From Salinibacterium amurskyense (GTDB taxonomy: Bacteria; Actinomycetota; Actinomycetes; Actinomycetales; Microbacteriaceae): a DNA stretch of 64,000 bases. The notes beneath the pieces were generated by a model, which ran no database searches, was not told where the DNA came from, and saw nothing but the letters and a program-made list of their open reading frames with translations. The position numbers and the translations under genes are program-made. Where the stretch lies: assembly GCF_002797685.1 (NCBI RefSeq), contig NZ_PGFH01000001.1, positions 1,798,001 through 1,862,000 of the forward strand, in the 5' to 3' direction. Shown here piece by piece: positions 1-64,000 of this stretch. Every line of letters begins with the position of its first letter. Positions within the stretch are counted from its first letter, which is position 1.

Positions 1-78
1 GAGTCTAGCGAGCATCCGCATCCAAAATGCCGAGAATGCAGCGCTGTCTCGCAGGGGCTCACGAGTATCCTCGAGACC

Positions 79-522
79 ATGTCATGCATCCGGTTCAACA
101 CTCCTGCCCAACGGGCACAAATGCGAGCAATGGCCCCCTCGATGCTTAGCGCCGAGGAAGCTGCCGCGCTCCACCCCGCGCCCGAAGTTACTGACAGCAA
201 GATTGCACGCCTGCGTCTTCTCGCGGCCGACCCCAATCCCAAAATTCGCGAGAGCGCTGCCAGCAGCCACCACACCCCGGTTGACGTATTTGAAGCTCTC
301 GCTCGCGACAGCGATGCTGGCGTTCGCGCCTGTGTCGCCCGCAACGAACACGCCCCGTGCGATGTGCTGCGGATGCTCGTCGATGACCCCTCCGAGGTTG
401 TGCGCGGCTTTCTCGCCATCAACTTCTATGTGCCCGATGACGCGATGAACACTCTCGCGGCAGACGGCAGCGCCACAGTGCAGCGCCTCGTTCAGTGGAA
501 AACTGAACTCGCAACGGTCTAA
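79..522 (+). CDS. HEAT/LRV-like repeat protein, 147 aa
   Basis: Short helical-repeat protein of unknown role. From about residue 35 to the end it shows repeating units built around 'LAxDPxxxIRxxxA' and 'VRxxVAxN', as in leucine-rich-repeat-variant/HEAT-like proteins that act as scaffolds. No signal peptide or membrane segment is seen. The ATG at 79 lies 7 bases after TATCCT (66-71) with no Shine-Dalgarno sequence, so the mRNA may be leaderless. Its stop overlaps the start of the next gene (TAATG), which implies translational coupling with the S4 RNA-binding protein. The repeat assignment is by eye, and the function is not known. Confidence 0.7.
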   Translation: MSCIRFNTPAQRAQMRAMAPSMLSAEEAAALHPAPEVTDSKIARLRLLAADPNPKIRESAASSHHTPVDVFEALARDSDAGVRACVARNEHAPCDVLRMLVDDPSEVVRGFLAINFYVPDDAMNTLAADGSATVQRLVQWKTELATV

Positions 523-920
523 TGGCCGCGGGAACTGTTCGCGTCGACAGTTGGCTGTGGGCAGTGCGCGTCTATAAAACTCGCTCGCAAGCAACAGCGG
601 CCTGCCGTGCTGGCCATGTGAAAATCGGCGGCACAAGCGTCAAGGCTGCCCAGCCGGTTCGCATCGGCGACCAAGTGCGCATTCGTATCGCTGGCTTCGA
701 TCGCATCCTTGTCGTCAAGCAGACGATCGTGAAGAGAGTGTCGGCGGTGACCGCCGCCGAAAGCTACATCGACGAGACTCCCCCGCCGCCCTCTCGCGAG
801 GAGCGGGCTTTCGCTCCCCTGCGCGACCGCGGTGCCGGGCGTCCGACCAAGCGCGAGCGTCGGGAGATCGACAAGCTGCGCGGCAGAGATGGCAACGAAG
901 AATGGATGCCCGAACTCTAG
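522..920 (+). CDS. S4-domain RNA-binding protein (Hsp15-like)
   Basis: Small RNA-binding protein with an S4 domain at residues about 5-65 (RVDSWLWAVRVYKTRSQAT, then GHVKIGG and VRIGDQVRI). The C-terminal half is very basic and ends in a Lys/Arg-rich tail. This is the layout of Hsp15 (HslR), a heat-shock protein that binds free 50S subunits carrying nascent chains. Length of 132 aa is normal for the family. The start overlaps the stop of the upstream repeat protein by one base, so the two are probably one transcript. The family is clear; a ribosome-rescue role is inferred from homologues. Confidence 0.9.
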   Translation: MAAGTVRVDSWLWAVRVYKTRSQATAACRAGHVKIGGTSVKAAQPVRIGDQVRIRIAGFDRILVVKQTIVKRVSAVTAAESYIDETPPPPSREERAFAPLRDRGAGRPTKRERREIDKLRGRDGNEEWMPEL

Positions 921-937
921 TTGTGTCTAGGCTCGCG

Positions 938-1816
938 TCAGCCTTCGAGCGAGCGCGATTCGGCAGGAACTTCGTCGAGCGCCTGCGCCCGGGCCTGTGA
1001 GCGCCGCGACACGAGCCAGACCACACCGGCGACTGCCGCGGAGAGTGCGACTGCTGCGCCCAGGAAGAGGGCGTTATCGATGCTCGAGCCGGTCGTTGCC
1101 GCCCACGACTCAGCGCGGTACTGGAAGGTGATCGGGATGACTCCCCCCAATGACGCGGTGCCGTCGCTCACCAGCAAAAGGATGCCGATTCCGATAGTCA
1201 GCGCGCCAGACACGATCATCGTCCACGAGTTTGACCACCCACGGATAGTGAGCGTCCGTGGCCGCAGCCAGCGACGCCCCCGCGCACCGAGCCGCTTCCA
1301 AACAGCAGCCAGAACGAGCAACGGCACCGTCAGCCCGAGCGCATAGAGCGTGAGCATGATGGCACCGTAGACCGCGTTTCCGCTGAGCGCCGCGACGGCG
1401 AGCACGGAGCCGAGGATCGGGCCCGCGCAGACGCCAGCGACGGCATAAACCATGCCGAGTGCGAAGACCGAGACGGCAGAGGTGCGGTCGGTTGCAGCAT
1501 CCGCACTCTCCGTTCTGGTCAGGCCGGGAACCGGAATGGCGAACAGCTGAACAGCACCCGCGGCGATGACGAGGACGGCAGCCCCGACAATCAGCGCGCC
1601 GCGGTTTTCGTTCACGAGGGAGCCCAGCGTTGCCGAAAAGACTCCCAGAGGAATGAGCGTCGTGATGAGGCCGCCAAAGAAAAGCACCGTCCGCGCAAAT
1701 AGAGCCGAAGCAGAACCAAAAGCGTAGGCAAAGAACGCCGGCAATAGCATCACCGAACACGGACTCAAGAGAGCGAAAAGCCCGCCGATAAAGGCCCCGG
1801 CGTAACCAATATCCAC
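938..1816 (-). CDS. ccdA: CcdA-like thiol-disulfide transporter
   Basis: Polytopic membrane protein (292 aa, about six to seven helices) of the CcdA/DsbD transmembrane family, which passes reducing equivalents from cytoplasmic thioredoxin to extracytoplasmic thiol proteins. The two expected membrane cysteines are visible: C20 in LLSPCSVMLLP and C130 in VAGVCAGPILG. Translation starts at a GTG two bases after the stop of the DsbA-like gene, so the pair forms an operon. There is no cytochrome c maturation gene (ResB/ResC) beside it, so the partner is more likely the adjacent DsbA-like protein than cytochrome c. Confidence 0.9.
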   Translation of the reverse strand: MDIGYAGAFIGGLFALLSPCSVMLLPAFFAYAFGSASALFARTVLFFGGLITTLIPLGVFSATLGSLVNENRGALIVGAAVLVIAAGAVQLFAIPVPGLTRTESADAATDRTSAVSVFALGMVYAVAGVCAGPILGSVLAVAALSGNAVYGAIMLTLYALGLTVPLLVLAAVWKRLGARGRRWLRPRTLTIRGWSNSWTMIVSGALTIGIGILLLVSDGTASLGGVIPITFQYRAESWAATTGSSIDNALFLGAAVALSAAVAGVVWLVSRRSQARAQALDEVPAESRSLEG

Positions 1817-1818
1817 TG

Positions 1819-2571
1819 TTACTGGGCTGCCAGTCTCAACTGCTCGTCGATGACATCCTGGAACACCTGAAGCGGCTGGGCGCCGGCAATGGCGACATCA
1901 TTGATCACGATAGACGGGACGCTCGTTACACCGATTTGTTGAGCCTCCTGCGCGTTGATCTGCACCCGCTGCACTAGTGCGGGGTTCGCAAGGTCTGCCT
2001 CGAACTGCGCCATATCGGGCACACCGATGTCACGCGCGTAATCGAGAACCTTGTCGCGATCGATCTCGAGGTGCCCCGTCTCGGGCGCCGACGCGTAGAC
2101 CGCCGTGTTGTATTCCCAGAACAGCCCCTGCTCACCGGCGGCGTGCGCAGCGACCGCGGCCAGCACAGACGTCTCGCCGAAGATGGGATTATCGCGCCAC
2201 TCGATGCGAAGCTGACCTGAATCGACATATTCGCTGATGAGCGTCGGAAGAGTTTCGCGCGACAGCACCCCGCAGAAAGGACAACGGTAATCCGCGTATT
2301 CCACGAGCACGACAGGCGCGTCGACCGCTCCGAGCGCAGTCGGGTCATCGGCAACCCGTCGGGCTAGTTCGACTGCGGGCTGCGCCTCCTCGCCGGCAGA
2401 AGCCGACGGGACCGCTTGACCGGGAGACGTCGCCGAATTTGACTGGGCTCCGGCCACGAAGGCGACGGCGAGAAGCGCCAACCCCACGAGCCCTCCCACG
2501 ATGAACAGGCCACGCTTGGAGGATTCCTTGCGCCGATTCTGGGCTGCCCGAGACGGCTGGGGGGATTTCAC
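1819..2571 (-). CDS. DsbA-family membrane-anchored thiol oxidoreductase
   Basis: Extracytoplasmic thioredoxin-fold protein with a basic N-terminus, one membrane anchor (about residues 21-41) and a DsbA-like domain containing the CPFC active site at residues 97-100. A cis-proline segment (TSVPS) lies near the C-terminus. I chose the GTG at 2571 because GAGGAG stands nine bases upstream (2581-2586). A longer reading frame reaches further upstream but lacks such a site and runs into the pseudogene next door. It probably forms or isomerises disulfides in secreted proteins and exchanges electrons with the CcdA protein encoded immediately downstream. Confidence 0.9.
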   Translation of the reverse strand: MKSPQPSRAAQNRRKESSKRGLFIVGGLVGLALLAVAFVAGAQSNSATSPGQAVPSASAGEEAQPAVELARRVADDPTALGAVDAPVVLVEYADYRCPFCGVLSRETLPTLISEYVDSGQLRIEWRDNPIFGETSVLAAVAAHAAGEQGLFWEYNTAVYASAPETGHLEIDRDKVLDYARDIGVPDMAQFEADLANPALVQRVQINAQEAQQIGVTSVPSIVINDVAIAGAQPLQVFQDVIDEQLRLAAQ

Positions 2572-2593
2572 GCTATCGATCTCCTCAGGGCAC

Positions 2594-2812
2594 TCAAGTA
2601 CCCACATCAGTGGCCCGATGAGGGCCACCATCCACCCTACCTACTGGCAGCCCAGGAGCCTGACCGAGACCATTGTCCAACGCGAGCCAGCAGAGGATCT
2701 CGCCAGCTTTCACCGCGTCGTCGTAGCCTTTACTCCGAGCAATCGAGGCGAGCTCACGCGGAGTGAGGCCCGTGTTCTTTTAGACGGTGTCGAGGTGCGC
2801 CTAGAACGACAT
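2594..2812 (-). pseudogene. Decayed DUF4287-type gene with two in-frame stops
   Basis: Reading the minus strand from the ATG at 2812, three bases after the stop of the SRPBCC gene, gives MSF*AHLDTV*KNTGLTPREL and then SKGYDDAVKAGEILCWL, ending at a stop at 2594. Apart from two nonsense codons (TAG where CAG would give Gln, TAA where GAA would give Glu) the frame stays open for 73 codons. From memory, it follows the pattern of small DUF4287 proteins (MSFQAYLD, KTGLTPREL, KAGEI). Each stop needs only one substitution. DUF4287 genes are often found with SRPBCC genes, which fits the position. Function of the family is unknown to me. Confidence 0.75.
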
Positions 2813-2815
2813 CGG

Positions 2816-3316
2816 TCAGCTGCCTGTTTCCTCGTCGTCGCCCAGAATCGCGGCGATCTGGCCGACAGCGAGTCGCATTCCCTCTTCCATGCCCATTTCG
2901 ATCATCTCTTCGAGTTGCTCAAGCGACTCGAATTGCGAGAAGATTGTGAGCCGTGTTCCGTCGGCGGTGGGTTCGAACGTCAACCTGGCCGTCGTTACCC
3001 CGAGATCCGCCGAGGGCTCGCCCTGATCATCCGCAAATCCATCTTCAATGAGCAACTCCGTCGGGGCCGAAATCGAGACGAATCTCCACCAGCCGTGAAG
3101 ACGTTCGCCATCCGGCCCTTGCATGTAATAGTGCGCGCGTCCCTCTGGCTCGAACTCGAAACGCACGAAGGTAGCGGGCCACTCGGGCGGTCCCCACCAG
3201 CGCTCCAGTTGCCGGGGGTCGCTGACGAGCTGCCACGCTCGCTCGGCCGACGCGGTGAATTCCGCCGTCGTGGTCATCGAGAGTGCGGCGGCGTCGGTGT
3301 GTGTCGAGATGTTCAT
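2816..3316 (-). CDS. SRPBCC/AHSA1-family protein
   Basis: Single-domain START-like protein (166 aa) of the SRPBCC/AHSA1 group, which has a helix-grip fold with a hydrophobic pocket. Typical features are the N-terminal FTASAERAWQLVSDPRQLERWWGP segment and a C-terminal amphipathic helix. The start at 3316 is preceded by GGAG six bases away. It follows an ArsR-type regulator, a very common pairing in Actinobacteria in which the regulator represses both genes. It was probably once followed by the DUF4287 gene that is now broken. The ligand is unknown. Confidence 0.9.
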   Translation of the reverse strand: MNISTHTDAAALSMTTTAEFTASAERAWQLVSDPRQLERWWGPPEWPATFVRFEFEPEGRAHYYMQGPDGERLHGWWRFVSISAPTELLIEDGFADDQGEPSADLGVTTARLTFEPTADGTRLTIFSQFESLEQLEEMIEMGMEEGMRLAVGQIAAILGDDEETGS

Positions 3317-3347
3317 TAGGGTCTCCAATCGTGGTGGATCATCGTCG

Positions 3348-3680
3348 TTACTCTTCGTTGAGCACGGCTTCCATGCGCAGCACTCGCTGCGTCCAGACGT
3401 TCTCTACACGAGCGAGCAACTCTTGGCCACGCTGAATGGTCTGAAGATTGCCGCGAACAATTTGCTCGCGCCCGTGGCGCTCTTTCGTCACCAATCCTGC
3501 GGTGTGCAGGATCGCCACGTGTTTCTGCACCGCCGCGAAACTCATCTCGTACTTGCGCGCGAGCTGCGAGACAGAAACTCCCTCGCTGAAAACGCGCGTG
3601 ACGATGTCGCGGCGCGTGGCATCCGCCAGCGCTCGAAACATCGCGTCGACTTGAGAGTCGGACAGTTCATCTACAACCAT
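3348..3680 (-). CDS. ArsR-family winged-helix repressor
   Basis: ArsR/SdpR-type regulator (110 aa from the start used here). The winged helix-turn-helix covers residues about 8-75: ALADATRRDIV, then VSVSQLARKYEMSFAAVQKHVAIL and the wing KERHGREQIV. No metal-binding cysteine motif is present, as is usual for ArsR proteins paired with SRPBCC genes. I prefer the ATG at 3680 over the one at 3701 because a promoter (TTGCGC, 17 bases, TAATCT) ends 8 bases before 3680 and would give a leaderless mRNA. A 9-bp inverted repeat overlaps that start codon and is probably its own operator. Confidence 0.88.
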   Translation of the reverse strand: MVVDELSDSQVDAMFRALADATRRDIVTRVFSEGVSVSQLARKYEMSFAAVQKHVAILHTAGLVTKERHGREQIVRGNLQTIQRGQELLARVENVWTQRVLRMEAVLNEE

Positions 3681-3690
3681 TTGGTTGTAG
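3671..3690. promoter_or_regulatory. Probable ArsR operator (9-bp inverted repeat)
   Basis: CTACAACCATTTGGTTGTAG contains perfect 9-bp arms around a TT centre. It overlaps the -10 element and the first codons of the ArsR gene. This placement is ideal for self-repression of the ArsR-SRPBCC pair. From general knowledge, related ArsR-SRPBCC modules carry similar AACCAAATGGTT palindromes at the start codon. Binding is inferred. Confidence 0.7.
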
Positions 3691-3717
3691 ATTACTGACA
3701 TGGGCGTGAACGCGCAA
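3689..3717 (-). promoter_or_regulatory. Leaderless promoter of the ArsR gene
   Basis: On the minus strand TTGCGC (3712-3717) and TAATCT (3689-3694) are separated by 17 bases. The -10 hexamer ends 8 bases before the ATG at 3680, so transcription would begin at or next to the start codon. No Shine-Dalgarno sequence is present. Confidence 0.6.
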
Positions 3718-3745
3718 GAGACACACGGGCAGAGCGTTCCGTCTC

Positions 3746-4531
3746 CTAAAGTTTTCGCAGCGTGAGGATTTGTTCCGCTCGCCCAAATGGCCCCTGGCTG
3801 TCATGCAGCACCGTTGAGGTAAGACCAACACCGTCGGTGCCAAAACTCACCGCATTCTCGAGACCGAGCCACTCGCCAACCGGAATACGATAAAGGTGGA
3901 TTTGAAGGTCAACATTGGGGAAGGCATAGCCACCCTCCCCCGGCTTCACCCGCGTCGCAATACCGTTGCTCGTATCGACGAGGCCCATGAGCCGCACGAA
4001 GTCAGAGATGGGCTCGGAGGCGAGCAGCGGAACGGGAGTGCGCAGCCAGACTCGCCCGCGGCCTGCTTCGTGCTCAGGTAGCGCTCGTGCCTCGATAGAG
4101 CGGATGTAGCCACCGGGCCACTGCGTCAGGTTGACGGGCGCGCCCGCGCTCTCTGGGCCGAGCATCCGTTCGTCAACGATGCCCGCAATCTCCGCAGTGT
4201 CTGAAGTGTGCAAACGCCAGGTCGTCGCGCGTACAGCGACACGGCCGCCGGCGCTCAACTCTGCCTGGACAAGCTCGATAGTGCGGCCCGGTCTCAACAT
4301 CGAGACGTGGATGTCGAACTCGCCATCCGGGATTAGTCCCAAAATTTCGTAGCTGATGCGCGCAATGCGTAGCTCTGGCCGGGCCTCGAAGCCCTCCAAG
4401 GCATGCGCCAAAATGCCGGCGACGGGAGCCATGTGCTGCTCGTGCGGATTCCAAGCGCCCTGAGCGTGAATGGTCGATTCGAAGCGAGTGTCGCCGTGCC
4501 TGAGGTAATACGAGGAGGGGGTTGAAGTCAC
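3746..4531 (-). CDS. Acyl-CoA thioesterase-like (double hot-dog) protein
   Basis: Protein of 261 aa resembling the TesB-like thioesterase superfamily: an N-terminal half with GDTRFESTIHAQGAWNP and RISYEILGLIP, and a C-terminal half with FVRLMGLVDTSNGIATRV. Two hot-dog repeats are expected in this family, which hydrolyses acyl-CoA esters in the cytoplasm. The start is a GTG at 4531 preceded, after six bases, by TAGGCT (4538-4543), so the gene is probably leaderless. It is monocistronic as far as I can see. The substrate chain length cannot be read from the sequence. Confidence 0.8.
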   Translation of the reverse strand: MTSTPSSYYLRHGDTRFESTIHAQGAWNPHEQHMAPVAGILAHALEGFEARPELRIARISYEILGLIPDGEFDIHVSMLRPGRTIELVQAELSAGGRVAVRATTWRLHTSDTAEIAGIVDERMLGPESAGAPVNLTQWPGGYIRSIEARALPEHEAGRGRVWLRTPVPLLASEPISDFVRLMGLVDTSNGIATRVKPGEGGYAFPNVDLQIHLYRIPVGEWLGLENAVSFGTDGVGLTSTVLHDSQGPFGRAEQILTLRKL

Positions 4532-4633
4532 CGCCCCAGCCTAATCAGCAGTGACCACCCGCCCCAAGGGTTCAGAACGAGGATGCTGCGTGCTCTCGCA
4601 ACTCCATACACATCAGCGCACGAGATGTGAGCG

Positions 4634-4900
4634 CTAGTGCGAACGAAGCTTGTCGATGAGCTCGCTCTTAGTCAATGACGAATAGCCGTGAAGGTCTAGC
4701 TCCTTGGCGCGCTGTCTGAGCTCTTTCACCGTCCAGTCGTCGTACGAGCCCGACTCTCCACCCCGTCGCCCGATCTCGGAGCGACCCTGATTCGCTGCCG
4801 CGTTCGAGATGCGCGCGGCTTTCTCTTTCGACGCGCCGTCCTCGCGAAGCTCTTCGTAGAGCTCGGGATCTTTGAGGCTTGAATTCTTGCGAGAGGGCAT
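4634..4900 (-). CDS. Small Rho-N/SAP-like domain protein (DUF7218-like)
   Basis: Small charged protein of 88 aa. The N-terminal part (DPELYEELREDGASKEKAAR, then ARISNAAANQG and GRRGG) resembles small stress-related DUF7218-type proteins. The C-terminal 40 residues (DDWTVKELRQRAKELDLHGY, then SLTKSELIDKLR) form a Rho-N/SAP-like helix-extended-helix domain that usually binds nucleic acid. The ATG at 4900 has GAGGAG upstream, which excludes the TTG five codons earlier. It stands alone between convergent or unrelated genes. A nucleic-acid binding role is likely, but the target is unknown. Confidence 0.75.
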   Translation of the reverse strand: MPSRKNSSLKDPELYEELREDGASKEKAARISNAAANQGRSEIGRRGGESGSYDDWTVKELRQRAKELDLHGYSSLTKSELIDKLRSH

Positions 4901-5033
4901 GAGCGAACTCCTCAATCTGGTCGACCGTGACGCTACGTATATGGCGCCGCCACCAGCCTAAGCAGAGGTGTGACAGTTGCGACGAACTGTCTGGAACCCT
5001 CAAGGAGGCACGGAGGAGGCGTTCAGAAAAGCG

Positions 5034-6143
5034 TTAGAACAGCATCGGTTGAGGCATTGCTCGCGCTGCCAATTGCGGCGGCATCTCCTCCGCGATCAAC
5101 GAAGGTGTAACCGAACCTGAACGTGAGCGCACCCCGGCATGGACCCGCGGCTGGGCCCGAGAGCCGACGATTCCGGTGGCAGGATCGAGAGCGGTGCGCT
5201 GTAACCCATGACGCCGAATAATCGGCTGCAATTTAGCAGCAAGCCACTTGCGGTAGTCCTTGGGCGCGTAGTTTCCCGCCGAGTACATCGAACGATACTT
5301 ACCCACGAGCTCCGGATGCGCACCCTCCAGCCACTCGAAGTACCACTCTTTAGTTCCCGGCTTGAGATGCAGAGCCGAATACGTGATCGATGTACCGCCG
5401 GCCGCTTTGACCTGCTCCACGGCTCGCTCGAGATGATCCCGGGTATCCGTCAAAAACGGGAGAATCGGCATCAGGAACACAGCACAATCAAGACCAGCAT
5501 TGCGTGCCGCGGTTACCGTCGCCAACCGCGCCTTGGCAGTCGGGGTGCCTGGCTCGACCGACTGCTGAAGGTCATCGTCGTAGATTGCAATCGACATGCC
5601 AAGATCTACCGGTACATGCTCACTCGCCTCCACCAAGAGCGGCAGATCTCGGCGCAGCAACGTTCCCTTAGTGAGGATGGATAGCGGCGTGCCGGAACCA
5701 GCCAGCGCAGCGATGATGCCCGGCATGAGCCGATAGCGACCCTCAGCACGCTGGTAAGGGTCAGTATTGGTGCCCAACGCCACAGGGTTCCTCCCCCAAC
5801 TGGGTTTACTGAGTTCCTTTGCGAGCACCTCAGCCACATTGACCTTGACGATGATCTGAGTGTCGAAGTCTTTGCCCGCATCGAGATCGAGGAATTCGTG
5901 CGTGGGGCGAGCGAAGCAATAGGTGCACTGGTGGAGGCATCCGCGCATGGGGTTGATCGTCCAACCGAATGGCATATCACTGGCAGTCGGCACCCTATTG
6001 AGCGCGCTCTTGGCGAGAACCTCGTAGAAGGTGACGCCGTCGAACTCGGGGGTTCGCACCGTTCGTACAAGATTGTTGAGCTTCGCGAGCCCGGGCAGAG
6101 CATCAGGTGCCTCGTTGCTCACTTGCTGCCCACTCCATCGCAT
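5034..6143 (-). CDS. Rv2578c-family radical SAM protein
   Basis: Radical SAM enzyme of 369 aa. The [4Fe-4S]-binding motif is RGCLHQCTYCFAR (C-x3-C-x2-C), followed by GTNTDPYQRAE and LSILTKGTLLRRD, which are typical of the SplB-like/Rv2578c group. The reaction is not known; relatives include spore photoproduct lyase, which repairs DNA. A perfect LexA box lies just upstream (6148-6171), so the gene is probably induced by DNA damage. The start is either the ATG at 6143 or a GTG at 6122; the -10-like TAGCAT (6145-6150) would favour the downstream GTG. Confidence 0.9.
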   Translation of the reverse strand: MRWSGQQVSNEAPDALPGLAKLNNLVRTVRTPEFDGVTFYEVLAKSALNRVPTASDMPFGWTINPMRGCLHQCTYCFARPTHEFLDLDAGKDFDTQIIVKVNVAEVLAKELSKPSWGRNPVALGTNTDPYQRAEGRYRLMPGIIAALAGSGTPLSILTKGTLLRRDLPLLVEASEHVPVDLGMSIAIYDDDLQQSVEPGTPTAKARLATVTAARNAGLDCAVFLMPILPFLTDTRDHLERAVEQVKAAGGTSITYSALHLKPGTKEWYFEWLEGAHPELVGKYRSMYSAGNYAPKDYRKWLAAKLQPIIRRHGLQRTALDPATGIVGSRAQPRVHAGVRSRSGSVTPSLIAEEMPPQLAARAMPQPMLF

Positions 6144-6147
6144 GATG

Positions 6148-6171
6148 CTATTCGAACATATGTTCGAATAG
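6148..6171. promoter_or_regulatory. SOS (LexA) box, perfect 24-bp palindrome
   Basis: The core TCGAACATATGTTCGA (6152-6167) matches exactly the actinobacterial LexA consensus TCGAAC-N4-GTTCGA. The symmetry extends to 24 bp, with CTAT and ATAG at the outer ends. It sits directly in front of the radical SAM gene and overlaps its likely -10 region, a position suited to repression by LexA. Confidence 0.9.
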
Positions 6172-6196
6172 ACCGCAAGCCGACGCGCGAGTGGCT

Positions 6197-6757
6197 TTAG
6201 GCTGCTGCGACCTCGTGGGCGAACTGGGCAATCTCTCGAACCTGGGCGGAGTCTCGAGTGAGCTTCGCCGTCGTGAGGGCACCGTCATAGAGCACGATGA
6301 GACGCGACACGAGCGCATCAGTCACATCCACACCGACGATCTCCTTCACGTGCGCCCGAAGCACGCGCCGATAGCGGGCGATCGCGGCCTGCACGTCCGG
6401 CATATCGGGGCATTCGATCGCGGCGTTCGTGAAAGGGCAACCGTAGAAAGTGCCGCCATCGACTTGGTCAGCCACTGCCAAGAACAGTCGCTCGATGCGG
6501 ACTGCTGGCGGGGCATCCGCGTCATCGAGCTCAGTCACTCGATCGAGCCATGCGTCGGCCTCCTCATCCAAGTACGCCGCGATCAGCGCTTCCTTGCTCG
6601 GAAAGTGGTGATACATGCTGCCCTTTGCCACCCCAGCCTGAGCGATCACAGTGTCGATTCCCGTGGCATTGATTCCGTGCGCGTAGAAGAGATCTGCCGC
6701 GGTGGCGAGGAGTTTCATGCGCGAGGTGACGCGGATCTGCGGGGTTTCTGGAGCCAT
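6197..6757 (-). CDS. TetR-family regulator
   Basis: TetR/AcrR-type repressor, 186 aa. The DNA-binding domain at residues about 10-60 contains LLATAADLFYAHGINATGID and GVAKGSMYHHFPSKEALIAA. The C-terminal ligand domain includes GCPFTNAAIE, as in TetR proteins that respond to electrophiles or small organics. It is divergent from the DsrE-family gene, and two copies of one palindrome lie between them. TAGAAT (6764-6769) ends six bases before the ATG, so it appears leaderless. It most likely represses itself and the DsrE gene. The ligand is unknown. Confidence 0.9.
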   Translation of the reverse strand: MAPETPQIRVTSRMKLLATAADLFYAHGINATGIDTVIAQAGVAKGSMYHHFPSKEALIAAYLDEEADAWLDRVTELDDADAPPAVRIERLFLAVADQVDGGTFYGCPFTNAAIECPDMPDVQAAIARYRRVLRAHVKEIVGVDVTDALVSRLIVLYDGALTTAKLTRDSAQVREIAQFAHEVAAA

Positions 6758-6765
6758 CTTGCAAT

Positions 6766-6785
6766 TCTAGACGAACCCGTCTATA
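6766..6785. promoter_or_regulatory. TetR operator copy 1 (imperfect palindrome)
   Basis: TCTAGACGAACCCGTCTATA has the same half-sites (TAGACG and CGTCTA) as the perfect copy at 6789-6808. It overlaps the -10 hexamer of the TetR gene, which fits autorepression. Confidence 0.75.
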
Positions 6786-6788
6786 TTG

Positions 6789-6808
6789 TCTAGACGGATC
6801 CGTCTAGA
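6789..6808. promoter_or_regulatory. TetR operator copy 2 (perfect 20-bp palindrome)
   Basis: TCTAGACGGATCCGTCTAGA is identical to its reverse complement. It is 23 bases (centre to centre) from copy 1 and upstream of the DsrE gene, in the shared intergenic region. Two sites with the same half-site sequence beside a TetR gene are strong evidence for its operator. Confidence 0.85.
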
Positions 6809-6839
6809 AACGCTGGATGGCCGACACAAGGAGTTTTTC

Positions 6840-7196
6840 ATGTCAGATCTCAAGATCGCCGTAGTCATCCTCGAAACCCTCGAGAACAACAACGCTCGCG
6901 TCTACCGTGGCCTCAAGACCGCCCTCGAGTTCAAGGCCGCCGGCGACGACGTCATCGTCATGTTCGACGGCTCGGGCGTAGAGACCCTCGCCAAGATCGC
7001 TGATGCTGGCCACCCGATGAACGGCCTCATCTCGGCGCTCGGCGACACGATCATCGGTGCCTGCGAATTCTGCGCCAAGTCGCACAAGGTCTTCGAACCC
7101 ATCCGTGACGGCGGCTTCCCGCTGCTCTCCGACAACGGCGGCGAAGCCAGCGTTCGCAAGCTCGTTGTCGACGGCTACCAGATCATGAACTTCTAG
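6840..7196 (+). CDS. DsrE/DsrF-like family protein
   Basis: Small soluble protein of 118 aa with the DsrE-like fold (IAVVILETLENNNARVYRGL, then AAGDDVIVMFDGSGVETLAK). A single conserved-looking cysteine pair in GACEFCAKSHKV could carry sulfur, as DsrE proteins relay persulfide sulfur. AAGGAG ends six bases before the ATG at 6840, which fixes the start; the frame also extends upstream through the operator but lacks a ribosome-binding site there. It is probably controlled by the divergent TetR protein. A hairpin follows the stop. Confidence 0.85.
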   Translation: MSDLKIAVVILETLENNNARVYRGLKTALEFKAAGDDVIVMFDGSGVETLAKIADAGHPMNGLISALGDTIIGACEFCAKSHKVFEPIRDGGFPLLSDNGGEASVRKLVVDGYQIMNF

Positions 7197-7218
7197 CAGC
7201 TTCTCCCCCGAGAACGGC

Positions 7219-7258
7219 AACGGCCCGGGCCCTCACCACGGTGAGCGCTCGGGCCGTG
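7219..7258. terminator. Hairpin terminator after the DsrE gene
   Basis: ACGGCCCGGGC (7220-7230) pairs with GCTCGGGCCGT (7247-7257) with one mismatch, and an inner stem CTCACC/GGTGAG closes the loop. There is no clear T-tract, as is common in GC-rich Actinobacteria. Confidence 0.6.
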
Positions 7259-7320
7259 CACTTTCTCCAACACGGCGGCTGCGACCGAGGCACCGCGCCA
7301 GCGCTGCTAACGTCGTAGGA

Positions 7321-7836
7321 GTGTTCTCTAAAGTGACAGTCCCCACCACCCTGCAGACCCGCGACGGCGAAATGACTCTTCGCTACTCCGAACTCGGAGA
7401 CATCGACACCATCCTGCAACTGCTCGCCGACGACCCCGTCAGCGCCCTGCGTGGAGACACTGCTCGCCCCGAAGACCGCCCGGCCTACGAAAAAGCCTTT
7501 CACGCAATCGCCACGACTCCCGCAAACGCACTGCTCGTTGTCGTCGCACCATCGGGCGATGTCGTCGCAACAATGCAGCTCACTGCCATTCCCGGAATGG
7601 CGCGTCGGGGCTCGCACCGCCTCCAGGTCGAAGCCGTGCGCGTTGCCGCGAGCCAGCGTTCGAGCGGAATCGGCGGCGCGATGATGCGCTGGGTTATCGA
7701 CACCGCGGCGCCCACGCTCGGCGCGTCCCTCATCCAACTCACATCAGACGAGGCACGCACCGACGCGCACCGGTTCTACACCAAGCTGGGCTTCGAAGCC
7801 TCACACATCGGTTTCAAGTACTCGGTCGAGCTCTAA
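7321..7836 (+). CDS. GNAT-family N-acetyltransferase
   Basis: GNAT acetyltransferase of 171 aa. The acetyl-CoA-binding strand and loop are visible as LQVEAVRVAASQRSSGIGGA, followed by a C-terminal HRFYTKLGFEASHIGFKY, the usual motif B end of the fold. The start is a GTG at 7321, preceded after seven bases by TAACGT (7308-7313), so it is probably leaderless. It resembles stand-alone acetyltransferases that modify small molecules or protein N-termini. The substrate cannot be told from the sequence or the neighbours. Confidence 0.88.
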   Translation: MFSKVTVPTTLQTRDGEMTLRYSELGDIDTILQLLADDPVSALRGDTARPEDRPAYEKAFHAIATTPANALLVVVAPSGDVVATMQLTAIPGMARRGSHRLQVEAVRVAASQRSSGIGGAMMRWVIDTAAPTLGASLIQLTSDEARTDAHRFYTKLGFEASHIGFKYSVEL

Positions 7837-7841
7837 GCCCG

Positions 7842-9224
7842 TCAGGGCGCCGAAACTGGTTGGCGCCGATAGCTCGCGCCAGCGTGGTCAGCAGGCAAGC
7901 GATCGCCCCGGCCATGCAGCTTCTGACGCAACGTTCCCTCTACATACTCTTCGGGGTATGAACCACGAGCCCGCAGCACCGGGATGACATGCTCGACCAC
8001 GTCTTCGAACGTGCCCGGCGTGATCGCGTAGGCAAGATTGAACCCGTCGACGTCAGTCTCCGCCACCCACGACTCCAGCTCATCCGCAATCTCCTCCCCT
8101 GAGCCGATGATGAAGGGGCCAAGGCCTCCAATGGCTCCGAGGCGCGCAATGTCCCGCACTTTCCATTCGCTGCCGTCGCTGTTCGCTTTCTGAAAATTCG
8201 CCACGGTCGACTGAATAGCGTTGCTCTTCACATTGCCGATCGGCTCATCGAGGTCGTACTGCGAGAGGTCGATTCCCATCCATCCCGACATGAAGACGAG
8301 AGCCCCTTCCTCGCTCGCATAGCTCAGATAGTCGGCATATTTGGCATGAGCCTTTTCGGAGGTCTCATCGGTAATGATCGTCAGCAAGGTGTAGATGCGG
8401 GCCGAGTAACGGTCGCGGCCTGCTTCTTCGAGAGCATCCCTGATGCGACCAACTGTTTCCTTAAGACCCGCTTTGGTCGAGGCGGCGACGAAAATTGCCT
8501 CGGCGTTGCCCGCGGCGAACTGGATCCCTCGTGGCGACGCCCCGGCTTGATAGATCACCGGCGTGCGCTGCACCGAAGGCTCCGCCAGATGGATGCCGGG
8601 CACCGAGAAGTGCTCGCCGCTGTGTTCGATATCGTGAACCTTGCTGGGGTCGGTGAAGACACCCGATTCTCGGTCGCGGATAACCGCGTCATCTTCCCAC
8701 GAGCCCTCCCACAACTTGTAGAGCACCTCGAGATATTCGTCGGCATGGTCGTAGCGGTCGTCGTGCTCGAGCTGATCGTCGTTACCCATGTTGCGCGCCG
8801 CTGATGGCAAATACCCCGTCACGACGTTCCAGCCGATGCGGCCCTTCGTGAGGTGGTCAAGCGTCGACATCCGTCGAGCGAAGGGATACGGATGCTCGTA
8901 CGCGGTTCCCGCCGTAATGCCGAACCCCAAGTTCTCGGTGACATGCGCCATCGCCGAGACGAGCAACAGCGGATCATTCACGGGAACCTGAGCACCGTGG
9001 CGAATCGCGGCCTCGTTCGAGCCGGCGTAGACGTCGTAGGTGCCGAGGACATCCGCAATAAAGATGCCGTCGAAAGTTCCTTTTTCGAGCAGCTGAGCAA
9101 GCTCGGTCCAGTAGTCGAGGTCTTTGTAGCGCCACGATTGGTCATCGGGGTGGCGCCACATTCCTGAAGACTGGTGAGCGACGCAGTTCATATCAAAGGC
9201 ATTGAAACGGATTTGTCTAGGCAT
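7842..9224 (-). CDS. LLM-class FMN-dependent monooxygenase (NtaA/DszA-like)
   Basis: Bacterial luciferase-like monooxygenase of about 460 aa, similar to the NtaA/SnaA/DszA group (RQIRFNAFDMNC, HPDDQSWRYKDLDYWTELAQ, GRIGWNVVTGYLPSAARNMG, VIYQAGASPRGIQFAAGNAE). Such enzymes take reduced FMN from a separate reductase to oxidise organic sulfur or nitrogen compounds. A flavin reductase gene lies divergently just upstream, which completes a two-component system. The start at 9224 gives MPRQIRF, the usual N-terminus; longer reading would cross the shared promoter region. The substrate is unknown. Confidence 0.9.
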   Translation of the reverse strand: MPRQIRFNAFDMNCVAHQSSGMWRHPDDQSWRYKDLDYWTELAQLLEKGTFDGIFIADVLGTYDVYAGSNEAAIRHGAQVPVNDPLLLVSAMAHVTENLGFGITAGTAYEHPYPFARRMSTLDHLTKGRIGWNVVTGYLPSAARNMGNDDQLEHDDRYDHADEYLEVLYKLWEGSWEDDAVIRDRESGVFTDPSKVHDIEHSGEHFSVPGIHLAEPSVQRTPVIYQAGASPRGIQFAAGNAEAIFVAASTKAGLKETVGRIRDALEEAGRDRYSARIYTLLTIITDETSEKAHAKYADYLSYASEEGALVFMSGWMGIDLSQYDLDEPIGNVKSNAIQSTVANFQKANSDGSEWKVRDIARLGAIGGLGPFIIGSGEEIADELESWVAETDVDGFNLAYAITPGTFEDVVEHVIPVLRARGSYPEEYVEGTLRQKLHGRGDRLPADHAGASYRRQPVSAP

Positions 9225-9368
9225 GCTTTCATCGTGCGCCCGGACTCGATATCGCGCACCTAGCAGCGAAACAAAGGCGCAATAGTCGGACACATATCGA
9301 CATATTCTCGCTTCATGGCGCGAGGGAGTGCACGCTAGTCCGCATCCCCCGAACCATTGGATGGACGA

Positions 9369-9953
9369 ATGCACACGACAGCCCCCACCGCTCCCTTCAC
9401 GGCAGAGCGCCCCCACGGCACCGATGACGATGCCCTGCCCGCTACCGGGCTGAGCGCAGCCGAATTCGCGGCGGCGTTTCGCCGGTATCCGGGTGGCGTG
9501 GCGGTGGTGACCGCTGACTCTGCTCTCGGCCCTGTCGCTCTTACGGTCACGTCGATCGTGTCGGTGAGCGCGGATCCCCCGCTATTTGCGTTCTCGATTG
9601 GACATCAGGCATCCACCGCGACGGGGATTCGAAATGCGAACTCCTACGTCGTGCACTTTCTCGGCAGCGAACAATTACCGATTGCCCAACTGTGCGCGAC
9701 CAGTGGCGTCGACCGCTTCGCCGACCGTTCACTGTGGTCGCGCCTACCGAGTGGAGAGCCGTACTTTCCGAGCGCCCCCGTGCGCATCGTTGGCCAGCGC
9801 ATTGATCAACTCGACACGGCGTCAGCGTCGTTGATTCTGGTTCTCGCGCAGGGTTCTCATGTCGGAACCGAGACGGATGCTGGCCCGCCGCTGGTTTACC
9901 ACGACCGCGGCTGGCACGAGCTGAGCTCTCAGTCGCAGCTAGGACGCCGCTAG
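9369..9953 (+). CDS. Flavin reductase-like protein
   Basis: Flavin reductase of 194 aa with a split-barrel flavin-binding domain (AAEFAAAFRRYPGGVAVVTA, LTVTSIVSVSADPPLFAFSI, SYVVHFLGSEQLPIAQ). It is expected to reduce FMN with NAD(P)H for the divergently encoded LLM monooxygenase. The ATG at 9369 was preferred over a TTG twelve bases earlier. The 144 bases between the two genes must hold both promoters, but I see no convincing operator there. The stop abuts the end of a convergent membrane-protein gene with no spacer. Confidence 0.88.
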   Translation: MHTTAPTAPFTAERPHGTDDDALPATGLSAAEFAAAFRRYPGGVAVVTADSALGPVALTVTSIVSVSADPPLFAFSIGHQASTATGIRNANSYVVHFLGSEQLPIAQLCATSGVDRFADRSLWSRLPSGEPYFPSAPVRIVGQRIDQLDTASASLILVLAQGSHVGTETDAGPPLVYHDRGWHELSSQSQLGRR

Positions 9954-10544
9954 CTACAAACTCGGGCTCGCGGAAGTTGCGGCGGTGTGAGCTGAGTCAG
10001 AATCTTGCGTCGACTCGGAAGCGCGCTTCAATCCGGCAGCCTCGTCGTCATCCCAGCTCTCGACGAGCGTGATGCGACCGCGGGATTCCTTGACTGCGAG
10101 CACCAGCGCGATGATGCCGGTCGCAATGCCCACAACCCCCAAGGGGTTGGCGATTCCGATGGCGATCCCCAGGGCTGGCTCGTTCGGCCCGCTCACGATC
10201 GTTTGCAACCCTTCCGGGGTGTTATCGGGAATGGTGAGCCCCAACAAGAAGGCGGAAAGGCCAGAGGAGATCAGCATCGCGTGCGTGATGGGGCGTGTAG
10301 TGAAGCCGCGCAGGTCGCTGCGGCGTATCGCAAGGCCGACAAGCACCAACAGAATCGCAAAAATGACACCGAGCGTCGCCGCGTAAATGACGGTGAGATC
10401 GCCACCGAGGCCAAAGAGATGACGACCGAATGAGACCCAGCCTGCCACCGCAATGCCGAACACAATCACCGCGACACCGGTGCGGCCAGAGCCTGACTCT
10501 CCGGGAGTCTCTCGAACTCGAACAGCGCTATACGTCACGGGCAT
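9954..10544 (-). CDS. Membrane protein of unknown function, four helices
   Basis: Hypothetical protein of 196 aa. Four hydrophobic stretches are apparent (about residues 22-44, 49-71, 88-107 and 122-146), followed by a polar C-terminal tail (WDDDEAAGLKRASESTQDSD). AAGGAA lies seven bases before the ATG. No family is recognised. It ends exactly where the convergent flavin reductase gene ends. Nothing in the neighbourhood suggests its role. Confidence 0.7.
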   Translation of the reverse strand: MPVTYSAVRVRETPGESGSGRTGVAVIVFGIAVAGWVSFGRHLFGLGGDLTVIYAATLGVIFAILLVLVGLAIRRSDLRGFTTRPITHAMLISSGLSAFLLGLTIPDNTPEGLQTIVSGPNEPALGIAIGIANPLGVVGIATGIIALVLAVKESRGRITLVESWDDDEAAGLKRASESTQDSDSAHTAATSASPSL

Positions 10545-10589
10545 TCCTTAATCTTGCAGCGTCTCCTCAATCGTAGCGATCACGGAACA

Positions 10590-10624
10590 GAAGGCGCGCC
10601 TCTCCCCACGAGAGACGCGCCTTC
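10590..10624 (-). terminator. Terminator of the IclR operon
   Basis: GAAGGCGCG (10590-10598) pairs with CGCGCCTTC (10616-10624) and an inner CTCTC/GAGAG extends the stem. It lies 24 bases after the stop of the FAH-family gene, the last gene of the long minus-strand operon. Confidence 0.75.
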
Positions 10625-10647
10625 ATCACAGAAGCAACGAACGCGAG

Positions 10648-11493
10648 CTACGGAGCCACGCACTCCTGAGACATCGTTCCCAACCCGGTAATTGCGCTGC
10701 GCACAACTTCGCCCGCGCGCAAATAGCGAGGCGGGTTCTGGCCGAAGCCGACGCCGGGCGGTGTGCCGGTAAAGATCACATCGCCGGGGCGCAACTCGAC
10801 AATGGCCGAGAGTTCACTGACGAGTCGCGGTACCGAAAACACCATGTCGTTCATCGGTGCGCTCTGCACGAGAGCATCGTCAATCCAACATTCGAGAGTG
10901 ATTTCTGACTGCTGCAGAAAGCTCTCCGTGTCGACGAACACTGGCCCGAGCGGTGCGAACCCCGTGAACGACTTACCGAGCGAGAACTGCGGTGGCACTC
11001 CTCGCATCTGCACGTCGCGCGCCGAATAGTCCTGGCCAATGCAGAAGCCTGCGATTGCCGCGAATCCGTCTGCTTCGGCGATGTTGCGACCGCCCGCGCC
11101 CACGACAGCAACCAGCTCAACTTCCCAATCGACACTGTCGGTCGGCAATACGAGCGGTTCGAACGGACCCGAGATCGACGACGCAAACTTCGTGAAAACC
11201 ATCGGATGTTCCGGGACGTTAAACCCGGACTCCGCAGCGTGATCAACGTAGTTGAGTCCGACCGCAAAAATCTGCTGCGGGGCGTGCGCGAGCGCACCCC
11301 ACTGAGCGGGTTCAAGCGCGGCCTCGCTACGGTCGCTTGCTACGGCATCCGCCGCCCACGCCTGAAACGGTGCCCAGTCCCGGTAGAGCTCGTCGACCGT
11401 GGCCGAGAATCGACCAGCACTCGCACGCTCGATATCGACAACGGTGCCGTCGACGAGGAGCGATGCTCGGCCGTCAATGACTGCGAGACGCAT
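10648..11493 (-). CDS. Fumarylacetoacetate hydrolase-family protein
   Basis: FAH-family enzyme of 281 aa, last gene of the IclR operon. Metal-binding acidic residues are visible in DWEVELVAVVG, and the family motifs IFAVGLNYVDHAAE, GFCIGQDYSARDVQ, GKSFTGFAPLGPVF and GDVIFTGTPPGVGF are in order. Members hydrolyse C-C bonds, or decarboxylate or hydrate 2-oxo acids. In this operon it could act on a keto acid made from the imported amino compound, which is inference. It starts two bases after the RidA stop, so the two are co-translated. Confidence 0.9.
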   Translation of the reverse strand: MRLAVIDGRASLLVDGTVVDIERASAGRFSATVDELYRDWAPFQAWAADAVASDRSEAALEPAQWGALAHAPQQIFAVGLNYVDHAAESGFNVPEHPMVFTKFASSISGPFEPLVLPTDSVDWEVELVAVVGAGGRNIAEADGFAAIAGFCIGQDYSARDVQMRGVPPQFSLGKSFTGFAPLGPVFVDTESFLQQSEITLECWIDDALVQSAPMNDMVFSVPRLVSELSAIVELRPGDVIFTGTPPGVGFGQNPPRYLRAGEVVRSAITGLGTMSQECVAP

Positions 11494-11495
11494 TG

Positions 11496-11873
11496 CTACT
11501 TCGCGGGAAGCGCGACGATCGCGTCGAGCTCGACGTCGAAGCCACGAAGGTTGGCCTGAATCGTCGTGCGCGCCGGGAGCGGTGCCGTGAGGAACTCTGC
11601 CGCGATCTCGTTGAACTCAGCGAAGTCATCGAGGGTCTTGAGGTACACGCCGTAGCGCACGGTGTTCTCAAGGCTCGTGCCGGCAGCCTGAGCAACGGTC
11701 TCGAGGTTGCGGAAGGTCTGGCGAACCTGCTCAGCGAAGGTCTCGCCGACGCGGTTGCTGTCTTTGTCGAACGGGCCCTGACCGGCAAGAAACACGAGCG
11801 AGCCTGCGACGACGGCAGAGCTGTAGGTGCCGGCGGGCTGAGGAGCGTCTGGGGTGGTGATTGCGTGGAACAT
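11496..11873 (-). CDS. RidA-family enamine/imine deaminase
   Basis: RidA/YjgF protein of 125 aa. GTYSSAVVAGSLVFLAGQGP, the segment VRYGVYLKTLDDFAEFNEI and the Arg in PLPARTTIQA (which binds the substrate carboxylate in the family) are present. RidA hydrolyses reactive 2-aminoacrylate-type enamines to 2-keto acids. Its place in the same operon as a D-serine dehydratase-like enzyme makes sense, since dehydration of a beta-hydroxy amino acid releases such an enamine. It starts 36 bases after the last transporter gene. Confidence 0.9.
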   Translation of the reverse strand: MFHAITTPDAPQPAGTYSSAVVAGSLVFLAGQGPFDKDSNRVGETFAEQVRQTFRNLETVAQAAGTSLENTVRYGVYLKTLDDFAEFNEIAAEFLTAPLPARTTIQANLRGFDVELDAIVALPAK

Positions 11874-11909
11874 TGATGCCTTTCTTTGGGGTTGGTTGGG
11901 GTGCCCGCA

Positions 11910-12725
11910 CTAAGCCGTGCGGGGCTGATCGCCGTGAAGGCGAGGAACTGACGCAAGAAGTTTCTTGGTGTAGTCGTGCTGAGGTGAGGTAAGGATGTCG
12001 GCGGCCGCGCCTGATTCGACGACTTCACCGTGATACATCACGTAGACGTAGTCGCAGAAACGCGCGACAACGCCCATGTCGTGAGTGATCATGAGCACCG
12101 CCATTCCGCGATCGTCGGCGAGAGCACCGATGGTCTCAAGCACGGCTGCTTGCACGGTCACGTCGAGCGCACTCGTCGCTTCATCCGCAATCAGCAGTCG
12201 GGGTGACGATGCGATCGCCATCGCGATCATGACGCGTTGGCGCATTCCGCCGCTGAGCTCGTGAGGGTACTGACGGTAGACCGCGGCGGGGTTACGAATA
12301 CCGACCGCATCCAAACTCTCGATAACGAGAGCCTTGGCGGTCTTTCGCAGCTCGGGGCGGTGCGCCACGAGAACGTCGCGCACTTGGTGCCCTACTCGAA
12401 ACACCGGGTTGAGCACCGACATTGGGTCCTGGAAGATCATCGAGGCTTGCGCACCGCGGACGCCTTGGATCGCCGAGAGCGGCGCTTTGAGAAGTTCACG
12501 ACCATCGAGAGTGATGGATGATTCCTCGCCATAGTGGGCGATTCGTTCGTCATTCAGGCGCAAGACCGACATCGCGGTGACCGACTTGCCGGAGCCCGAT
12601 TCGCCAATAATTCCCACGCGGGTGCCCGCCTCGACGCGAATGGAAACACCGCGCACCGCGGGAGGGGCGGATGCCGAGAACCGTACCGAAAGATCCCGGA
12701 TTTCTAAGAGTGCTTGGTCGCTCAT
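11910..12725 (-). CDS. Dipeptide-type ABC transporter ATPase (DppD/OppD-like)
   Basis: Nucleotide-binding subunit of a PepT-family importer, 271 aa. Walker A is GESGSGKS, the signature is LSGGMRQRV, Walker B is LLIADEATSALD and the H-loop is ITHDMG. It lacks the long C-terminal extension often found in OppD and ends at RLHGDQPRTA. The start overlaps the stop of the preceding ATPase gene by four bases (ATGA). It works as a heterodimer with that protein to drive uptake through the two permeases of this operon. Confidence 0.93.
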   Translation of the reverse strand: MSDQALLEIRDLSVRFSASAPPAVRGVSIRVEAGTRVGIIGESGSGKSVTAMSVLRLNDERIAHYGEESSITLDGRELLKAPLSAIQGVRGAQASMIFQDPMSVLNPVFRVGHQVRDVLVAHRPELRKTAKALVIESLDAVGIRNPAAVYRQYPHELSGGMRQRVMIAMAIASSPRLLIADEATSALDVTVQAAVLETIGALADDRGMAVLMITHDMGVVARFCDYVYVMYHGEVVESGAAADILTSPQHDYTKKLLASVPRLHGDQPRTA

Positions 12726-13564
12726 GCGCGGCTCCTCGTCACGTTGATCGGGCTAGTGAGATCGGGGTCGATCGACAGCGGACGATGCCGCGATGCAGGA
12801 TCGGGTTCAAGAACCGCTTCGATCAGGGCACGAGTGTAGGGATGTTGCGGGTTGCCGAATACCTCGTCAGACGTTCCGTACTCCACGATCTCCCCCAGGT
12901 ACATCACAGCGACTCGATGCGACATGGCACGCACGACGCCCAGATTGTGGGCGATAAACAGGTAGGCGATTCCTTGAGTGCGTTGAAGTTCTTGAAGCAG
13001 TTCGAGCACTTGGGCTTGCACCGAAACATCGAGCGCGCTGGTCGGTTCGTCGCAGACGATCAGCGACGGGCTAACGCCAAGCGCCCGGGCGATCGCGATG
13101 CGCTGGCGTTGACCACCGGAAAACTCGTGCGGGTACCGGCCGGCCATCTCCGCCGACAGCCCTACTTGCTCGAGCAGCTCGCCCACGCGGGCGGCGGCAC
13201 CGGAGCGCGGCACGATCTTGTGCACCAGCATGGGCTCCGCGATTTGCCGCCCGACCGTCATCCGCGGGTCGAGTGTGGCGTACGGGTCTTGGAAGATCAT
13301 CTGCAGGTCGCTGCGGATAGCGCGCATGCGGGTCGGTGTCACTTCGGCAAGGTTCTCACCTTGGTACGTGATGGTTCCTTCGAAAGGCATCAATCCGAGC
13401 ACGGCGCGCGCGACGGTCGACTTGCCCGACCCCGATTCGCCCACAAGCCCGACCGTCTCGCCGGCGGCGAGGGACAGCGAGACCTTATTGACGGCGGGCT
13501 TAGCGTTGCCCGTGCCATAGCGAACCGTGAGGTCTGAGATTTCTAGTAACGGTGAAGGGGTCAT
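12722..13564 (-). CDS. Dipeptide-type ABC transporter ATPase (DppF/OppF-like)
   Basis: Second nucleotide-binding subunit, 280 aa. It has Walker A GESGSGKS, FSGGQRQRIAIARALGVSPS, Walker B LIVCDEPTSALD, and the OppF-type end NPQHPYTRALIEAVLEPDP. It overlaps the deacylase gene upstream (ATGA) and the second ATPase gene downstream, so transporter and deacylase are translationally linked. The specificity depends on the lipoprotein encoded at 17017-18525. Confidence 0.93.
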   Translation of the reverse strand: MTPSPLLEISDLTVRYGTGNAKPAVNKVSLSLAAGETVGLVGESGSGKSTVARAVLGLMPFEGTITYQGENLAEVTPTRMRAIRSDLQMIFQDPYATLDPRMTVGRQIAEPMLVHKIVPRSGAAARVGELLEQVGLSAEMAGRYPHEFSGGQRQRIAIARALGVSPSLIVCDEPTSALDVSVQAQVLELLQELQRTQGIAYLFIAHNLGVVRAMSHRVAVMYLGEIVEYGTSDEVFGNPQHPYTRALIEAVLEPDPASRHRPLSIDPDLTSPINVTRSRA

Positions 13565-15132
13565 GCTGTTCTCCTTCTCAAGACGTGGCCAGGCAATTCA
13601 TGGGTGTGACGGCCGTCGCGCACTACCCGGACGCCGTTCACAAAAACGTGGGCGATTCCTTGCGGTGCTTCGAGTGGGGATGCGTAGGTTGCCCGGTCCG
13701 CAACGGTTGACGCGTCGAAGACCGTGACGTCAGCGCACGCACCAACCGCGAGCACGCCGCGGTCACTAAAGCCCAGTCGAGCTGCCGGCTTCGCAGTCAT
13801 CTTGTGCACGATCTCCACGGTGGTCATGCCAGCACGCGAGAGTTCGTCGAACGAACGCGGGAAGGTACCGATCGACCGCGGATGAGGCAGATTGGCATCG
13901 TGGGTCAGGCTCAGGGCGAGCCCATCCGATGCCACAGAAACGAGCGGATGCTGCAGCACCCGGAGTGCGTCGACGGGACGCGTGCCGACGATGATCACAT
14001 CAACGTTGAGATCGTTCGCGCTGAGGAGTTCCACGGCGAGAGAACCCCACGACTCGTGGCCTGAATCAGCAACTAGATCCGCGAGAGTTCTGCTCACCGC
14101 GAGCGGATTTGCTGAGGCCTTAGCCACCGTAATGGCCTCCGGTGGAAACCCTGCCGCCGACTCAAGCATCTCGGCAACGGCAGCCGGAGCATCCGCAATG
14201 CGTTGGGCGATCTCGGCCACGGGAAGTGCCCGCAGCTCGGTCGGCAACAGTTGAAGCATCGTGGTGTGACCGGCAAGATACGGATACGCATCGGCTTGCA
14301 CATCGCCGTTCGCGTTCTCGACGAGGGCGATCGCGGCGTCGAGGGCGCTGCCATCGTCGTCACGGATCGAGCGAAAGTGCGAAATTTGCAGGCGAGCTCC
14401 CGAGGTCTCAGCAATCTGCAGGGCCTCAGTCACCGCATCCGCCAGTCCGTCGCTGTCGTACGCGCGCATGTGCATGCTGAGCAGAGCATTGTGTTGAGCA
14501 ACTGAACGCGCAAGTTCAGTGAGTTCGTCGACTGGGCTGAGTTCGCCCGGCGAATACATGAGACCCAAGCTCAAGCCCCACGCGCCCGCCGCTAGAGCCT
14601 CGTGCAGCTCGGCAACCATGGTCGCGCGGCGATCGTCATCGTGATGGGGGTCTAGCCCGACTCTGGTTTGAGCGGCAAGCACGATAGTTCCGTGCCCCAC
14701 TAGAGGTGCCACGTTCGTCGCCGCCGGTGTGGCATCGAGCGCGGCAAAGTACTCACTCACCGAGTTCCAGCTCACTTTGACATCCGCGACGATGTCTACG
14801 GGCCCGATAATCGCCCGAACGTCGTCGGGGTTGCCGCGAATCGGCGCCGGGCTCAAACCACAATTGCCAATCACTTCGGTGGTGATGCCCTGCAGCACGC
14901 GTGATTCACATTCCGGGTACGCAAAGCGGGTGAGATCGGAGTGCGTGTGGATGTCGATGAATCCCGGTGCCACGATGAGGCCTGTGCAGTCGACCACCAC
15001 GTCGGCATCGCCCTCGGGGAAGTGCCCGATGCCGGCGATCTTTCCGTCGGCGATCAGAACGTCGGCGTCGAGAAGTGGGGCGCCGGTTCCGTCGGCAACC
15101 TGACCTCCGCGCAGCAGCGTGACGGGGGTCAT
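13561..15132 (-). CDS. N-acyl-D-amino-acid deacylase family amidohydrolase
   Basis: Amidohydrolase of 523 aa in the D-aminoacylase family. Metal ligands appear in GFIDIHTHSDL, the bridging cysteine in EVIGNCGLSPAP, and further family signatures in SLGLMYSPGE and QISHFRS. The family removes acyl groups from N-acyl-D-amino acids, or cleaves related cyclic or dipeptide-like amides. The gene is inserted between the permease and ATPase genes of a peptide importer and overlaps both by four bases, strong evidence that it acts on the imported compound. It has no signal peptide, so it acts in the cytoplasm. Confidence 0.9.
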   Translation of the reverse strand: MTPVTLLRGGQVADGTGAPLLDADVLIADGKIAGIGHFPEGDADVVVDCTGLIVAPGFIDIHTHSDLTRFAYPECESRVLQGITTEVIGNCGLSPAPIRGNPDDVRAIIGPVDIVADVKVSWNSVSEYFAALDATPAATNVAPLVGHGTIVLAAQTRVGLDPHHDDDRRATMVAELHEALAAGAWGLSLGLMYSPGELSPVDELTELARSVAQHNALLSMHMRAYDSDGLADAVTEALQIAETSGARLQISHFRSIRDDDGSALDAAIALVENANGDVQADAYPYLAGHTTMLQLLPTELRALPVAEIAQRIADAPAAVAEMLESAAGFPPEAITVAKASANPLAVSRTLADLVADSGHESWGSLAVELLSANDLNVDVIIVGTRPVDALRVLQHPLVSVASDGLALSLTHDANLPHPRSIGTFPRSFDELSRAGMTTVEIVHKMTAKPAARLGFSDRGVLAVGACADVTVFDASTVADRATYASPLEAPQGIAHVFVNGVRVVRDGRHTHELPGHVLRRRTA

Positions 15133-16007
15133 GAGCGACGCCGCCGTCTCATGGGGTTGGCCGATTCAGCGATAAGTTCGCCAGCGAACATCAGCACGGC
15201 AGCGACGAAGGTGATGACAAGGCCGGCCGAGATCGCGTACCAGGGTGACGTGACGTAGTAGTTCTTCGAAGCCTCGAGGATCGTGCCCCACGTGGAGGCG
15301 GGCAAATCGACGCCCAAACCGAGATAGCTCAGACCGGCTTCGATCAGGATGGCTTCCGCCATGAGCGTGGGGATCAGCGTCAGCAGAGGGCCGGCGGAGT
15401 TGGGAAGCACGTGGAGACCCAAGATTTGAGTCGGTCGCACTCCCCCGACCCGCAGCGCTGTGACAAACTCGCGCTCCTTGAGACTGCGCGTTTGCGCTCG
15501 CATCAAGAGAAAGACGCGAGGGAAGAAGAGGAACCCAATAATGACCGTGAGCGAAAGGCTCGTGGTGCCGAAGCTCGCGACCATCAGAATGGCGAAGAGC
15601 ACGAGAGGGAAAGCGAGCGTCGCCGAAGCGACACTCGTGAACGCGCCATCCACAAACCGTCCTGCGTTTCCGGCGATGAGGCCGGTGGGAAGGCCGATGA
15701 CGAGAGCCACGAGAACGCTGCCCGCCGCGATGACGAGTTCGAGCTGAGTGGAGTAGACCAGTCGAGCCCAAACGTCGGCTCCCGCTTCATCCGTTCCCAA
15801 CGGATGCGCGAAGCTCGGAGACAACAGAATGGACGACGCGTCAATCGCCGATGGCGAGTACGGGCTGAAGAGCGAGGGCCAGACTGCCATGAAGAGGGCG
15901 ATTACGCCGATGACAATGAGAGAGAGTCTCGCGGGGCCGACGGCGGCAATAGCAGCGAAGGTGCGCGACAGGGGTGTTCCGCTCGTGCGGGGTTCGGTGA
16001 GTGTCAT
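15129..16007 (-). CDS. Dipeptide-type ABC permease (DppC-like)
   Basis: Membrane subunit of 292 aa. It has an N-terminal OppC-like segment (FSPYSPSAIDASSILLSPSF, then AHPLGTDEAGADVWARLVYS), five to six helices, and the EAA loop region around ALRVGGVRPTQILGLHVLPN. It overlaps the partner permease and the deacylase by four bases each. With the DppB-like partner it forms the translocation channel. Confidence 0.92.
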   Translation of the reverse strand: MTLTEPRTSGTPLSRTFAAIAAVGPARLSLIVIGVIALFMAVWPSLFSPYSPSAIDASSILLSPSFAHPLGTDEAGADVWARLVYSTQLELVIAAGSVLVALVIGLPTGLIAGNAGRFVDGAFTSVASATLAFPLVLFAILMVASFGTTSLSLTVIIGFLFFPRVFLLMRAQTRSLKEREFVTALRVGGVRPTQILGLHVLPNSAGPLLTLIPTLMAEAILIEAGLSYLGLGVDLPASTWGTILEASKNYYVTSPWYAISAGLVITFVAAVLMFAGELIAESANPMRRRRRS

Positions 16008-16963
16008 TCTGTGATCCTCGGGTCGACGAGACGGTAAGCGAGGTCTGCAAGGTAACCAACGAGCAGCACCACAATCGTGGTGAGCAAGACGGCGCCCTGC
16101 ACTACTTGGTAGTCACGGTTGAGAACGCTCGAGAGTAGGAGTTGGCCGATACCGCCGAGGCCAAAGACGGCCTCCACGAGCACGGCACCTCCGACGAGCG
16201 CTCCGATCTGTACTCCCACGATCGTGATCATCGGAGTGACAGCATTACGCATGGCGTAGACGAAGACGCGGCGCGGTGTCGAAATGCCCATGGCCAGTGC
16301 CGTGCGCATGTAATCCTGGCGGAGAACGTCGGAGGCTTCGGCATAGACGAAGCGCGTCAGCACTCCCCCGAGGAAGATCGCCAGCGTCGTGACCGGCAGA
16401 ATCATCTGGATGAAGAACTCTCCGAAGTCGTCGAAGGGGCTGGTGAATCCACCGGACGGCAAAATGTCGAGCGTGACCGAGAAAATGATGATGAGGAACA
16501 GTCCGAGCCAGACTGCGGGAATCGCGATCGCCAATGTCGTAACCAGACGCACTGCCCGGTCGACGATTCCATTGCGGAAATACGCAGCGGCCATTCCGAA
16601 GATGATGGAGAGCGGTACCGCAATGAGCACGGCTCCCAGGATGAGGAACAACGTGGGCGGAACAGCGCCCGCTACGAGTTCAACGACGGCAACCCCGCTG
16701 CGGCTTGAGACTCCAAAGTCTCCGCGCAGGATGTCGCCAAGCCAGATTCCATACTGAACCGGCCAGGGCTGGTCGAGCCCCATTTCTGTTCGTAGCCGGG
16801 CCAGCGTTTCCGCCGCATCCGGACGCCCCGCCTGGGGACCTAGCAGCAGAACTGCTGGATCCCCAGGGGTGAGCCGAAGAGCGAGGAAGGCGAACACCGA
16901 GACGAACCACAAGACCACGGCGAGCTTTGCCGCCTCTATTCCTGCGCGTCGCATGATTTTCAC
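16004..16963 (-). CDS. Dipeptide-type ABC permease (DppB-like)
   Basis: Membrane subunit of 319 aa of the OppB/DppB type: N-terminal helix with LRLTPGDPAVLLLGPQAG, then about five further helices and ALAMGISTPRRVFVYAMRNA as the EAA loop. Translation starts at a GTG with GGGAGG upstream. It follows the binding-protein gene after 53 bases and overlaps the next permease. Confidence 0.92.
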   Translation of the reverse strand: MKIMRRAGIEAAKLAVVLWFVSVFAFLALRLTPGDPAVLLLGPQAGRPDAAETLARLRTEMGLDQPWPVQYGIWLGDILRGDFGVSSRSGVAVVELVAGAVPPTLFLILGAVLIAVPLSIIFGMAAAYFRNGIVDRAVRLVTTLAIAIPAVWLGLFLIIIFSVTLDILPSGGFTSPFDDFGEFFIQMILPVTTLAIFLGGVLTRFVYAEASDVLRQDYMRTALAMGISTPRRVFVYAMRNAVTPMITIVGVQIGALVGGAVLVEAVFGLGGIGQLLLSSVLNRDYQVVQGAVLLTTIVVLLVGYLADLAYRLVDPRITE

Positions 16964-17016
16964 GATGCTGCCTCCCTCGTTTCTTCTTCGTGTTGCGTGC
17001 TGTGTCGTGCGCGGTG

Positions 17017-18525
17017 TTACTTGCTGACGGTGACCTGCGAGAGCAGAGCCCAGCCGAGCGGGTTGACCTCGTAGCCCGAGACCTCCGGACCAGCGATCGA
17101 CGCAACCGGGGTCGACTGCACGATCATGATGGGGAGTTCGTCAACGAGAATCTGCTGGAGTTCGCCGTAGAGCTCGCCCCGAGTTGCCTCGTCAGAGACG
17201 CGGGTAGCGTCAAGCACGAGATCGGATACCGTCTGGTTCTGGTAGTCGTCCGCAAGGTGCGGAGTCATGATGATGTCGAAGAAGGAGTGGGGGTCCGCTC
17301 CAACGTTGAACACATTCCAGGTGGCGTCATAGCCGCGGCTCACGTAAGCGTCGAGCCAGACCGAAATTTCAGTGATGTTGACGTTCAAGGTCACACCGAT
17401 TTCAGCCAAGGATGCCTGCCAGACGCGGGCGAGCTGTTCAGCTTCCGGGAAGCCGGAAGGTACTTCGAGCGAGAACTCGAGGTCAGACTCGCCAGCAGCA
17501 GCGAGCATTGTCGCGGCCTTATCGAGGTCGTACTCGTAGCCATCCTGCGCGGAGTAGGCCCAGCTGCTCTCAGGCAATGGGCTCCAGCTGCTCGAGCCTC
17601 CGCCACCGTAGGCGATTTCCCGAATGGAGTCCTTGTCGAGGGCGTGAGCCAGAGCCTGGCGCACCATCGGGTCAGCAAGCTTGCCCGAAGAGTTGAACTC
17701 GATCAGCGAGAGGCTGTTCGATGCCACCGGCTCCACGAGGGCGGCACGGTCGGCGTCGAGCTGCGACACCGTTGCGGCTGATGCGCTGGCGAGAATGTCA
17801 ACGCTTCCGCTGTAGAGATTGTTGAGCGCGACCTGCTGGTCGGCGATCGGCTGCAGTCGAAGCGTTTCCGTCGGCGATACATCGCCGAAGTAGTCATCGA
17901 AGCTGGTCAGCACGATCTCGGTGTTCGCCGTCCAGCTCTCGAACTCGTAGGGGCCTGAACCTACGGGCTCTGAGGTCGCTGTGTCGAAGCTCGAAGGAGC
18001 GACAATCGCGATCGATGCGAGACCCGCGAGGAACGTGGCATCCGGGTTGTTGAGTGTGATGACGACCGTCGACTCATCCGTTGCCTCGTACGAGGCGACG
18101 TCGGCAAGACGGCCCGACCAGATCGAGTCTTCTGCTGTGCCGGCGCGCTCCATCGAAGCGATGACGGCATCAGCGTCAACTGAGGTTCCGTCGTGGAATA
18201 CGGCATCCGGCGCTAGGCTGAACGTGAACACCGTTGCGTCTTCGTTTACCTCGTACGTCGCGAGATCGGGCTGAAGCTTCAGCTCGGCGTCGTAGTCGAC
18301 GAGAGACGAGAACACGAGCTCACGAATCGCAAATTCGAAGATGATGAGCTGATTGGTGTGAGGATCGAAGTTGTCAATGTCGCCCGCCAGAGCTACGACT
18401 ACCTCATCCTTGATCGCTGCTGAGTCGTCATTGCTTGATGACTCAGCAGCGCATCCTGTAAGCACGAGCGAACTTACTGCGGCAAGGCCGATCAACGACC
18501 GACGCCATGGTGACTTGTTACTCAT
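17017..18525 (-). CDS. ABC transporter substrate-binding lipoprotein (SBP_bac_5)
   Basis: Solute-binding protein of 502 aa with a lipoprotein signal (SSLVLTGC, lipidated Cys25). The mature protein follows the oligopeptide-binding pattern: DIDNFDPHTNQLI, PDLATYEVNEDATVFTFSL, FHDGTSVDADAV and MVRQALAHALDKDSIREIAY. It captures the substrate for the Dpp-type permeases encoded downstream. Peptide-binding proteins of this family also take sugars, nickel and opine-like compounds, so the ligand is open. AAAGG precedes the start. A 64-base spacer separates it from the upstream enzyme genes. Confidence 0.92.
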   Translation of the reverse strand: MSNKSPWRRSLIGLAAVSSLVLTGCAAESSSNDDSAAIKDEVVVALAGDIDNFDPHTNQLIIFEFAIRELVFSSLVDYDAELKLQPDLATYEVNEDATVFTFSLAPDAVFHDGTSVDADAVIASMERAGTAEDSIWSGRLADVASYEATDESTVVITLNNPDATFLAGLASIAIVAPSSFDTATSEPVGSGPYEFESWTANTEIVLTSFDDYFGDVSPTETLRLQPIADQQVALNNLYSGSVDILASASAATVSQLDADRAALVEPVASNSLSLIEFNSSGKLADPMVRQALAHALDKDSIREIAYGGGGSSSWSPLPESSWAYSAQDGYEYDLDKAATMLAAAGESDLEFSLEVPSGFPEAEQLARVWQASLAEIGVTLNVNITEISVWLDAYVSRGYDATWNVFNVGADPHSFFDIIMTPHLADDYQNQTVSDLVLDATRVSDEATRGELYGELQQILVDELPIMIVQSTPVASIAGPEVSGYEVNPLGWALLSQVTVSK

Positions 18526-18589
18526 TGCGCTACCTTTCTGTTACTTCTCTTGGTTGGTGCAGGGGTGTTACTAGTGACCCGCTGGCTGG

Positions 18590-19702
18590 TTAATGCCTAC
18601 CGACGGGATTCCAGATGTCGACGACGTCACTGCCTTCGACGACGTGTACGCGGCTGAACATGTTCACGACGCCACACGCATGATTAGGGATGATTCGAAC
18701 TCGGCTTCCGAAGCCGAGTTCGTCAATGCCGGTTCCGTTGAGGATGCCGTGCTCTTCGTAGGCGCGCTCGAAGACGATGTCGTCAGCGAGGGCCCCTTCG
18801 GGAGCCGTCACGAGCCCCAAGGTGTCGCCGCGGTTAGAGCGGTCGGAGCTCATCGCCTTGATGCCCGCATCAATGACGCGACGATCGGCAGCGGGAACGC
18901 TCACCACGGTGCTGAGAACCGTAATGGCGCACTGTGCGCTCAAAGCCGATCCGAGTCGGAATTGGTTGGCGTCGAAGAAGACGTAGGTTCCAGCGCGGGC
19001 TTCGGTGACACCAGCTACGCGCGGTGCAGATTCCCAGCCGGGCGTCGAGCCCACTGAGACCACCGAGATGGTGTGACCGGATGCTCGCAGCTGTTCCGCT
19101 ACAGCAACCAACGACGAGGCGGCGCCCGTTCCAGCCGCGACGATCTCGTCGCGAGTGCCCTTAAGGCTGGCAAGCTGGCCCTCGTGCATGTAGACGCCAT
19201 CGAGCAGGATGCCCGGTAGGGCGGCGATTTCAGCCGCGACGTCGTCCGCTGCGGCGGCCAGCACTCCGGTACGAGCGAGGCCAGTGTCGATCTCCAGGAT
19301 GACCGGGATCGTAGAGTCGGCCGCCACTGCAGCCTGAGACAGCACTGCAGCGAGTTCGACCGAGTCGATTCCGACCGCTAGGCGCGCGGTGTGGTTGGCC
19401 TCGGCGGCAAAGCGAGCCTTCTGAGCAGAAGCCGGAGCGTTCGCCCAGAAGACGTCGTTGATTCCCGCAGCGAGCAAGGCTTCGGCCTCCGCCATCGTTG
19501 CGCAAGTGAATCCAATAGCGCCGGCCTGCAACTGCAGCCGAGCGACTTCTATCATTTTCGAGGTCTTGAAGTGAGGACGAAGAGCAACCTCCGCCTTCAC
19601 CGCGAACTCCGCCATCATGCTGATGTTGCGCATCATCTGCGCGCGATCGATCAGCAACGCCGGAGTCTCCACAGAATCGAACAGGGTGGGGCTGAAGGTC
19701 AT
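18590..19702 (-). CDS. PLP enzyme, D-serine dehydratase/D-threonine aldolase family
   Basis: Fold-type III PLP enzyme of 370 aa. The alanine-racemase-like domain carries the PLP lysine at about K46 (LRPHFKTSK). The C-terminal D-serine-dehydratase-like domain has the metal site NHAC (about H341 and C343). In this family H-x-C is the zinc pair of eukaryotic-type D-serine dehydratase, whereas D-threonine aldolases usually have H-x-D. It may therefore eliminate water from a D-beta-hydroxy amino acid. GAGGAG precedes the start at 19702, and the gene overlaps the upstream TIM-barrel-like protein gene (ATGA). Substrate identity is inference. Confidence 0.85.
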   Translation of the reverse strand: MTFSPTLFDSVETPALLIDRAQMMRNISMMAEFAVKAEVALRPHFKTSKMIEVARLQLQAGAIGFTCATMAEAEALLAAGINDVFWANAPASAQKARFAAEANHTARLAVGIDSVELAAVLSQAAVAADSTIPVILEIDTGLARTGVLAAAADDVAAEIAALPGILLDGVYMHEGQLASLKGTRDEIVAAGTGAASSLVAVAEQLRASGHTISVVSVGSTPGWESAPRVAGVTEARAGTYVFFDANQFRLGSALSAQCAITVLSTVVSVPAADRRVIDAGIKAMSSDRSNRGDTLGLVTAPEGALADDIVFERAYEEHGILNGTGIDELGFGSRVRIIPNHACGVVNMFSRVHVVEGSDVVDIWNPVGRH

Positions 19703-20919
19703 GATCCGCTCCTCATCATGTCGGCGGCTTCCCGAATCCACGAGAGTGTCGGTGCGGTTGCGGTGCCGTAGTTGTAGAGAGCGAGCTTGCTCACGCCCGA
19801 ACCGCGGATGGCATCTACCTTCGACAGAAAGCTGTCTTTCGTCGGGTGGAAACTGGGCCAGAGAGTGATCGCGGAGGCCAGAGACTCTGCTCCACGATCG
19901 GAGAGCGCGGCCGCGGCGAGAGTGTGGTCGAGTTCACGAGCAACCTCGCCAGCGGTCGGATAGTAGCTTTCGAGAACGAAAGAGTCGGCGACAGCAACAC
20001 TCGCTGCGACATCCACACCCTCCATCCAATTGCTGAAGGCGGGGCGACCCCAGACTGCGGCACTGAGATCGAGCACTGCGCCCTTGGCGCGGATCTCGCG
20101 GGCAACGCGGCCAGCGAGCTCGGTGACCACGTCGTTACGCATGCGGGTGTAGGCCGCAAGATCGGGCCACATCATGTGAAGCGACGCGATTTCGGCACCA
20201 TCATCGGCGTCGCGACCGGCGGGTGCGTCGGCATTCCAGGTGCGGTGAAGTTCGTTCGAGACCCGAAGCCGAAGGGCTCCAACGTCGATTCCGCGGGCTG
20301 TTCCCTGTTCTCGACAGTGGCTGCAGAAGCACAGTGAGAGAAGGTAGCGCGTGGTCGGGTCGAGGCGGGCGCCCCACAGTTCGTGGGGATGACCGTGGTT
20401 GTAGAGCAGGTACGAGAGACTCTCGACCAACACACGATCGAACAGTCCCGAGCCGGCGATCTCCCCCACAAGCTCAACCGCGTATTGCTGAGCCGCAGGG
20501 TTTGCTGGGCACAGTCCATGGGTGAACGCGTCGCCGAAACAGTTCTTGATTGCTGCTTCGGGATGCTCGGTCGCCATCGTGGTGTTGTGGAATGCAATGC
20601 CCCAACCACTGAGCGAAACGCCCGCGGCATCCGCAGCACGCTTGAGCGAGGGATAGAGATCCGGATGCTCGGTCGCGATGGAGGAGGGCGGTACGACCAA
20701 GCCGCTGAAGTTGTTGAAGCCGAGGGGCAAGTGACTCGTGTTTGCTTCCGCCACCGTCGAGACACGGTCGAGGCGGCGAGGAGAGATGACCTCAGCCGAG
20801 TGATAGGCGGTGGCGATGACGAGGCGGTCGACACCGAGTTCGGCAACCGTCTCGACAACGCGTTCAGCGCCGTCGGCGATGACGTCCCAGGGGTAGATGA
20901 GCAGCGATACTTCAGACAA
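19699..20919 (-). CDS. Uncharacterised protein, probably TIM-barrel
   Basis: Protein of 406 aa that I cannot assign. It has alternating strand-helix spacing as in a (beta/alpha)8 barrel: VSLLIYPWDVIADGAERVVE, VDRLVIATAYHS, FDRVLVESLSYLLYNHGHPH and ADSFVLESYYPTAGEVARE. LCFCSHCREQG (C-x-C-x2-C) could bind a metal; similar CFCxHC motifs occur in glycosidase-like proteins of unknown activity. It overlaps the oxidoreductase gene upstream by 8 bases and the PLP-enzyme gene downstream by 4, so it is an integral part of the pathway. It is possibly a hydrolase or isomerase; this is a guess. Confidence 0.75.
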   Translation of the reverse strand: MSEVSLLIYPWDVIADGAERVVETVAELGVDRLVIATAYHSAEVISPRRLDRVSTVAEANTSHLPLGFNNFSGLVVPPSSIATEHPDLYPSLKRAADAAGVSLSGWGIAFHNTTMATEHPEAAIKNCFGDAFTHGLCPANPAAQQYAVELVGEIAGSGLFDRVLVESLSYLLYNHGHPHELWGARLDPTTRYLLSLCFCSHCREQGTARGIDVGALRLRVSNELHRTWNADAPAGRDADDGAEIASLHMMWPDLAAYTRMRNDVVTELAGRVAREIRAKGAVLDLSAAVWGRPAFSNWMEGVDVAASVAVADSFVLESYYPTAGEVARELDHTLAAAALSDRGAESLASAITLWPSFHPTKDSFLSKVDAIRGSGVSKLALYNYGTATAPTLSWIREAADMMRSGS

Positions 20920-21856
20920 CGGGAACCTCCTGATAAATCTGTTCGATTAGTTCGAGAGTGGGTTCGAGATCGTCGAGCCCAAAGCCCGCTTCCTCGTCGC
21001 GAAAGCTCGTCCACTGGCTGATGAACGGTGCTCGATCGATGTTGATCGACGGGCCGCTGCGCTCAACGCCGATAGCCGAGATCGACCACGAGCCATCCAT
21101 ATAAATGCGAGCTGTTCCTCTGGTGCCCATCACGATGAGCCCTGTGCCAATCGGGTCGAACGGCACCCACGACATATCGATGGATGCAATGGTCGATTCC
21201 CCGACGCGAGCGATCACGCTCGCGTGGTCTTCGGTCTCGTGGCTGGGGTTCACACGCTTGAGCGCTGCGGTGTGGAACTGCAACTCCTCACCGAGGATTG
21301 CGCGAGCACGATCGAAGGCATGCACGCCATTCGTCACAAGCACTCCCCCGCCGCTGACAGCGGAGTTGAAGTACCACCCGGGAAGGCTGTCCTCTTCGAG
21401 GTGAAACTGCATGCGGTCGTTGTAGGTGAGAATCTCGCCGAGTTCTCCGTCAGCGACGGCACTAACCACAGCTTTTACGCCGGCCCAGTGGCGAGTGGAC
21501 ATTCCGACGAAGAGTCGGCCACCTGTGCGAAGAGCGTCACGCAGCAGTGCAGGATCTTGCCCAGGAACACGATGGGGTTTTTCCACGAGAACATCGAGCC
21601 CCGCCGCTACCAGCTCTGTCGATTGCACAAGGTGCCCGGCAGAGGGAGTGGCGATGATCGCGCTATCGAGGTCGTGCTCCTGAGCAAGCGCCTCCTGCAC
21701 GGAGGTATAGGTACTAGCACCCGAATCAACGGCGCTAGCTCGCGCCAGATCCGTGTCGACGACAGCAGCAATCTGGTCACCAACAGCACGAACTGCAACG
21801 GCGTGACGGTGACCCATCACCCCCGCTCCGACGACAAGAACCCGGCGCGCACTCAT
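20912..21856 (-). CDS. Gfo/Idh/MocA-family oxidoreductase
   Basis: NAD(P)-dependent dehydrogenase of 314 aa. The Rossmann motif is RVLVVGAGVMGHRHAVAVRA and the family motif is VLVEKPHRVP, followed by a C-terminal beta-sheet domain (GWYFNSAVSGGGVLVTNGVH, then AFDRAR). Such enzymes oxidise hydroxyls of sugars, inositols and related compounds, or reduce imines. It overlaps the genes on both sides. In this operon it could oxidise a hydroxylated intermediate, but no substrate can be named. Confidence 0.9.
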   Translation of the reverse strand: MSARRVLVVGAGVMGHRHAVAVRAVGDQIAAVVDTDLARASAVDSGASTYTSVQEALAQEHDLDSAIIATPSAGHLVQSTELVAAGLDVLVEKPHRVPGQDPALLRDALRTGGRLFVGMSTRHWAGVKAVVSAVADGELGEILTYNDRMQFHLEEDSLPGWYFNSAVSGGGVLVTNGVHAFDRARAILGEELQFHTAALKRVNPSHETEDHASVIARVGESTIASIDMSWVPFDPIGTGLIVMGTRGTARIYMDGSWSISAIGVERSGPSINIDRAPFISQWTSFRDEEAGFGLDDLEPTLELIEQIYQEVPVV

Positions 21857-23160
21857 GCGAAAATTCCTTCGCTCTTCATTTCCTGCAGCACCTCGCGAGC
21901 GGCCTCAAGCGTGAGGTCGATGTCCGCTTCGGTGTGCGCGAGCGAAATGTGGTTGCGCTTGAGCGTCATGGGGTACATCACAAAGCCACGGTCGGTCATC
22001 CGGCGGTGGAAGGTGGCGTAAGCAACGTCGTTGTTCTCCAGAAGGTCGTTGTAGCTCTTGGGCTCACGATCCATGAAGTAGCAGATGAAGACGCTGCCGA
22101 GGCCCGTCACGTGAGCTGCAATGCCGAGCTCAGTGGTGATGTCGCGAAGCCCATCCCGCATCCGAGCGCCGAGGCGGCCGGTGTACTCGTGCATTCCCAC
22201 TTCGGGATCACTGGCGACCGTCATGGTGGCGATTGCTGCGGCCATCGAGACGGGGCCGCCGTTGAACGTACCGGCGAGCATGACGCCACCGCCAGCGGAC
22301 GAGAAGTTGTCCATGAGATCAGCGCGACCGCCTAGCCCGGCTACGGCGAAACCGTTGCCCATCGACTTGCCATAGCTGGTGAGGTCGGGGGTGATTCCGC
22401 AGAGCTCTTGGTAGCCACCGGGAGCGTGACGGAAGCCAGTGATGACCTCGTCAAAGATCAGGATGCTTCCCTCGGCCTTGGTGATCTCTCGTAGCCCTTC
22501 CAAGAAGGACTGGTCGGGAAGCAGCGCGCCAACGTTATGCGGCACGGGTTCGAGGATGATCGCTGCGATCTGATCTGGGTAGCGCTCGTAGAGGGCGCGA
22601 ACCGAGTCGAGGTCGTTGAAGTCAGCGACAAGCGTGGAGCCCAGAGCGTCTTCGAGGATTCCGGTGGAAAGCGGGTCAACGGTTCCGATGCGGTCGGCCG
22701 GCGACGCGACGTTGCGAGCAACGGCATCTCCCCAACCGTGGAAGCAACCCTGGAACTTGAGGAGGTACTTGCGGCCGGTGACGCCACGAGCGAGTCGCAC
22801 GGCCTGCATCGTGGCTTCGGTGCCGCTCATTGTCGTGACGGATTTTTCAACCGAAGGGATGAGTTTCGCGACCATGCGAGCAACCTCTACTTCGAGTTCG
22901 CTCACGCCCAGACCTACGAGGTCGAGACCGTTCAAGCTCTGGGTGACGGCGGCCGTGACACGCTCGTCGGAATGTCCCAACAAGATGGCACCGAATGCTG
23001 CGTGGTAATCCACGTAACGGCGACCGTCGTAGTCCGTCAGGTAAGCCCCCTGAGAATCGCGGAAGGCATACGGCGCACCAAAGTTCCGAGTTGCCGAATT
23101 CACTCCTCCTGGAATAAATTCTTTGGCTTCGCTGATCAGCGCAGCGGCTGTCCTAGGCAC
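21853..23160 (-). CDS. Class III aminotransferase, HemL-like
   Basis: PLP enzyme of about 435 aa, similar to glutamate-1-semialdehyde aminomutase (FIPGGVNSATRNFGAPYAFR, SGTEATMQAVRLARGVTG, FDEVITGFR, PLP lysine at about 265 in YGKSMGNGF). Its place in a catabolic operon and its divergence from HemL argue against tetrapyrrole synthesis. Relatives in such operons act as transaminases, epimerases or aminomutases. I chose the GTG at 23160, which has AAAGGAG nine bases upstream, over the ATG at 23199, which has no ribosome-binding site. It overlaps the oxidoreductase gene by ATGA. Confidence 0.88.
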   Translation of the reverse strand: MPRTAAALISEAKEFIPGGVNSATRNFGAPYAFRDSQGAYLTDYDGRRYVDYHAAFGAILLGHSDERVTAAVTQSLNGLDLVGLGVSELEVEVARMVAKLIPSVEKSVTTMSGTEATMQAVRLARGVTGRKYLLKFQGCFHGWGDAVARNVASPADRIGTVDPLSTGILEDALGSTLVADFNDLDSVRALYERYPDQIAAIILEPVPHNVGALLPDQSFLEGLREITKAEGSILIFDEVITGFRHAPGGYQELCGITPDLTSYGKSMGNGFAVAGLGGRADLMDNFSSAGGGVMLAGTFNGGPVSMAAAIATMTVASDPEVGMHEYTGRLGARMRDGLRDITTELGIAAHVTGLGSVFICYFMDREPKSYNDLLENNDVAYATFHRRMTDRGFVMYPMTLKRNHISLAHTEADIDLTLEAAREVLQEMKSEGIFA

Positions 23161-23205
23161 GGTATCTTGCTCCTTTTTCATCGATTGGGTAGTCATCACG
23201 GCGGG

Positions 23206-24060
23206 CTATTTGGCGAGCCGTGGGTCAGGGATCTCGAGAAGTGAAAGAGCATCCTGGTGAAGGATCGACTCGACAGTTTCTTCGAGAACGTGGGGCAGGT
23301 TGCCCGCACGGAAGTCGGCGAGAGAGCGGAAACGCGCAATCGCGTCAGCCGGCTCCCACAGCGGGTAGTCGCTGCCGAAGAACAACTTGTTAACGACGCC
23401 CCACTCTTGGGCATTGACGAGAGCCATGAAGCCATCCATCGGGCGGTGCCAGCTCGCGGATACATCGGCGAAGACGTTGGCGTGCTTGCGCAAAACGACA
23501 ACGGCGTCGCGCTGCCACGGGTGCCCCATGTGCGCCATGATCTGCTTGAGATCTGGATGCCGGCGAGCAACTTCTTCGACAACGAGCGGTTGGCTGAGCG
23601 AGAGTCGGCCCTGCGCACTGGGCGTCGCACCCATGTGCCAGAGGATGGTCATCCGTCGCTCGGAGCAGAGTCGGTAGAACTCATCGAATGAGGGGTCGAG
23701 CGGATCGAAGAGCGACAGAACTGGATAGAGCTTGACGCCCTTGAAACCGAGCTCATAGGCCTCGTCAAGCTGGTCACGCCAGTCGGTGTCGAGCGGGTCG
23801 AGCGCGGTGAAGGCAACCGTCGGCGTTGACAGCTGAGCGCAGTAGTCCGCCACGAACCGGTTCGGAGTGTGCACCCCGGCACGTGTGGCGGCAAGACCGA
23901 AGACAATGGCGACATCGACGCCAGCCTTTGTCATCGCAGCGTCGTACATAGCGGGAGAGATACGCGGGTACGGCTCACCGTACGCGGGCTCCCAGTTCTT
24001 CTTGTGCTCGTCGCCCCAGTGTTCGGGCTGGTGGTTGTGAGTGTGGACATCAACGATCAT
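23206..24060 (-). CDS. Amidohydrolase_2-family hydrolase
   Basis: TIM-barrel metal-dependent hydrolase of 284 aa. It starts with MIVDVHTH, whose two histidines are the first metal ligands, and contains ILWHMGATP, QIMAHMGHPWQRDA and KLFFGSDYPLW with the catalytic aspartate. The family includes lactonases and decarboxylases. AAAGGAG precedes the ATG at 24060, which excludes a much longer reading frame. The start lies inside the end of the IclR gene (11-base overlap), so regulator and enzyme are co-translated. Confidence 0.9.
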   Translation of the reverse strand: MIVDVHTHNHQPEHWGDEHKKNWEPAYGEPYPRISPAMYDAAMTKAGVDVAIVFGLAATRAGVHTPNRFVADYCAQLSTPTVAFTALDPLDTDWRDQLDEAYELGFKGVKLYPVLSLFDPLDPSFDEFYRLCSERRMTILWHMGATPSAQGRLSLSQPLVVEEVARRHPDLKQIMAHMGHPWQRDAVVVLRKHANVFADVSASWHRPMDGFMALVNAQEWGVVNKLFFGSDYPLWEPADAIARFRSLADFRAGNLPHVLEETVESILHQDALSLLEIPDPRLAK

Positions 24061-24874
24061 GGTTTTCTCCTTTTCGCTGGCCGCCGCGCTCAGCACGGAA
24101 GGCGGCAACAAATCGTGGGTCGGCGGCAAGCTCGGCCGCCACATCGTGAACGCGCTGCGAGAGTGCTTCGCGCAGCTCGGGGGCAAGCTCGCCGGCGGGG
24201 CCTGAGACGCTGATCGCGACAGGAACGTCCAGCCCCAGCGGGATAGAAACAGCGAGGCAAATGACGCCGAGGTCACGTTCCTGGTCATCGAGGCTGTAGC
24301 CACGTTCGCGAATGGTGGCGAGGTTCGCATCCATCTGCTCGCGGTTTACGATCGTGTACTCCGTGAAGCGGGCATACGGCTCTTCAGGCAGGTGCTGGGC
24401 GATCTGGTCGACCGGGATCTCTGAGAGCAACATCTTTCCGATGCCCGTGCAGTAGGTGTAGTCGAGCGAGCCATCACGCGACCGGAACCGCAACGGACGG
24501 TCTGGTTCTTGCACGCACAAGTGCAGCGCCCAACGCCCTTCAAGCACACCGAGGTTGGCGGTGAGGCCCGTCTCGTGAGCGAGAGTCTTCAAATACGGTG
24601 CGGCGACGTCAGCGGTGTTCGCGACTCGACGGTACGACTCGGAGATGTCGAGCACCGCGTGCCCCAGTGCGTACACCGGCGGGTCACCCTCGCGGTAGAC
24701 GAAAGCCTCCTGTTCGAGCACCGAAAGCAACCGGATGAGGGTCGACTTCGGGAGTTCGAGCTCGACTGATAATTCAGCGAGGCTGAGCGCTTTCTCCTGC
24801 GCGCCGAGCACCTTGAGCACTTTGAGAGCCTTGACTAGCCCCTGTGAATGATACGACGTGGCACTGCGTTCCAT
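24050..24874 (-). CDS. IclR-family regulator
   Basis: IclR-type regulator of 274 aa, first gene of the operon running to 10648. The N-terminal winged helix includes LSLAELSVELELPKSTLIRL and LSVLEQEAFVYRE. The C-terminal GAF-like effector domain includes YTYCTGIGKMLLSEIP and ERGYSLDDQERDLGVICLAV. It is probably a repressor that releases the operon when a pathway compound binds. TAGAGT ends seven bases before the ATG, so it looks leaderless. A perfect inverted repeat sits just upstream of the -35 region. Confidence 0.92.
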   Translation of the reverse strand: MERSATSYHSQGLVKALKVLKVLGAQEKALSLAELSVELELPKSTLIRLLSVLEQEAFVYREGDPPVYALGHAVLDISESYRRVANTADVAAPYLKTLAHETGLTANLGVLEGRWALHLCVQEPDRPLRFRSRDGSLDYTYCTGIGKMLLSEIPVDQIAQHLPEEPYARFTEYTIVNREQMDANLATIRERGYSLDDQERDLGVICLAVSIPLGLDVPVAISVSGPAGELAPELREALSQRVHDVAAELAADPRFVAAFRAERGGQRKGENHDR

Positions 24875-24881
24875 GTGAGGG

Positions 24882-24910
24882 ACTCTATCCAGCGGGTTGT
24901 CAAAAGTGAA
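24882..24910 (-). promoter_or_regulatory. Promoter of the IclR operon
   Basis: TTCACT (24905-24910) and TAGAGT (24882-24887) are 17 bases apart on the minus strand. The -10 hexamer ends seven bases before the IclR start codon, which suggests a leaderless transcript. Confidence 0.6.
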
Positions 24911-24913
24911 GCA

Positions 24914-24933
24914 CATGGAATGTTAATTCCATG
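24914..24933. promoter_or_regulatory. Probable IclR operator
   Basis: CATGGAATGTTAATTCCATG has perfect 8-bp arms around GTTA. TGGAA/TTCCA half-sites are typical of IclR-family operators. A further half-site, TTCCATGTG (24870-24878), overlaps the IclR start codon and is the reverse complement of CACATGGAA at 24912-24920. The repeat borders the -35 element. Confidence 0.75.
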
Positions 24934-25079
24934 TTGCGCGACGTGGAACTCAGCGGCCCTCGTTGAGTCGAGAAAATGTCGCCAGGGCCGCTTCCCAGTG
25001 ATTGCCCCGAATGCGGGGATTGTCTTGAGAGAGCCTCACCAGAAGACTGAGAAGAACTTTTTTTCCCGAGGAGACCACA

Positions 25080-26138
25080 TTGGCCATGCCAAGCGACGGC
25101 CGAGTGGCCGTCTACATCGATTTCGACAACATCGTCATCTCGCGCTACAACCAAAAACACGGCAATGGGCAGTTCCAGAAGGACAAGGCCCGCTTTCATA
25201 ATTCGAATCGCGCAACGCCCAGTGTGGTCGGCACGAAACTGCTCGAAGCCGAAGTGGATGTCGAAGCCATTCTCGACTACGCATCGTCGTTCGGAACAGT
25301 GGCTTTCAGTCGCGCCTACGCCGACTGGTCGGTGCCCGTGAACGCTTCCTACCAAAAGCAGTTCATTAACCGGGCGGTGGAACTCGTACAGCTCTTCCCG
25401 CTCACCGCCCTGATGAAGAACGGTGCAGACATCCGCCTGTCGGTTGATGCGATGGAGGACATGTTCAGGCTGCCGGATATCACTCACGTCGTTATCGTGG
25501 CCGGCGACTCGGACTATGTGGCACTCGCCCAGCGAGCCAAAACGCTGGGGCGCTTCGTTGTGGGGGTGGGAGTTGCCGGAGGCACGAGTGACGCTCTCAC
25601 TTCATCGTGCGATAAGTTCGCGGACTACGACTCACTGCCTGGCGTCGAGTTTGGAACGCCCCCAGCATCCCCGCAGCCGAGCACGGCGCCCAAAAGCACA
25701 ACTGTCACCGCAACGAAAACCGCTAAACCTACTGCGGCGAAGACCCTCAAATCGGCTGCCACGCAGAAAAGCACTACAAGCGCTCAGCCCACAAAGACGA
25801 CGGCTGTCACCGCGAAAAGCGCTGGTACTCAACAACCGGCGGCGACCGCGAAGGGACCGTCCACGTCACCGGGTGGTGCAGCGGCGAGCGGAATGCGGCC
25901 GTTCAAGATGCTCGTGCGGGCGATGCTGCTGGTGCAACAGAAGGAAGATTCAGAGTGGCTCAACAGTTCGGGCGTCAAGAATCAGATGCTTCGAATTGAC
26001 CCTTCGTTCAATGAAGCATCATTGAAGTTCAAAACATTCAGCGAATTTGTTGCGTCGCATCATTCCCACGTTGAGGTTCGAGAGCGTAACGGTGTGCGTG
26101 AATTGCGTTTACGGGCCAACGCCACTCTTCCCAAGTAG
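25080..26138 (+). CDS. NYN-domain ribonuclease-like protein with C-terminal LOTUS domain
   Basis: Protein of 352 aa in three parts. Residues about 8-175 form a NYN (PIN-like) nuclease domain with acidic residues in VYIDFDNIV, MKNGADIRLSVDAMEDM and VAGDSDYVALAQR. Residues about 190-275 are a low-complexity Thr/Ala/Lys/Pro linker. Residues about 280-350 resemble an OST-HTH/LOTUS domain (FKMLVRAMLLVQQKEDSEWL, then IDPSFNEASLKFKTFSEFV), which binds RNA. It is likely to cut RNA. GAGGAG six bases before the TTG at 25080 favours that start over the ATG two codons later. Confidence 0.87.
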   Translation: MAMPSDGRVAVYIDFDNIVISRYNQKHGNGQFQKDKARFHNSNRATPSVVGTKLLEAEVDVEAILDYASSFGTVAFSRAYADWSVPVNASYQKQFINRAVELVQLFPLTALMKNGADIRLSVDAMEDMFRLPDITHVVIVAGDSDYVALAQRAKTLGRFVVGVGVAGGTSDALTSSCDKFADYDSLPGVEFGTPPASPQPSTAPKSTTVTATKTAKPTAAKTLKSAATQKSTTSAQPTKTTAVTAKSAGTQQPAATAKGPSTSPGGAAASGMRPFKMLVRAMLLVQQKEDSEWLNSSGVKNQMLRIDPSFNEASLKFKTFSEFVASHHSHVEVRERNGVRELRLRANATLPK

Positions 26139-26172
26139 TCGCGAAACTTCGCTACGACAGCGCAATCGGTGG

Positions 26173-27222
26173 CTAGGCGAGCAGTTGTTCGGCCAGCAGC
26201 TCAAGTGCGCGCACGCGCACGGGTGACGTGTTCGCGGCGTCGTCGGTGTGTGCCGAGAGACCGGGCACGACCATGACTTCGTCAACACCAAAGCGGGTTG
26301 CGAGCGAGCGAATGCGGTTTGCTGCAGCAACTGGCTCGTCGATCACCCAGCGCTCGGCCATGTCATCCACCATCTGCTGCTGGGGCGCAGCGAGCTCCGT
26401 AGCAGCGGCCGCTTCGATCGTGGCCAGCGGCCCGAGCGGCATGCCACTCAGTAGTCGCGCCATTTGTTGCAATTGGGGCAGGGCTGCGGCACGAGCATTC
26501 GCCGCTGTTTCAGCGACGGCCACATTGAGTGTCAGGAAGGTTTTGGGCGCCTTCAGCTGCTCTGACGGCACAAAGTTGTCCCGGTAGAGCCCCAGGATGC
26601 GGGCGGTTCCCTCGCCCGAGAAGTGGTGAGCGAAGACATAGGGCATGCCCTGCGAGGCGGCCAAACGGGCCGAGTAGTCGCTCGAGCCCAGCAGCCACAG
26701 GTCAGCGACGGAAGCCGCGTTCGGCGTCGCCGTGAGCTCGTAGGTGCGGCCCTGTTGCAGCTGCAACGTGGCACCCTCAGGGTTCATGAGGCTGCGGATG
26801 TCGGCCACGTTGCGCGGGAAAGCATCGACATCGCTAGTCGTGCCCGTCATCCGCAAGTACGAGGTGATCACGGGGTCGCTGCCGGGAGCGCGACCGATGC
26901 CCAGGTCGATGCGGCCGGGGAATGCAGCCTCGAGGATCGCGAACTGCTCAGCCACCACGAGAGGCGCGTGGTTGGGCAGCATCACTCCCCCAGAACCGAG
27001 GCGAATGTTCTTGGTCTGCGCCGCCAAAATACCAATCAGAACGGCCGGGTTCGTCGACGCGACGGCCTTCATGTTGTGATGCTCGGCCACCCAGTAGCGC
27101 GAAAAACCCAGATCATCAGCGCGCTGAGCGAGCGCGGTGGTCGCTGCAAGGGCGTCAGCAGAAGTCTGGTTGCTGCGAACGGGAATGAGATCAAGAACGG
27201 AAAGGCGAAGTGGTGTAGTCAT
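26173..27222 (-). CDS. LLM-class flavin-dependent oxidoreductase (MsnO8/YhbW-like)
   Basis: Luciferase-like protein of about 349 aa: LSVLDLIPVR at the N-terminus, YWVAEHHNMKAVASTNPAVL, RLGSGGVMLPNHAPLVVAEQ, and FPGRIDLGIGRAPGSDPVI. These are hallmarks of the MsnO8/alkanal monooxygenase-like subgroup, which binds flavin or F420. It is convergent with the NYN-LOTUS gene. The physiological substrate is unknown. It is a different subfamily from the protein at 7842-9224, so the two are not recent duplicates. Confidence 0.9.
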   Translation of the reverse strand: MTTPLRLSVLDLIPVRSNQTSADALAATTALAQRADDLGFSRYWVAEHHNMKAVASTNPAVLIGILAAQTKNIRLGSGGVMLPNHAPLVVAEQFAILEAAFPGRIDLGIGRAPGSDPVITSYLRMTGTTSDVDAFPRNVADIRSLMNPEGATLQLQQGRTYELTATPNAASVADLWLLGSSDYSARLAASQGMPYVFAHHFSGEGTARILGLYRDNFVPSEQLKAPKTFLTLNVAVAETAANARAAALPQLQQMARLLSGMPLGPLATIEAAAATELAAPQQQMVDDMAERWVIDEPVAAANRIRSLATRFGVDEVMVVPGLSAHTDDAANTSPVRVRALELLAEQLLA

Positions 27223-27333
27223 CACTGCTATTCAACGCCCCTGAGTCGTGGATATTCCTGAAAGCGCCGCATCCCGTCGCCGCGCACTGGCCCACCCGCG
27301 CGGTGGGACGTTCGCACTCAATAGACTGGGGCA

Positions 27334-28179
27334 ATGCCCGCTGCCGAACCGTCGCCCTCCGCCGCAAACGACCCCACCGAGTCGAGCGAGCCAACCGAGG
27401 CGGCCGAGGCAACTGCTTCCGCTCCTGCGGCATCGCGCTCTCGCACCCGCCGCATAGTCCGCAACGTCTTTATTTCATTCGCTGCCGTTATCGTTCTCGC
27501 AGTCGTTGGAATGCTCGTCTGGGCCAACGTCGGTGTGATGCAGGCCGAGCCGGACCCGCTCGAGAGCGTACGCTCCAACCCCGCCGTGCACATCACCGAG
27601 AACTCGAACTCGTTCATCCTCACACCCACCGGGGACGCCACCGGCGAAGGCCTGCTCTTCATCCCGGGCGCCAAAGTGAGCGCGGATGCCTACCTCTACA
27701 AGCTGTCGGGAGCGGTCGCCGAATCTGGGCTCACCGTGGTCGTGACCAAACCAATCCTGAATCTTGCGTTCTTCGATCAACGCTCGCTGGACACGTTCAC
27801 GAGCGCTGTACCGGATGTCGATTCCTGGTTCGTTGGCGGCCACTCGCTCGGCGGCGTGCGTGCGTGCCAATACGCGGAACAGCCCGACGTGAACGGCCTC
27901 GTACTCTTCGGCAGCTATTGCGCCAACGACCTCTCGGAGGTCGACACTCGTGTTCTCAGTCTCAGCGGCAGCAACGATCTCCTGAGCACTCCGGAGAAGA
28001 TCATGAATGCCGCGCACCTATTGCCGACGTCGACCACGTTCTTTCCGATTGACGGTGCCAATCACGCGAGCTTCGGCGACTACGGGGTTCAGGCCGGAGA
28101 CGGTGAAGCCACCCTCAACACCTCTGTTGTGCGCGATGTGATCGCCGCCGAGATCAACAGTTTCGTGCGCAATGGCTAA
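27334..28179 (+). CDS. Membrane-anchored alpha/beta hydrolase
   Basis: Protein of 281 aa with a Pro/Ala/Ser/Glu-rich N-terminus, one membrane anchor at about 43-64 and an extracytoplasmic hydrolase domain. The nucleophile elbow is GGHSLGG (S171), the acid may be in LSGSNDLLS and the histidine in DGANHASFGDYG. It resembles the cell-surface DUF3089/YdeN-like hydrolases. TAGACT (27322-27327) ends six bases before the ATG with no Shine-Dalgarno sequence, so it appears leaderless. Its end overlaps the antiporter gene by 8 bases. Confidence 0.85.
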   Translation: MPAAEPSPSAANDPTESSEPTEAAEATASAPAASRSRTRRIVRNVFISFAAVIVLAVVGMLVWANVGVMQAEPDPLESVRSNPAVHITENSNSFILTPTGDATGEGLLFIPGAKVSADAYLYKLSGAVAESGLTVVVTKPILNLAFFDQRSLDTFTSAVPDVDSWFVGGHSLGGVRACQYAEQPDVNGLVLFGSYCANDLSEVDTRVLSLSGSNDLLSTPEKIMNAAHLLPTSTTFFPIDGANHASFGDYGVQAGDGEATLNTSVVRDVIAAEINSFVRNG

Positions 28180-29431
28180 CACCGACGAAGCTATGGGAGC
28201 GGCAAACTGGGGTCTCGTATTGATCCCCATTCTGGCTGTCCTGGCGCCGCTGCTCGCGCGGGCACTCTCCCCCGTCGTACGAATTTCAATCGTCGTCTTC
28301 GAACTCATCCTCGGCATCCTGATCGGGCCGAGCGTTCTGGGCTGGGTCGGTGAATCCGAATTCGTCGAGCAGCTTTCGGACTTCGGTTTGGCGATGTTGT
28401 TCTTTATGGCCGGAAACGAGATTCGGCTGAGCGCCATTCGCGGCCGCAACGGGCGACGAGCATCCCTCGGCTGGCTCGTGGGCTTGCTGGCCGGTGTCGC
28501 GATTGGCTTTCTTATCGAACCCGGCCTCGGCGCTGTCGTCATCGGCATCGCTCTCTGCTCAACTGCGCTCGGCGCGATTATGCCGATCTTGCGTGATGCT
28601 GGTGAACTCCCCACTCGCTTTGGCGGCTCCGCAATCGCCCTCGGCGCTGTCGGTGAGTTCGGCCCGCTGATCGCTATCTCGATCTTCCTCGGGGCGAGCT
28701 CTCTCGGCGCCTCCACAGTCGTGCTGGGCATCTTCATCCTGATTGCGATGACGCTGCTGTTACTTGCAGCCCGCATCGAGCACAACTCGCTCCACCGCCT
28801 CGTCACCGCAACGCTGCACACTTCAGGCCAGTTCGCGATCCGCCTAGTCATCTTTATCGTTGCAGCGCTCGTGGTGTTAAGCATCGTTCTTGACCTCGAC
28901 ATGCTGCTCGGCGCTTTCGTCGCCGGACTGCTGTGGCAGATCATGATGCGCCAAGCTCCCGAGCGTGACCGAGCGATGGTCGACTCCAAGCTGGATGCGA
29001 TCGCCTTCGGATTCCTCGTGCCCATCTTCTACATCAATACGGGAGTGTCCTTCGAACTCAGTGCACTCACCTCCGACTGGAGTGTGGCCGCACTCGTGCC
29101 CGTCTTTCTGGTGCTCCTGCTCATCGTGCGCGGCGTACCGTCGATGTTCGCCGCCCCGAAGGGTTCCAGCAAGCGCGAACGCGCCGCCCTCGGCCTTCTC
29201 GGGGCAACCGGATTGCCCATCATCGTGGCCGTAACAGCGATCGGCGTCGATAGTGACTACATCAGTTCAGGGATCGCTGCCGCCCTCGTCGGCGCCGGCC
29301 TGCTTTCGGTGCTGATCTACCCGGTTATCGCGATGGCTCTACGCGGCGATGCTGCCGAGCTGAAGCAGCACGCCGGCGACGATACCGCTGACGATCTCCC
29401 TCACGAACCTCACATTGCCGAAGAAGCGTAG
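28172..29431 (+). CDS. Cation/proton antiporter (Kef/CPA2-like)
   Basis: Integral membrane protein of 419 aa with about twelve helices in the Na+/H+ exchanger family. Characteristic parts are FELILGILIGPSVLGWVG, FGLAMLFFMAGNEI, GSAIALGAVGEFGPLIAIS and LDMLLGAFVAGLLW. It lacks the C-terminal TrkA-N/RCK domains of full KefB/KefC and ends in a short acidic tail. It should exchange Na+ or K+ for protons at the cell membrane. Its start lies inside the end of the hydrolase gene, so the two are coupled. It is convergent with the PQ-loop gene ten bases further on. Confidence 0.9.
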   Translation: MANTDEAMGAANWGLVLIPILAVLAPLLARALSPVVRISIVVFELILGILIGPSVLGWVGESEFVEQLSDFGLAMLFFMAGNEIRLSAIRGRNGRRASLGWLVGLLAGVAIGFLIEPGLGAVVIGIALCSTALGAIMPILRDAGELPTRFGGSAIALGAVGEFGPLIAISIFLGASSLGASTVVLGIFILIAMTLLLLAARIEHNSLHRLVTATLHTSGQFAIRLVIFIVAALVVLSIVLDLDMLLGAFVAGLLWQIMMRQAPERDRAMVDSKLDAIAFGFLVPIFYINTGVSFELSALTSDWSVAALVPVFLVLLLIVRGVPSMFAAPKGSSKRERAALGLLGATGLPIIVAVTAIGVDSDYISSGIAAALVGAGLLSVLIYPVIAMALRGDAAELKQHAGDDTADDLPHEPHIAEEA

Positions 29432-29441
29432 TCGGCGCTAA

Positions 29442-29954
29442 CTACGCCAGAATCGGGATCGCGCCCGTGGCCGCATAACCGGCCGACTGAGGCAAAGGCT
29501 CACCCAACACATCCGACGGTGTGTGCGCACCGTCCGCTGCCTCGGTGGCAGTCTCGTGGTGCATCGAAATGATCGGGATCGACTCAGTGAGCGCCACCAA
29601 CCCGTCGCTGATCGTGACGAGCGGATCGGCATCCGTGCTCGAGAAGATCGGGAACGAACGCCCCTCATCCGGCAGTCGACGGCCACGGCGGATCACGACG
29701 ATCGTTGCTGCAGCAAGAGGAATCGCGATCACGCTCGGAGCCGCGACCCACATCGACGCGCTCAGAACGCCATAAGCACCCCACACGGTGTAGCCCATGA
29801 CCAAGAGCCACTGCGTGGTCTCCGAGATTCCGGCAAGTCGAACCGCATCGTTACGGCTCTGCCAGGTGATGCGGGCCTGCGGCATCCACATGAGAAAAGA
29901 GAAACCAGTGCCCACGAATCCAAGCGCGTTAACAGCGAAGTCGGTGATGTTCAT
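29442..29954 (-). CDS. PQ-loop (SemiSWEET-like) membrane protein with a tail
   Basis: Protein of 170 aa. The first 90 residues have three helices and one PQ motif (FSFLMWMPQARITWQSRNDA), the size and layout of a SemiSWEET sugar transporter, which works as a dimer. The last 75 residues are polar and of no recognised family, which is unusual for this very small group. I chose the ATG at 29954 because it gives the expected N-terminus just before the first helix; upstream sequence in the frame is basic and lacks a ribosome-binding site. Substrate unknown. Confidence 0.78.
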   Translation of the reverse strand: MNITDFAVNALGFVGTGFSFLMWMPQARITWQSRNDAVRLAGISETTQWLLVMGYTVWGAYGVLSASMWVAAPSVIAIPLAAATIVVIRRGRRLPDEGRSFPIFSSTDADPLVTISDGLVALTESIPIISMHHETATEAADGAHTPSDVLGEPLPQSAGYAATGAIPILA

Positions 29955-30126
29955 CCCGTTTGATCTGATCTTTCTGACGGTCCGGGGAAGAACTCCCGAA
30001 TGGACACGATTGCTAGGCATCACCACGATGTCTCGGTAATCATAAGCACAAAAACGTGCGGGTGCTAGTACCCCAATTGGGCCCTGTAACGCAGGAGCAC
30101 GAAGCTCAGCAGGTTACCCTCAGTAC

Positions 30127-30804
30127 ATGGGTTTCGGAAGCACACGTCGCGAGGGCGCGCTAGCTTCATGGAACGACGAACGCGGCTTCGGGTTCATCGA
30201 TGTTGACGACGCCGCTGGCTCTGAGGCTGCTGGCGCTCAGAGTGAACGTGTTTTTGCGCACATCTCCGCATTTCCGCCGCGCGAGACGCGCCCGGTGCCC
30301 GGCGAGCGGGTCAGTTTTGTCATCGAACGCACGCGGGAAGGCAAAGTTCGCGCGCGCAACATCCGCTATCTTTCAGCCTCGGGCCGCCCGCTACGTGTGA
30401 AGCGACGCAAACCCGGCACCATGAGCTACGTGGTCTTGGCAACCTTCGTCATTGCCATCAGCACCGTGACGGCGATTGGTGCCCTACCGTGGATCTTCGC
30501 CGCGCTGTATCTGGTGATGAGCATCATTACTTACGGCTCGTACGCGAGCGATAAGAAGGCTGCGCAGACACGACAGTGGCGAGTGTCAGAGGGTGCCCTT
30601 CTCGGACTCGGGCTCTTCGGCGGCTGGCCCGGAGCGATCTTGGCCCAGCAACGGCTGCGCCACAAAACGCAGAAGCCGATGTTCCGCCAGGCATTCTGGG
30701 GCACCGTCGTGCTCAACATACTGGTCTTCGCCATTCTGACTACCGCTTTGCGGGAACCCGTCGTAGAGCTCATTCGCCTCATTCTCGAGGCAACTGCTCT
30801 CTAG
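30127..30804 (+). CDS. Cold-shock domain fused to DUF1294 membrane domain
   Basis: Protein of 225 aa. Residues about 8-75 form a cold-shock domain (GALASWNDERGFGFIDVDD, RVFAHISAFP, GERVSFVIE) that binds single-stranded nucleic acid. Residues about 100-215 form DUF1294 with three to four helices and the motif YASDKKAAQTRQWRVSE followed by GGWPGA. This fusion recurs in bacteria, but its role is not known. TACCCT ends six bases before the ATG, so it is probably leaderless. Confidence 0.9.
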   Translation: MGFGSTRREGALASWNDERGFGFIDVDDAAGSEAAGAQSERVFAHISAFPPRETRPVPGERVSFVIERTREGKVRARNIRYLSASGRPLRVKRRKPGTMSYVVLATFVIAISTVTAIGALPWIFAALYLVMSIITYGSYASDKKAAQTRQWRVSEGALLGLGLFGGWPGAILAQQRLRHKTQKPMFRQAFWGTVVLNILVFAILTTALREPVVELIRLILEATAL

Positions 30805-30842
30805 CCCTGCCGGGTTCGCCGCCCAGGTTCTAGGGTGGTTGT

Positions 30843-32483
30843 ATGGAGACTTCGACCAAGTTCCACACTGTCCGCCGCTCGCGCTCAGCGCCCGCGATCG
30901 TAGCGCTGCTTGCTGTTTCCGTTGCGGTTTCGGGATGCACGGCAGCGGCGTCCAACGGTCTCAAGGTCATTACGGGCGACTCGCCTGCCTCTGATGTAAT
31001 TGCTCTCAGCGCGGGCAGCAGTGACGTAGAAGTTGCACGCGCAGTTGCTGCTGCTGTTGAGCAACTTCCTGAGCTGGCCGAGGCGGCTATGAATGAGTCG
31101 GGCACACCTGGCATGGCAATCGGCGTCGTGCACAACGGCGACATGATCTTTGCTGAGGGGTTCGGGCTTCGCGAAGTCGGCACGAGCGACCGAGTGGATG
31201 CCGACACCGTCTTTCAGATCGCCTCGGTTTCGAAGTCGCTCTCTGCCACAGTCGCGGCTCGCGCTATCACGCAAGGTGCCGTGGAGTGGGACACCCCGGT
31301 ACGCATGCTGCTGCCCGACTTCTCTTTGGCAGAGTCGTACGTGACCCAGAACGCCACGATCGCGGACTACTTCAGCCATCGCACCGGGCTGGCCACGGGC
31401 GCGGGCGATGACCTCGAAGACGTGGGCTACGAGCGCGACTACATCCTCGATCACCTGCGTTATCAACCACTCGACGACTTTCGCAGTAGCTACCACTACT
31501 CCAATTACGGCATCACGGTGGGAGCCGAGGCCACAGCGGCGGCGCTCGACCTGCGGTGGGAAGACGCCGTGCGGGAGCTCGTCTACGAGCCGCTCGACAT
31601 GTCATCCTCGAGTTCCAGCTATGCGGAGTTCGTAGCGCAGCCCAACCGAGCCACGCTGCACACGCTCTTAGACGGCGAGTTTCAACCGCTCTTCGAGCGA
31701 AACCCCGACCCACAGTCCCCCGCCGGCGGCGTCTCATCCACCGTTGGAGACCTGTCGAAGTGGATGACGATGGTGCTCTCCGGCGGGGAATACGCCGGCC
31801 AGCAGTTCGTCACCCCCGAATCGCTGACGCCTGCCATCACAGCGCAAAGCATTAGCGCGCGGGCTTCCGCCCCCGACCAGCGCAGCGGAAGTTATGGCTT
31901 CGGCTTCAATGTGGGGAGCCAGGCGAACGGTCGCACGACGGTGAGCCACTCGGGCGGTTTCGTTCTGGGTGCTGGAACCAACTACCAACTCGTACCGAGT
32001 CTCGATCTTGGAATTGTGACGCTGACCAACGCTGGCCCGATCGGCACGGCCGAAGCGGTTAACGCACAGTTCCTCGATCTGGTGCAGTACGGGGAGATCA
32101 CTCGAGAGTGGATTGGCGACTACCGCGGTGCCCTCTCGGGCCTCAGCGCGCCGGCGGGCGATCTCGTTGACACTACTGCTCCCGGCACCGCGGGAGCATC
32201 CGTCTACCTCAGCGACTATGCGGGAACCTACCGCAACAGCTACTTTGGCGACCTTGTCGTGACCGAAGTGGATGGCGCTCTGCAGGCAGCGCTTGGCCCC
32301 CGTGGCGGCTATCTACTCGAGCTCGAACCGTGGGATTCCGACACCTTCGCCTTCGTTCCCACCGGTGAGAATGCGCCGCCGGGTTCCCTCTCATCGGCAA
32401 CCTTTGAACGCTCCGGCGGAGCGGTTGCCGGGGTAACTCTCGAGTTCTTCGACGCGCAGGGTCTCGGAACGTGGCGCCGCTAG
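30843..32483 (+). CDS. Serine beta-lactamase-like lipoprotein hydrolase
   Basis: Exported class C beta-lactamase/penicillin-binding-protein-like hydrolase of 546 aa. The N-terminus has a lipobox-like VSVAVSGC (Cys32). Catalytic motifs are S128-V-S-K131, YSNYG (Y-x-N) and HSGG near residue 375. A C-terminal beta-barrel-like domain follows (YAGTYRNSYFGDLVVTEVDG). Such proteins act as esterases or peptidases on the cell surface; resistance is not implied. TAGGGT (30831-30836) ends six bases before the ATG, so it is probably leaderless. Confidence 0.9.
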   Translation: METSTKFHTVRRSRSAPAIVALLAVSVAVSGCTAAASNGLKVITGDSPASDVIALSAGSSDVEVARAVAAAVEQLPELAEAAMNESGTPGMAIGVVHNGDMIFAEGFGLREVGTSDRVDADTVFQIASVSKSLSATVAARAITQGAVEWDTPVRMLLPDFSLAESYVTQNATIADYFSHRTGLATGAGDDLEDVGYERDYILDHLRYQPLDDFRSSYHYSNYGITVGAEATAAALDLRWEDAVRELVYEPLDMSSSSSSYAEFVAQPNRATLHTLLDGEFQPLFERNPDPQSPAGGVSSTVGDLSKWMTMVLSGGEYAGQQFVTPESLTPAITAQSISARASAPDQRSGSYGFGFNVGSQANGRTTVSHSGGFVLGAGTNYQLVPSLDLGIVTLTNAGPIGTAEAVNAQFLDLVQYGEITREWIGDYRGALSGLSAPAGDLVDTTAPGTAGASVYLSDYAGTYRNSYFGDLVVTEVDGALQAALGPRGGYLLELEPWDSDTFAFVPTGENAPPGSLSSATFERSGGAVAGVTLEFFDAQGLGTWRR

Positions 32484-32493
32484 CACCGAATCG

Positions 32494-32799
32494 TTAGGCG
32501 AGCGAGAGAAAGAGCTTCTCGATTTCCTCCGACTGAGGCGAGCCCTCAGCATCAGGGTTAATCAAGCATTCCCGCATCGCTTCGGAGATAACGAGAAAGC
32601 CAGCACGGTCAAGGGCTTTTGAGACGGCCGCCAACTGGTGAACGACATCGCGGCAGCCGGCGCCGCTCTCGACCGTGGTGATGAGCGCCCCGAGTTGCCC
32701 TTGAGCGCGACGCAGTCGGTTTGCGATCTTCTTTTGAGCTTCGGAATCAGCGGCTGACGCTGTTCCTGCTGCTGACCCTGACCCTGGTGGCGGGACCAT
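32494..32799 (-). CDS. CsoR-family repressor, CstR-like persulfide sensor
   Basis: DUF156/CsoR-family repressor of about 101 aa. The two family cysteines are at C49 (GAGCRDVV) and C78 (ISEAMREC). The copper-binding histidine of CsoR, four residues before the second cysteine, is replaced by Ala74. That is the pattern of CstR, which senses persulfides by linking its two cysteines. Divergent genes for persulfide oxidation support this. Two operators lie between. The ATG at 32799 was preferred because upstream sequence in the frame overlaps the operators. Confidence 0.87.
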   Translation of the reverse strand: MVPPPGSGSAAGTASAADSEAQKKIANRLRRAQGQLGALITTVESGAGCRDVVHQLAAVSKALDRAGFLVISEAMRECLINPDAEGSPQSEEIEKLFLSLA

Positions 32800-32835
32800 T
32801 TGTTCTCGTTTCTCTCGAGTGAGTTGACAGTTTCG

Positions 32836-32851
32836 ATACCCCGTGGGGTAT
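32836..32851. promoter_or_regulatory. CstR/CsoR-type operator 1
   Basis: ATACCCCGTGGGGTAT is a perfect inverted repeat (7-bp arms, GT centre) with the G/C-tract form typical of CsoR/CstR operators. It lies between the repressor and the persulfide genes. Confidence 0.85.
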
Positions 32852-32860
32852 AGTTCAAGC

Positions 32861-32876
32861 ATACCCCCTAGGGTAT
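32861..32876. promoter_or_regulatory. CstR/CsoR-type operator 2
   Basis: ATACCCCCTAGGGTAT has 6-bp arms ATACCC/GGGTAT. It is 25 bases from operator 1 and closer to the plus-strand persulfide operon, whose -10 region it probably overlaps. Confidence 0.82.
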
Positions 32877-32908
32877 TTTACGAATAGTCAGTCAACGAAA
32901 GAAGATCT

Positions 32909-33094
32909 ATGTGTAGAGCAGTCACGTGTCGCATATGCGGTAAAACAACGTGGGCCGGATGCGGAGAACACATCCAGTCCGTCAAGCGCAGTGTGCCCGC
33001 ATCCAACTGGTGCAACGGCAAGCACTCGCAGTCCGAGATTGACGCCTCAAAAGCCACTCAGGGCGGCTTCTTCGCCCGCCTCTTCGGTCGTTAG
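32909..33094 (+). CDS. Cys-rich microprotein, 61 aa
   Basis: Small protein with the core CRICGKTTWAGCGEHIQSV, giving C-x2-C and a further GCG-x-H-I element, plus a third cysteine region NWCNGKHSQ. It may bind zinc or iron. The first gene of the plus-strand operon behind the CstR operators, it has AAAGAAG near the start. Its core is repeated in the next gene, so the pair arose by tandem duplication. Function unknown; similar small proteins exist in many bacteria. The operon position suggests a role in sulfide or persulfide handling. Confidence 0.8.
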   Translation: MCRAVTCRICGKTTWAGCGEHIQSVKRSVPASNWCNGKHSQSEIDASKATQGGFFARLFGR

Positions 33095-33102
33095 GAGACC
33101 AC

Positions 33103-33216
33103 ATGTGCGCACAAGTTACTTGCCAGAACTGCGGTAAGCCCACCTGGGCTGGCTGCGGAGAACACATTGAGGATGCCCTCGTCGACGTCGCAGAGAACGA
33201 TCGTTGCCACTGCTAA
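33103..33216 (+). CDS. Cys-rich microprotein, 37 aa, paralogue of the previous gene
   Basis: A 37-residue protein reading MCAQVTCQNCGKPTWAGCGE, then HIEDALVDVAENDRCHC. It keeps the C-x2-C-G-K-x-T-W-x-G-C-G-x-H-I core of the neighbour and ends in a C-H-C tail, giving six cysteines. GGAG starts at the stop codon of the preceding gene and lies five bases before this ATG, so translation is coupled. Its shortness probably hides it from most gene finders. Confidence 0.8.
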   Translation: MCAQVTCQNCGKPTWAGCGEHIEDALVDVAENDRCHC

Positions 33217-33294
33217 CACGCAGCCACCACTAGCCACCTGCCGCCGTTCACACCATCCCTCCCCCGGACATAGCGAACACTCACTGGAGTAATC

Positions 33295-34704
33295 ATGCTT
33301 CTCGAACGTATCTATGACACCGACCTCGCTCAGGCCAGCTACTTCATCGGCTGCCAGGCCAAGGGCGAAGCGATCGTCGTTGACCCTCGTCGCGACCTCG
33401 ACGTCTACCTTGAGATCGCCGCGAAGAACGGGATGACCATCACGGCCGTCACCGAAACCCACATTCACGCCGACTACCTTTCTGGTACTCGCGAACTCGC
33501 TGCCCGTACAGGCGCGGAAATCCTTGTCTCTGACGAGGGTGGCCCCGACTGGACCTATGGAAGTGCTTTCGACGGTGCTGTGCGCATGAAAGACGGCCAC
33601 ACCATCACTCTCGGAAACATCACACTGCAGGCCGTTCACACTCCCGGGCATACGCCCGAGCACCTCTCGTTCTTGGTGACTGATGGTGCGCAAGCGGACG
33701 CTCCCGGTTTCATGCTGAGCGGAGACTTCGTCTTCGTGGGCGACCTCGGCCGCCCCGATCTCCTTGATGAAGCCGCTGGCGGCATCGACACTCGCTTCGG
33801 CGGAGCGAAGGACATCTTCGCTAGCCTGCGCGACCGCTTCCTGACTCTCCCCGACTATGTGCAGGTTTTACCTGCCCACGGTGCCGGTAGCGCCTGCGGC
33901 AAAGCTCTCGGCGCGATTCCGACAACTACCGTTGGCTACGAACGCGCATTCGCGTGGTGGAGCCACTACGTCGAGAACAACGATGAGCAGGGCTTCATCG
34001 ACGAGCTGCTGAATGGTCAACCTGATGCTCACGCCTACTTTGGTCGCATGAAGGCACAGAACCGACAGGGCCCGAATGTTATGGGCGCCGTTAGCCCGCT
34101 GCGTGAGTACACGAGCGAGGAAGTCGCGACAGCGCTCGACGCCGACAGCGCCATCCTTATCGACACCCGCAACAACAGCGAAGTTCACCGTGGCACTGTG
34201 CCGCGATCCCTCAACGTCCCTGGGCCCGAGAAAGCAGCAAGCTACGGCGCTTGGGTCTACAACCCCGAGACAGAAACGCGTCCCGTCATCCTTCTGGCTG
34301 ACGATCTTGAGAATGCCGAAGAGTTGCGCGATCACCTCGTGCGCGTGGGCATCGACACGGTGTCAGGCTTCGTGACGACTCTCGACGGACTCACCCTCGT
34401 GGTGCCCGAACTCGTCGATCCTGCCAAGCTCGATGACGTTGAGCGCGTGCTTCTGCTCGACGTTCGCAACAAAACCGAGTTCGCCGAGGGACACATCCCC
34501 GGTGCCGAGCAATTGAGCGGTGGCCGCGTCATGTGGTCGCTCGACCAGCTCCCCCGCGAAGGAACCATCGTGACGTATTGCCAGAGCGGAGTGCGCAACA
34601 GCGTGGCCGCGAGTGCCCTGCGCCGCGCTGGCTACGACGTAGCGGAACTGGATGGCTCGTACCTTGGTTGGCTCGCAACTTCCGGTGCAGTCCCCGCGGT
34701 TTAA
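33295..34704 (+). CDS. CstB-like persulfide dioxygenase-rhodanese fusion
   Basis: Multidomain protein of 469 aa. Residues 1-240 are an ETHE1-like non-haem iron dioxygenase of the metallo-beta-lactamase fold (ETHIHADYLSG at 55-63, HTPGH at 115-119, SGDFVFVGDLGRPDL, PAHGAGSACGKALG). A central rhodanese domain lacks an active cysteine. A C-terminal rhodanese has CQSGVRN (C429). This is the CstB order: oxidation of persulfide to sulfite, then sulfur transfer to thiosulfate. It acts in the cytoplasm against sulfide and persulfide stress, under the CstR-like repressor. Confidence 0.93.
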   Translation: MLLERIYDTDLAQASYFIGCQAKGEAIVVDPRRDLDVYLEIAAKNGMTITAVTETHIHADYLSGTRELAARTGAEILVSDEGGPDWTYGSAFDGAVRMKDGHTITLGNITLQAVHTPGHTPEHLSFLVTDGAQADAPGFMLSGDFVFVGDLGRPDLLDEAAGGIDTRFGGAKDIFASLRDRFLTLPDYVQVLPAHGAGSACGKALGAIPTTTVGYERAFAWWSHYVENNDEQGFIDELLNGQPDAHAYFGRMKAQNRQGPNVMGAVSPLREYTSEEVATALDADSAILIDTRNNSEVHRGTVPRSLNVPGPEKAASYGAWVYNPETETRPVILLADDLENAEELRDHLVRVGIDTVSGFVTTLDGLTLVVPELVDPAKLDDVERVLLLDVRNKTEFAEGHIPGAEQLSGGRVMWSLDQLPREGTIVTYCQSGVRNSVAASALRRAGYDVAELDGSYLGWLATSGAVPAV

Positions 34705-34713
34705 CGCACCCTC

Positions 34714-35502
34714 ATGGAACCAAACCTGATTATCGCGCTGGCCCTCGCCGTGCTCGTGGGAGTTTCCCTCGGCATGCTCGGCGGGGGCGGCTCGATCCTC
34801 ACCGTGCCGATCCTCACCTACGTTGCGGGCTTTGAGCCGCAGCAGGCGATCTCGGCTTCACTATTTATTGTCGGCGTCACGAGTGCAGTGAGCGTGTTTC
34901 ACCACGCTCGAGTCGGTCGCGTGCGCTGGCGCACCGGATTGATTTTCGGCGTCGCTGGAATGGCAGGTGCTTTCGCCGGCGGTATTGTCGGAGGCTTCAT
35001 CCCCGGCACTATTCTCATGGTGCTGTTCGCAGCGATGATGGTTGCCACAGCCACCGCCATGATCCGCGGGCGAAAGAAAGTGCCCGCAGGCTCGATCCAC
35101 GAGCCCACCCCGTTGCCCGTCATCCGCATAATTCGTGACGGCTTCTTTGTCGGTATTGCTGCTGGGCTTGTTGGTGCCGGCGGTGGATTCCTTATCGTTC
35201 CCGCACTGACCCTTCTCGGTGGGCTTCCTGTAGCAGTTGCGGTTGGCACTTCACTGCTCGTCATCGCGATGCAGTCGTCTGCCGGGCTCACCGCTCACCT
35301 CTTTACTGTCGACCTGCCGTGGCCGACGATCCTCGCCTTCACCGGCATTGCCGTTGCGGGTTCGTTTGTGGGAGCAGCCCTTGCCGGTCGCATCCACGAA
35401 ACCGCCCTGCGCAAAGGCTTTGGAATCTTCGTGCTCGTGATCGGAGCATTCGTGCTCGTGCAAGAAATCCCTCGGCTCATACCACTCCTGTCAGGAGCAT
35501 GA
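34714..35502 (+). CDS. TauE/SafE-family sulfur-compound exporter
   Basis: TSUP/TauE/SafE membrane protein of 262 aa with about eight helices arranged as two repeats (GVSLGMLGGGGSILTVPILT and GAGGGFLIVPALTLLGGLPV). In cst operons this family is thought to export sulfite or a related product of persulfide oxidation. It follows the CstB-like gene by nine bases and is followed at once by DUF4395, so it belongs to the same transcript. Confidence 0.92.
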   Translation: MEPNLIIALALAVLVGVSLGMLGGGGSILTVPILTYVAGFEPQQAISASLFIVGVTSAVSVFHHARVGRVRWRTGLIFGVAGMAGAFAGGIVGGFIPGTILMVLFAAMMVATATAMIRGRKKVPAGSIHEPTPLPVIRIIRDGFFVGIAAGLVGAGGGFLIVPALTLLGGLPVAVAVGTSLLVIAMQSSAGLTAHLFTVDLPWPTILAFTGIAVAGSFVGAALAGRIHETALRKGFGIFVLVIGAFVLVQEIPRLIPLLSGA

Positions 35503-35505
35503 CCG

Positions 35506-36054
35506 TTGCCCACGACGACACCAGCAACGACAGCACCGAACTCAGCGAAAGCCCCTACAGTGGGTTCCGTTGTCGAGGGCTACGACATTCCAGTGGTGAA
35601 CGAGCGCGCTGTCCGTGTAGCTGCAGGCATTCTCTTTCTCGCCGGAGCTATCTCGATCACGCTTGCTGTCATCCAACATTCAGCTGCGCCCCTTCGGCCT
35701 TTCGGCGTCTTCTTCATGCTCGACATGCTCGTACGCGTCACGGTCGGAGATCGTTGGTCGCCGACCTTGGCCCTCGGCCGCCTCATCGTGCGACGACAGC
35801 AGCCGAATTGGGTCGGTGCCCCGCAGAAAGAGTTCGCGTGGTGGCTTGGCTACGGCCTTGCCCTTCTCTCGTGCGCCGGAATGGGCCTCCTGGGTGCGCC
35901 GCTCGAAGCCACACTGGTGCTGTGTGGCCTGTGCCTCACCATGTTGTTCTTAGAAGCTGCGTTCGGCATTTGCGTTGGTTGCGCCCTTCAACGCGTGCTC
36001 ACCACAACACCACCCCAATACTGCCCAGGCGATTCGTGCCGGGTTTCCGAATAA
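35506..36054 (+). CDS. DUF4395 membrane protein
   Basis: Integral membrane protein of 182 aa with about four helices: VNERAVRVAAGILFLAG, FGVFFMLDMLVRVTVGDRWS, a loop with GAPQKEFAW, and FLEAAFGICVGCALQRVL with a CVGC pair. DUF4395 often stands beside thioredoxin- or rhodanese-like genes and may pass sulfur or electrons, but no activity is established to my knowledge. AGGAG lies eight bases before the TTG start at 35506. A paralogue is encoded at 53638-54204. Confidence 0.85.
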   Translation: MPTTTPATTAPNSAKAPTVGSVVEGYDIPVVNERAVRVAAGILFLAGAISITLAVIQHSAAPLRPFGVFFMLDMLVRVTVGDRWSPTLALGRLIVRRQQPNWVGAPQKEFAWWLGYGLALLSCAGMGLLGAPLEATLVLCGLCLTMLFLEAAFGICVGCALQRVLTTTPPQYCPGDSCRVSE

Positions 36055-36078
36055 CCACCCGTATCCCAAGGAGAAACA

Positions 36079-36441
36079 ATGTTCCGTCCCCTCGCCGCTC
36101 TCGCTGGTTCCCTCGTCGTGCTCGCCTCGATCGCTGGATGCTCGACCGCCAGTGAAACTGTCGAGCTCAGCGCTGACACGATCCTCATCGACGTTCGCAC
36201 CCCGGCCGAATACGACGCCGGTCATCTTGACGGCGCCACGCTTCTCGACCTCAATGGTGGAGACTTCGCCGCCGCACTCCCCACCCTCGACCCCGAGGCC
36301 GAGTACGCCGTCTACTGCAAGTCGGGCAATCGCTCCGGGCAAGCTGTCGCGATGATGGAAGATGCCGGCTTCGAAAACGTGATCGACCTCGGCTCCATCG
36401 GTGAGGCAGCAGCATCCACTCAGATCGAGGTTGTGCAGTAG
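36079..36441 (+). CDS. Rhodanese-domain lipoprotein
   Basis: Surface rhodanese of 120 aa with a lipobox LASIAGC (Cys21). The rhodanese domain has ILIDVRTPAEYDAGHLDGA and the active-site loop YCKSGNRSG (C80). It probably transfers sulfane sulfur outside the cell membrane, at the end of the persulfide operon. AAGGAGAAAC precedes the ATG. A hairpin follows. Confidence 0.92.
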   Translation: MFRPLAALAGSLVVLASIAGCSTASETVELSADTILIDVRTPAEYDAGHLDGATLLDLNGGDFAAALPTLDPEAEYAVYCKSGNRSGQAVAMMEDAGFENVIDLGSIGEAAASTQIEVVQ

Positions 36442-36442
36442 C

Positions 36443-36463
36443 GCACCGCCACGAATTCGGTGC
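36443..36463 (+). terminator. Possible terminator of the persulfide operon
   Basis: GCACCG (36443-36448) and CGGTGC (36458-36463) form a 6-bp stem right after the rhodanese stop codon. No T-tract follows, so this is a weak prediction. Confidence 0.4.
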
Positions 36464-36509
36464 CGCGCATTCATCCCATCGATAGCTGCGTCGGCTCCGA
36501 ACCACGGAG

Positions 36510-37454
36510 GTGAACACGACACCCGCCACGAGCACGCAGTACAACGCCGAGAATCGGTTCGACCGCGCCACCGCCGGCATGACGCGTGTTGTGGTTCCGA
36601 CGGATCTCGGTGATGTCGTCGCGCATGTTGATCCGAACGCCGCCGCGCTGTCAGACTCCGCGACCCTCCTTCTGCACGGCGCAGCAGGATCCTGGACGAC
36701 CTGGCTCCCCCTTATTCGTGCATCTCACGCGACCGGCCGGCCGCTGACCAACGTGGTCGCCCTCGACTTACCGGGCTGGGGCGAGAGTGGCAGCATTGCT
36801 GCCAGCGCCACAGTCGAAGACCTCGCGGATGCCGTAGCCCACGTAGCCAGAACGCTCGGCTACGCAAAGTGGAGCATTTTCGGCCACTCGCTCGGCGGAC
36901 ACCTCGCGCTCACCATTGCCGCCAGGCACCCGGAGCGCACCGTGAGCGTGACCGCCATCTCAGCAACGGGACCCGGCGCACTTTCAGTACTGCGTCATCC
37001 AATTCGCCACTTCGGCGTCTTGCCGTTGCTGGGAGGGATGCTCGGAGCGATGCGCTTTCTGAGCGCGCTCGGGCCAGCAGGCACTGTGCTCGTTCGAACG
37101 CTTCACCGCCTTCGACTGCTCGGCCCGCTGGGCTCTCCCCTGTTCGCACACCGCGGCACGCTCGATAGCTCAGTGATCGATTCGCTGGCGTCAGAGGTCC
37201 GACCCACGGCGTTCGTTCGCGCGGCGGTGGCTGCAGCACGATACGACGAAACGCAGTGGGCGAGCATCCAGTGCCCCGTTACTCTCGTACGCGGTGACCG
37301 CGACGTATTCGTGAGTTCCGCGGATGATGACTGGTTCGCGTCGGTCCTCCCGCACGCGTCGCAGCAAGTTGCCTCGAATGCTGGACACTTCGCCCACATC
37401 GAATCGTTCGAGGCACCGCACTCGACGACCGACGGAACCCACCTCGCCGCCTAG
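36510..37454 (+). CDS. Alpha/beta hydrolase
   Basis: Cytoplasmic alpha/beta hydrolase of about 314 aa. Motifs in order are LLLHGAAGSWTTW (oxyanion loop), VALDLPGWGESG, the nucleophile elbow FGHSLGGH (S127), the acid in VRGDRDVFV and the histidine in NAGHFAHIE. Start choice is uncertain: the GTG at 36510 directly abuts GGAG, too close for normal spacing, and an ATG at 36579 would remove 23 residues without loss of the domain. It is not obviously part of the persulfide operon. Confidence 0.85.
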   Translation: MNTTPATSTQYNAENRFDRATAGMTRVVVPTDLGDVVAHVDPNAAALSDSATLLLHGAAGSWTTWLPLIRASHATGRPLTNVVALDLPGWGESGSIAASATVEDLADAVAHVARTLGYAKWSIFGHSLGGHLALTIAARHPERTVSVTAISATGPGALSVLRHPIRHFGVLPLLGGMLGAMRFLSALGPAGTVLVRTLHRLRLLGPLGSPLFAHRGTLDSSVIDSLASEVRPTAFVRAAVAAARYDETQWASIQCPVTLVRGDRDVFVSSADDDWFASVLPHASQQVASNAGHFAHIESFEAPHSTTDGTHLAA

Positions 37455-37510
37455 CAACCCACCTCGCGCGCGCAACCACACTCTGGCAGCTCACGCTCTG
37501 ACAGCGCGCC

Positions 37511-39133
37511 CTAAGAGCGCCGCACCAGCACGACCGAGTCTTCGATGGTGAAGGGATCAGCATCCGGTCGCGTGATCGTTCGCGGCCGCAGCTCCTTGAG
37601 CACGACTGTCCACTCAGCGGGATCGAGACGGAGCCTTTCCAGTTCCTTATCCGGAGTGGGAAAGTCGGCCTCGAAAGAGTGAGTCTGAGTCTGATCGTGG
37701 TCGTGATCGTGGTCTTCGCCACCAATGCCAGAAAAGGGGGATGTGGCGTGAGCTGTGACCAACAAATGACCGCCAGGAGCAACCATGCTTGTCGCCGCGC
37801 GGAGAATCTCAGCGCGGGCGAGACGCACGGGCGACTGTAAGAAGCTCGCGGTTACTAGGTCGAAACTGTCTTCTGGCTCGAACTCCGACAAGTCCGTGAC
37901 GACAAAGCGAAGTTGGTCGCTGGAAAGTTGCGCCGCGTTAGCTGCGACTTGCGCACGCTCGAGGGCAGTCCGTGAGATGTCCACTCCTGTGGTCTTCCAC
38001 CCCCGCGCGGCAAGCCACAGCGCGTCTCCGCCCTCTCCGCACCCTAGGTCGATTGCAGTTCGTTGACCAAGGGCGCCGCCGGGGGTTTCGGCAGCCAAAC
38101 GTTGCTCGATTGACACAACCACGTCAGCGAGAACCGCGTTGGCATGACCAGACCACACTTGAGTGTTGTGGGCATACCGTTGTTCCCAGAATTCAGTTGG
38201 CGTCAGTGTTCGTTCTGCCAGATCGAAGTCTTCCACCACGAGTATTCCATTGACGGCGGCCCCTGCCATCGCTCCCGCCCCGATGGACATGGGAACGGTC
38301 AGCATCGGGTTCACCACGTTGCCCGCAGCCCAGATGCGATCGTGGCTCGTCTTACCGGCGGCATCGACCGCGACCATCGAAACGCCCGCAATCTCAGCGC
38401 GCGCGAGCTGCAAATCGGTCAGGAACGAATCGTGTGGCCGCGGCGTTCCTGCGGTGAACAGAGCATCGATGGACGTCACGAGGCCGTCGGCGGTGTGCAC
38501 TGCGATCGGCCCGCCTGCCTCACCCGCAAGCTCCACCACGGGAGAATCGATGAGCTTCACTCCTCGAGATCGCAAGCGCGCGACGGTCTCCTCTGGAACA
38601 TCACCCACCGCGGCCGTGAAGACCGTGACGTTGTCGCTCCACTGGCGGGCGAGAAAGGCCTGATGGAGTCCGACGAATTCTGTCGCGAGAACCCCCAGGG
38701 CGGAGTCGCGAATCTCCCACCCGTGGCAGTAAGGGCAGTGAATTACGCTGCTGCCCCACCGCTCGGCGAGGCCCGGGATCTCAGCGAGCACATCGGCGAT
38801 TCCTGTTGCGACCACTACGGCGCGGGTCGTCAGCACGCTGCCGTCCTGCAACGCGACGCGCACGCCATCACTCACATCATCCAAGCGATCGACCGCGCCG
38901 GCAACGACCTCGACGCCGTATATCCCGAGCTCGGCTTCGCCTGTGTGGCGCAACTGCTGCGGAGAGGATCCCTCGTGCCCCAGCACCCCATGCATATGAG
39001 CAGCGAAACGATTACGGGGCTCCCCCGCATCCACGACAAGCGTGCGGCGGCGTGCGCGACCGAGTAAAAGCGCAGCACTCAGGCCTGCGGGCCCGGCGCC
39101 GATGACAACAGCATCCCAGTGAGTATTTTCCAT
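37511..39133 (-). CDS. Thioredoxin reductase-like/SAM methyltransferase fusion
   Basis: Bifunctional protein of 540 aa. Residues 1-305 resemble a thioredoxin-reductase-like flavoprotein with the FAD motif VVIGAGPAGLSAALLLGRAR, the redox pair CPYC (133-136) and a second dinucleotide region. Residues about 320-540 are a class I methyltransferase with AIDLGCGEGGDALWLAARGW. A His/Asp-rich stretch GGEDHDHDHDQTQTH lies near the end. The two activities could reduce and then methylate one substrate, such as a thiol or a metalloid, which is inference. It diverges from an XRE-cupin regulator and shares its palindrome. Confidence 0.9.
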   Translation of the reverse strand: MENTHWDAVVIGAGPAGLSAALLLGRARRRTLVVDAGEPRNRFAAHMHGVLGHEGSSPQQLRHTGEAELGIYGVEVVAGAVDRLDDVSDGVRVALQDGSVLTTRAVVVATGIADVLAEIPGLAERWGSSVIHCPYCHGWEIRDSALGVLATEFVGLHQAFLARQWSDNVTVFTAAVGDVPEETVARLRSRGVKLIDSPVVELAGEAGGPIAVHTADGLVTSIDALFTAGTPRPHDSFLTDLQLARAEIAGVSMVAVDAAGKTSHDRIWAAGNVVNPMLTVPMSIGAGAMAGAAVNGILVVEDFDLAERTLTPTEFWEQRYAHNTQVWSGHANAVLADVVVSIEQRLAAETPGGALGQRTAIDLGCGEGGDALWLAARGWKTTGVDISRTALERAQVAANAAQLSSDQLRFVVTDLSEFEPEDSFDLVTASFLQSPVRLARAEILRAATSMVAPGGHLLVTAHATSPFSGIGGEDHDHDHDQTQTHSFEADFPTPDKELERLRLDPAEWTVVLKELRPRTITRPDADPFTIEDSVVLVRRS

Positions 39134-39173
39134 GTCAGCAGTGTGAGCGCGAGTGTATAGTTTCTGCAAGAAG

Positions 39174-39192
39174 ATTTGCCGAATCGGCAAAT
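39174..39192. promoter_or_regulatory. Operator between the fusion gene and the XRE-cupin gene
   Basis: ATTTGCCGAATCGGCAAAT has perfect 9-bp arms around one central A. It sits in the shared 107-base intergenic region and is the best candidate site for the XRE-cupin regulator. Confidence 0.72.
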
Positions 39193-39240
39193 ATACGAAA
39201 GCGTGCCAGCGCTGCTTTACGTCGCTGACAGAGGATCACC

Positions 39241-39792
39241 ATGCTCGATGAACTAGACCACGTTGGCCCACGCCTCCGTGCCGCACGCCAACGGCTCGGC
39301 CTCACTCTCGAAGAGACTGCCAGCCGCGCGTCAATGTCGGCGAGCACGCTGTCTCGCCTTGAGTCTGGCAAACGACAGGCATCACTCGAACTACTCGTGC
39401 CCCTGACCCGACACCTCGGGATCAGGATCGATGACCTCCTTCAGCCTGAGACTCGTGATCCGCGAGTGCACCGCCCCGTGGTCACTCGCGACGGGCTGAC
39501 GATCGCGCCGCTTGCTCCCGACAGCTCTGCCATCCAGACTTACAAAATCACGTACCCACCCACAGAAAAACTCCCTGAACTGCGCGTGCATGACGGCTTC
39601 GAGTGGGTATATGTGCTCGCCGGCAAGCTACGACTGAGGCTCGGGGACCAAGATCTCGTTCTCACCCGAGGCGAAGCAGCCGAGTTCGACACCCGGACCC
39701 CGCACGCCGTATGCGCTGCGGGATCCTCACCCGCTCAGGTGATCAGCATCTTCAACAGCGAGGGCGAACGGATGCACACCCACCTCTCCTAG
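39241..39792 (+). CDS. XRE-family regulator with cupin domain
   Basis: Regulator of 183 aa with an N-terminal helix-turn-helix (RLRAARQRLGLTLEETASRA, then SASTLSRLESGKRQASLE) and a C-terminal cupin domain (FEWVYVLAGKLRLRLGDQDL, then RGEAAEFDTRTPHAV). The cupin probably binds a small ligand. GAGGATCACC precedes the ATG. It is divergent from the thioredoxin reductase-like/methyltransferase gene and probably controls it and itself through the palindrome between them. Confidence 0.9.
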   Translation: MLDELDHVGPRLRAARQRLGLTLEETASRASMSASTLSRLESGKRQASLELLVPLTRHLGIRIDDLLQPETRDPRVHRPVVTRDGLTIAPLAPDSSAIQTYKITYPPTEKLPELRVHDGFEWVYVLAGKLRLRLGDQDLVLTRGEAAEFDTRTPHAVCAAGSSPAQVISIFNSEGERMHTHLS

Positions 39793-39838
39793 CGCGTTAC
39801 TTTCTTCGCTAATTGATGCTGCGTATCGCCGGGGAAGA

Positions 39839-40690
39839 CTACAACGCGGTGAGGTGCTCGTTTTCGGCGGGCATCGCATCGCGCTTCTCTGTTTCATCGT
39901 CGATAACGATGTCAGCGAAAAGCATAGGCAGTCCGTGGCCTGTCCACGCGGATGCCCGATCCATGAGTTGAGCGTGAACGTGCGGTTCGCTGGAGTTGCC
40001 CGAGTTTCCGCACGCGGCGATGGGCTGACCTGCCACCACAGTGTCACCGACTGCGACGAGAGCCGAATGCTGCTTCACGTGCGCGATAAGCGCGAACACA
40101 CCATCCTCACCGCGAATGGTGATGTGGTTGCCGATGATGAGGCGGGGGCCGCCGATCTCTCGAATCGTGCCTTCCATCAGCATGTAGATGTAACCGAGGA
40201 CTGAGGACCGAGCGCGATGATCACGCTGCGCGTCACTAGCGCGCACGACGACGCCATCGATCATTGCTCGAACGGGCTCGCCGAAAGCCGGGTACTCATT
40301 CGGATACCGCAGCGCCATTCCCGTGTCGAAGGCGGGTCGGGCACGTTCCTTCGGATCGAAAACGAGGTCGACTGCGTAGGTTTGGCCATAGGCCCGAACG
40401 CCGTGACTGGGCACCTGCGTCGCGGGGCTATTTAGCGCAGACCATCGCCCCGTTACGGGAGCCGCGACGGTCAGGGGCTCACGATTAGGCACGAGCTTGA
40501 GCCCCGGAACCAGCACAGCGAGCACCAGCAGCATTCCCACGATTCCTACCAATGGCAGCAGCGTGAGCACGGTTTTTACGAGGGCTATCGGAATGACTTG
40601 AGCGCCGACGGTTCCGGCAAAAATGATCATGACCGAGATGTACATGATCACCACGCGAGCACGATAAATGCCCGCGATCACCCGCCTCAT
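39839..40690 (-). CDS. Membrane-anchored M23-like peptidase protein
   Basis: Protein of 283 aa with two N-terminal membrane helices (about 13-32 and 36-64) and an extracytoplasmic M23/LytM-like domain. Zinc ligands appear as H in PSHGVRAYGQTYAVDLVF and the H-x-H motif in SSEPHVHAQL. GDTVVAGQPIAACGNSGN is the typical beta-turn region. M23 proteins cut peptidoglycan cross-bridges or act as inactive regulators. It is convergent with the XRE-cupin gene. No strong ribosome-binding site is seen. Confidence 0.83.
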   Translation of the reverse strand: MRRVIAGIYRARVVIMYISVMIIFAGTVGAQVIPIALVKTVLTLLPLVGIVGMLLVLAVLVPGLKLVPNREPLTVAAPVTGRWSALNSPATQVPSHGVRAYGQTYAVDLVFDPKERARPAFDTGMALRYPNEYPAFGEPVRAMIDGVVVRASDAQRDHRARSSVLGYIYMLMEGTIREIGGPRLIIGNHITIRGEDGVFALIAHVKQHSALVAVGDTVVAGQPIAACGNSGNSSEPHVHAQLMDRASAWTGHGLPMLFADIVIDDETEKRDAMPAENEHLTAL

Positions 40691-40769
40691 GCTGCGGCCA
40701 CTAGCGCGTCGCGAAGCGCCCCGGGGAACGCGAATTCAGATACCGGAAGATCGTCGATCTCTGCCACGT

Positions 40770-41960
40770 CTAGTCTTCGACGATCGGCTCGGGAGGCAGC
40801 TTGCGCACCTTCGCCCGGCGGCGACGACGAGCCGGAATCATGGCCCGCATTTCTTCGAGCTTGCCGAAGCAGAGCAGGCGGTCGTTCGCTTCGAGAACAG
40901 TGCTGCGGCGAGGGTTGGGCACCACGTTGGAGCCACGGTGCAGAGTGAGCACCGTGATGTCCTTCTCTCCCAAACCGGATTCGCCCAGCTGCTTGCCCAC
41001 GAAGTCCGCGTCGCTACCAACAACGATCTCGGCGACGCCATAGCCCGTCGAGACGCTGAGGCGCTGGCGAACATCGATCTCGGGGAACGCCACCTGGTTG
41101 GCGATGTAGTCAATGATCGCGCCCGCGACATCCAACTCGGTGGCTCGCTCGATGCCTTCGAGTCCGGGCGACGAGTTGACCTCCATCACGAGGGGGCCAT
41201 CTTTGCCCTCAAGCATGTCGACGCCGGCAACACGCAGACCCATGATCTGGGCGGCCTTCACCGCGGCGCGGTGGTATTCGGGCGAAAGCTCAACGGCTTC
41301 AACATTGCCACCACGGTGCACGTTCGAACGGAACTCGTCCCCCACCGCAACACGACGCATGGCAGCAACCACACGGTCACCCACCACGAGGGCCCGGATG
41401 TCACGGCCCTTGCTTTCGGAGATGAAGCTCTGAATCAGCACGTTCTGCTTCGTTGAGTGCAGAGTCTCGATGATCGCCTTGGCGACCTGAGTGTCGGGAG
41501 CAAGGATTACGCCAATCCCCTGCGTGCCCTCGAGCAGCTTGATCACGACGGGTGCACCGCCGACGCGCTCGATGGCCATCTCGACATCCGCCCGGTTGTG
41601 CACAAAGGTGGTCGCCGGCATAGCGATGTCGTGGCGAGAAAGAATCTGGGTGGCACGCAACTTGTCGCGCGAGTTCGTGATGCCACTCGAGGTGTTGGGC
41701 GTGTAGACATCCATTTGCTCGAACTGGCGAACAACAGCCGTACCGAAGTAGGTGATCGAGTTGCCGATGCGGGGCAGGATGGCGTCGTAGTCCGAAAGGA
41801 GTTTGCCGCGGTACTGCAGGTCAGGTTCGTCACCCGTGAGATCAATCGCGAACCGCAAAGTGTTGAGCACTTTGACCGTGTGGCCTCGCTGCTCGGCAGC
41901 CGCACGAAGTCGCTGCGTGGAATATGCATGCGGCGCACGGGAGAGGATAGCGAGTTTCAT
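40770..41960 (-). CDS. rimK: RimK-like ATP-grasp glutamate ligase with C-terminal RCK_C domain
   Basis: Protein of 396 aa. Residues 1-300 are a RimK-type ATP-grasp ligase (MKLAILSRAPHAYSTQRLRA, PVVIKLLEGTQGIGVILA, VAGVDMLEGKDGPLVMEVNS followed by SPGLEGIE), which adds glutamate to a protein or small acceptor. Residues about 305-390 resemble a TrkA_C/RCK_C domain (YGVAEIVVGSDADFVGKQL, TVLTLHRGSNVVPNPRRSTV). RCK_C domains bind small ligands, including c-di-AMP in some proteins, so this may be a regulatory module. It starts 18 bases from the divergent RimB-like gene. Confidence 0.9.
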   Translation of the reverse strand: MKLAILSRAPHAYSTQRLRAAAEQRGHTVKVLNTLRFAIDLTGDEPDLQYRGKLLSDYDAILPRIGNSITYFGTAVVRQFEQMDVYTPNTSSGITNSRDKLRATQILSRHDIAMPATTFVHNRADVEMAIERVGGAPVVIKLLEGTQGIGVILAPDTQVAKAIIETLHSTKQNVLIQSFISESKGRDIRALVVGDRVVAAMRRVAVGDEFRSNVHRGGNVEAVELSPEYHRAAVKAAQIMGLRVAGVDMLEGKDGPLVMEVNSSPGLEGIERATELDVAGAIIDYIANQVAFPEIDVRQRLSVSTGYGVAEIVVGSDADFVGKQLGESGLGEKDITVLTLHRGSNVVPNPRRSTVLEANDRLLCFGKLEEMRAMIPARRRRRAKVRKLPPEPIVED

Positions 41961-41978
41961 GGGGCGACCTGTCAAGAT

Positions 41979-42467
41979 ATGGGGGTGATAGAACCTACCC
42001 ATTCAAACACGGTCGCGGGCTGGCGTGAGTGGGTCGCCCTACCCGAAATCGGCGTTTCGTGGATTAAAGCCAAACTCGACACGGGTGCGCACAGTTCTGC
42101 CATCCACGCGACGAATGTTGAAGAATTCACCGGCGCCGATGGCAGCGATTGGGTTCGGTTCACGGTCGTGCCATGGCAGAAGTCGGATGCCGACGCTGCG
42201 GTTGTCGAACGCGAGATTCACGATCGTCGTGCCGTGCGCAGCTCTTCTGGTCACAGTGAGGACCGCATCGTGGTTTTGCTGCACGTCGAGCTCTTCGGGC
42301 AGACGGTCACCGCGGAGACCACGCTGACGGATCGCAGCGACATGGGCTTCCGGATGCTCATAGGGCGTGAGGCCCTCGGCCAGGGGTTCTTGATCGACTC
42401 GAGCGCCTCGTTCTTGGGCGGTCGTGCCCCGCGCGCCATTCGTCGCCGCAATCAAGGCCGCGGCTAG
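41979..42467 (+). CDS. RimB-like retropepsin-type protease (ATP-dependent zinc protease family)
   Basis: Protein of 162 aa of the family formerly called ATP-dependent zinc proteases and now seen as retropepsin-like aspartic proteases. The signature is WIKAKLDTGAHSSAIHA (D-T-G-A), and the end has FRMLIGREALGQGFLIDSS. In Pseudomonas the homologue RimB works with RimK on ribosomal protein S6. The divergent arrangement with RimK, 18 bases apart, fits that partnership. The ATG at 41979 is used; a GTG two codons later is possible. Confidence 0.87.
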   Translation: MGVIEPTHSNTVAGWREWVALPEIGVSWIKAKLDTGAHSSAIHATNVEEFTGADGSDWVRFTVVPWQKSDADAAVVEREIHDRRAVRSSSGHSEDRIVVLLHVELFGQTVTAETTLTDRSDMGFRMLIGREALGQGFLIDSSASFLGGRAPRAIRRRNQGRG

Positions 42468-42587
42468 CGGGCATCCGCCTCACGCTGAATGCAATTGCGC
42501 TCAGTCGCGGTCGCGCCACAAACGCCCTCTTCCAGTCAACCATAATGACCTGATTGCGTTCCCAGTCGCTCTCGATATGGTGACGGC

Positions 42588-43721
42588 ATGAGCATCGATA
42601 TCCCCACTCATGAAGACCTTGTAGAACTCTCGCAGCAACGGAATGCGGCAAGCGTTTCCTTGTATGTGTCACCGGGATCCACCGATGGCGGTCCCCCCAT
42701 CGGCCGCGATACTGAGGCTGCACGCCTCGCCCTTCGCTCCTCCGCTACGGAAGCGATTGCCGAACTCGGCGTGCTCGGTGTCGAGAAGGCCGAGTTGGAT
42801 GCGATCGGCCAGGCATTGGCCGCGCTTGATCACGACACCAACTTCTGGTCATCATCCGCTCGCTCCGTGGCGGTCTTCAGTTCGCCTGAAGTCACGCGAG
42901 CGTTTCGTGTGCGCAACGAACTTCCCTCTCATGTCGCCACTGGCGATCGGTTCGACCTCGGCCCGCTGCTCCGCGCCACGACTTTCGGGCACTCGGGCTA
43001 TGTGCTCGCGCTCACTCAGGGCAGCGTGCGGCTATTGGCTCTCAATGCTGACGATTCGAGCGTGGAACTCGCTCTGCCGACCCTTCCCGACGACCTCGGG
43101 CGTTCCCTCGAAACCGCCGACAACGAGGGCAAGGCAGATATGCCCCGAGCCGATGGCGCCCTAGGACCCAAGGTCGAACTTCGACGCTATTGTTCTCGCG
43201 TGCAAGAAGCAGTACTTGATGTCATCGGCGCATCCGGACTGCCGCTCGTGCTCGCCGCATCCTCCGACCTGCAGCCTGCTTACTACGAGGTCTCGACGTA
43301 TCGTGGACTACTTTCCTCTTCGATCGATGCGAACCCCAGCTCACTGTCAATCGACGACTTGGAAGTTCGCGGCCGCGCCCTCCTGGCCGACAGCCACTCG
43401 GCTGAGTTGGAATCGTGGCGCTCGAGTTTCGGCAACAAACAAAGCAACGGTCTAGCGAGCTCTCAGCTGAGTGACGTCGCTCATGCGGCGACCGCTGGCC
43501 TCGTTGACACCCTGTTGTTCGACCTCACTTCAGTCGACGAAGGCACTATCGACGAGTATGGCAACACCACGTTCGCGAACGAACCAGGCCCCAGCACCTA
43601 TGGCCTAGTCGACGAGATCGCGGCGCGAGTCTTGCGTACGGGTGGCACGGTAAAGGCGGTCCGCAGCGACGACCTTCCGGATGACTCCCCCGTTGCCGCC
43701 ACGTTCCGCGGGCCGCTCTAG
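42588..43721 (+). CDS. Bacterial archaeo-eukaryotic release factor-like (baeRF) protein
   Basis: Protein of 377 aa matching the baeRF group, bacterial relatives of eRF1/Vms1 (SVSLYVSPGSTDGGPPIGRD near the N-terminus, a middle region with FGHSGYVLALTQGSVRLLAL, and a C-terminal part with HAATAGLVDTLLFDLTSVDE, then VDEIAARVLRTGGTVKAVRS). Members are thought to act on stalled ribosomes or as nucleases, without firm proof in most subfamilies. TTGCGT, 16 bases, TATGGT (42576-42581) ends six bases before the ATG, which indicates leaderless transcription. Confidence 0.78.
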   Translation: MSIDIPTHEDLVELSQQRNAASVSLYVSPGSTDGGPPIGRDTEAARLALRSSATEAIAELGVLGVEKAELDAIGQALAALDHDTNFWSSSARSVAVFSSPEVTRAFRVRNELPSHVATGDRFDLGPLLRATTFGHSGYVLALTQGSVRLLALNADDSSVELALPTLPDDLGRSLETADNEGKADMPRADGALGPKVELRRYCSRVQEAVLDVIGASGLPLVLAASSDLQPAYYEVSTYRGLLSSSIDANPSSLSIDDLEVRGRALLADSHSAELESWRSSFGNKQSNGLASSQLSDVAHAATAGLVDTLLFDLTSVDEGTIDEYGNTTFANEPGPSTYGLVDEIAARVLRTGGTVKAVRSDDLPDDSPVAATFRGPL

Positions 43722-43786
43722 GCCGACACTGCACGAACCGGCAGCCGCCCGAGCGGTGGGTTGCTGCGCCTAGTCAACGGCGGCAG

Positions 43787-44311
43787 TTACCAACCCATCG
43801 TTCCGGGCGCACCTTTAAACGGGCCAACGAGGTTCTTGGTGATCCAGCCACCATAAAAATCGCCAGCTTGCGAGGTGACGAGCTCGCCATCGATCTCGCA
43901 CGAATCCATCTGGCCCGGGTACAGCGCCACCCGCGTTGCCAGCTCTTCGAAGCGGCGCGTGGGCTCGGGGTAGATCCAGCCTGCGCGCTCGGCCACGACT
44001 CCCCCGGCTACCACATCAAAGTAGTGGGCCTCTCCCTTGAATTCGCAGAAGCTTGTTCCCTGAAGCGGCACGAGCACGCCCTCAGGGAAGGCCGCGATCG
44101 GAACGTAATAGACCGGCGGATGACTCGTCTCGAGCACTCGGACGGCATCCGTAGTGTCGACGATCACCGTGCCGCCCAGCCGCACCACAACGCGCTGAGG
44201 CATGTGCTCCACGCGCGGAGGTCGCGGATAGTCCCACACCGATTCTTGCCCGGCCTTCGGCTTTACGGGCTTGGGGCGCGGTAGGGGGCGGGGGTAGCCG
44301 GCGGGAGTCAT
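43787..44311 (-). CDS. DUF427-domain protein
   Basis: Protein of 174 aa. A Pro/Arg-rich N-terminal segment (PRPLPRPKPVKPK) precedes a DUF427 domain: VVVRLGGTVIVDTTDAVRVL, PVYYVPIAAFPEGVLVP, GTSFCEFKGEAHYFDVV, and AERAGWIYPEPTRRFEEL. The family is widespread in Actinobacteria and fungi and has no proven function. The ATG at 44311 was preferred because upstream sequence in the frame is basic and non-conserved in appearance. It is convergent with the baeRF gene. Confidence 0.87.
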   Translation of the reverse strand: MTPAGYPRPLPRPKPVKPKAGQESVWDYPRPPRVEHMPQRVVVRLGGTVIVDTTDAVRVLETSHPPVYYVPIAAFPEGVLVPLQGTSFCEFKGEAHYFDVVAGGVVAERAGWIYPEPTRRFEELATRVALYPGQMDSCEIDGELVTSQAGDFYGGWITKNLVGPFKGAPGTMGW

Positions 44312-44360
44312 GGCTCCATCCTGCAACCCTGCGCTGGGATGCTCCTGCACGCGACTGCTG

Positions 44361-45119
44361 CTAGAGCGTTGCGCTTTCAGTCTCCGCTGGAACGCGAGCC
44401 GTTCGATGAGTATCGATCGCAATCACCGAGCCTACGACGACGAGGGAGAGCGCCATCGAAGCAAGCACATCACTAGTCCAGTGATATCCCAAGTACAGGC
44501 GACTGAGCGCCGTTCCTATGACGAATACCACTGCGACCACGTAAGCGAGAGCGGCGATCCATGGAGCACGGCGGCGGGAGAAGACCAGGAAGGTCAGGAT
44601 TAGAAAGAAGTCTGCAACGCCCAGAACATGGCCGGAGGGAAATGAAAACGTCATGTCCGGTCCGTAGAGCATGAGATCGACCGGCGGGCGATCACGTTGC
44701 ACCACCCGAGTAATGATCTGCACGATGATGACGCCAGATAGTGTGCCCGCAGCAAGCACGAACGGACGCCACGAATGCTCAGCACGGATGCCCCAAGTAA
44801 GCGTGACCACGAGCACGATTATGGGGAGCGCGATCGGCCCAAAAACTTCGGTGAAGACCACCATGAGCACAGTGAGGCTTTCGGTCTGCTGTGACTTGAG
44901 CCACGCTTGAACCGCGGTATCCATAGGCTCGAGAACCGAGGGCTGCAGTACTGCCCACCACAGAAAACCGAGCGCTAGGGCCCCTGTCGCGACCATGACG
45001 GCAGCGAGGACTAATAACCGCTTCTTAGCGTCAACGGTGAGGACACGTTTTTCCGTGAATAAGCGCGCGTGCAAGCGCTCTCGCCGAGAATGACCTACGG
45101 CTGAAGTGCGATCGTTCAT
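44361..45119 (-). CDS. PAP2-family phosphatase
   Basis: Membrane phosphatase of 252 aa with about six helices. The three PAP2 motifs are present: VQRDRPP, FPSGH and SRLYLGYHWTSD. Members dephosphorylate phosphatidate, undecaprenyl diphosphate or similar lipids at the outer membrane face. A second PAP2 protein and a diacylglycerol kinase are encoded within 3 kb. The start at 45119 is supported by GGAG only at very short spacing, so it is provisional. Confidence 0.9.
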   Translation of the reverse strand: MNDRTSAVGHSRRERLHARLFTEKRVLTVDAKKRLLVLAAVMVATGALALGFLWWAVLQPSVLEPMDTAVQAWLKSQQTESLTVLMVVFTEVFGPIALPIIVLVVTLTWGIRAEHSWRPFVLAAGTLSGVIIVQIITRVVQRDRPPVDLMLYGPDMTFSFPSGHVLGVADFFLILTFLVFSRRRAPWIAALAYVVAVVFVIGTALSRLYLGYHWTSDVLASMALSLVVVGSVIAIDTHRTARVPAETESATL

Positions 45120-45191
45120 GCTCCGGCTTTCGAGTTTGTCGTGGGCATAGGAGATGGTAACCCGAGAGATGACTCGCATACACTGTCCGTC

Positions 45192-46001
45192 ATGAATCAT
45201 GCTTCCGCATCGAGCGCAGCCCGCAGCGCCCAGAACAGCACGGCACTTCGCATTCTGGCTCGTCTGGGGTTTGCTGTGAACGGTCTCGTTCACATTCTGA
45301 TTGGCTCCTTAGCGATCGGCATCGCTATAGATGGCGGCGGCACTGACGCGGATCAGTCGGGAGCATTCCGCCAGCTTGCGTCGACGCCGGGCGGCGTATT
45401 TCTCTTGTGGTCCGTCGTCATTGGGATGTTTGCGCTCGGTCTCTGGCTACTCATTTCAGCGTTCCTGATGAAGGGCGGCGATTCGAAACGTCGGTGGGCT
45501 CGACGCGCCGCGGAGGCAGCAAAGGGGCTCACCTATTTAGCGTTGGGCTCAAGCGCGATTCCGTTCGCGCTGGGCGGCTCTAGCGATTCGTCGAGCAGCA
45601 CGAGCAGCCTCAGCGCGAAGTTGATGGAGAATCCTGTCGGCTTGGTCGTGCTTGGCATTGCAGGCGTGGCTGTTGTCGGTGTTGGCGCGTACTTCATCTA
45701 CAAAGGCGTCACAAAGAAATTCACGGAAGTCATCTCGCTGCCGCGCGAGCCACTGCGAAAAACAGTCTTAGGGCTGGGCATCTCGGGGTACGTGGCCAAG
45801 GGCATCGCTATCGGCATAGCGGGAGTGCTCGTGGTGGCGGCAGCCATCACCCACGACCCCAGCAAATCGTCCGGCCTGGATGGCGCGTTGACGAGCCTCA
45901 TCGGGTTGCCGTTCGGCGTCGCACTGCTGATCGTGATCGCCATCGGTCTTATGGGGTATGGCGTCTACTGCTTTGTTCGTGCTCGTTTCGCACGCTTGTA
46001 G
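45192..46001 (+). CDS. DUF1206 membrane protein
   Basis: Membrane protein of 269 aa with six helices in three two-helix repeats, each containing a small-residue-rich stretch (FAVNGLVHILIGSLAIGIAI, AAKGLTYLALGSSAIPFALG, VAKGIAIGIAGVLVVAAAIT), the plan of DUF1206. TACACT (45179-45184) ends seven bases before the ATG, so it is probably leaderless. It sits between two PAP2 genes. Function unknown; actinobacterial members are often near envelope genes. Confidence 0.87.
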   Translation: MNHASASSAARSAQNSTALRILARLGFAVNGLVHILIGSLAIGIAIDGGGTDADQSGAFRQLASTPGGVFLLWSVVIGMFALGLWLLISAFLMKGGDSKRRWARRAAEAAKGLTYLALGSSAIPFALGGSSDSSSSTSSLSAKLMENPVGLVVLGIAGVAVVGVGAYFIYKGVTKKFTEVISLPREPLRKTVLGLGISGYVAKGIAIGIAGVLVVAAAITHDPSKSSGLDGALTSLIGLPFGVALLIVIAIGLMGYGVYCFVRARFARL

Positions 46002-46002
46002 A

Positions 46003-46680
46003 TCAGACCTGACTGCTGCGGATCCGGCGTTCGCCGTCGATTTTTGCCGCCAACGGAGCCGCGACCACGACAGCTATCCCGACTCCGAGTAAGAGTGCAC
46101 CAACGGTGTCCGTGAGCCAGTGCGCACCGAGGTAAGTGCGGCTGAGCATCATGATGATCGTGTAAAGCGTTCCCGCAACCCACACCCACACGCGGGGAAA
46201 CAGAATTGCCAAGCTAAACGCCATCACCGCGGCATTCCCGACGTGACCTGAGGGGAACGATCCGAAATCAACGGTGACCAAGATAGTGTCGGGGCGCGTC
46301 CGCGCGAAGAGGTGTTTGAGCAATTGCACGGCCCCGCCGGTGAGCACCGTCGCGAGTGTGAAATAGAGGGCGCCCCACGGCCGTCTTCTCAGCAGCAGCA
46401 AAATGATGATTGCACCGGGGACAACGAAACTCGCAACTATGCCCGCTCCCAGAAAATTCATTGCGAGCGACACTGATTGCAGAACCGGGTTGGAGTTCTC
46501 GGTGAGCAGCGTCATCCACCACGAATCGATGCCGAGTGGGTTGCCATTTTCTCGAAGAACGATGAGTGCTCCCAGAGCGACAGCCAAACCGAGTGCGACA
46601 CAGCCACTCACGAGCGGCCAATGACGCCGAACGCGGTGGGCACTTTCGACCGCTGCAACTTCGGGATGTGAGTTCACCAT
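46003..46680 (-). CDS. PAP2-family phosphatase
   Basis: Second PAP2 lipid phosphatase, 225 aa, with helices spaced as in the family and motifs KHLFARTRPD, FPSGHVGNAA and SRTYLGAHWLTD. It is distinct from the one at 44361-45119, so the pair are not recent duplicates. TAGCAT ends six bases before the ATG with no Shine-Dalgarno sequence. It faces the diacylglycerol kinase gene across a 181-base divergent region. Confidence 0.9.
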   Translation of the reverse strand: MVNSHPEVAAVESAHRVRRHWPLVSGCVALGLAVALGALIVLRENGNPLGIDSWWMTLLTENSNPVLQSVSLAMNFLGAGIVASFVVPGAIIILLLLRRRPWGALYFTLATVLTGGAVQLLKHLFARTRPDTILVTVDFGSFPSGHVGNAAVMAFSLAILFPRVWVWVAGTLYTIIMMLSRTYLGAHWLTDTVGALLLGVGIAVVVAAPLAAKIDGERRIRSSQV

Positions 46681-46861
46681 GGCGTAATGCTAAAACTTTG
46701 ATCGGCGGGTTGCATACCTTCTCAGAACTCCATCGCTTGGGAACGACTAGAGTCATCTCACTGTCGGCTCCGGCCGCCACAACGACAGCATTCCGCTGTT
46801 CGACCGTCGCGAAGCGACGCCGCCAAAAATGCGAACTGCATGGCTTACTTGAGGGAGACCG

Positions 46862-47866
46862 ATGACCGAGAAGTCCACCAGCGATAGCTCGTCGCCGCGA
46901 GCTGTGGCCGTTGTCTACAACCCCATCAAGGTCGATCTCGACGCGATCAAGGCAGCCGTGGCAGCTCTCGAGAGCGAGACCGGTTCACAGCCGACAACCT
47001 TCCACGCCACCAGCAAGGAAGACCCTGGTGTCGGTGCCACGAAAGAGGCTCTGGATGCTGGCGCCGACGTCGTGATCGTCGCAGGCGGTGATGGCACAGT
47101 GCGAGCCGTCGCCGAAGCTCTGCACGACAGTGACGCCGCTCTCGCGTTGATGCCCTCAGGCACAGGAAACCTGTTCGCCCGCAACTTGGGGCTTCCGCTC
47201 GACGATGTGGAAGGTGCGGTGCGAACCGCATTCACCGGAGTCGATCGGTCGGTCGACATCGGCCTCATTGACATCCGTGACGAGAACGAGAAGCTCTCTC
47301 GGCATGCCTTTGTGGTGATGGCTGGGCTCGGCCTCGACGCCAAGATGCTCGCCAACACCGACGACGATCTCAAAGCGAAAATTGGTTGGTTGGCGTACGT
47401 GAGCGCAACTGTAAAAGCCGTCGCAGACGACAGCGAGTTGCGTTTGAAGTATCGTCTCGACTCCCGGCGTTCACGATCGGCTCGAGCCCACACCGTCATT
47501 GTCGGCAATTGCGGATCGTTGACTGCCAATGTGCTGCTGCTGCCCGATGCCGCTCCCGACGACGGATTCCTTGATGTTGCGGTCATGCGGCCACAGGGCC
47601 TCATCGGCTGGGTGCAAATTCTCGTGAAAGTGCTGTGGGAGAACGGGGTACTTCGTCGCATCAAGGGCGGCCATCACTTGACGACCAAAGACGTTCGGGC
47701 GCTCAGCTATGTCAAGGCACAACAATTGACAGTTCGCCTCGACAAGCCAGAAGAGATCGAGCTCGACGGCGATGAGTTCGGCAAAGCAATCGCATTCACA
47801 ACCAAAATCAAGGCTGGCGGCCTCACCGTGCGGGTTCCACAGGAAGCAAATGCGCCCCTGAGCTAG
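46862..47866 (+). CDS. Diacylglycerol/lipid kinase family protein
   Basis: Lipid kinase of 334 aa of the DagK/YegS group. It has AVVYNPIKVDLDAI, the nucleotide motif VIVAGGDGTVRAV, ALMPSGTGNLFARNLGLPLD and MRPQGLIGWV. It phosphorylates diacylglycerol or related lipids in the cytoplasm, the reverse of a phosphatidate phosphatase. GGGAG precedes the ATG. Its stop codon overlaps the stop of the convergent FUSC gene within a shared CTAG. Confidence 0.92.
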   Translation: MTEKSTSDSSSPRAVAVVYNPIKVDLDAIKAAVAALESETGSQPTTFHATSKEDPGVGATKEALDAGADVVIVAGGDGTVRAVAEALHDSDAALALMPSGTGNLFARNLGLPLDDVEGAVRTAFTGVDRSVDIGLIDIRDENEKLSRHAFVVMAGLGLDAKMLANTDDDLKAKIGWLAYVSATVKAVADDSELRLKYRLDSRRSRSARAHTVIVGNCGSLTANVLLLPDAAPDDGFLDVAVMRPQGLIGWVQILVKVLWENGVLRRIKGGHHLTTKDVRALSYVKAQQLTVRLDKPEEIELDGDEFGKAIAFTTKIKAGGLTVRVPQEANAPLS

Positions 47867-49047
47867 TCGTCGGCCTGCTCAACCTCCGCTGCCTCCGCCT
47901 CCTCCGCCGCCTCTTCAGCCTGCTCAAGGCGCGCGTTGAGGGCCGCGAGAATCCTGGCGATGTCCATTGAAATCGCGGCCGAGGCACCCATGCTCGTCGC
48001 GTTCGCGTCGGCCTTGCGGGCGTCCAATTCGGCGGTTAGCGCAGCAAGAGCGTCGGTGGCTAGGGCGTGCGCTTCTTCACGATTTTCGAGCGAGTCCCAA
48101 TCGCGCAGGGCGTCTGCCACCGCAGCAAGCGCAGTACTCAACGCCGGGCGCAGTTCGGGGCGCAGCTGAACTTTGATCGGAGTTCCCCACACGGCGCCGG
48201 TGAGTACATCCGTGATGTCCCGCACATGGAAGGTGACGTTTTCGAGAGCGGCGAGGTCTTCGTAGTCCGCTTTGAGGTCACGCCGGTATCGGCGCGCACG
48301 CGGGTTCGCTTTGCGGCTCTCGTCCGCCAGCAGCACAGCCGCCCGCACCTCTCCGGAAACTGCGACAAGCGAGTCCTTGCCGGATGCCCAACCGTCCCGT
48401 TCGGGCGGCCAACTCTCGGCAAGGGCCTCGGCAATCTCCGAGAGGTGGTCAGAGAGAACCGCGCGAAAGTTTGAGAGCTGCTGATCGACAGCGTTGTGGG
48501 TGAGCGCGGGGAAGATGAGGAAGTTCACGAGCAAGCCGACAACGATTCCGAGTGTCGCTTGCTCGAGATATCCCAGCGAATAGTCGTCGGCATCCGGCCC
48601 ACCAATGATGAGCACGAAGAGCACGGTGACGGGGATGTATTCGCGGTTCGCTCCGAACCAGCCGGTGGCGGCGATCAGTGCGCCGGCACCGACTGCGAGG
48701 GACATCGTGAGAACGCTCGGCGAGCTGAAAATAATGACAGCCCCGGCCAGCAGGATTGCGACGGTGAGGCTGCCGAGCGTCTGGGCAGCGTTCTTCATCG
48801 ATCCCATAAGCGTCGGATACATCGCAACAATGGCACCGAGGGGAGCGTAATAGGGATAGTTGTCGGCCACGCCAGGCAGGTAGGGCGCAATGGTCCAAGC
48901 GATGGCGACCGCAACGCCCGTTTTCGCGGCCTGCAGCATGCGCGTGCGGGTGATGTCTGACCGCATCCGTCCGGCCGTCTTAGTCACGGGTTGCAGCTTT
49001 GCTTTCACCGGCAGCAGTCGGTCGTCATCGAGCCTGAGGCGTTTCAC
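47863..49047 (-). CDS. FUSC-family (aromatic acid exporter-like) membrane protein
   Basis: Protein of 394 aa with six N-terminal helices (AVAIAWTIAPYLPG, YYAPLGAIVAMYPTLMGSMK, AGALIAATGWFG) and a long cytoplasmic helical domain ending in a coiled, acidic Glu/Ala-rich tail (EQAEEAAEEAEAAE). It fits the FUSC/ArAE family of exporters for aromatic acids and similar compounds. The GTG start at 49047 overlaps the stop of the response regulator gene (GTGA), which ties the two together. An ATG further in (MRSDITRT) is an alternative. Confidence 0.87.
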   Translation of the reverse strand: MKRLRLDDDRLLPVKAKLQPVTKTAGRMRSDITRTRMLQAAKTGVAVAIAWTIAPYLPGVADNYPYYAPLGAIVAMYPTLMGSMKNAAQTLGSLTVAILLAGAVIIFSSPSVLTMSLAVGAGALIAATGWFGANREYIPVTVLFVLIIGGPDADDYSLGYLEQATLGIVVGLLVNFLIFPALTHNAVDQQLSNFRAVLSDHLSEIAEALAESWPPERDGWASGKDSLVAVSGEVRAAVLLADESRKANPRARRYRRDLKADYEDLAALENVTFHVRDITDVLTGAVWGTPIKVQLRPELRPALSTALAAVADALRDWDSLENREEAHALATDALAALTAELDARKADANATSMGASAAISMDIARILAALNARLEQAEEAAEEAEAAEVEQADD

Positions 49048-49724
49048 ACGTTCACCGCAACGTCCGCTGTTCCGGGGGTGGGTTCCGGATGCTCGATGCG
49101 CACACGATCGGGGCGAAAGCCGTGCTCGATCCCCCACAGCACCGCGTTGGTGCGACTCGTGGCACCGATCGTGCGATAGCAGCTACGAATGTAGGTCTTG
49201 ATCGAGTTGATCGACAGGTGAGTGCGTTCAGCAATTTCGATGTTGGAGAGGCCCTGCGTGATCAGCGCGAGCACTTCTGCTTCGCGTTCGGTGAGGCCCT
49301 CTTCGCGCCCAGGCCAGTCGCCGGCCATGACACTGGGAATGGTTGGCCCGCCAATGTGTACTCGCTCTCCGCCCGCATTGATCTCTTCGAGAGCGGTAAC
49401 GAGCTTCGCTGCGGGCAGGCCTTTAGAAATATAACCCGCAGCGCCATTAGCGAGAACCGCTGCGATATGCACGGGATCGAGGTTCCACGAATACACAACT
49501 ACAGCACTAACGGCAGGATTCGTCGCGAGCTGGCGCACCACAGCACGGTCGCCTTGCGTGCCCGCAAAGGTGTCATAGAGCGCGATCGCGACGCGCTCGT
49601 CGACCTGCTTGTTGAGGTCGAGTTCGACCACCCGGATGCGGTTGGTATAGGAACGCAGCATGCCGACGACGCCACGCGCCACCACCTCGTAGTCGTTGAC
49701 GAGAGCAACGTTCAGAACAGTCAT
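49044..49724 (-). CDS. LuxR/NarL-type response regulator
   Basis: Response regulator of 226 aa. The receiver-like domain (VALVNDYEVVARGVVGML) keeps a possible phosphoacceptor in IALYDTFAG but is degenerate. The C-terminal LuxR helix-turn-helix is LTEREAEVLALITQGLSNIE, then RTHLSINSIKTYIRSCYR. No histidine kinase is encoded nearby, so it is an orphan. TATCGT ends six bases before the ATG, which suggests a leaderless mRNA. It is translationally coupled to the FUSC exporter gene. Confidence 0.9.
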   Translation of the reverse strand: MTVLNVALVNDYEVVARGVVGMLRSYTNRIRVVELDLNKQVDERVAIALYDTFAGTQGDRAVVRQLATNPAVSAVVVYSWNLDPVHIAAVLANGAAGYISKGLPAAKLVTALEEINAGGERVHIGGPTIPSVMAGDWPGREEGLTEREAEVLALITQGLSNIEIAERTHLSINSIKTYIRSCYRTIGATSRTNAVLWGIEHGFRPDRVRIEHPEPTPGTADVAVNV

Positions 49725-49815
49725 GTCTCAACGATAGGTCTCGCCGCCTGAGCGTGGGGAAAGTTCACCCCTAAGGGTGAAGTCGTGCAGGTACCGCCCA
49801 GAATATTCTCAGCTT

Positions 49816-49859
49816 GTGGCGTGCCCGCCGCTCTACGCCAGCGCTGGCAGGCACGCCAC
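49816..49859. other. Long inverted repeat upstream of csbD-like gene
   Basis: GTGGCGTGCC (49816-49825) pairs with GGCACGCCAC (49850-49859), with the palindrome GCCAGCGCTGGC (49838-49849) inside. A second inverted repeat, TTCACCC/GGGTGAA, lies at 49764-49781. Either could be a terminator, an operator or a 5' UTR structure of the CsbD gene. I cannot tell which. Confidence 0.5.
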
Positions 49860-49895
49860 GCCAACCCCCACTCCCCCACATGATTAGGAACTCTT

Positions 49896-50069
49896 ATGAG
49901 CGCATCAGACAAGTTTGAGAACGCTGCCGAGGATCTCGCTGGCAAGGCAAAAGAGGCCACCGGAAAGGTCACCGACAACGAAGAGCTCGAAGCCGAAGGC
50001 CGTGCCGATCAGGCCAAGGCTGACCTGAAGAAGGCCGGCGAAAACGTTAAAGACGCCGTTTCGGAATAG
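49896..50069 (+). CDS. CsbD-family stress protein, 57 aa
   Basis: Small acidic-basic helical protein reading MSASDKFENAAEDLAGKAKE, then ATGKVTDNEELEAEGRADQA and KADLKKAGENVKDAV. This is the CsbD pattern (KFENAAEDLAGKAKEATG, EAEGRADQAKADLKKA). CsbD proteins are general stress proteins under sigma-B in Bacillus; the molecular role is unknown. TTAGGAA precedes the ATG. It is followed by a small membrane-protein gene. Confidence 0.93.
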   Translation: MSASDKFENAAEDLAGKAKEATGKVTDNEELEAEGRADQAKADLKKAGENVKDAVSE

Positions 50070-50120
50070 CCCTTCCGCACGTCTCACACTCCCCCTCTAG
50101 CTTTTCCCGAAAGGTACATC

Positions 50121-50282
50121 ATGAACACTCTTCTTATCGTCGTGGCAATTATCGCCGTCGCACTGCTCCTCACCGGCGGACTCGTGCAGTCGCTCAACTT
50201 CCTCCTTTGGGTTGGAATTGTGCTGGCTGTCATCGCCGTCATCGTCTTCCTCGCTCGCAAGCTCACCGGTGGTCGGGTCTAA
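50121..50282 (+). CDS. Small hydrophobic membrane protein, 53 aa
   Basis: Two membrane helices (MNTLLIVVAIIAVALLL and FLLWVGIVLAVIAVIVFLAR) joined by a short loop. GAAAGGT lies upstream of the ATG. Its place after csbD suggests a stress-related operon. Small proteins of this kind are frequent next to CsbD, but no function is known. Confidence 0.75.
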   Translation: MNTLLIVVAIIAVALLLTGGLVQSLNFLLWVGIVLAVIAVIVFLARKLTGGRV

Positions 50283-50350
50283 CACCAACAGTCTGCAGAG
50301 CTAGCTGAAGCGGTTCATCAGCCCTCCCCCCAGAGAACGATGAACTGAAC

Positions 50351-50384
50351 GAGGTGCGCGCAACCCCCTGGTTGCGCGCACCTC
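50351..50384 (+). terminator. Strong terminator of the csbD operon
   Basis: GAGGTGCGCGCAACC (50351-50365) and GGTTGCGCGCACCTC (50370-50384) form a perfect 15-bp stem with a CCCT loop, followed by TCTGTT. Confidence 0.88.
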
Positions 50385-50416
50385 TCTGTTATCCACGCAC
50401 GAACCGAGGATCCCGA

Positions 50417-50617
50417 ATGTGCAAAAAAGCTAACGCTCGCTCTACGAACACCCCACAACTTCTGGGTGTGGCTGCTGACCCACCGTGTGACGGGGATTCG
50501 GAGGTGATCGCGCCGCCGTTCCCTCCGCTCTCAGCGAGTGAGCACGCAGCACTTCATGCGAACGAAGACCCGATCGCCGAGTGGGTTGAAGAACTTGCCC
50601 CTACGACCGAGCCCTAA
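50417..50617 (+). CDS. Small hypothetical protein, 66 aa
   Basis: Protein with a basic N-terminus (MCKKANARST) and a Pro/Ser-rich, acidic remainder (SEVIAPPFPPLSASEHAALH, EDPIAEWVEEL). GAGGA lies eight bases before the ATG at 50417. It ends directly against the end of the convergent methyltransferase-like gene. No family is recognised. Confidence 0.6.
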   Translation: MCKKANARSTNTPQLLGVAADPPCDGDSEVIAPPFPPLSASEHAALHANEDPIAEWVEELAPTTEP

Positions 50618-51319
50618 CTAGGCGCGTTTCGTCCCGACATACACGGTGTTGGATGAGACCCCACCGGTCAACGCATTGTCGAAATCGACCGCGTGCGCGA
50701 TGGGGTTCTCGAAAACCTGCCCCAGGCGCTCCATGAATTCATCGTCACTCGGGTCATCCGACCACAGTGCAAAGACTCCGCCGTCGCTGAGATGAGCGCG
50801 CACGCGGCGAAGACCGTCGACGGTGTAGAGGTCAGCGTGGCTGGGGTCGAGCTGGTGGCGAGGTGAGTGGTCGACATCCAGCAGAATCACGTCGTACGGC
50901 TCAGTCGGCTCCGCACGCATCACGGCAAAGAAGTCGGCGTGCGTGAGGGTGGTGCGGCTATCGCCGGTAAGTTCTGCGGATACCGGAAGCAGGCCGCGAT
51001 TGTGCCAATCGATCACGGCGGGCAGGGCATCGATCACTTCGAGTGACCCGACGCGCGAATCGGCAAGCGCGGCAACCGCCGTGTACCCGAGACCGAGCCC
51101 GCCGTTGACGACGCGCAAGTTGTCGCCGCTGGCTGCCGCTAGCCCGAGATCAGAGAGAGCGATTTCGGCAACGGTAAAGAGGCTCGACATGAGGTACTCC
51201 TCGCCAAGCTTCACCTCGTACACGTCCACGCCGAGCGTGGGCTCTCGTCGGCGCCGCAGGTTGAGCTCCCCCATCGGGGTCTCTTGAAAGTCGAGCTCTT
51301 CGAAGCGGGAGATAGCCAT
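50618..51319 (-). CDS. Spermidine synthase-like/class I methyltransferase-fold protein
   Basis: Protein of 233 aa with a Rossmann-like core: LRVVNGGLGLGYTAVAALAD, VGSLEVIDALPAVIDWHNRG, YDVILLDVDHSPRHQLDPSH and GGVFALWSDDPSDD. It resembles spermidine synthase-like proteins of Actinobacteria that lack a clear polyamine role. TAGGCT (51326-51331) ends six bases before the ATG, so it is probably leaderless. Activity cannot be predicted. Confidence 0.82.
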   Translation of the reverse strand: MAISRFEELDFQETPMGELNLRRRREPTLGVDVYEVKLGEEYLMSSLFTVAEIALSDLGLAAASGDNLRVVNGGLGLGYTAVAALADSRVGSLEVIDALPAVIDWHNRGLLPVSAELTGDSRTTLTHADFFAVMRAEPTEPYDVILLDVDHSPRHQLDPSHADLYTVDGLRRVRAHLSDGGVFALWSDDPSDDEFMERLGQVFENPIAHAVDFDNALTGGVSSNTVYVGTKRA

Positions 51320-51459
51320 GGGTTGAGCCTACGTGGCTTGCGCCGCGCCGCGCTCTGCGGTTGGGCGACGCCGACAACGGAACCGCCTCTTCATCTGAGT
51401 TCGCCGTGACTGCTGGCTGAACTATCGCTCTTCGCGCGACACCTCCATATGCTGAGGAA

Positions 51460-52185
51460 ATGACAGCATTAGAGTGGGATGGCTACCTCAACGCGCGCGA
51501 CTTGGGCGGCTTCCCCACCGCACTCTCCAGCACCGGCAAGACCCACTTCGGTCGGATCGCTCGTGGGCCGCGCCGAGAGCGCTTGACCGAAACCGGGTGG
51601 GAACATGCTCGCGGGTGGGGCCTGGCATCCATCGTCGACCTCCGCTGCGCTCACGAAGTTGGGCCCGGTGAGGGCGACCACGCGATTGCCGACCATGTTT
51701 TCAACGGCATCGCGATCATCAACGCCCCCACGGAGGATCAGAGCGATCCCGAGTTTTGGGAGACCTGTGCGCCCATTCTCGACTCCCCCGAATACTGGGC
51801 TCACAATTGGCGACTGCAGCCCCAGCTCGTGCGCGGTGCTCTCGATGCGATTGCCAGCTCGACACCGGGAACCCTCGTGCATTGCAGCGCGGGCCGTGAC
51901 CGCACCGGCATGATCAGCGCTCTGCTCCTGGGCAACGCTGGGGTTGAACCGGATGCTGTCGCCGCTGACTATGCGGCATCCGTTCACGCCATGGCGAGCA
52001 TCGAGTCGCTTGCACCGGGCACTGAGCCACAAGAGATTCGCTCGAGCGCCGAGGTCGATGACTGGATGACCGACAAACTCCCTATCGTTCACGACACCGC
52101 TGCTCGCACTCACGAGATCTTTGACGACCTCGGTGTTTCAATTGCGACGCGTTCAACATTGCGCGGGCTGCTCATCGCTGAGTAG
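51460..52185 (+). CDS. Tyrosine-protein phosphatase (DSP/PTP-like)
   Basis: Phosphatase of 241 aa with the P-loop HCSAGRDRTG (C142, R148) and the N-terminal NARDLGGFPT signature of the bacterial tyrosine phosphatase family (PtpB/IphP-like). SIVDLRCAHEVGPGEG provides the expected middle segment. It removes phosphate from tyrosine, serine or phosphoinositides. TATGCT (51448-51453) ends six bases before the ATG, so it is probably leaderless. Confidence 0.9.
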   Translation: MTALEWDGYLNARDLGGFPTALSSTGKTHFGRIARGPRRERLTETGWEHARGWGLASIVDLRCAHEVGPGEGDHAIADHVFNGIAIINAPTEDQSDPEFWETCAPILDSPEYWAHNWRLQPQLVRGALDAIASSTPGTLVHCSAGRDRTGMISALLLGNAGVEPDAVAADYAASVHAMASIESLAPGTEPQEIRSSAEVDDWMTDKLPIVHDTAARTHEIFDDLGVSIATRSTLRGLLIAE

Positions 52186-52227
52186 CCCGCGCAGTTCGTC
52201 GCGTCGTTTAGTGCCGCATCGGACGCG

Positions 52228-53199
52228 CTATCGCGTCTCGGGAACTTCCGGCCCTTCCGGCAGCACCACTGGTTCCGCTTCGGCGCGATGACGCCCAGGT
52301 TGCGGCTTCTGATGCCCCATCTCGCCTCCGATACGACCGCCAAACGGACGACCGTGGTCGGCGTACTCTTCGCGGAAGAATCCGAGACGCCACTCTCCCA
52401 TTTCCATTCGCGCGCCCGTTCTGAGCGTGCGCGCACCGGGATCTTGCCCCCTGAGCGGACGCGATCCGCCACCCACCGCTCCGATAGCGTGAAGGACGTA
52501 CTCGTCGTCATCGTCGTGACGAATCTCGGCGTGGATGGGTTCAAGCCCCGGCAGCTGCAGGTCAGCAGCAGAAGATGACCCAATGGTGGTCACTTCTGAT
52601 CGCAGTTCGAACTCCCGCGGCATCTGGCCATTCCAGTTTTCCGAGCCGACGACAAAGAAGAGTCGAGGGCGGCCCGCACCCGGCGCGTAGTGAGTCGTGG
52701 TGATCTGTCGGCGCACGAAGCGGTCGAACGTCGGTGCGAGCGGCAGTAACGTGCCGGGTGGAAACTGCATTTCGGATGCCGTGGCCCCGGCCGAATCTCG
52801 GCGCCGCAAAAGCGGAGCAATCGCAGCGCGGCTGCCGAGGGAGATATGCGGTGAACCAGTGAGCACTCGTTGCGCAACGGAGGGTTTGATTGCCCCGACA
52901 CGAGCGATGAGCCCGAGGGGCCCGGTGAGCGCCACGGTGAGCCCGCGCTCGGCTAAGGCCTTGGCCGCGATGCGCACGTCTTTGAGCTTGACCGTGCGTG
53001 CCTGCAGAAACAGTTCCGGCTTGCTGGAAAAGACTTCAATGTCCGTGCCGCTGGCACTGATCGTTCCGGTCATCTTCTCTGTCTCGAGCGGTGCTGCTCC
53101 AGACTCTCCGCTGTCTGAGGACGCGTCATCCGCATCGTCAAAGATTGGTTCGATGAGGGAGAAGGACAGATCGATGTCGAACCTCGTTGAGGTACTCAT
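52228..53199 (-). CDS. FHA-domain protein
   Basis: Protein of 323 aa. The N-terminal 200 residues resemble no family I know, but contain a repeated basic/aliphatic segment (VRIAAKALAERGLTVALTGP). Residues about 205-285 are an FHA-like domain (SEVTTIGSSSAADLQLPGLE, then IHAEIRHDDDDEYVLHAIG), which binds phosphothreonine. The last 35 residues are a polar tail rich in Pro/Glu. It starts three bases after a small gene and shares its transcript. It may belong to a Ser/Thr kinase signalling pathway. Confidence 0.82.
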   Translation of the reverse strand: MSTSTRFDIDLSFSLIEPIFDDADDASSDSGESGAAPLETEKMTGTISASGTDIEVFSSKPELFLQARTVKLKDVRIAAKALAERGLTVALTGPLGLIARVGAIKPSVAQRVLTGSPHISLGSRAAIAPLLRRRDSAGATASEMQFPPGTLLPLAPTFDRFVRRQITTTHYAPGAGRPRLFFVVGSENWNGQMPREFELRSEVTTIGSSSAADLQLPGLEPIHAEIRHDDDDEYVLHAIGAVGGGSRPLRGQDPGARTLRTGARMEMGEWRLGFFREEYADHGRPFGGRIGGEMGHQKPQPGRHRAEAEPVVLPEGPEVPETR

Positions 53200-53201
53200 C
53201 G

Positions 53202-53465
53202 TTACGGGGCGGTCGGTTCGGAGCCGGATCCCTCGCTGGTGGTCACCCGAAGGGTGCCGTTGAATTTCCAGGTCGCGCGCGGCGCATCCTGACCAACATC
53301 GCGAGGAACTTCGACCGTCATGTCGATGAAGTTGTAGTCGATTACGGCACTTCGACCGGTGAGATACGACCACATTTCTTTACCAAGATCTGTCCAGTCT
53401 TGGATGTTGTGGGCGTCGGGGCCAGAAGCGCTGCTCGAGGCGGAGGGGGTATTGAGATCAGACAT
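53202..53465 (-). CDS. Small hypothetical protein, 87 aa, upstream of the FHA gene
   Basis: Protein with a polar N-terminus (SDLNTPSASSSASGPDAHNI) and a core QDWTDLGKEMWSYLTGRSAV, then DYNFIDMTVEVP and TWKFNGTLRVTT that looks beta-rich. AAAAGGAAG precedes the ATG at 53465. It is two bases from the FHA gene, so the two products probably act together. No family is recognised. Confidence 0.7.
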   Translation of the reverse strand: MSDLNTPSASSSASGPDAHNIQDWTDLGKEMWSYLTGRSAVIDYNFIDMTVEVPRDVGQDAPRATWKFNGTLRVTTSEGSGSEPTAP

Positions 53466-53601
53466 GGTTTCTTCCTTTTCGCTCGCGTTGAGGAATCGGG
53501 CAACCATCGTGTTCGGTAGCCGCCCACTGTAATGTCACGATAATCGCGCACCGCAGTCGGAGGAAGAGTTGCGGCTCAGGTCACGGCATACTCACTGGGA
53601 A

Positions 53602-53632
53602 GGAGGGCGAGCAGGGCGGATGCTCACGCTCC
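53602..53632. other. Hairpin just upstream of DUF4395 gene end
   Basis: GGAGGGCGAGCA (53602-53613) and TGCTCACGCTCC (53621-53632) form an imperfect stem a few bases after the end of the DUF4395 gene on the minus strand. It could terminate that transcript. No T-tract is seen. Confidence 0.4.
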
Positions 53633-53637
53633 CCTAA

Positions 53638-54204
53638 TTACGCTGCGGAGCGAGCGCGACCGATCAGACCGGCGCGCACGAGCAGCACGTAGAGCTGGCA
53701 TCCGAGGCAGTAGTCGAAGACCGAGTTCAGGAACGCGGCGATGAACGCCAGGCCAGCGAAGATCACGAGGGCGTAGGGCACGGCGGCGAGGTGCAGAACG
53801 ACGCCGAGCACGGTGATGACAAAGCCGACGCCCTGCGAAAACGTGGGTGGGCGCGGGTCTTCGAGGTGGCTGGGTGCGCTCAAGCGCGGACGAACCACTG
53901 CCTTGAAGAAGAGACCGTAGGGGTGACGCTGGATGCCGGCGAAGGCACCCCACGCGAAGAGCGCAGCGATGACGGCAAAGAGAATGAACGACGGCTGGCT
54001 GGCGCGCTCGGCGAGTGTGGCCGGGAGCGCTGCTGCGGCATCCAATCCGAGACCGATCACGGTGAGCAAGAGCACGGCGGTAATGCCAGCGCCGAAGCGG
54101 GGACCGCGCGGGTCGATTCCGGCTTGGCCGGGCTTGGCGGCGAGAGCTGCTTTGGAACCAGAGAGCTGAGCCGCTCCGGCGGCGTGGGTGTCATTCGTAG
54201 TCAT
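53638..54204 (-). CDS. DUF4395 membrane protein (second copy)
   Basis: Membrane protein of 188 aa of the same family as the one at 35506-36054. It has IDPRGPRFGAGITAVLLLT, PSFILFAVIAALFAWGAFAG, and FLNSVFDYCLGCQLYVLLV with a CLGC pair where the other has CVGC. It follows a thioredoxin-like gene on the same strand after 82 bases, which is the usual DUF4395 partner. Sulfur or electron transfer is suspected but not proven. Confidence 0.87.
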   Translation of the reverse strand: MTTNDTHAAGAAQLSGSKAALAAKPGQAGIDPRGPRFGAGITAVLLLTVIGLGLDAAAALPATLAERASQPSFILFAVIAALFAWGAFAGIQRHPYGLFFKAVVRPRLSAPSHLEDPRPPTFSQGVGFVITVLGVVLHLAAVPYALVIFAGLAFIAAFLNSVFDYCLGCQLYVLLVRAGLIGRARSAA

Positions 54205-54286
54205 GGAAGTCGCTATCTGTGATGCGCTGGGTGCGGGTGCGGGGTGCGGGCGCTGTCTCGGGGTGGACGGGTTCGAAAACTGGTCG

Positions 54287-54751
54287 TTAGACCAACGCGG
54301 GGGCGAGCATCCGCCCCAGTTCGGCACGGAGGTCGTTGATCTTGGGGGCGCCGCCGATGCGGGCCTGCAGCACACCGTTGCCATCGAGGATGAACGTGGT
54401 CGGAGACTGCAACAGGTTGAACTGGTTGGCGATCTCGGGGCGCGAGGTGACATCCACGTCGACGTGAACGACTGAGCCGGTTCCGTCATGGAACTCGTCG
54501 GCGAGGGCGCTCAACTGGGTGCGGACCGTGGGGCAGATTGCGCAGGCTTCGGTGGAGAACTGGAGCAGAGTGACGCGGCTGCCGAACGGGGCGGCACCCG
54601 GAATCGAGATGCGATTCTCTTCGGATGCGGCGGTCGAGTCGTCAGTTCGAGTGTGCTTGATGCGGCCAGTTCGGGCACGCCAGACCAGGCCCAGCACGGT
54701 GGCGAGTGCCACGAGGCCGAGAAGCACAGTCAGGGTTTCCACAGCGTTCAC
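54287..54751 (-). CDS. Membrane-anchored thioredoxin-like protein
   Basis: Protein of 154 aa with an N-terminal membrane helix (about residues 5-24) and a thioredoxin domain carrying CAIC (C70, C73) and NLLQSPTTFILDGNG with the cis-proline. The atypical CAIC active site is seen in DUF4395-associated thioredoxins. It starts at GTG with AAAGG immediately upstream. It probably reduces extracytoplasmic disulfides or persulfides with DUF4395. Confidence 0.87.
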   Translation of the reverse strand: MNAVETLTVLLGLVALATVLGLVWRARTGRIKHTRTDDSTAASEENRISIPGAAPFGSRVTLLQFSTEACAICPTVRTQLSALADEFHDGTGSVVHVDVDVTSRPEIANQFNLLQSPTTFILDGNGVLQARIGGAPKINDLRAELGRMLAPALV

Positions 54752-54830
54752 CTTTCGAGGTTATTGCGAGTTCGGGCCTGTCGGCGTTGTGTGACGGGAG
54801 GTTACTGGCCCCACGTGCCACTGTGACGAC

Positions 54831-54878
54831 AAAAGCCCCACTCGACTTGGTACTCAGAGAACAAGTCGAATGGGGCCT
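54831..54878 (-). terminator. Terminator of the SDR gene
   Basis: AGCCCCACTCGACTTG (54834-54849) pairs with CAAGTCGAATGGGGC (54862-54876) with a single imperfection, and the minus-strand transcript continues into CTTTTG. It follows the SDR stop by about twenty bases. Confidence 0.85.
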
Positions 54879-54897
54879 CAGATATTCCGTTCGACAG

Positions 54898-55698
54898 CTA
54901 GATGCTGTTGTGGTCCTTTACTGCGGCTTCCATGTCGGCCAGACCAGGCGCCATTGCGGCGTCGACGGCGAGTGGGTTGGACGCGTTGAGCTCCTGCATC
55001 CCACGGCCATCGGGTGCCGATGCGTTGATCTCGTGCTCGTCTGAGGCAAGTCCGGTCATGACCTGAGCGACGACGTCAGAAACGGGGCGGCGAGTCCAGT
55101 CGGCGTTCTGACTGCTCATCATCTCCGTGTCAGTAGCGCCCGGGTAAACGGTGGCCACGTGCACGCCGGTGCCGTGCAGTTCGCGACGCATCGCTTCACC
55201 GAACGCAGCAAGGCCGGACTTGGTGGCGGCGTAGACCGCGTAGAACGGCATCGCAACGAGGGCGATCTCGCTCGAGATGTTCAGGATGAGGCTGCCGTTG
55301 GCTGCCCCACTGGTGCGCAGCTGAGGCAACAATGCCTGCGTGAGCAGCACGGGTGCGGTGAGGTTGAGGTCGATCATCGCGGTGGCTTCAGCTGCGGTGG
55401 ACTCTTCGAGCCGTCCGGCACGCACGTTGCCGGCGTTGTTCACGAGAAGGTCAATGGTGTCCCACGACTTCACAGCGTCAGCCACGTTCTGCGCGCCATC
55501 CGCTTGGCCGAGGTCTTGAACCAGAATGTCGGATGTTCCACCCGCCTCTTTCACGAGGTCAGCAGTCTTCTGCAGGGTGGCTTCCGTGCGCCCGACGAGC
55601 AGCAAGTGTGCTCCCTTCGCGGCAAATTCGAGGGCAAGGGCTTGGCCGATTCCTTGGCCAGCTCCGGTGATGATTCCGCGACGATTTGTGAGATCCAT
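54898..55698 (-). CDS. Short-chain dehydrogenase/reductase
   Basis: SDR of 266 aa. It has TGAGQGIGQALALEFAAKGA (cofactor site), LVNNAGNVRAGRLEE, NISSEIALVAMPFYAVYAAT, then KSGLAAFGEA with the catalytic Tyr and Lys, and YPGATDTEM. AGGAAGGATCCC precedes the ATG at 55698. Two ACCGAACGGT palindromes lie just upstream and probably serve a TetR-type repressor that is not encoded in this window. The substrate is unknown. Confidence 0.9.
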   Translation of the reverse strand: MDLTNRRGIITGAGQGIGQALALEFAAKGAHLLLVGRTEATLQKTADLVKEAGGTSDILVQDLGQADGAQNVADAVKSWDTIDLLVNNAGNVRAGRLEESTAAEATAMIDLNLTAPVLLTQALLPQLRTSGAANGSLILNISSEIALVAMPFYAVYAATKSGLAAFGEAMRRELHGTGVHVATVYPGATDTEMMSSQNADWTRRPVSDVVAQVMTGLASDEHEINASAPDGRGMQELNASNPLAVDAAMAPGLADMEAAVKDHNSI

Positions 55699-55763
55699 TG
55701 TGGGGATCCTTCCTGATGTGGGGACGGATCGCGGTGGCGACCCGGAAGCGAACTCGCGTTCTG

Positions 55764-55775
55764 TACCGAACGGTA
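55764..55775. promoter_or_regulatory. ACCGAACGGT palindrome, copy 1
   Basis: TACCGAACGGTA has 5-bp arms around AA. The form is typical of TetR-family operators. It lies 66 bases upstream of the SDR start. Confidence 0.6.
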
Positions 55776-55796
55776 ACACGACATTCTGAGATTTAC

Positions 55797-55808
55797 TACC
55801 GAACGGTT
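55797..55808. promoter_or_regulatory. ACCGAACGGT palindrome, copy 2
   Basis: TACCGAACGGTT shares 11 of 12 bases with copy 1 and is 33 bases away, about three helical turns. Both copies lie between the SDR gene and the kinase gene. Confidence 0.6.
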
Positions 55809-55923
55809 TCATATCAACATCGGCGCACGAAACGGGGACGCATCGCATCACTTCCTATTTCCTATAGTATCTTTGAATGCGCGATTGCGTAGAACTGCAG
55901 CTCAACGATGAGGAGCGAGAACA

Positions 55924-57654
55924 ATGACCCGTTTGTGGAACGAACCAGCGGACTTTGCCAACGAAATGGTCGACGGATTCATCCGCGCCAACACCAAGTG
56001 GGTCCGCAAAACTTCGGGTGGTGTGGCTCGCTCCACCCGCTCCGAAAGCCCGGAAGTGGCAGTCGTCATCGGCGGCGGCTCAGGCCACTATCCCGCCTTC
56101 GCCGGACTCGTCGGACCGGGACTGGCGCACGGCGCGGCCATGGGCAACCTCTTCGCCTCCCCCTCCGCCCGCCAAGTGGAATCAGTAATCCAAGCGACGC
56201 ACCAGGGGCGCGGTGTGCTTCTGAGCTACGGCAACTATGCCGGAGACGTCATGCACTTCTCTACCGCTCAGAATGCAGCACGAGCCGCCGGTATCGAGTG
56301 CCGCTCCGTTGTCGTGACCGATGACATCTTCAGCGCTCCGCCCACCCACAAAGAAAAGCGGCGCGGTATCGCTGGCGACCTTACGGTCTTCAAAGTCGCG
56401 GGCGCCGCAGCGGCAGCCGGTCACGACCTCGACAACGTCGAGCGCGTTGCGCTCCTAGCCAACGAACGAACCCGCACCATGGGCGTCGCATTCTCCGGAT
56501 GCACGCTCCCAGGTGCATCGGAGCCACTGTTCTCGGTGCCAGAGGGCCGTATGGCTATCGGCTTAGGCATCCACGGCGAACCGGGCCTCGAAGAGACTGA
56601 TGTACCCACCGCAAACGAACTGTCTGAACTCTTCGTCGAACGACTTCTGGCCGAAGCAGAGATTCCTGACGGCGTAACGCCTCAGGGCGCTCGTGTGGTT
56701 CCGGTACTTAACGGGTTGGGCTCTGTTAAGAACGAAGAGCTCTTCGTGCTGTTCTCCCGCATTGCCGAGTTGCTCGAGACCGCTGGCATCACCATCGTTG
56801 ACCCTCAGGTGGGCGAGTTTTGCACGAGCTTCGACATGGCGGGGGTCTCTCTGACCCTGTTCTGGCTCAACGACGAACTCGAAGAACTCTGGAACGCGCC
56901 GGCAAACACACCAGCTTTCCGAACAGGTTCAGCGCACTCGGGTTCGCTCATTGCCGCCGAAGACGAGAACGCGGCGGTCGCTGACGACGCGATTGCGGAG
57001 GCCAGCGTCGCATCACAGACGGCAGCGGCCAGGATCACCACCATGCTTTCGGCCATGAGCAACTTGGTCGCCGAGAATGCCGATGAACTTGGACGCCTGG
57101 ATTCCGTCGCCGGTGACGGCGATCACGGTATCGGCATGCAACGTGGAGTGAACGCTGCCGCCGCCGCCGCCGCGAAAGCTGCAGAGCGTGGGGCAGGCGC
57201 ACAGACCTTGCTCAACCGCGCTGCCGATGAATGGTCAGATCGCGCCGGTGGCACCTCGGGCGCACTGTGGGGAGTGATCCTGAAGAGTATCGGCGAGCAC
57301 CTCGGCGACACCGCCGAGATCACAGCCGGCTCGGTCAGCGCCGGAGTCAGCGCCGCCAGCGACGCCGTCATGGCGTATGGCGGAGCAGCGGTGGGCGACA
57401 AGACGCTAGTAGACGCCTTGGTTCCTTTCGCCACCTCACTTCACGAGCGGGTGGCGGCCGGCGACAGCCTGGCCGCGGCGTGGGCCGAGGCCGCACGACT
57501 AGCGACTCACGCTACCGAACGCACAAGCGACATGATGCCCGGGCTCGGGCGGGCGCGCTCCCACGGCGAGAAGTCGCTGGGAACGCCAGATCCCGGCGCG
57601 GTGTCGCTGTCACTGATCGTGACAATGCTCGGCGCCCAACTCGCTGACGCCTAA
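55924..57654 (+). CDS. Fused DhaK-DhaL ATP-dependent kinase (dihydroxyacetone/tetrulose kinase)
   Basis: Single-chain kinase of 576 aa. Residues 1-340 are DhaK ([16 protein letters not shown]218 in [11 protein letters not shown], which binds the keto substrate covalently in the family). Residues about 365-576 are DhaL ([15 protein letters not shown], the Mg-ATP site; GGTSGALWG). It phosphorylates a small ketose. The neighbouring RpiB-like and TIM-like isomerases point to D- or L-erythrulose rather than dihydroxyacetone, as in LerK/DerK of mycobacterial tetritol pathways. GAGGAG precedes the ATG. Confidence 0.92.
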
Positions 57655-57701
57655 ATCTTCCACCGAGTTCATCATCCATTACAGAGAAAGTAGAGAACAC
57701 T

Positions 57702-58163
57702 ATGTCCACGACATGGCGCGTTGTCATCGGCTCAGACGAGGCCGGATTCGACTATAAAGAGATCATCAAACGCGATCTGGAGAACAATTCACTTGTTACT
57801 TCAGTTATTGACGTTGGGGTGTCGGCCGATGCTGCGAAAAACTACCCCGGCGTAGCACTTTCTGCAGCCGAGACAGTGGCAGCAGGCGACGCTGACCGCG
57901 CTGTCTTGATCTGTGGCACCGGTTTGGGAGTCGCAATCGCCGCCAACAAAGTTGCCGGCATTCGTGCGGTCACCGCACACGATTCTTTCTCGGTAGAACG
58001 AAGCATCCTTTCCAATGACGCTCAGATCTTGTGCATGGGCCAGCGCGTTGTTGGCATCGAGCTTGCACGCCGCAATGTGCGCGAGTGGCTGACCTACGAG
58101 TTCGACGCCACGAGTGCGTCGAATGAGAAGGTGCAAGAGATCTCCGCCTACGAGAACGCGTAG
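57702..58163 (+). CDS. RpiB-family isomerase (tetrulose-4-phosphate isomerase-like)
   Basis: RpiB/LacAB-type isomerase of 153 aa. It has [16 protein letters not shown], the active-site loop [15 protein letters not shown] (C71), [20 protein letters not shown], and [10 protein letters not shown]. In erythritol/threitol gene clusters a protein of this family (DerI/EryI) converts D-erythrulose-4-phosphate to D-erythrose-4-phosphate. The gene follows the kinase by 47 bases and precedes the TIM-like gene by two. Ribose-5-phosphate isomerisation is the main alternative. Confidence 0.88.
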
Positions 58164-58165
58164 CG

Positions 58166-58984
58166 GTGAACAACCCCGGCAGCATCACGCCCGTGCAGGT
58201 TGGCGTTAGCTTGAAGATGTATTTCAGCCACGAACGTGCTGTTGACTGGTGCACCGCCGTCGCAGAGATCGCCCGCACTCACGAGGTTGTGCTGTCGGGT
58301 GCTGTCGAGCTGTTCGTCATCCCTTCGTTCCCCTCTATACCCGCCGCACAACAAATCCTAAAAGGCCTCGCCCGAGTCGGAGCCCAAAACCTGAGCACCG
58401 AGGATGTCGGCGCGTTAACCGGCGAGGTCAGCGGCAGCGTTCTTACCGAAATCGGGTGCACCGTCGTCGAGGTCGGCCACGCGGAACGTCGGGAGCTCTT
58501 TGGCGAAACGGATGCAGTAGTTCGCGCCAAAACTGCTGCAGCCCTGCGCAACAAGCTGCGCCCCGTGCTGTGCATCGGAGAGTCTCACAAGTCATCGGCC
58601 GCTGAGGCTGCGGTGGAGTGCATCCGCCAACTCGATGATGCGCTCCGGGATGCTGACGCCCACGGTTATCAGGGCGCGATTACGGTCGCATACGAGCCGC
58701 ATTGGGCGATTGGCGCCCCCGAGCCCGCCTCCGCTCAGCACATTCAGGAGGTCTGCACCCGTCTCCGAGCGTACGCCCGCCTCCTTAAGCTGCACCCCGA
58801 ATCCAGCGTGATCTACGGAGGAAGTGCTGGCCCGGGCCTTTTCACTGAACTCGCCGGCACAGTGGACGGCCTTTTTCTAGGTAGGTTTGCACACGATCCG
58901 ACAGCTATCCGCTCGATCCTCGATGAAATAGGTAGAATCACTTCCGATCGCACATCCGACCGTCCCGCCGTGGCCGGTCACTAG
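58166..58984 (+). CDS. TIM-family isomerase (L-erythrulose-phosphate isomerase-like)
   Basis: Triosephosphate isomerase homologue of 272 aa with the catalytic residues K17 (VSLKMYF), H105 (VEVGHAERRELFG) and E177 (AYEPHWAIG), and YGGSAGPGL as the phosphate loop. A second TIM in a catabolic cluster beside an RpiB-like protein fits LerI/EryH, which convert L-erythrulose-1-phosphate to D-erythrulose-4-phosphate. It starts at GTG two bases after the previous stop. A plain TIM role is unlikely here. Confidence 0.88.
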   Translation: MNNPGSITPVQVGVSLKMYFSHERAVDWCTAVAEIARTHEVVLSGAVELFVIPSFPSIPAAQQILKGLARVGAQNLSTEDVGALTGEVSGSVLTEIGCTVVEVGHAERRELFGETDAVVRAKTAAALRNKLRPVLCIGESHKSSAAEAAVECIRQLDDALRDADAHGYQGAITVAYEPHWAIGAPEPASAQHIQEVCTRLRAYARLLKLHPESSVIYGGSAGPGLFTELAGTVDGLFLGRFAHDPTAIRSILDEIGRITSDRTSDRPAVAGH

Positions 58985-58995
58985 GGAAGGCTCCA

Positions 58996-59712
58996 ATGAC
59001 GACTGATTCGCTGTTCACATCGAACTCGTCGCCCTCCATTGAGCGCCGCGGACTGCGCGACCACGTCTACGACCGCGTGCTGGACGTGCTTCTCGGGCCG
59101 GGCGTTGAGCCAGGGTCTCGCCTCTCGATCGACACGATAGCTCGTGACCTCGGCGTCTCCCCCACCCCGGTGCGCGAAGCCCTTGTCCAGCTCGAGCGCA
59201 CCGGCCTCGTTTCCCGTGTAGCCAACAAGGGATACACGGTTGCCGAACCCCTCGCAGCAGACCAGCTCGAGTCGCTATTCGATGCTCGGCTTGTGCTGGA
59301 ATCGGGATCTGCTGCAATCGCTGCGCGGAATCCGGAAAGCATCCTTCCAGCGCTCGAAGAAGCACTAGCCGAACATCTCAAACTCACGGCGGCAGTTCAT
59401 GACGCCTCGGAGGCCGGGGATATTCCGCTCGAACTCCTTCGTGAGTACTTCGCTGCGGACTGGAATTTTCACCACCTGATCTTCGAACACACTCACAATC
59501 CCTTCTTGATCGACATGTCGGAAGCAATCTCGACTCGCGTCCATCGGATGCGACAAACCGTCGCCACAGGCGTGAGCGATGCAGAAGAAGCAACTGCGGA
59601 GCATCGTGCCATTCTTGACGCTTTCTCTCAGGGGCCCGAAGCAGTCGAGGCTGCTATGCGTAGCCACATTCTCAAGGTGCGCGATCGCGCTCGCGATGAT
59701 TCCGTCCGGTAA
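58996..59712 (+). CDS. GntR-family (FadR-type) regulator
   Basis: Regulator of 238 aa. The winged helix-turn-helix spans about residues 15-85 (LRDHVYDRVLDVLLGPGVEP, IARDLGVSPTPVREALVQLE, LVSRVANKGYTVAEPL). The C-terminal FCD domain follows (LFDARLVLESGSAAIAARNP, FHHLIFEHTHNPFLIDM, EHRAILDAFSQGPEAVEAAM), which binds a small organic effector, often with a metal. GGGAAGG precedes the ATG. Its position in the middle of the polyol cluster makes it the local regulator. Confidence 0.92.
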   Translation: MTTDSLFTSNSSPSIERRGLRDHVYDRVLDVLLGPGVEPGSRLSIDTIARDLGVSPTPVREALVQLERTGLVSRVANKGYTVAEPLAADQLESLFDARLVLESGSAAIAARNPESILPALEEALAEHLKLTAAVHDASEAGDIPLELLREYFAADWNFHHLIFEHTHNPFLIDMSEAISTRVHRMRQTVATGVSDAEEATAEHRAILDAFSQGPEAVEAAMRSHILKVRDRARDDSVR

Positions 59713-59994
59713 GTAACACAACTCTCTCCAAAGGTTTCGGAGCGCTTTCGCGCGCATCCGGTGGCTTGCAACCAGCCCGCCCCAGCTCGACCCTTCCGCC
59801 TTCGCCGAGCACTGTATAGGTGTCTCGCCTGGGTGCCGCTTTGCGGGGCCGCAGACGCCTAGATCTGGGCAATCGCTCCGGTTTCGGCGATGCTGCTGAC
59901 GGTTCATCTTGCGTCCGATTCGAAAGATGCTATATGATCTACGATTAGATGCATCGGGTGAATAAGCCCGAGAATCAACAAAGGAGTTGGCAAT
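59713..59994. other. 282-base intergenic region with possible GntR site
   Basis: No open frame is supported. AGGTGTCT (59818-59825) and AGACGCCT (59863-59870) could form a terminator-like hairpin after the GntR gene. Nearer the SDR gene, ATCTACGATTAGAT (59937-59950) has 5-bp arms around CGAT. CTATATGATCTACGA (59930-59944) resembles CTATAGTATCTTTGA (55862-55876) in front of the kinase gene, so a shared operator or promoter element is possible. AAAGGAG precedes the next gene. Confidence 0.5.
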
Positions 59995-60759
59995 ATGGAT
60001 TTCCCCACCGAACGCACCGTAATCGTCACCGGAGCAGTGTCTCCCCGCGGAATCGGTCGCTACACGGCGTCCTATCTGGCAGAGCGCGGCTGGAACATCG
60101 GAGTGATCGATGTCGACCACGACAGCTCCGTTGCAGTAGCCGAAGAGCTCGCAACCACTTACGGCGTCAAGGCCCTCGGCTATGGCGCGAACGTCACCGA
60201 CCCTGAGTCAGTGGATGCCGCCATCACCTCCTTCGAAGCCGGCCTTCCCCAGATCGTTGCTTTGGCCAACATCGCGGGTGTCAGCTCCCCCGTGCCGTAC
60301 CTCGAGGTCACTCCTTCTGAGTGGTCGCGCGTGATGTCGATCAACCTCGATGGCGTTCACAATGTCTCGCAGCGCGTCGCTCGCATTTTGGTTGCCAACC
60401 GCATCGGTCGCATCGTCAATATTTCTTCCGTTTCCGCCCAACGCGGTGGCGGCACGTTCAGCAAGACTCCGTACTCGGCGTCGAAGGCTGGCGTGATCGG
60501 CCTGACTCGTTCGGTTGCCCGCGAGCTCGGTGAGTTCAACATCACCGTCAACGCAATTTCTCCTGGTCCGATCGACACGGACATCATGGGCGGCACACTT
60601 TCGGATGCTCGCAAAGATGAGCTGACACAAGATCTGCTCACGAGCCGAATTGGTACGCCGCGGGATATCGCCGCAGCCATCCACTTCCTCATTGGCGAAG
60701 AGACCGGCTACATCACAGGCCAGACTCTCAACGTCGACGGCGGACTTTACCTTCACTAA
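59995..60759 (+). CDS. SDR-family polyol dehydrogenase-like protein
   Basis: Short-chain dehydrogenase of 254 aa. It has VIVTGAVSPRGIGRYTASYL (cofactor loop with an inserted SP pair), LANIAGVSSPVPYLE, NISSVSAQRGGGTFSKTPYS, then ASKAGVIGLT (catalytic Tyr and Lys) and NAISPGPIDTDIMGG. In the tetritol setting it is a candidate for oxidising a four-carbon polyol to erythrulose, like D-threitol dehydrogenase. AAAGGAG precedes the ATG. Substrate is inferred from context. Confidence 0.88.
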   Translation: MDFPTERTVIVTGAVSPRGIGRYTASYLAERGWNIGVIDVDHDSSVAVAEELATTYGVKALGYGANVTDPESVDAAITSFEAGLPQIVALANIAGVSSPVPYLEVTPSEWSRVMSINLDGVHNVSQRVARILVANRIGRIVNISSVSAQRGGGTFSKTPYSASKAGVIGLTRSVARELGEFNITVNAISPGPIDTDIMGGTLSDARKDELTQDLLTSRIGTPRDIAAAIHFLIGEETGYITGQTLNVDGGLYLH

Positions 60760-60858
60760 CGATCGGGCTCACTTCAGCAATCGCTGAGTTATCCGTTCTC
60801 TTTTCCCTTCTGCACTTTCGCCCGGCTACGGTCGCGCCATAAACGTAAGGACAATGAC

Positions 60859-61797
60859 GTGTCCGCTTATACCGCCGAAAATTGGCCCATCACCAGCTGC
60901 ATGCTGGGGCTGGATACCACCACGCGCAATGGAACGCCTGCCCAAGTTGCGGGTCCAGAATTCTGGAAAAAGCAGCTCGCCAAGATTGCGAACCAGGGTT
61001 TCACGAATGTGGAGCTGTCTGACGCGTGGCTGAAGCCTGCTTTGTTGAGCAGCGGCGAACGGGCCGAGCTGGTTTCCATCGCAGCAGAGCTCGGGATGAA
61101 GATTCCGTCAGTTCACATCCAGCGAGTCAGCGTGATTGAGCCGGGAAAGGAAGCCGAGAACCTGGCGTACCAACACGCCTCAATCGACGCTGCAGCGGAG
61201 ATGGGCATCAGCGTCTATTCCACAGGGTTGCACCAGCCGTTCAACAAGGCTCAGCGTGACGCTCTCTGGTTCTGGAATGGACAGGGCCCGATTGACCCGG
61301 TCGGCGACACCGAGGTCTGGAATACGGCAGTCACTCGCATTCGGGAGCTCGCTCGTCACGCTCAAGACCTCGGAATGATCACGTCGCTTGAGATGTACGA
61401 AGATACCTACATCGGCTCTTCCGATAGCGCTGTTCGTTTCGTTGAGGATGTCGGAACCGACCTCGTCGGCATCAACCCTGATGTCGGCAACTTGGTTCGA
61501 CTGCATCGCGAGGTTGAAGACTGGCGCGAGACCTATGCCAAGACTCTCCCCTACGCCAACTACTGGCACCTCAAGAACTACACCCGCGACGAGGCTGCCG
61601 ACCACTCCTACTACGCAACCGCCCCGAGCACGCTGCGTGACGGCGTTATCAACTACCGCGAGGTAGTCGAACTCGCTGTTTCGTTGGGATACAGCGGGAT
61701 TCTTACATGCGAGCACTATGGTGGCGATTCGATCAGCGTGTGCGGCGAGAACCAACGCCATCTCCGCGGGCTGCTTGCCGAAACCCTGGCTAGCTAG
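60859..61797 (+). CDS. Sugar isomerase/epimerase, xylose-isomerase-like TIM barrel
   Basis: TIM-barrel protein of 312 aa. Metal-ligand regions are visible: SLEMYEDTYIG (Glu), GINPDVGNLVRLH (Asp), YWHLKNYTRD (His) and ILTCEHYGGDS (Glu). The family includes ketose epimerases and hydroxypyruvate isomerases. Translation starts at GTG with AAGGA eight bases before. It may interconvert ketotetroses or another sugar taken up by the importer encoded downstream. Confidence 0.87.
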   Translation: MSAYTAENWPITSCMLGLDTTTRNGTPAQVAGPEFWKKQLAKIANQGFTNVELSDAWLKPALLSSGERAELVSIAAELGMKIPSVHIQRVSVIEPGKEAENLAYQHASIDAAAEMGISVYSTGLHQPFNKAQRDALWFWNGQGPIDPVGDTEVWNTAVTRIRELARHAQDLGMITSLEMYEDTYIGSSDSAVRFVEDVGTDLVGINPDVGNLVRLHREVEDWRETYAKTLPYANYWHLKNYTRDEAADHSYYATAPSTLRDGVINYREVVELAVSLGYSGILTCEHYGGDSISVCGENQRHLRGLLAETLAS

Positions 61798-61884
61798 ACC
61801 GTTGATCTGACAACCACCCCGCCCGACCCTCGACGTTAGAGAACCGGCGAATCCCGAAGTGATTTTGCCACGACCCAGGAGACA

Positions 61885-61929
61885 ATGATGACTCTCAGCA
61901 TCAACCGAACCGCTGGACTTTCAGCGTGA
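61885..61929 (+). other. Mini-ORF (14 aa) with its own ribosome-binding site
   Basis: AGGAG at 61877-61881 is followed by an ATG at 61885 and a frame reading MMTLSINRTAGLSA. Its stop overlaps the GTG start of the permease gene (GTGA). It could be a leader peptide that couples translation of the permease. It may instead be a remnant of another gene start. It is in a different frame from the permease. Confidence 0.5.
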
Positions 61930-62906
61930 CCGCGACAGTAGCCGAGCAGCGTACGCCGCGCTCGGGGTGGAGCAAGTTCGTTGCCACATATCGCATTGAG
62001 GCAGCTATGTTGGGTGCGCTTGTCGTGCTCGCTGTTGTGTTGACGATCATTGAGCCGCGCTTCTTGTCATCGTCAAATATGCAGAACATCCTGTCGCAGG
62101 TCATGGTGTTGGGCATCATCGCGATCGGGCAGACACTGGTCGTCCTCACGGGCGGCATTGACTTGTCGGTCGGTGGCATCGCTGCCGTTTCCATTGTGAT
62201 GGGCGGCTTAGTCATGCCGAGTGCCGGCGTTCTCGTTGGCGTCAGCGTCATGTTGCTCGTCGGACTGCTGGCGGGGCTCGTCAACGGAATCCTAGTCGCC
62301 TACGTCAAACTCGCGCCGTTCATTGTGACGCTCGGGATGATGTCGATCACTGCGTCGCTGGCGTATGTGCTCTCTGACGGCCGCTCGATCTTCAACTTGC
62401 CCGACGCATTCGCCTTCTTTGGCAAAGGCAACATTGCCGGCGTCAAGTTTTACGTGATCGTTTTCGTCGTGCTCTACATCGCCGCCCACATTTTCCTCAC
62501 CCGCAGCAAGCCGGGTCGATTCATTTATGCGATCGGCTCGAACCCTGAGGCAGCTCGCCTTTCGGGCATCCGGGTCTCCTTCTATCAGGTGATCCCCTAC
62601 GCCGTCACGGGTCTGCTCTGCGCTTTGGCGATGACGATCGAGTCGTCTCGACTCGGCACCATCGACCCCAACACGGGTAGCGGTTTCGAGCTGACCACGA
62701 TCGCCGCCGTCGTCATCGGTGGCGCTTCGCTCATGGGCGGCAAGGGCAGCGTGCTTGGCACACTCATCGGGATCTTCCTCATCGGCGTTCTTCAGAACGG
62801 GCTCAACATCATCGGTGTCAACGCCTTCTGGCAGGGCACCGCGCTGGGAACTGTGATCATCCTCGCGGTCGTCCTCGACCGGTTGGTCCGCGTTCGCAAG
62901 CGGTAA
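61926..62906 (+). CDS. Ribose-type ABC transporter permease (RbsC-like)
   Basis: Membrane subunit of 326 aa with about eight to ten helices. RbsC-family features are MVLGIIAIGQTLVVLTGGID followed by LSVGGIAA, LAPFIVTLGMMSITASLAY, YAIGSNPEAARLSGIRV and TIAAVVIGGASLMGGKGSVL. It would import a sugar or polyol. The start is a GTG that overlaps the mini-ORF stop, with no ribosome-binding site of its own at good spacing. Confidence 0.92.
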   Translation: MTATVAEQRTPRSGWSKFVATYRIEAAMLGALVVLAVVLTIIEPRFLSSSNMQNILSQVMVLGIIAIGQTLVVLTGGIDLSVGGIAAVSIVMGGLVMPSAGVLVGVSVMLLVGLLAGLVNGILVAYVKLAPFIVTLGMMSITASLAYVLSDGRSIFNLPDAFAFFGKGNIAGVKFYVIVFVVLYIAAHIFLTRSKPGRFIYAIGSNPEAARLSGIRVSFYQVIPYAVTGLLCALAMTIESSRLGTIDPNTGSGFELTTIAAVVIGGASLMGGKGSVLGTLIGIFLIGVLQNGLNIIGVNAFWQGTALGTVIILAVVLDRLVRVRKR

Positions 62907-62952
62907 TTTTTCACCCGCACAAACACAGCAACACACATATCAAAGGAGAATC

Positions 62953-63954
62953 ATGCGTGTATCTAAACCCATCATCGCCGCAGCGGCTATGGCAGCGTCA
63001 GCGCTGGTGCTGACCGGCTGCTCTATCGATGGAGCCGACTCAAGTGGTGCAAACCCTGAGATCACGGTTGCGGGGTGTGAGGGCGCCAACGTCGCGTACA
63101 TCACCTCCGCGACGAGCGTGGCCTTCTGGCGTTCGCTGTCAGTCGGCATCCAGGATGCTGCGGCAGACGCTAACGCTGAGGTCACGGTCTACGATTCAGA
63201 CAACAGCCAGAGCAAGCAGCTTCAGAATGCTCAAGATGCGATTACTGCTGGCGTTGACGCCATCATCTTGTCGCCGACTGACACTGCCTCGGCTCCGGCC
63301 GTGCTGGATGCAGCTTCTGCTGCCGGCGTTCCCGTCATCATCGCTGATATTGGCACCGATAGCGGCGACTATGTCTCGCTGATCAAGACTGACAACGTTG
63401 CAGCGGCAGAGGGTGCCGGGGAAGAGCTCGTCGCAGCCCTGCAGGCCGCAGGGTTCGACGAGGGCGAAGTTGGCATCATTGGCATCTCGCAGACTCGCCA
63501 AAACGGCAAGGACCGCACCGAAGGGTTCTCCGGGCCGGTTGAAGCAGCGGGATACACCATCGTGCCCCTGTTGGAATCAGCTGATTACACCCGTTCGGAA
63601 AGCCTCGGATTCACTCAGGACCTCCTGGCTGGACACCCTGACCTTCTCGGCATCTTCACCGAGCACGACGAAGCAACTCAGGGCGCGCTGACCGCAATCG
63701 ATGGAGCAGAAACCCCCATCGTTGTTGGCTTCGACGGCAGCCCCGATACGCTGGCATCCATCAAGGCGGGTGACGTAGCCGCTGCAGCGATGCAGCAGCC
63801 CGTGCTGATGGGTCAAGAAGCTTTCACGGCAGCGTGCAGCTTCCTTGACGGCGAAGACGTTGATGCAGAGATCAGCGTCGAGACGATCTTGGTCACGACC
63901 GAGAACGTGCTCGCCATCGAAGACCAGGTACAAGACACCGTTTTCAAAGAGTAG
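62953..63954 (+). CDS. Sugar-binding lipoprotein of the ABC importer (RbsB-like)
   Basis: Periplasmic-binding-protein-type lipoprotein of 333 aa with lipobox ALVLTGC (Cys23). The mature protein follows the RbsB pattern: VAFWRSLSVGIQDAAADANA, then DAITAGVDAIILSPTDTAS, VPVIIADIGTDSGDYVSLIK, and GIFTEHDEATQGALTAIDGA. It would deliver the sugar or polyol to the RbsC-like permease. AAAGGAG precedes the ATG. Confidence 0.93.
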   Translation: MRVSKPIIAAAAMAASALVLTGCSIDGADSSGANPEITVAGCEGANVAYITSATSVAFWRSLSVGIQDAAADANAEVTVYDSDNSQSKQLQNAQDAITAGVDAIILSPTDTASAPAVLDAASAAGVPVIIADIGTDSGDYVSLIKTDNVAAAEGAGEELVAALQAAGFDEGEVGIIGISQTRQNGKDRTEGFSGPVEAAGYTIVPLLESADYTRSESLGFTQDLLAGHPDLLGIFTEHDEATQGALTAIDGAETPIVVGFDGSPDTLASIKAGDVAAAAMQQPVLMGQEAFTAACSFLDGEDVDAEISVETILVTTENVLAIEDQVQDTVFKE

Positions 63955-63969
63955 ACATCGAGAACTGGC

Positions 63970-64000
63970 ATGACTGTTAACATTCCACTCCTCGAAGCTT
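63970..64000 (+). CDS. Start of a gene cut by the window end, probably the importer ATPase
   Basis: ATG at 63970 opens a frame reading MTVNIPLLEA to the end of the window. It lies 15 bases after the binding-protein stop. The importer lacks its ATP-binding subunit so far, and RbsA-like proteins often begin this way, so it is the likely candidate. Only ten residues are visible. Confidence 0.5.
   Translation, partial: MTVNIPLLEA

Follow-up and report, generated by a model that had tools for sequence, protein, structure and literature searches.

Which compound is taken up and degraded by the products of a long gene series of Salinibacterium amurskyense, in which a peptide-type importer is joined with D-amino-acid enzymes and a protein of an unnamed family, is the question raised by this locus. 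It lies in a 64,000-nt window (assembly GCF_002797685.1, contig NZ_PGFH01000001.1, positions 1,798,001-1,862,000), which is the whole stretch of DNA that was analysed and to which all coordinates refer. The preferred reading, with a probability of about 0.45, is that the operon may encode the import and breakdown of a D-configured 2-amino-3-hydroxy acid that bears an N-acyl group and most likely comes from a sugar.

Organisation of the operon

The original prediction described an unbroken series of fourteen minus-strand genes with repeated overlaps, and all 14 open reading frames were found at 10648-24874 (-), as a single tight series of about 14 kb with intergenic spacings of -11 to +64 bases and six 4-base overlaps. 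Its limits were correct, the start lying at 10648 and the end, 24874, at the second in-frame methionine of the IclR gene. Pfam agrees with the families it named for 13 of the 14 proteins; the exception is the protein called TIM-barrel-like. The features are as follows (matches in brackets).

10590..10624, minus strand: hairpin beyond the last gene, probably a terminator but lacking a T run (inverted repeat)
10648..11493, minus strand: FAH-family hydrolase, 281 aa (P0001; PF01557 7.5e-60)
11496..11873, minus strand: RidA-type protein, 125 aa (P0002; PF01042 4e-26)
11910..12725, minus strand: DppF-type ABC ATPase, 271 aa (PF00005 4e-23, PF08352 1.4e-6)
12722..13564, minus strand: DppD-type ABC ATPase, 280 aa (PF00005 4e-32, PF08352 3e-9)
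13561..15132, minus strand: D-aminoacylase-like amidohydrolase within the importer genes, 523 aa (P0003; PF07969 4.6e-23)
15129..16007, minus strand: DppC-type permease, 292 aa (PF00528 5.6e-22)
16004..16963, minus strand: DppB-type permease, 319 aa (PF00528 6.8e-37, PF19300 2e-8)
17017..18525, minus strand: SBP family 5 lipoprotein, 502 aa (P0004; PF00496 3e-72)
18590..19702, minus strand: fold-III PLP enzyme, D-serine dehydratase family, 370 aa (PF14031 1.5e-20, PF01168 1.6e-26)
19699..20919, minus strand: protein of an unnamed TIM-barrel family, glycosidase-like, 406 aa (P0006; Foldseek and conserved residues)
20912..21856, minus strand: Gfo/Idh/MocA oxidoreductase, 314 aa (P0008; PF22725 1.7e-19, PF01408 5.5e-14)
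21853..23199, minus strand: HemL-like class-III aminotransferase, 448 aa (P0009; PF00202 6.8e-59)
23206..24060, minus strand: Amidohydro_2 protein (AH2), 284 aa (PF04909 3e-31)
24050..24874, minus strand: IclR-family regulator, 274 aa from the second Met (PF01614 3.9e-30, PF09339 2.6e-11)
24913..24934, no strand: palindrome ACATGGAAT-GTTA-ATTCCATGT (plus-strand reading), possible IclR operator

The inverted repeat of the predicted terminator is real, with 15-base arms (93% complementary), and the 81-nt stretch around it folds at -39.5 kcal/mol (z -3.57), but it is without a T run and was not picked up in the terminator scan. No sigma-70-like promoter was found in a scan of 10000-26000 (shuffles: mean 3.1). 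The palindrome lies before the first gene, that of the IclR regulator; its core pattern has no other exact match in the window, it is identical in the sister operon (locus L040), and another half site, at 24869-24877, spans the IclR start codon.

Conservation and apparent mobility of the gene set

Between two Salinibacterium genomes, dS was 0.07-0.29 for the operon genes versus 0.82-0.86 for two flanking genes, omega of the 14 operon genes was 0-0.118, and no gene contained an indel. Ten genomes of the genus (its own included) were those in which both flanks could be placed; in 8 of these the operon is absent, leaving 0.11-0.26 kb between the flanks. In another bacterial family, G463 and G579, two genomes from a single genus, share 13 of the 14 gene families in changed order; TIM is the one not found, and a PIG-L protein is present. 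A third genome of the order has seven of the families. The absence of indels and low omega, together with the joint recurrence of 13 families elsewhere, argue for more than chance. The 14 genes behave as one conserved unit, as had been proposed for the importer, deacylase, D-amino-acid PLP enzyme and RidA, and the operon is apparently a self-contained, horizontally moved gene set.

A conserved association of the TIM-barrel protein with the HemL-like and PLP enzymes, also expected from the original prediction, was found in parts. HemL-like enzyme, PLP enzyme and RidA are neighbours in three other genomes of the order, but the TIM protein was not found in the stretches fetched from these genomes, which carry the AH2-HemL pair. 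Conversely, TIM lies near a PLP enzyme in 14 other loci (sister operon L040 excluded), but in none of these near a HemL-like enzyme.

Deacylase, PLP enzyme and RidA

The deacylase P0003 matched 3gip, 1m7j and 9kb1 (PpOngB) in the PDB, the nearest being N-acyl-D-glutamate deacylase and D-aminoacylase, and the PLP enzyme is nearest D-threo-3-hydroxyaspartate dehydratase (6e-46). Alignment of the operon PLP enzyme with 3wqc and 3anu revealed the PLP lysine stretch PH-x-KT and an H-x-C pair (NHAC), versus H-x-D at the metal pair of the aligned D-threonine aldolase 4v15. The H-x-C pair is present in each of the 16 dehydratases aligned from TIM loci, that of the window among them, and in L158, L159 and L161. 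Of the two reactions offered previously, elimination is favoured by this pair, and aldol cleavage was rejected on the same ground. P0002 scored 102.8 bits with TIGR00004, slightly below the cut-off of 106.25.

These three families recall the ong cluster of Pseudoalteromonas prydzensis, described for the catabolism of GlcNAc1A (oxidised chitin) (PMC9537276; PMC12017989). There OngB, a GlcNAc1A deacetylase, and OngC, a GlcN1A ammonia-lyase, were assayed, OngB, OngC and OngD were all required for growth, and D-serine and D-threonine were also deaminated by OngC (PMC9537276). In both clusters a D-aminoacylase-like deacylase, a fold-III PLP lyase and a RidA partner are grouped with a regulator and an importer, and by analogy the operon trio may work like OngB-OngC-OngD. 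The earlier statement that no described pathway has this set was thus half right, as the core is that of ong (PMC9537276); among papers found in one open-access library for the gene set or its chemistry, only the two on ong were judged relevant, those on diketo acids and glucosaminidases giving background. Outside this core the two differ: the operon has IclR and a Dpp importer versus a MurR/RpiR regulator and an SSS symporter in ong, Gfo/Idh and FAH with no sugar kinase versus a sugar kinase, and the TIM protein in place of a hexosaminidase, with the HemL-like enzyme and AH2 added. No sugar kinase, hexosaminidase, SSS symporter or MurR/RpiR regulator was found among the 14 genes with Pfam and NCBIfam. 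The genome also differs from ong chitin oxidation in having no LPMO_10 match, nor was GH18 matched. Chitin oxidation by the organism itself was rejected on these two results.

Ser292 of OngB is given as the specificity residue, binding the C3-hydroxyl (PMC9537276; PMC12017989), and the Lys254 and Ser291 positions are described there as strictly conserved among OngB and D-aminoacylases. In P0003 these are Thr (292), Arg (254) and His (291), the OngB numbering being carried over the aligned D-aminoacylase 1m7j rather than PpOngB, with a Lys-Tyr-Ser-Thr spacing that fits 254-285-291-292. Asp368, Arg379, Tyr285, Tyr194 and the metal-binding stretches are kept; around Gln298 loop lengths differ and an equivalent position is not assignable.

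A simpler pathway for an N-acyl-D-amino acid (D-serine, D-threonine or D-3-hydroxyaspartate), with no sugar and with the extra enzymes handling side chains, is somewhat unlikely. N-acyl-D-amino acid utilisation consists of a D-aminoacylase and a D-amino acid deaminase, a pair resembled by the operon deacylase and PLP enzyme, with RidA. The nearest structures of both enzymes, the Thr at position 292 and the action of OngC on D-serine and D-threonine are in its favour; a plain N-acyl-D-amino acid is also possible as substrate because the trio is common in the order without TIM, which was not found in any of 16 D-aminoacylase loci hand-picked from matches in 57 of 198 genomes. However, ten more operon families recur with the trio in G463 and G579, and such a pathway leaves unexplained the glycosidase-like TIM protein, the Gfo/Idh and FAH pair, and the sugar-type importers and sugar-acid genes of relatives.

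The TIM-barrel protein and its neighbourhoods

P0006 had no match in Pfam or NCBIfam and no match of note by sequence in the PDB, where a profile search with the TIM alignment was also empty. Foldseek with its predicted structure, a modest model (pLDDT 60, pTM 0.66), ranked GH42 first (E 2e-8; rmsd of matches about 9-12). D12, H40, C137, C197, C199 and C202 are invariant in 49 of 49 rows of the family alignment and E166, at a strand end, is kept in 48; no second conserved Glu was seen in the TIM clade among columns kept in 90%. The GH42 zinc site consists of a Cys and a CxCxxC motif, and the TIM protein shares with GH42 four cysteines (C137, C197, C199, C202) and, in the modest model, the (beta/alpha)8 fold. 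No GH42 Pfam match was obtained for it or for the scanned members, and of 15 members four gave weak matches to GHL10 and two to GHL6. The protein belongs to a glycosidase-like family without a name, in which four cysteines are invariant.

This family occurs in actinobacteria, rhizobia and haloarchaea, and its patterns had no match in viral contigs. D-serine-dehydratase-type enzymes, RidA or a deacylase are nearby for 21 of 28 members of the clade of P0006, whose own placement inside it is unsure because of a long branch; the context labels on the tree were typed by hand. Neighbours in the sister clade are glucarate-dehydratase-like enolases (two loci), an ILVD/EDD dehydratase, a DHDPS-family protein and an SBP_bac_1 protein. 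Two Haloferax loci contain RidA, KDG kinase and KDPG aldolase, and iolC and iolD adjoin one Rhizobium locus. M81 (MlrC-type) metallopeptidases lie beside TIM relatives in L044 (annotation) and L089 (Pfam), the FAH protein of L089 scoring 341 bits with the 2,4-didehydro-3-deoxy-L-rhamnonate hydrolase model (cut-off 500); M81 look-alikes were seen by eye in L042 and L090.

Neighbours were compared between 33 test loci (among them loci of seven genomes from a single genus, two from the same genome and some on short contigs) and 40 control loci (drawn from 25 of the test genomes, those with long contigs), which are not independent of one another. No enrichment next to TIM (test v control) was found for FAH (2 v 1), HemL (1 v 0), AH2 (0 v 0), DppA, DppB and DppC (1 v 0 each) or DppD (4 v 7). 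As controls came only from long-contig genomes, positive genomes G113, G101, G772, G899, G879 and G1012 have none. The plasmid loci were selected rather than sampled and cover more sequence (23-25 kb vs 18-19 kb). The glycosidase-like fold of TIM and the sugar-acid enzymes and sugar-type importers of relatives are sugar evidence that the original prediction had passed over.

Importer and lipoprotein

The PDB chains nearest to P0004 are AapF (7kz8) and AgaA (6hlx), an opine binder, with DppA lower in the ranking; by sequence the lipoprotein is of the peptide/opine type. A permease of G449 is nearest UgpA (124 bits, cut-off 335). An opine, an inosamine or an Amadori-type conjugate of a sugar with an amino acid as the substrate would agree with the AapF and AgaA matches, with inositol 2-dehydrogenase as best NCBIfam match of the Gfo/Idh enzyme (below cut-off) and with iolC and iolD at the Rhizobium locus. 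Such catabolism is improbable, as the lipoprotein family is broad and DppA scores too, no opine oxidase or deglycase family was matched among the 14 genes, and a D-specific deacylase and dehydratase are unexpected for L-amino-acid opines. Breakdown of a natural product or peptide containing D-amino acids, to which the Dpp-type importer and the M81 proteins and look-alikes could point, is quite improbable; no peptidase was found among the 14 genes or in the scanned subset of L158 and L161 open reading frames.

Remaining enzymes and regulator

For the sugar-derived acid, the closing steps would fall to the Gfo/Idh and FAH proteins. P0001 matched 6v77 (2e-78) and 8gsr (2e-40) in the PDB, and the FAH protein of G579 (L158) scored 189 bits with the 2,4-didehydro-3-deoxy-L-rhamnonate hydrolase model. 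In the non-phosphorylative L-rhamnonate/L-fuconate diketo-hydrolase route, a dehydrogenase and an FAH-family diketo-acid hydrolase close the pathway, a pair also present in the operon. However, that route is entered by an aldonate dehydratase, whereas entry here would be via an amino acid, and P0001 scores only 166 bits with the L-rhamnonate hydrolase model (cut-off 500).

P0009 scored 381 bits with the hemL model, below the cut-off of 527, and a second copy, of HemL type and 34% identical, lies elsewhere in the genome; a Glu in the C-terminal region of that copy is not kept in P0009. A role as tetrapyrrole enzyme (GSA aminomutase) was rejected from the score and the second copy. In the order sample, AH2 has close homologues in 3 of the 395 other genomes, and the one solved structure near it is of an uncharacterised protein.

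The likeness of the IclR regulator to BhcR (166 bits) and of the PLP enzyme to BhcC (153 bits) would fit a variant beta-hydroxyaspartate (glyoxylate assimilation) cycle. This variant is largely refuted and highly improbable: the scores are far under the cut-offs (350 and 690), on which the cycle was rejected, the aminotransferase is of class III, no imine reductase family was found among the 14 genes, and the metal pair is H-x-C versus H-x-D (of aligned D-threonine aldolase, not of BhcC).

Proposed pathway

From the gene set, its conservation as a unit and its motifs, we infer substrate, reactions and regulation for the N-acylated amino acid reading as follows. An N-acyl-hexosaminate or its conjugate would be taken up by the family-5 ABC importer, and the conjugate trimmed by the glycosidase-like TIM protein, whose place would be taken by a PIG-L-family protein in relatives without TIM (two genomes). 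P0003 would remove the acyl group, and elimination of water by the PLP enzyme would give an enamine, hydrolysed with the aid of RidA to a 2-keto-3-deoxy acid and ammonia. The acid would be oxidised by the Gfo/Idh enzyme to a diketo acid, which the FAH hydrolase would cleave to pyruvate plus a second, shorter acid. Side groups or lactones may be the targets of the HemL-like aminotransferase and of AH2 (the least certain steps), and IclR may control the operon from the palindrome before its own gene. Against this reading stand the Thr, Arg and His residues of P0003, the lack of LPMO_10 and GH18 matches in the genome, the peptide/opine type of the lipoprotein, the HPAD motif of the PIG-L proteins of relatives, the frequent occurrence of the trio without TIM, the missing enrichment of FAH, HemL and AH2 next to TIM, and the modest TIM model. 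Through the operon, the unnamed TIM family gains a candidate role in amino-sugar or D-amino-acid catabolism that can be tested, and the deacylase-PLP lyase-RidA logic known from oxidised chitin seems to reach beyond chitin.

More speculatively, and doubtfully, the operon could be a second route for N-acylated amino-sugar acids that was assembled independently, has a phosphorylation-free diketo-acid hydrolase ending and is spread by transfer among actinobacteria. The TIM protein would then found a new glycoside-cleaving family, two clades of which feed sugar-acid dehydration (by enolase/EDD for hydroxy acids, by PLP lyases and RidA for amino acids).

The PIG-L motif is usually HPDD; the proteins of relatives have HPAD in its place and so may not deacetylate. 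In the archaeal chitobiose route a PIG-L-family deacetylase acts with GlmA, and the acid and PLP steps are not known to belong to it. GlmA is described as an exo-glucosaminidase homologous to GH35 and GH42 (PMC6566704). Proteins resembling PIG-L and GH42 are likewise the variable parts of the present operon family.

Layout of the operon

The 14 genes of the minus-strand operon occupy positions 10648-24874 of the window, with spacings of -11 to +64 bases that include six 4-base overlaps, and are transcribed in the following order:

Genes 1-6, minus strand: IclR regulator, Amidohydro_2 protein (AH2), HemL-like aminotransferase, Gfo/Idh oxidoreductase, glycosidase-like protein of an unnamed TIM-barrel family (TIM, P0006), D-serine-dehydratase-like PLP enzyme (DSD)
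Genes 7-14, minus strand: DppA, DppB, DppC, D-aminoacylase-like protein (DAA, P0003), DppD, DppF, RidA, FAH hydrolase

A perfect palindrome (9+4+9, 24913-24934) lies upstream of the IclR start used here, and that start codon is itself overlain by a further half site; within the window, this core pattern is matched exactly only once. A 15-base inverted repeat 3' of the final gene folds well and is devoid of a T run. No sigma-70-like promoter was found by the promoter scan of the operon region.

Insertion site and comparison with the sister operon

When genome contigs were searched with TIM, one near-identical relative came up, in Salinibacterium sp. SWN248 (L040), which carries the complete operon in unchanged gene order and an identical palindrome. 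DNA identity between the two is 92-99% per 500-base block inside the operon (88% in a single block), against 67-86% in the aligned blocks outside it, with edges near 10,500 and 25,000. Likewise, dS is 0.07-0.29 across the 14 operon genes, compared with 0.82-0.86 for a pair of genes in the flanks, the value of one of this pair being based on 168 codons only. Omega is 0-0.118 in the 14 genes, none of which contains indels, and the operon is kept intact by selection.

The HemL-like gene is present at 99% identity or more in two of 27 genus genomes, that of the window and G1070 (which, judged by coordinates, would be SWN248), the next best match being at 42%. The flanks were compared in the 10 of these 27 genomes, including that of the window, in which both lie close together on one contig:

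9954-10544 and 25080-27225: flanking regions of the operon, 106-255 bases apart in eight genus mates (G1068, G1071, G197, G082, G145, G1072, G1066, G1065)

As the flanks adjoin without the operon in these eight genomes and are 14.5 kb apart in those of the window and G1070, the operon is considered a discrete insert, which probably moved as a single unit. Its low divergence from L040 would fit a transfer after the split of both lineages.

Related operons and control comparison

Close homologues of AH2 (E <= 1e-25) occur in four of 396 genomes of the order, counting that of the window, the other three being 67-79% identical. Two of them, G463 and G579, belong to one genus of another family, and 13 of the 14 operon families are present together in both, on one strand and in the following order:

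First part: IclR (49-51%), AH2 (67%), HemL-like (63-66%), DAA (40-42%), Gfo/Idh (recognised in G579 by Pfam and not by tblastn), FAH (33-35%)
Rest: five Dpp genes, PIG-L-family protein, DSD (47-49%), RidA (64-67%)

In the third, G449, seven families recur (IclR 53%, AH2 79%, HemL-like 69%, RidA 73%, Gfo/Idh, DAA 38%, DSD 37%), accompanied by another IclR gene and a pair of permeases, of which one comes closest to UgpA but stays below the UgpA cut-off; none of the Dpp genes was matched in this stretch. The conservation of the gene set in other genomes, on which the original prediction depended, thus holds for most of the set, but not for TIM, which is absent there (no match at 1e-8 in the G463 and G579 stretches). 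This is a real and conserved catabolic operon that is apparently mobile. The two TIM-less versions include the following genes:

L158:17138-18451 and L161:12834-13994: PIG-L/LmbE-family proteins with HPAD

Because HPAD stands at the position of HPDD, the usual PIG-L motif, these proteins of G463 and G579 weakly support an amino-sugar deacetylase.

The gene content of 33 TIM loci was compared with that of 40 control stretches taken from 25 of the same genomes. Counts at TIM loci versus controls were 6 and 0 for DAA, 6 and 0 for DSD, 7 and 0 for RidA, 12 and 0 for IclR, 10 and 3 for Gfo/Idh, 2 and 1 for FAH, 1 and 0 for HemL, 0 and 0 for AH2, 1 and 0 for each of DppA, DppB and DppC, and 4 and 7 for DppD. 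At least two of six core families were found at 8 TIM loci and at no control (Fisher p about 0.001, the loci not being independent). The trio of deacylase, PLP lyase and RidA is common without TIM: among 16 chosen DAA loci, DSD occurred at 10, RidA at 12 and TIM at none. Two D-aminoacylase homologues (G412:C23:76427-77998 and G304:C19:11505-13073) each contain a single in-frame stop.

Proposed chemistry and comparison with the ong cluster

Like D-serine and D-threo-3-hydroxyaspartate dehydratases, DSD has the PLP lysine stretch and an H-x-C pair, where the D-threonine aldolase in the alignment has H-x-D. We infer all reactions of the operon: DSD would act as a dehydratase on a D-2-amino-3-hydroxy acid and yield an enamine, the kind of product that RidA proteins hydrolyse, and Gfo/Idh with FAH could replace a KDG kinase. 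The latter arrangement is that of the non-phosphorylative rhamnonate route, for whose hydrolase the profile scan gave model matches below cut-off.

In the ong cluster of Pseudoalteromonas prydzensis, which degrades oxidised chitin (GlcNAc1A), OngB deacetylates GlcNAc1A, OngC converts GlcN1A to KDG and ammonia, with D-serine and D-threonine as further substrates, and growth requires OngD, a RidA protein of unknown role (PMC9537276). A second report (PMC12017989) names Ser292 and Gln298 of OngB as specific, other residues being strictly conserved. P0003 differs from OngB at residues 292 (Thr), 291 (His) and 254 (Arg), numbered via an aligned D-aminoacylase rather than PpOngB, and no match to LPMO_10 or GH18 was obtained in the Salinibacterium amurskyense genome. 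Given these two points, the HPAD of the PIG-L proteins and the frequency of the trio without TIM, the substrate may be either a sugar acid or a plain D-amino acid, the sugar acid being favoured. The operon assembles a known catabolic logic in a new way and includes an enzyme family that has no name yet.

Family and predicted fold of the TIM protein

Neither Pfam nor NCBIfam has a model that matches P0006, and the PDB yielded no noteworthy sequence match; single members of the family gave weak matches to GHL10 (4 of 15) and GHL6 (2 of 15), with a best E of 0.0097. Relatives show about 25-35% identity where measured. The genome searches, each counting that of the window, gave relatives in 12 of 299 genomes at family level, 10 of 396 at order level (one of them weak) and 20 of 396 at phylum level (five of them weak). 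Plasmid records with a relative number 150 out of 72,556, 112 being from Rhizobium and the remainder mostly haloarchaeal.

A structure model built from three sequences was modest (pLDDT 60, pTM 0.66), and a Foldseek search with it placed GH42 on top, lacto-N-biosidases and PgaB standing lower in the list (best E 2e-8, query TM about 0.5, rmsd about 9-12). D12, H40, C137, C197, C199 and C202 are present in all 49 rows of the alignment and E166 in 48. The single cysteine before and the CxCxxC after this strand-end glutamate are arranged as in the zinc site of GH42 enzymes; no second glutamate is conserved in 90% of the clade.

Two clades and their gene surroundings

In the tree of the 49 proteins, a branch with support 100/99 separates 21 rows from 28. 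DSD, DAA or RidA was found in none of the 21 first-clade stretches and at least one of them in 21 of the 28 second-clade stretches, including that of the window. Y319 and Y384 are each present in all second-clade and no first-clade rows, G17 in 27 and none, and D303 in 27 and one.

Among the few first-clade loci examined, L034 and L021 carry glucarate-dehydratase-like enolases (below cut-off), L034 also an SBP_bac_1 protein and IclR, and L083 an ILVD/EDD dehydratase and a DHDPS-family protein; these look like sugar-acid operons of a so far unassigned kind. An IclR gene lies near many first-clade members (L034, L021, L083 and their kin L013-L015, L020 and L037). In a scan of ten neighbour proteins, three had no match and one was a 2-hydroxyacid dehydrogenase, from second-clade L016.

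Six rhizobial second-clade loci (L045-L047, L072-L074) combine a sugar-type importer, an amidohydrolase and a DSD-family enzyme with an aspartoacylase-family deacylase near or within the set, RidA being listed at four; Pfam confirmation covers L047 only. Three haloarchaeal loci combine RidA with IclR, a Ugp-type importer, an SDR and proteins of the creatininase family and the enolase superfamily, and the two from Haloferax also have KDG kinase and KDPG aldolase; a fourth is without RidA and a fifth is of different make-up. In our reading, TIM supplies a dehydration step that ends in a 2-keto-3-deoxy acid and that starts in one clade from a hydroxy acid, in the other from an amino acid.

The haloarchaeal plasmid loci L043, L048, L049 and L071 share IclR, the Ugp-type importer, the creatininase family, TIM, the enolase-superfamily enzyme and the SDR, with RidA in three of the four. 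Genes for M81 (MlrC-type) metallopeptidases recur at TIM loci L044 and L089, with look-alikes by eye at L042 and L090.
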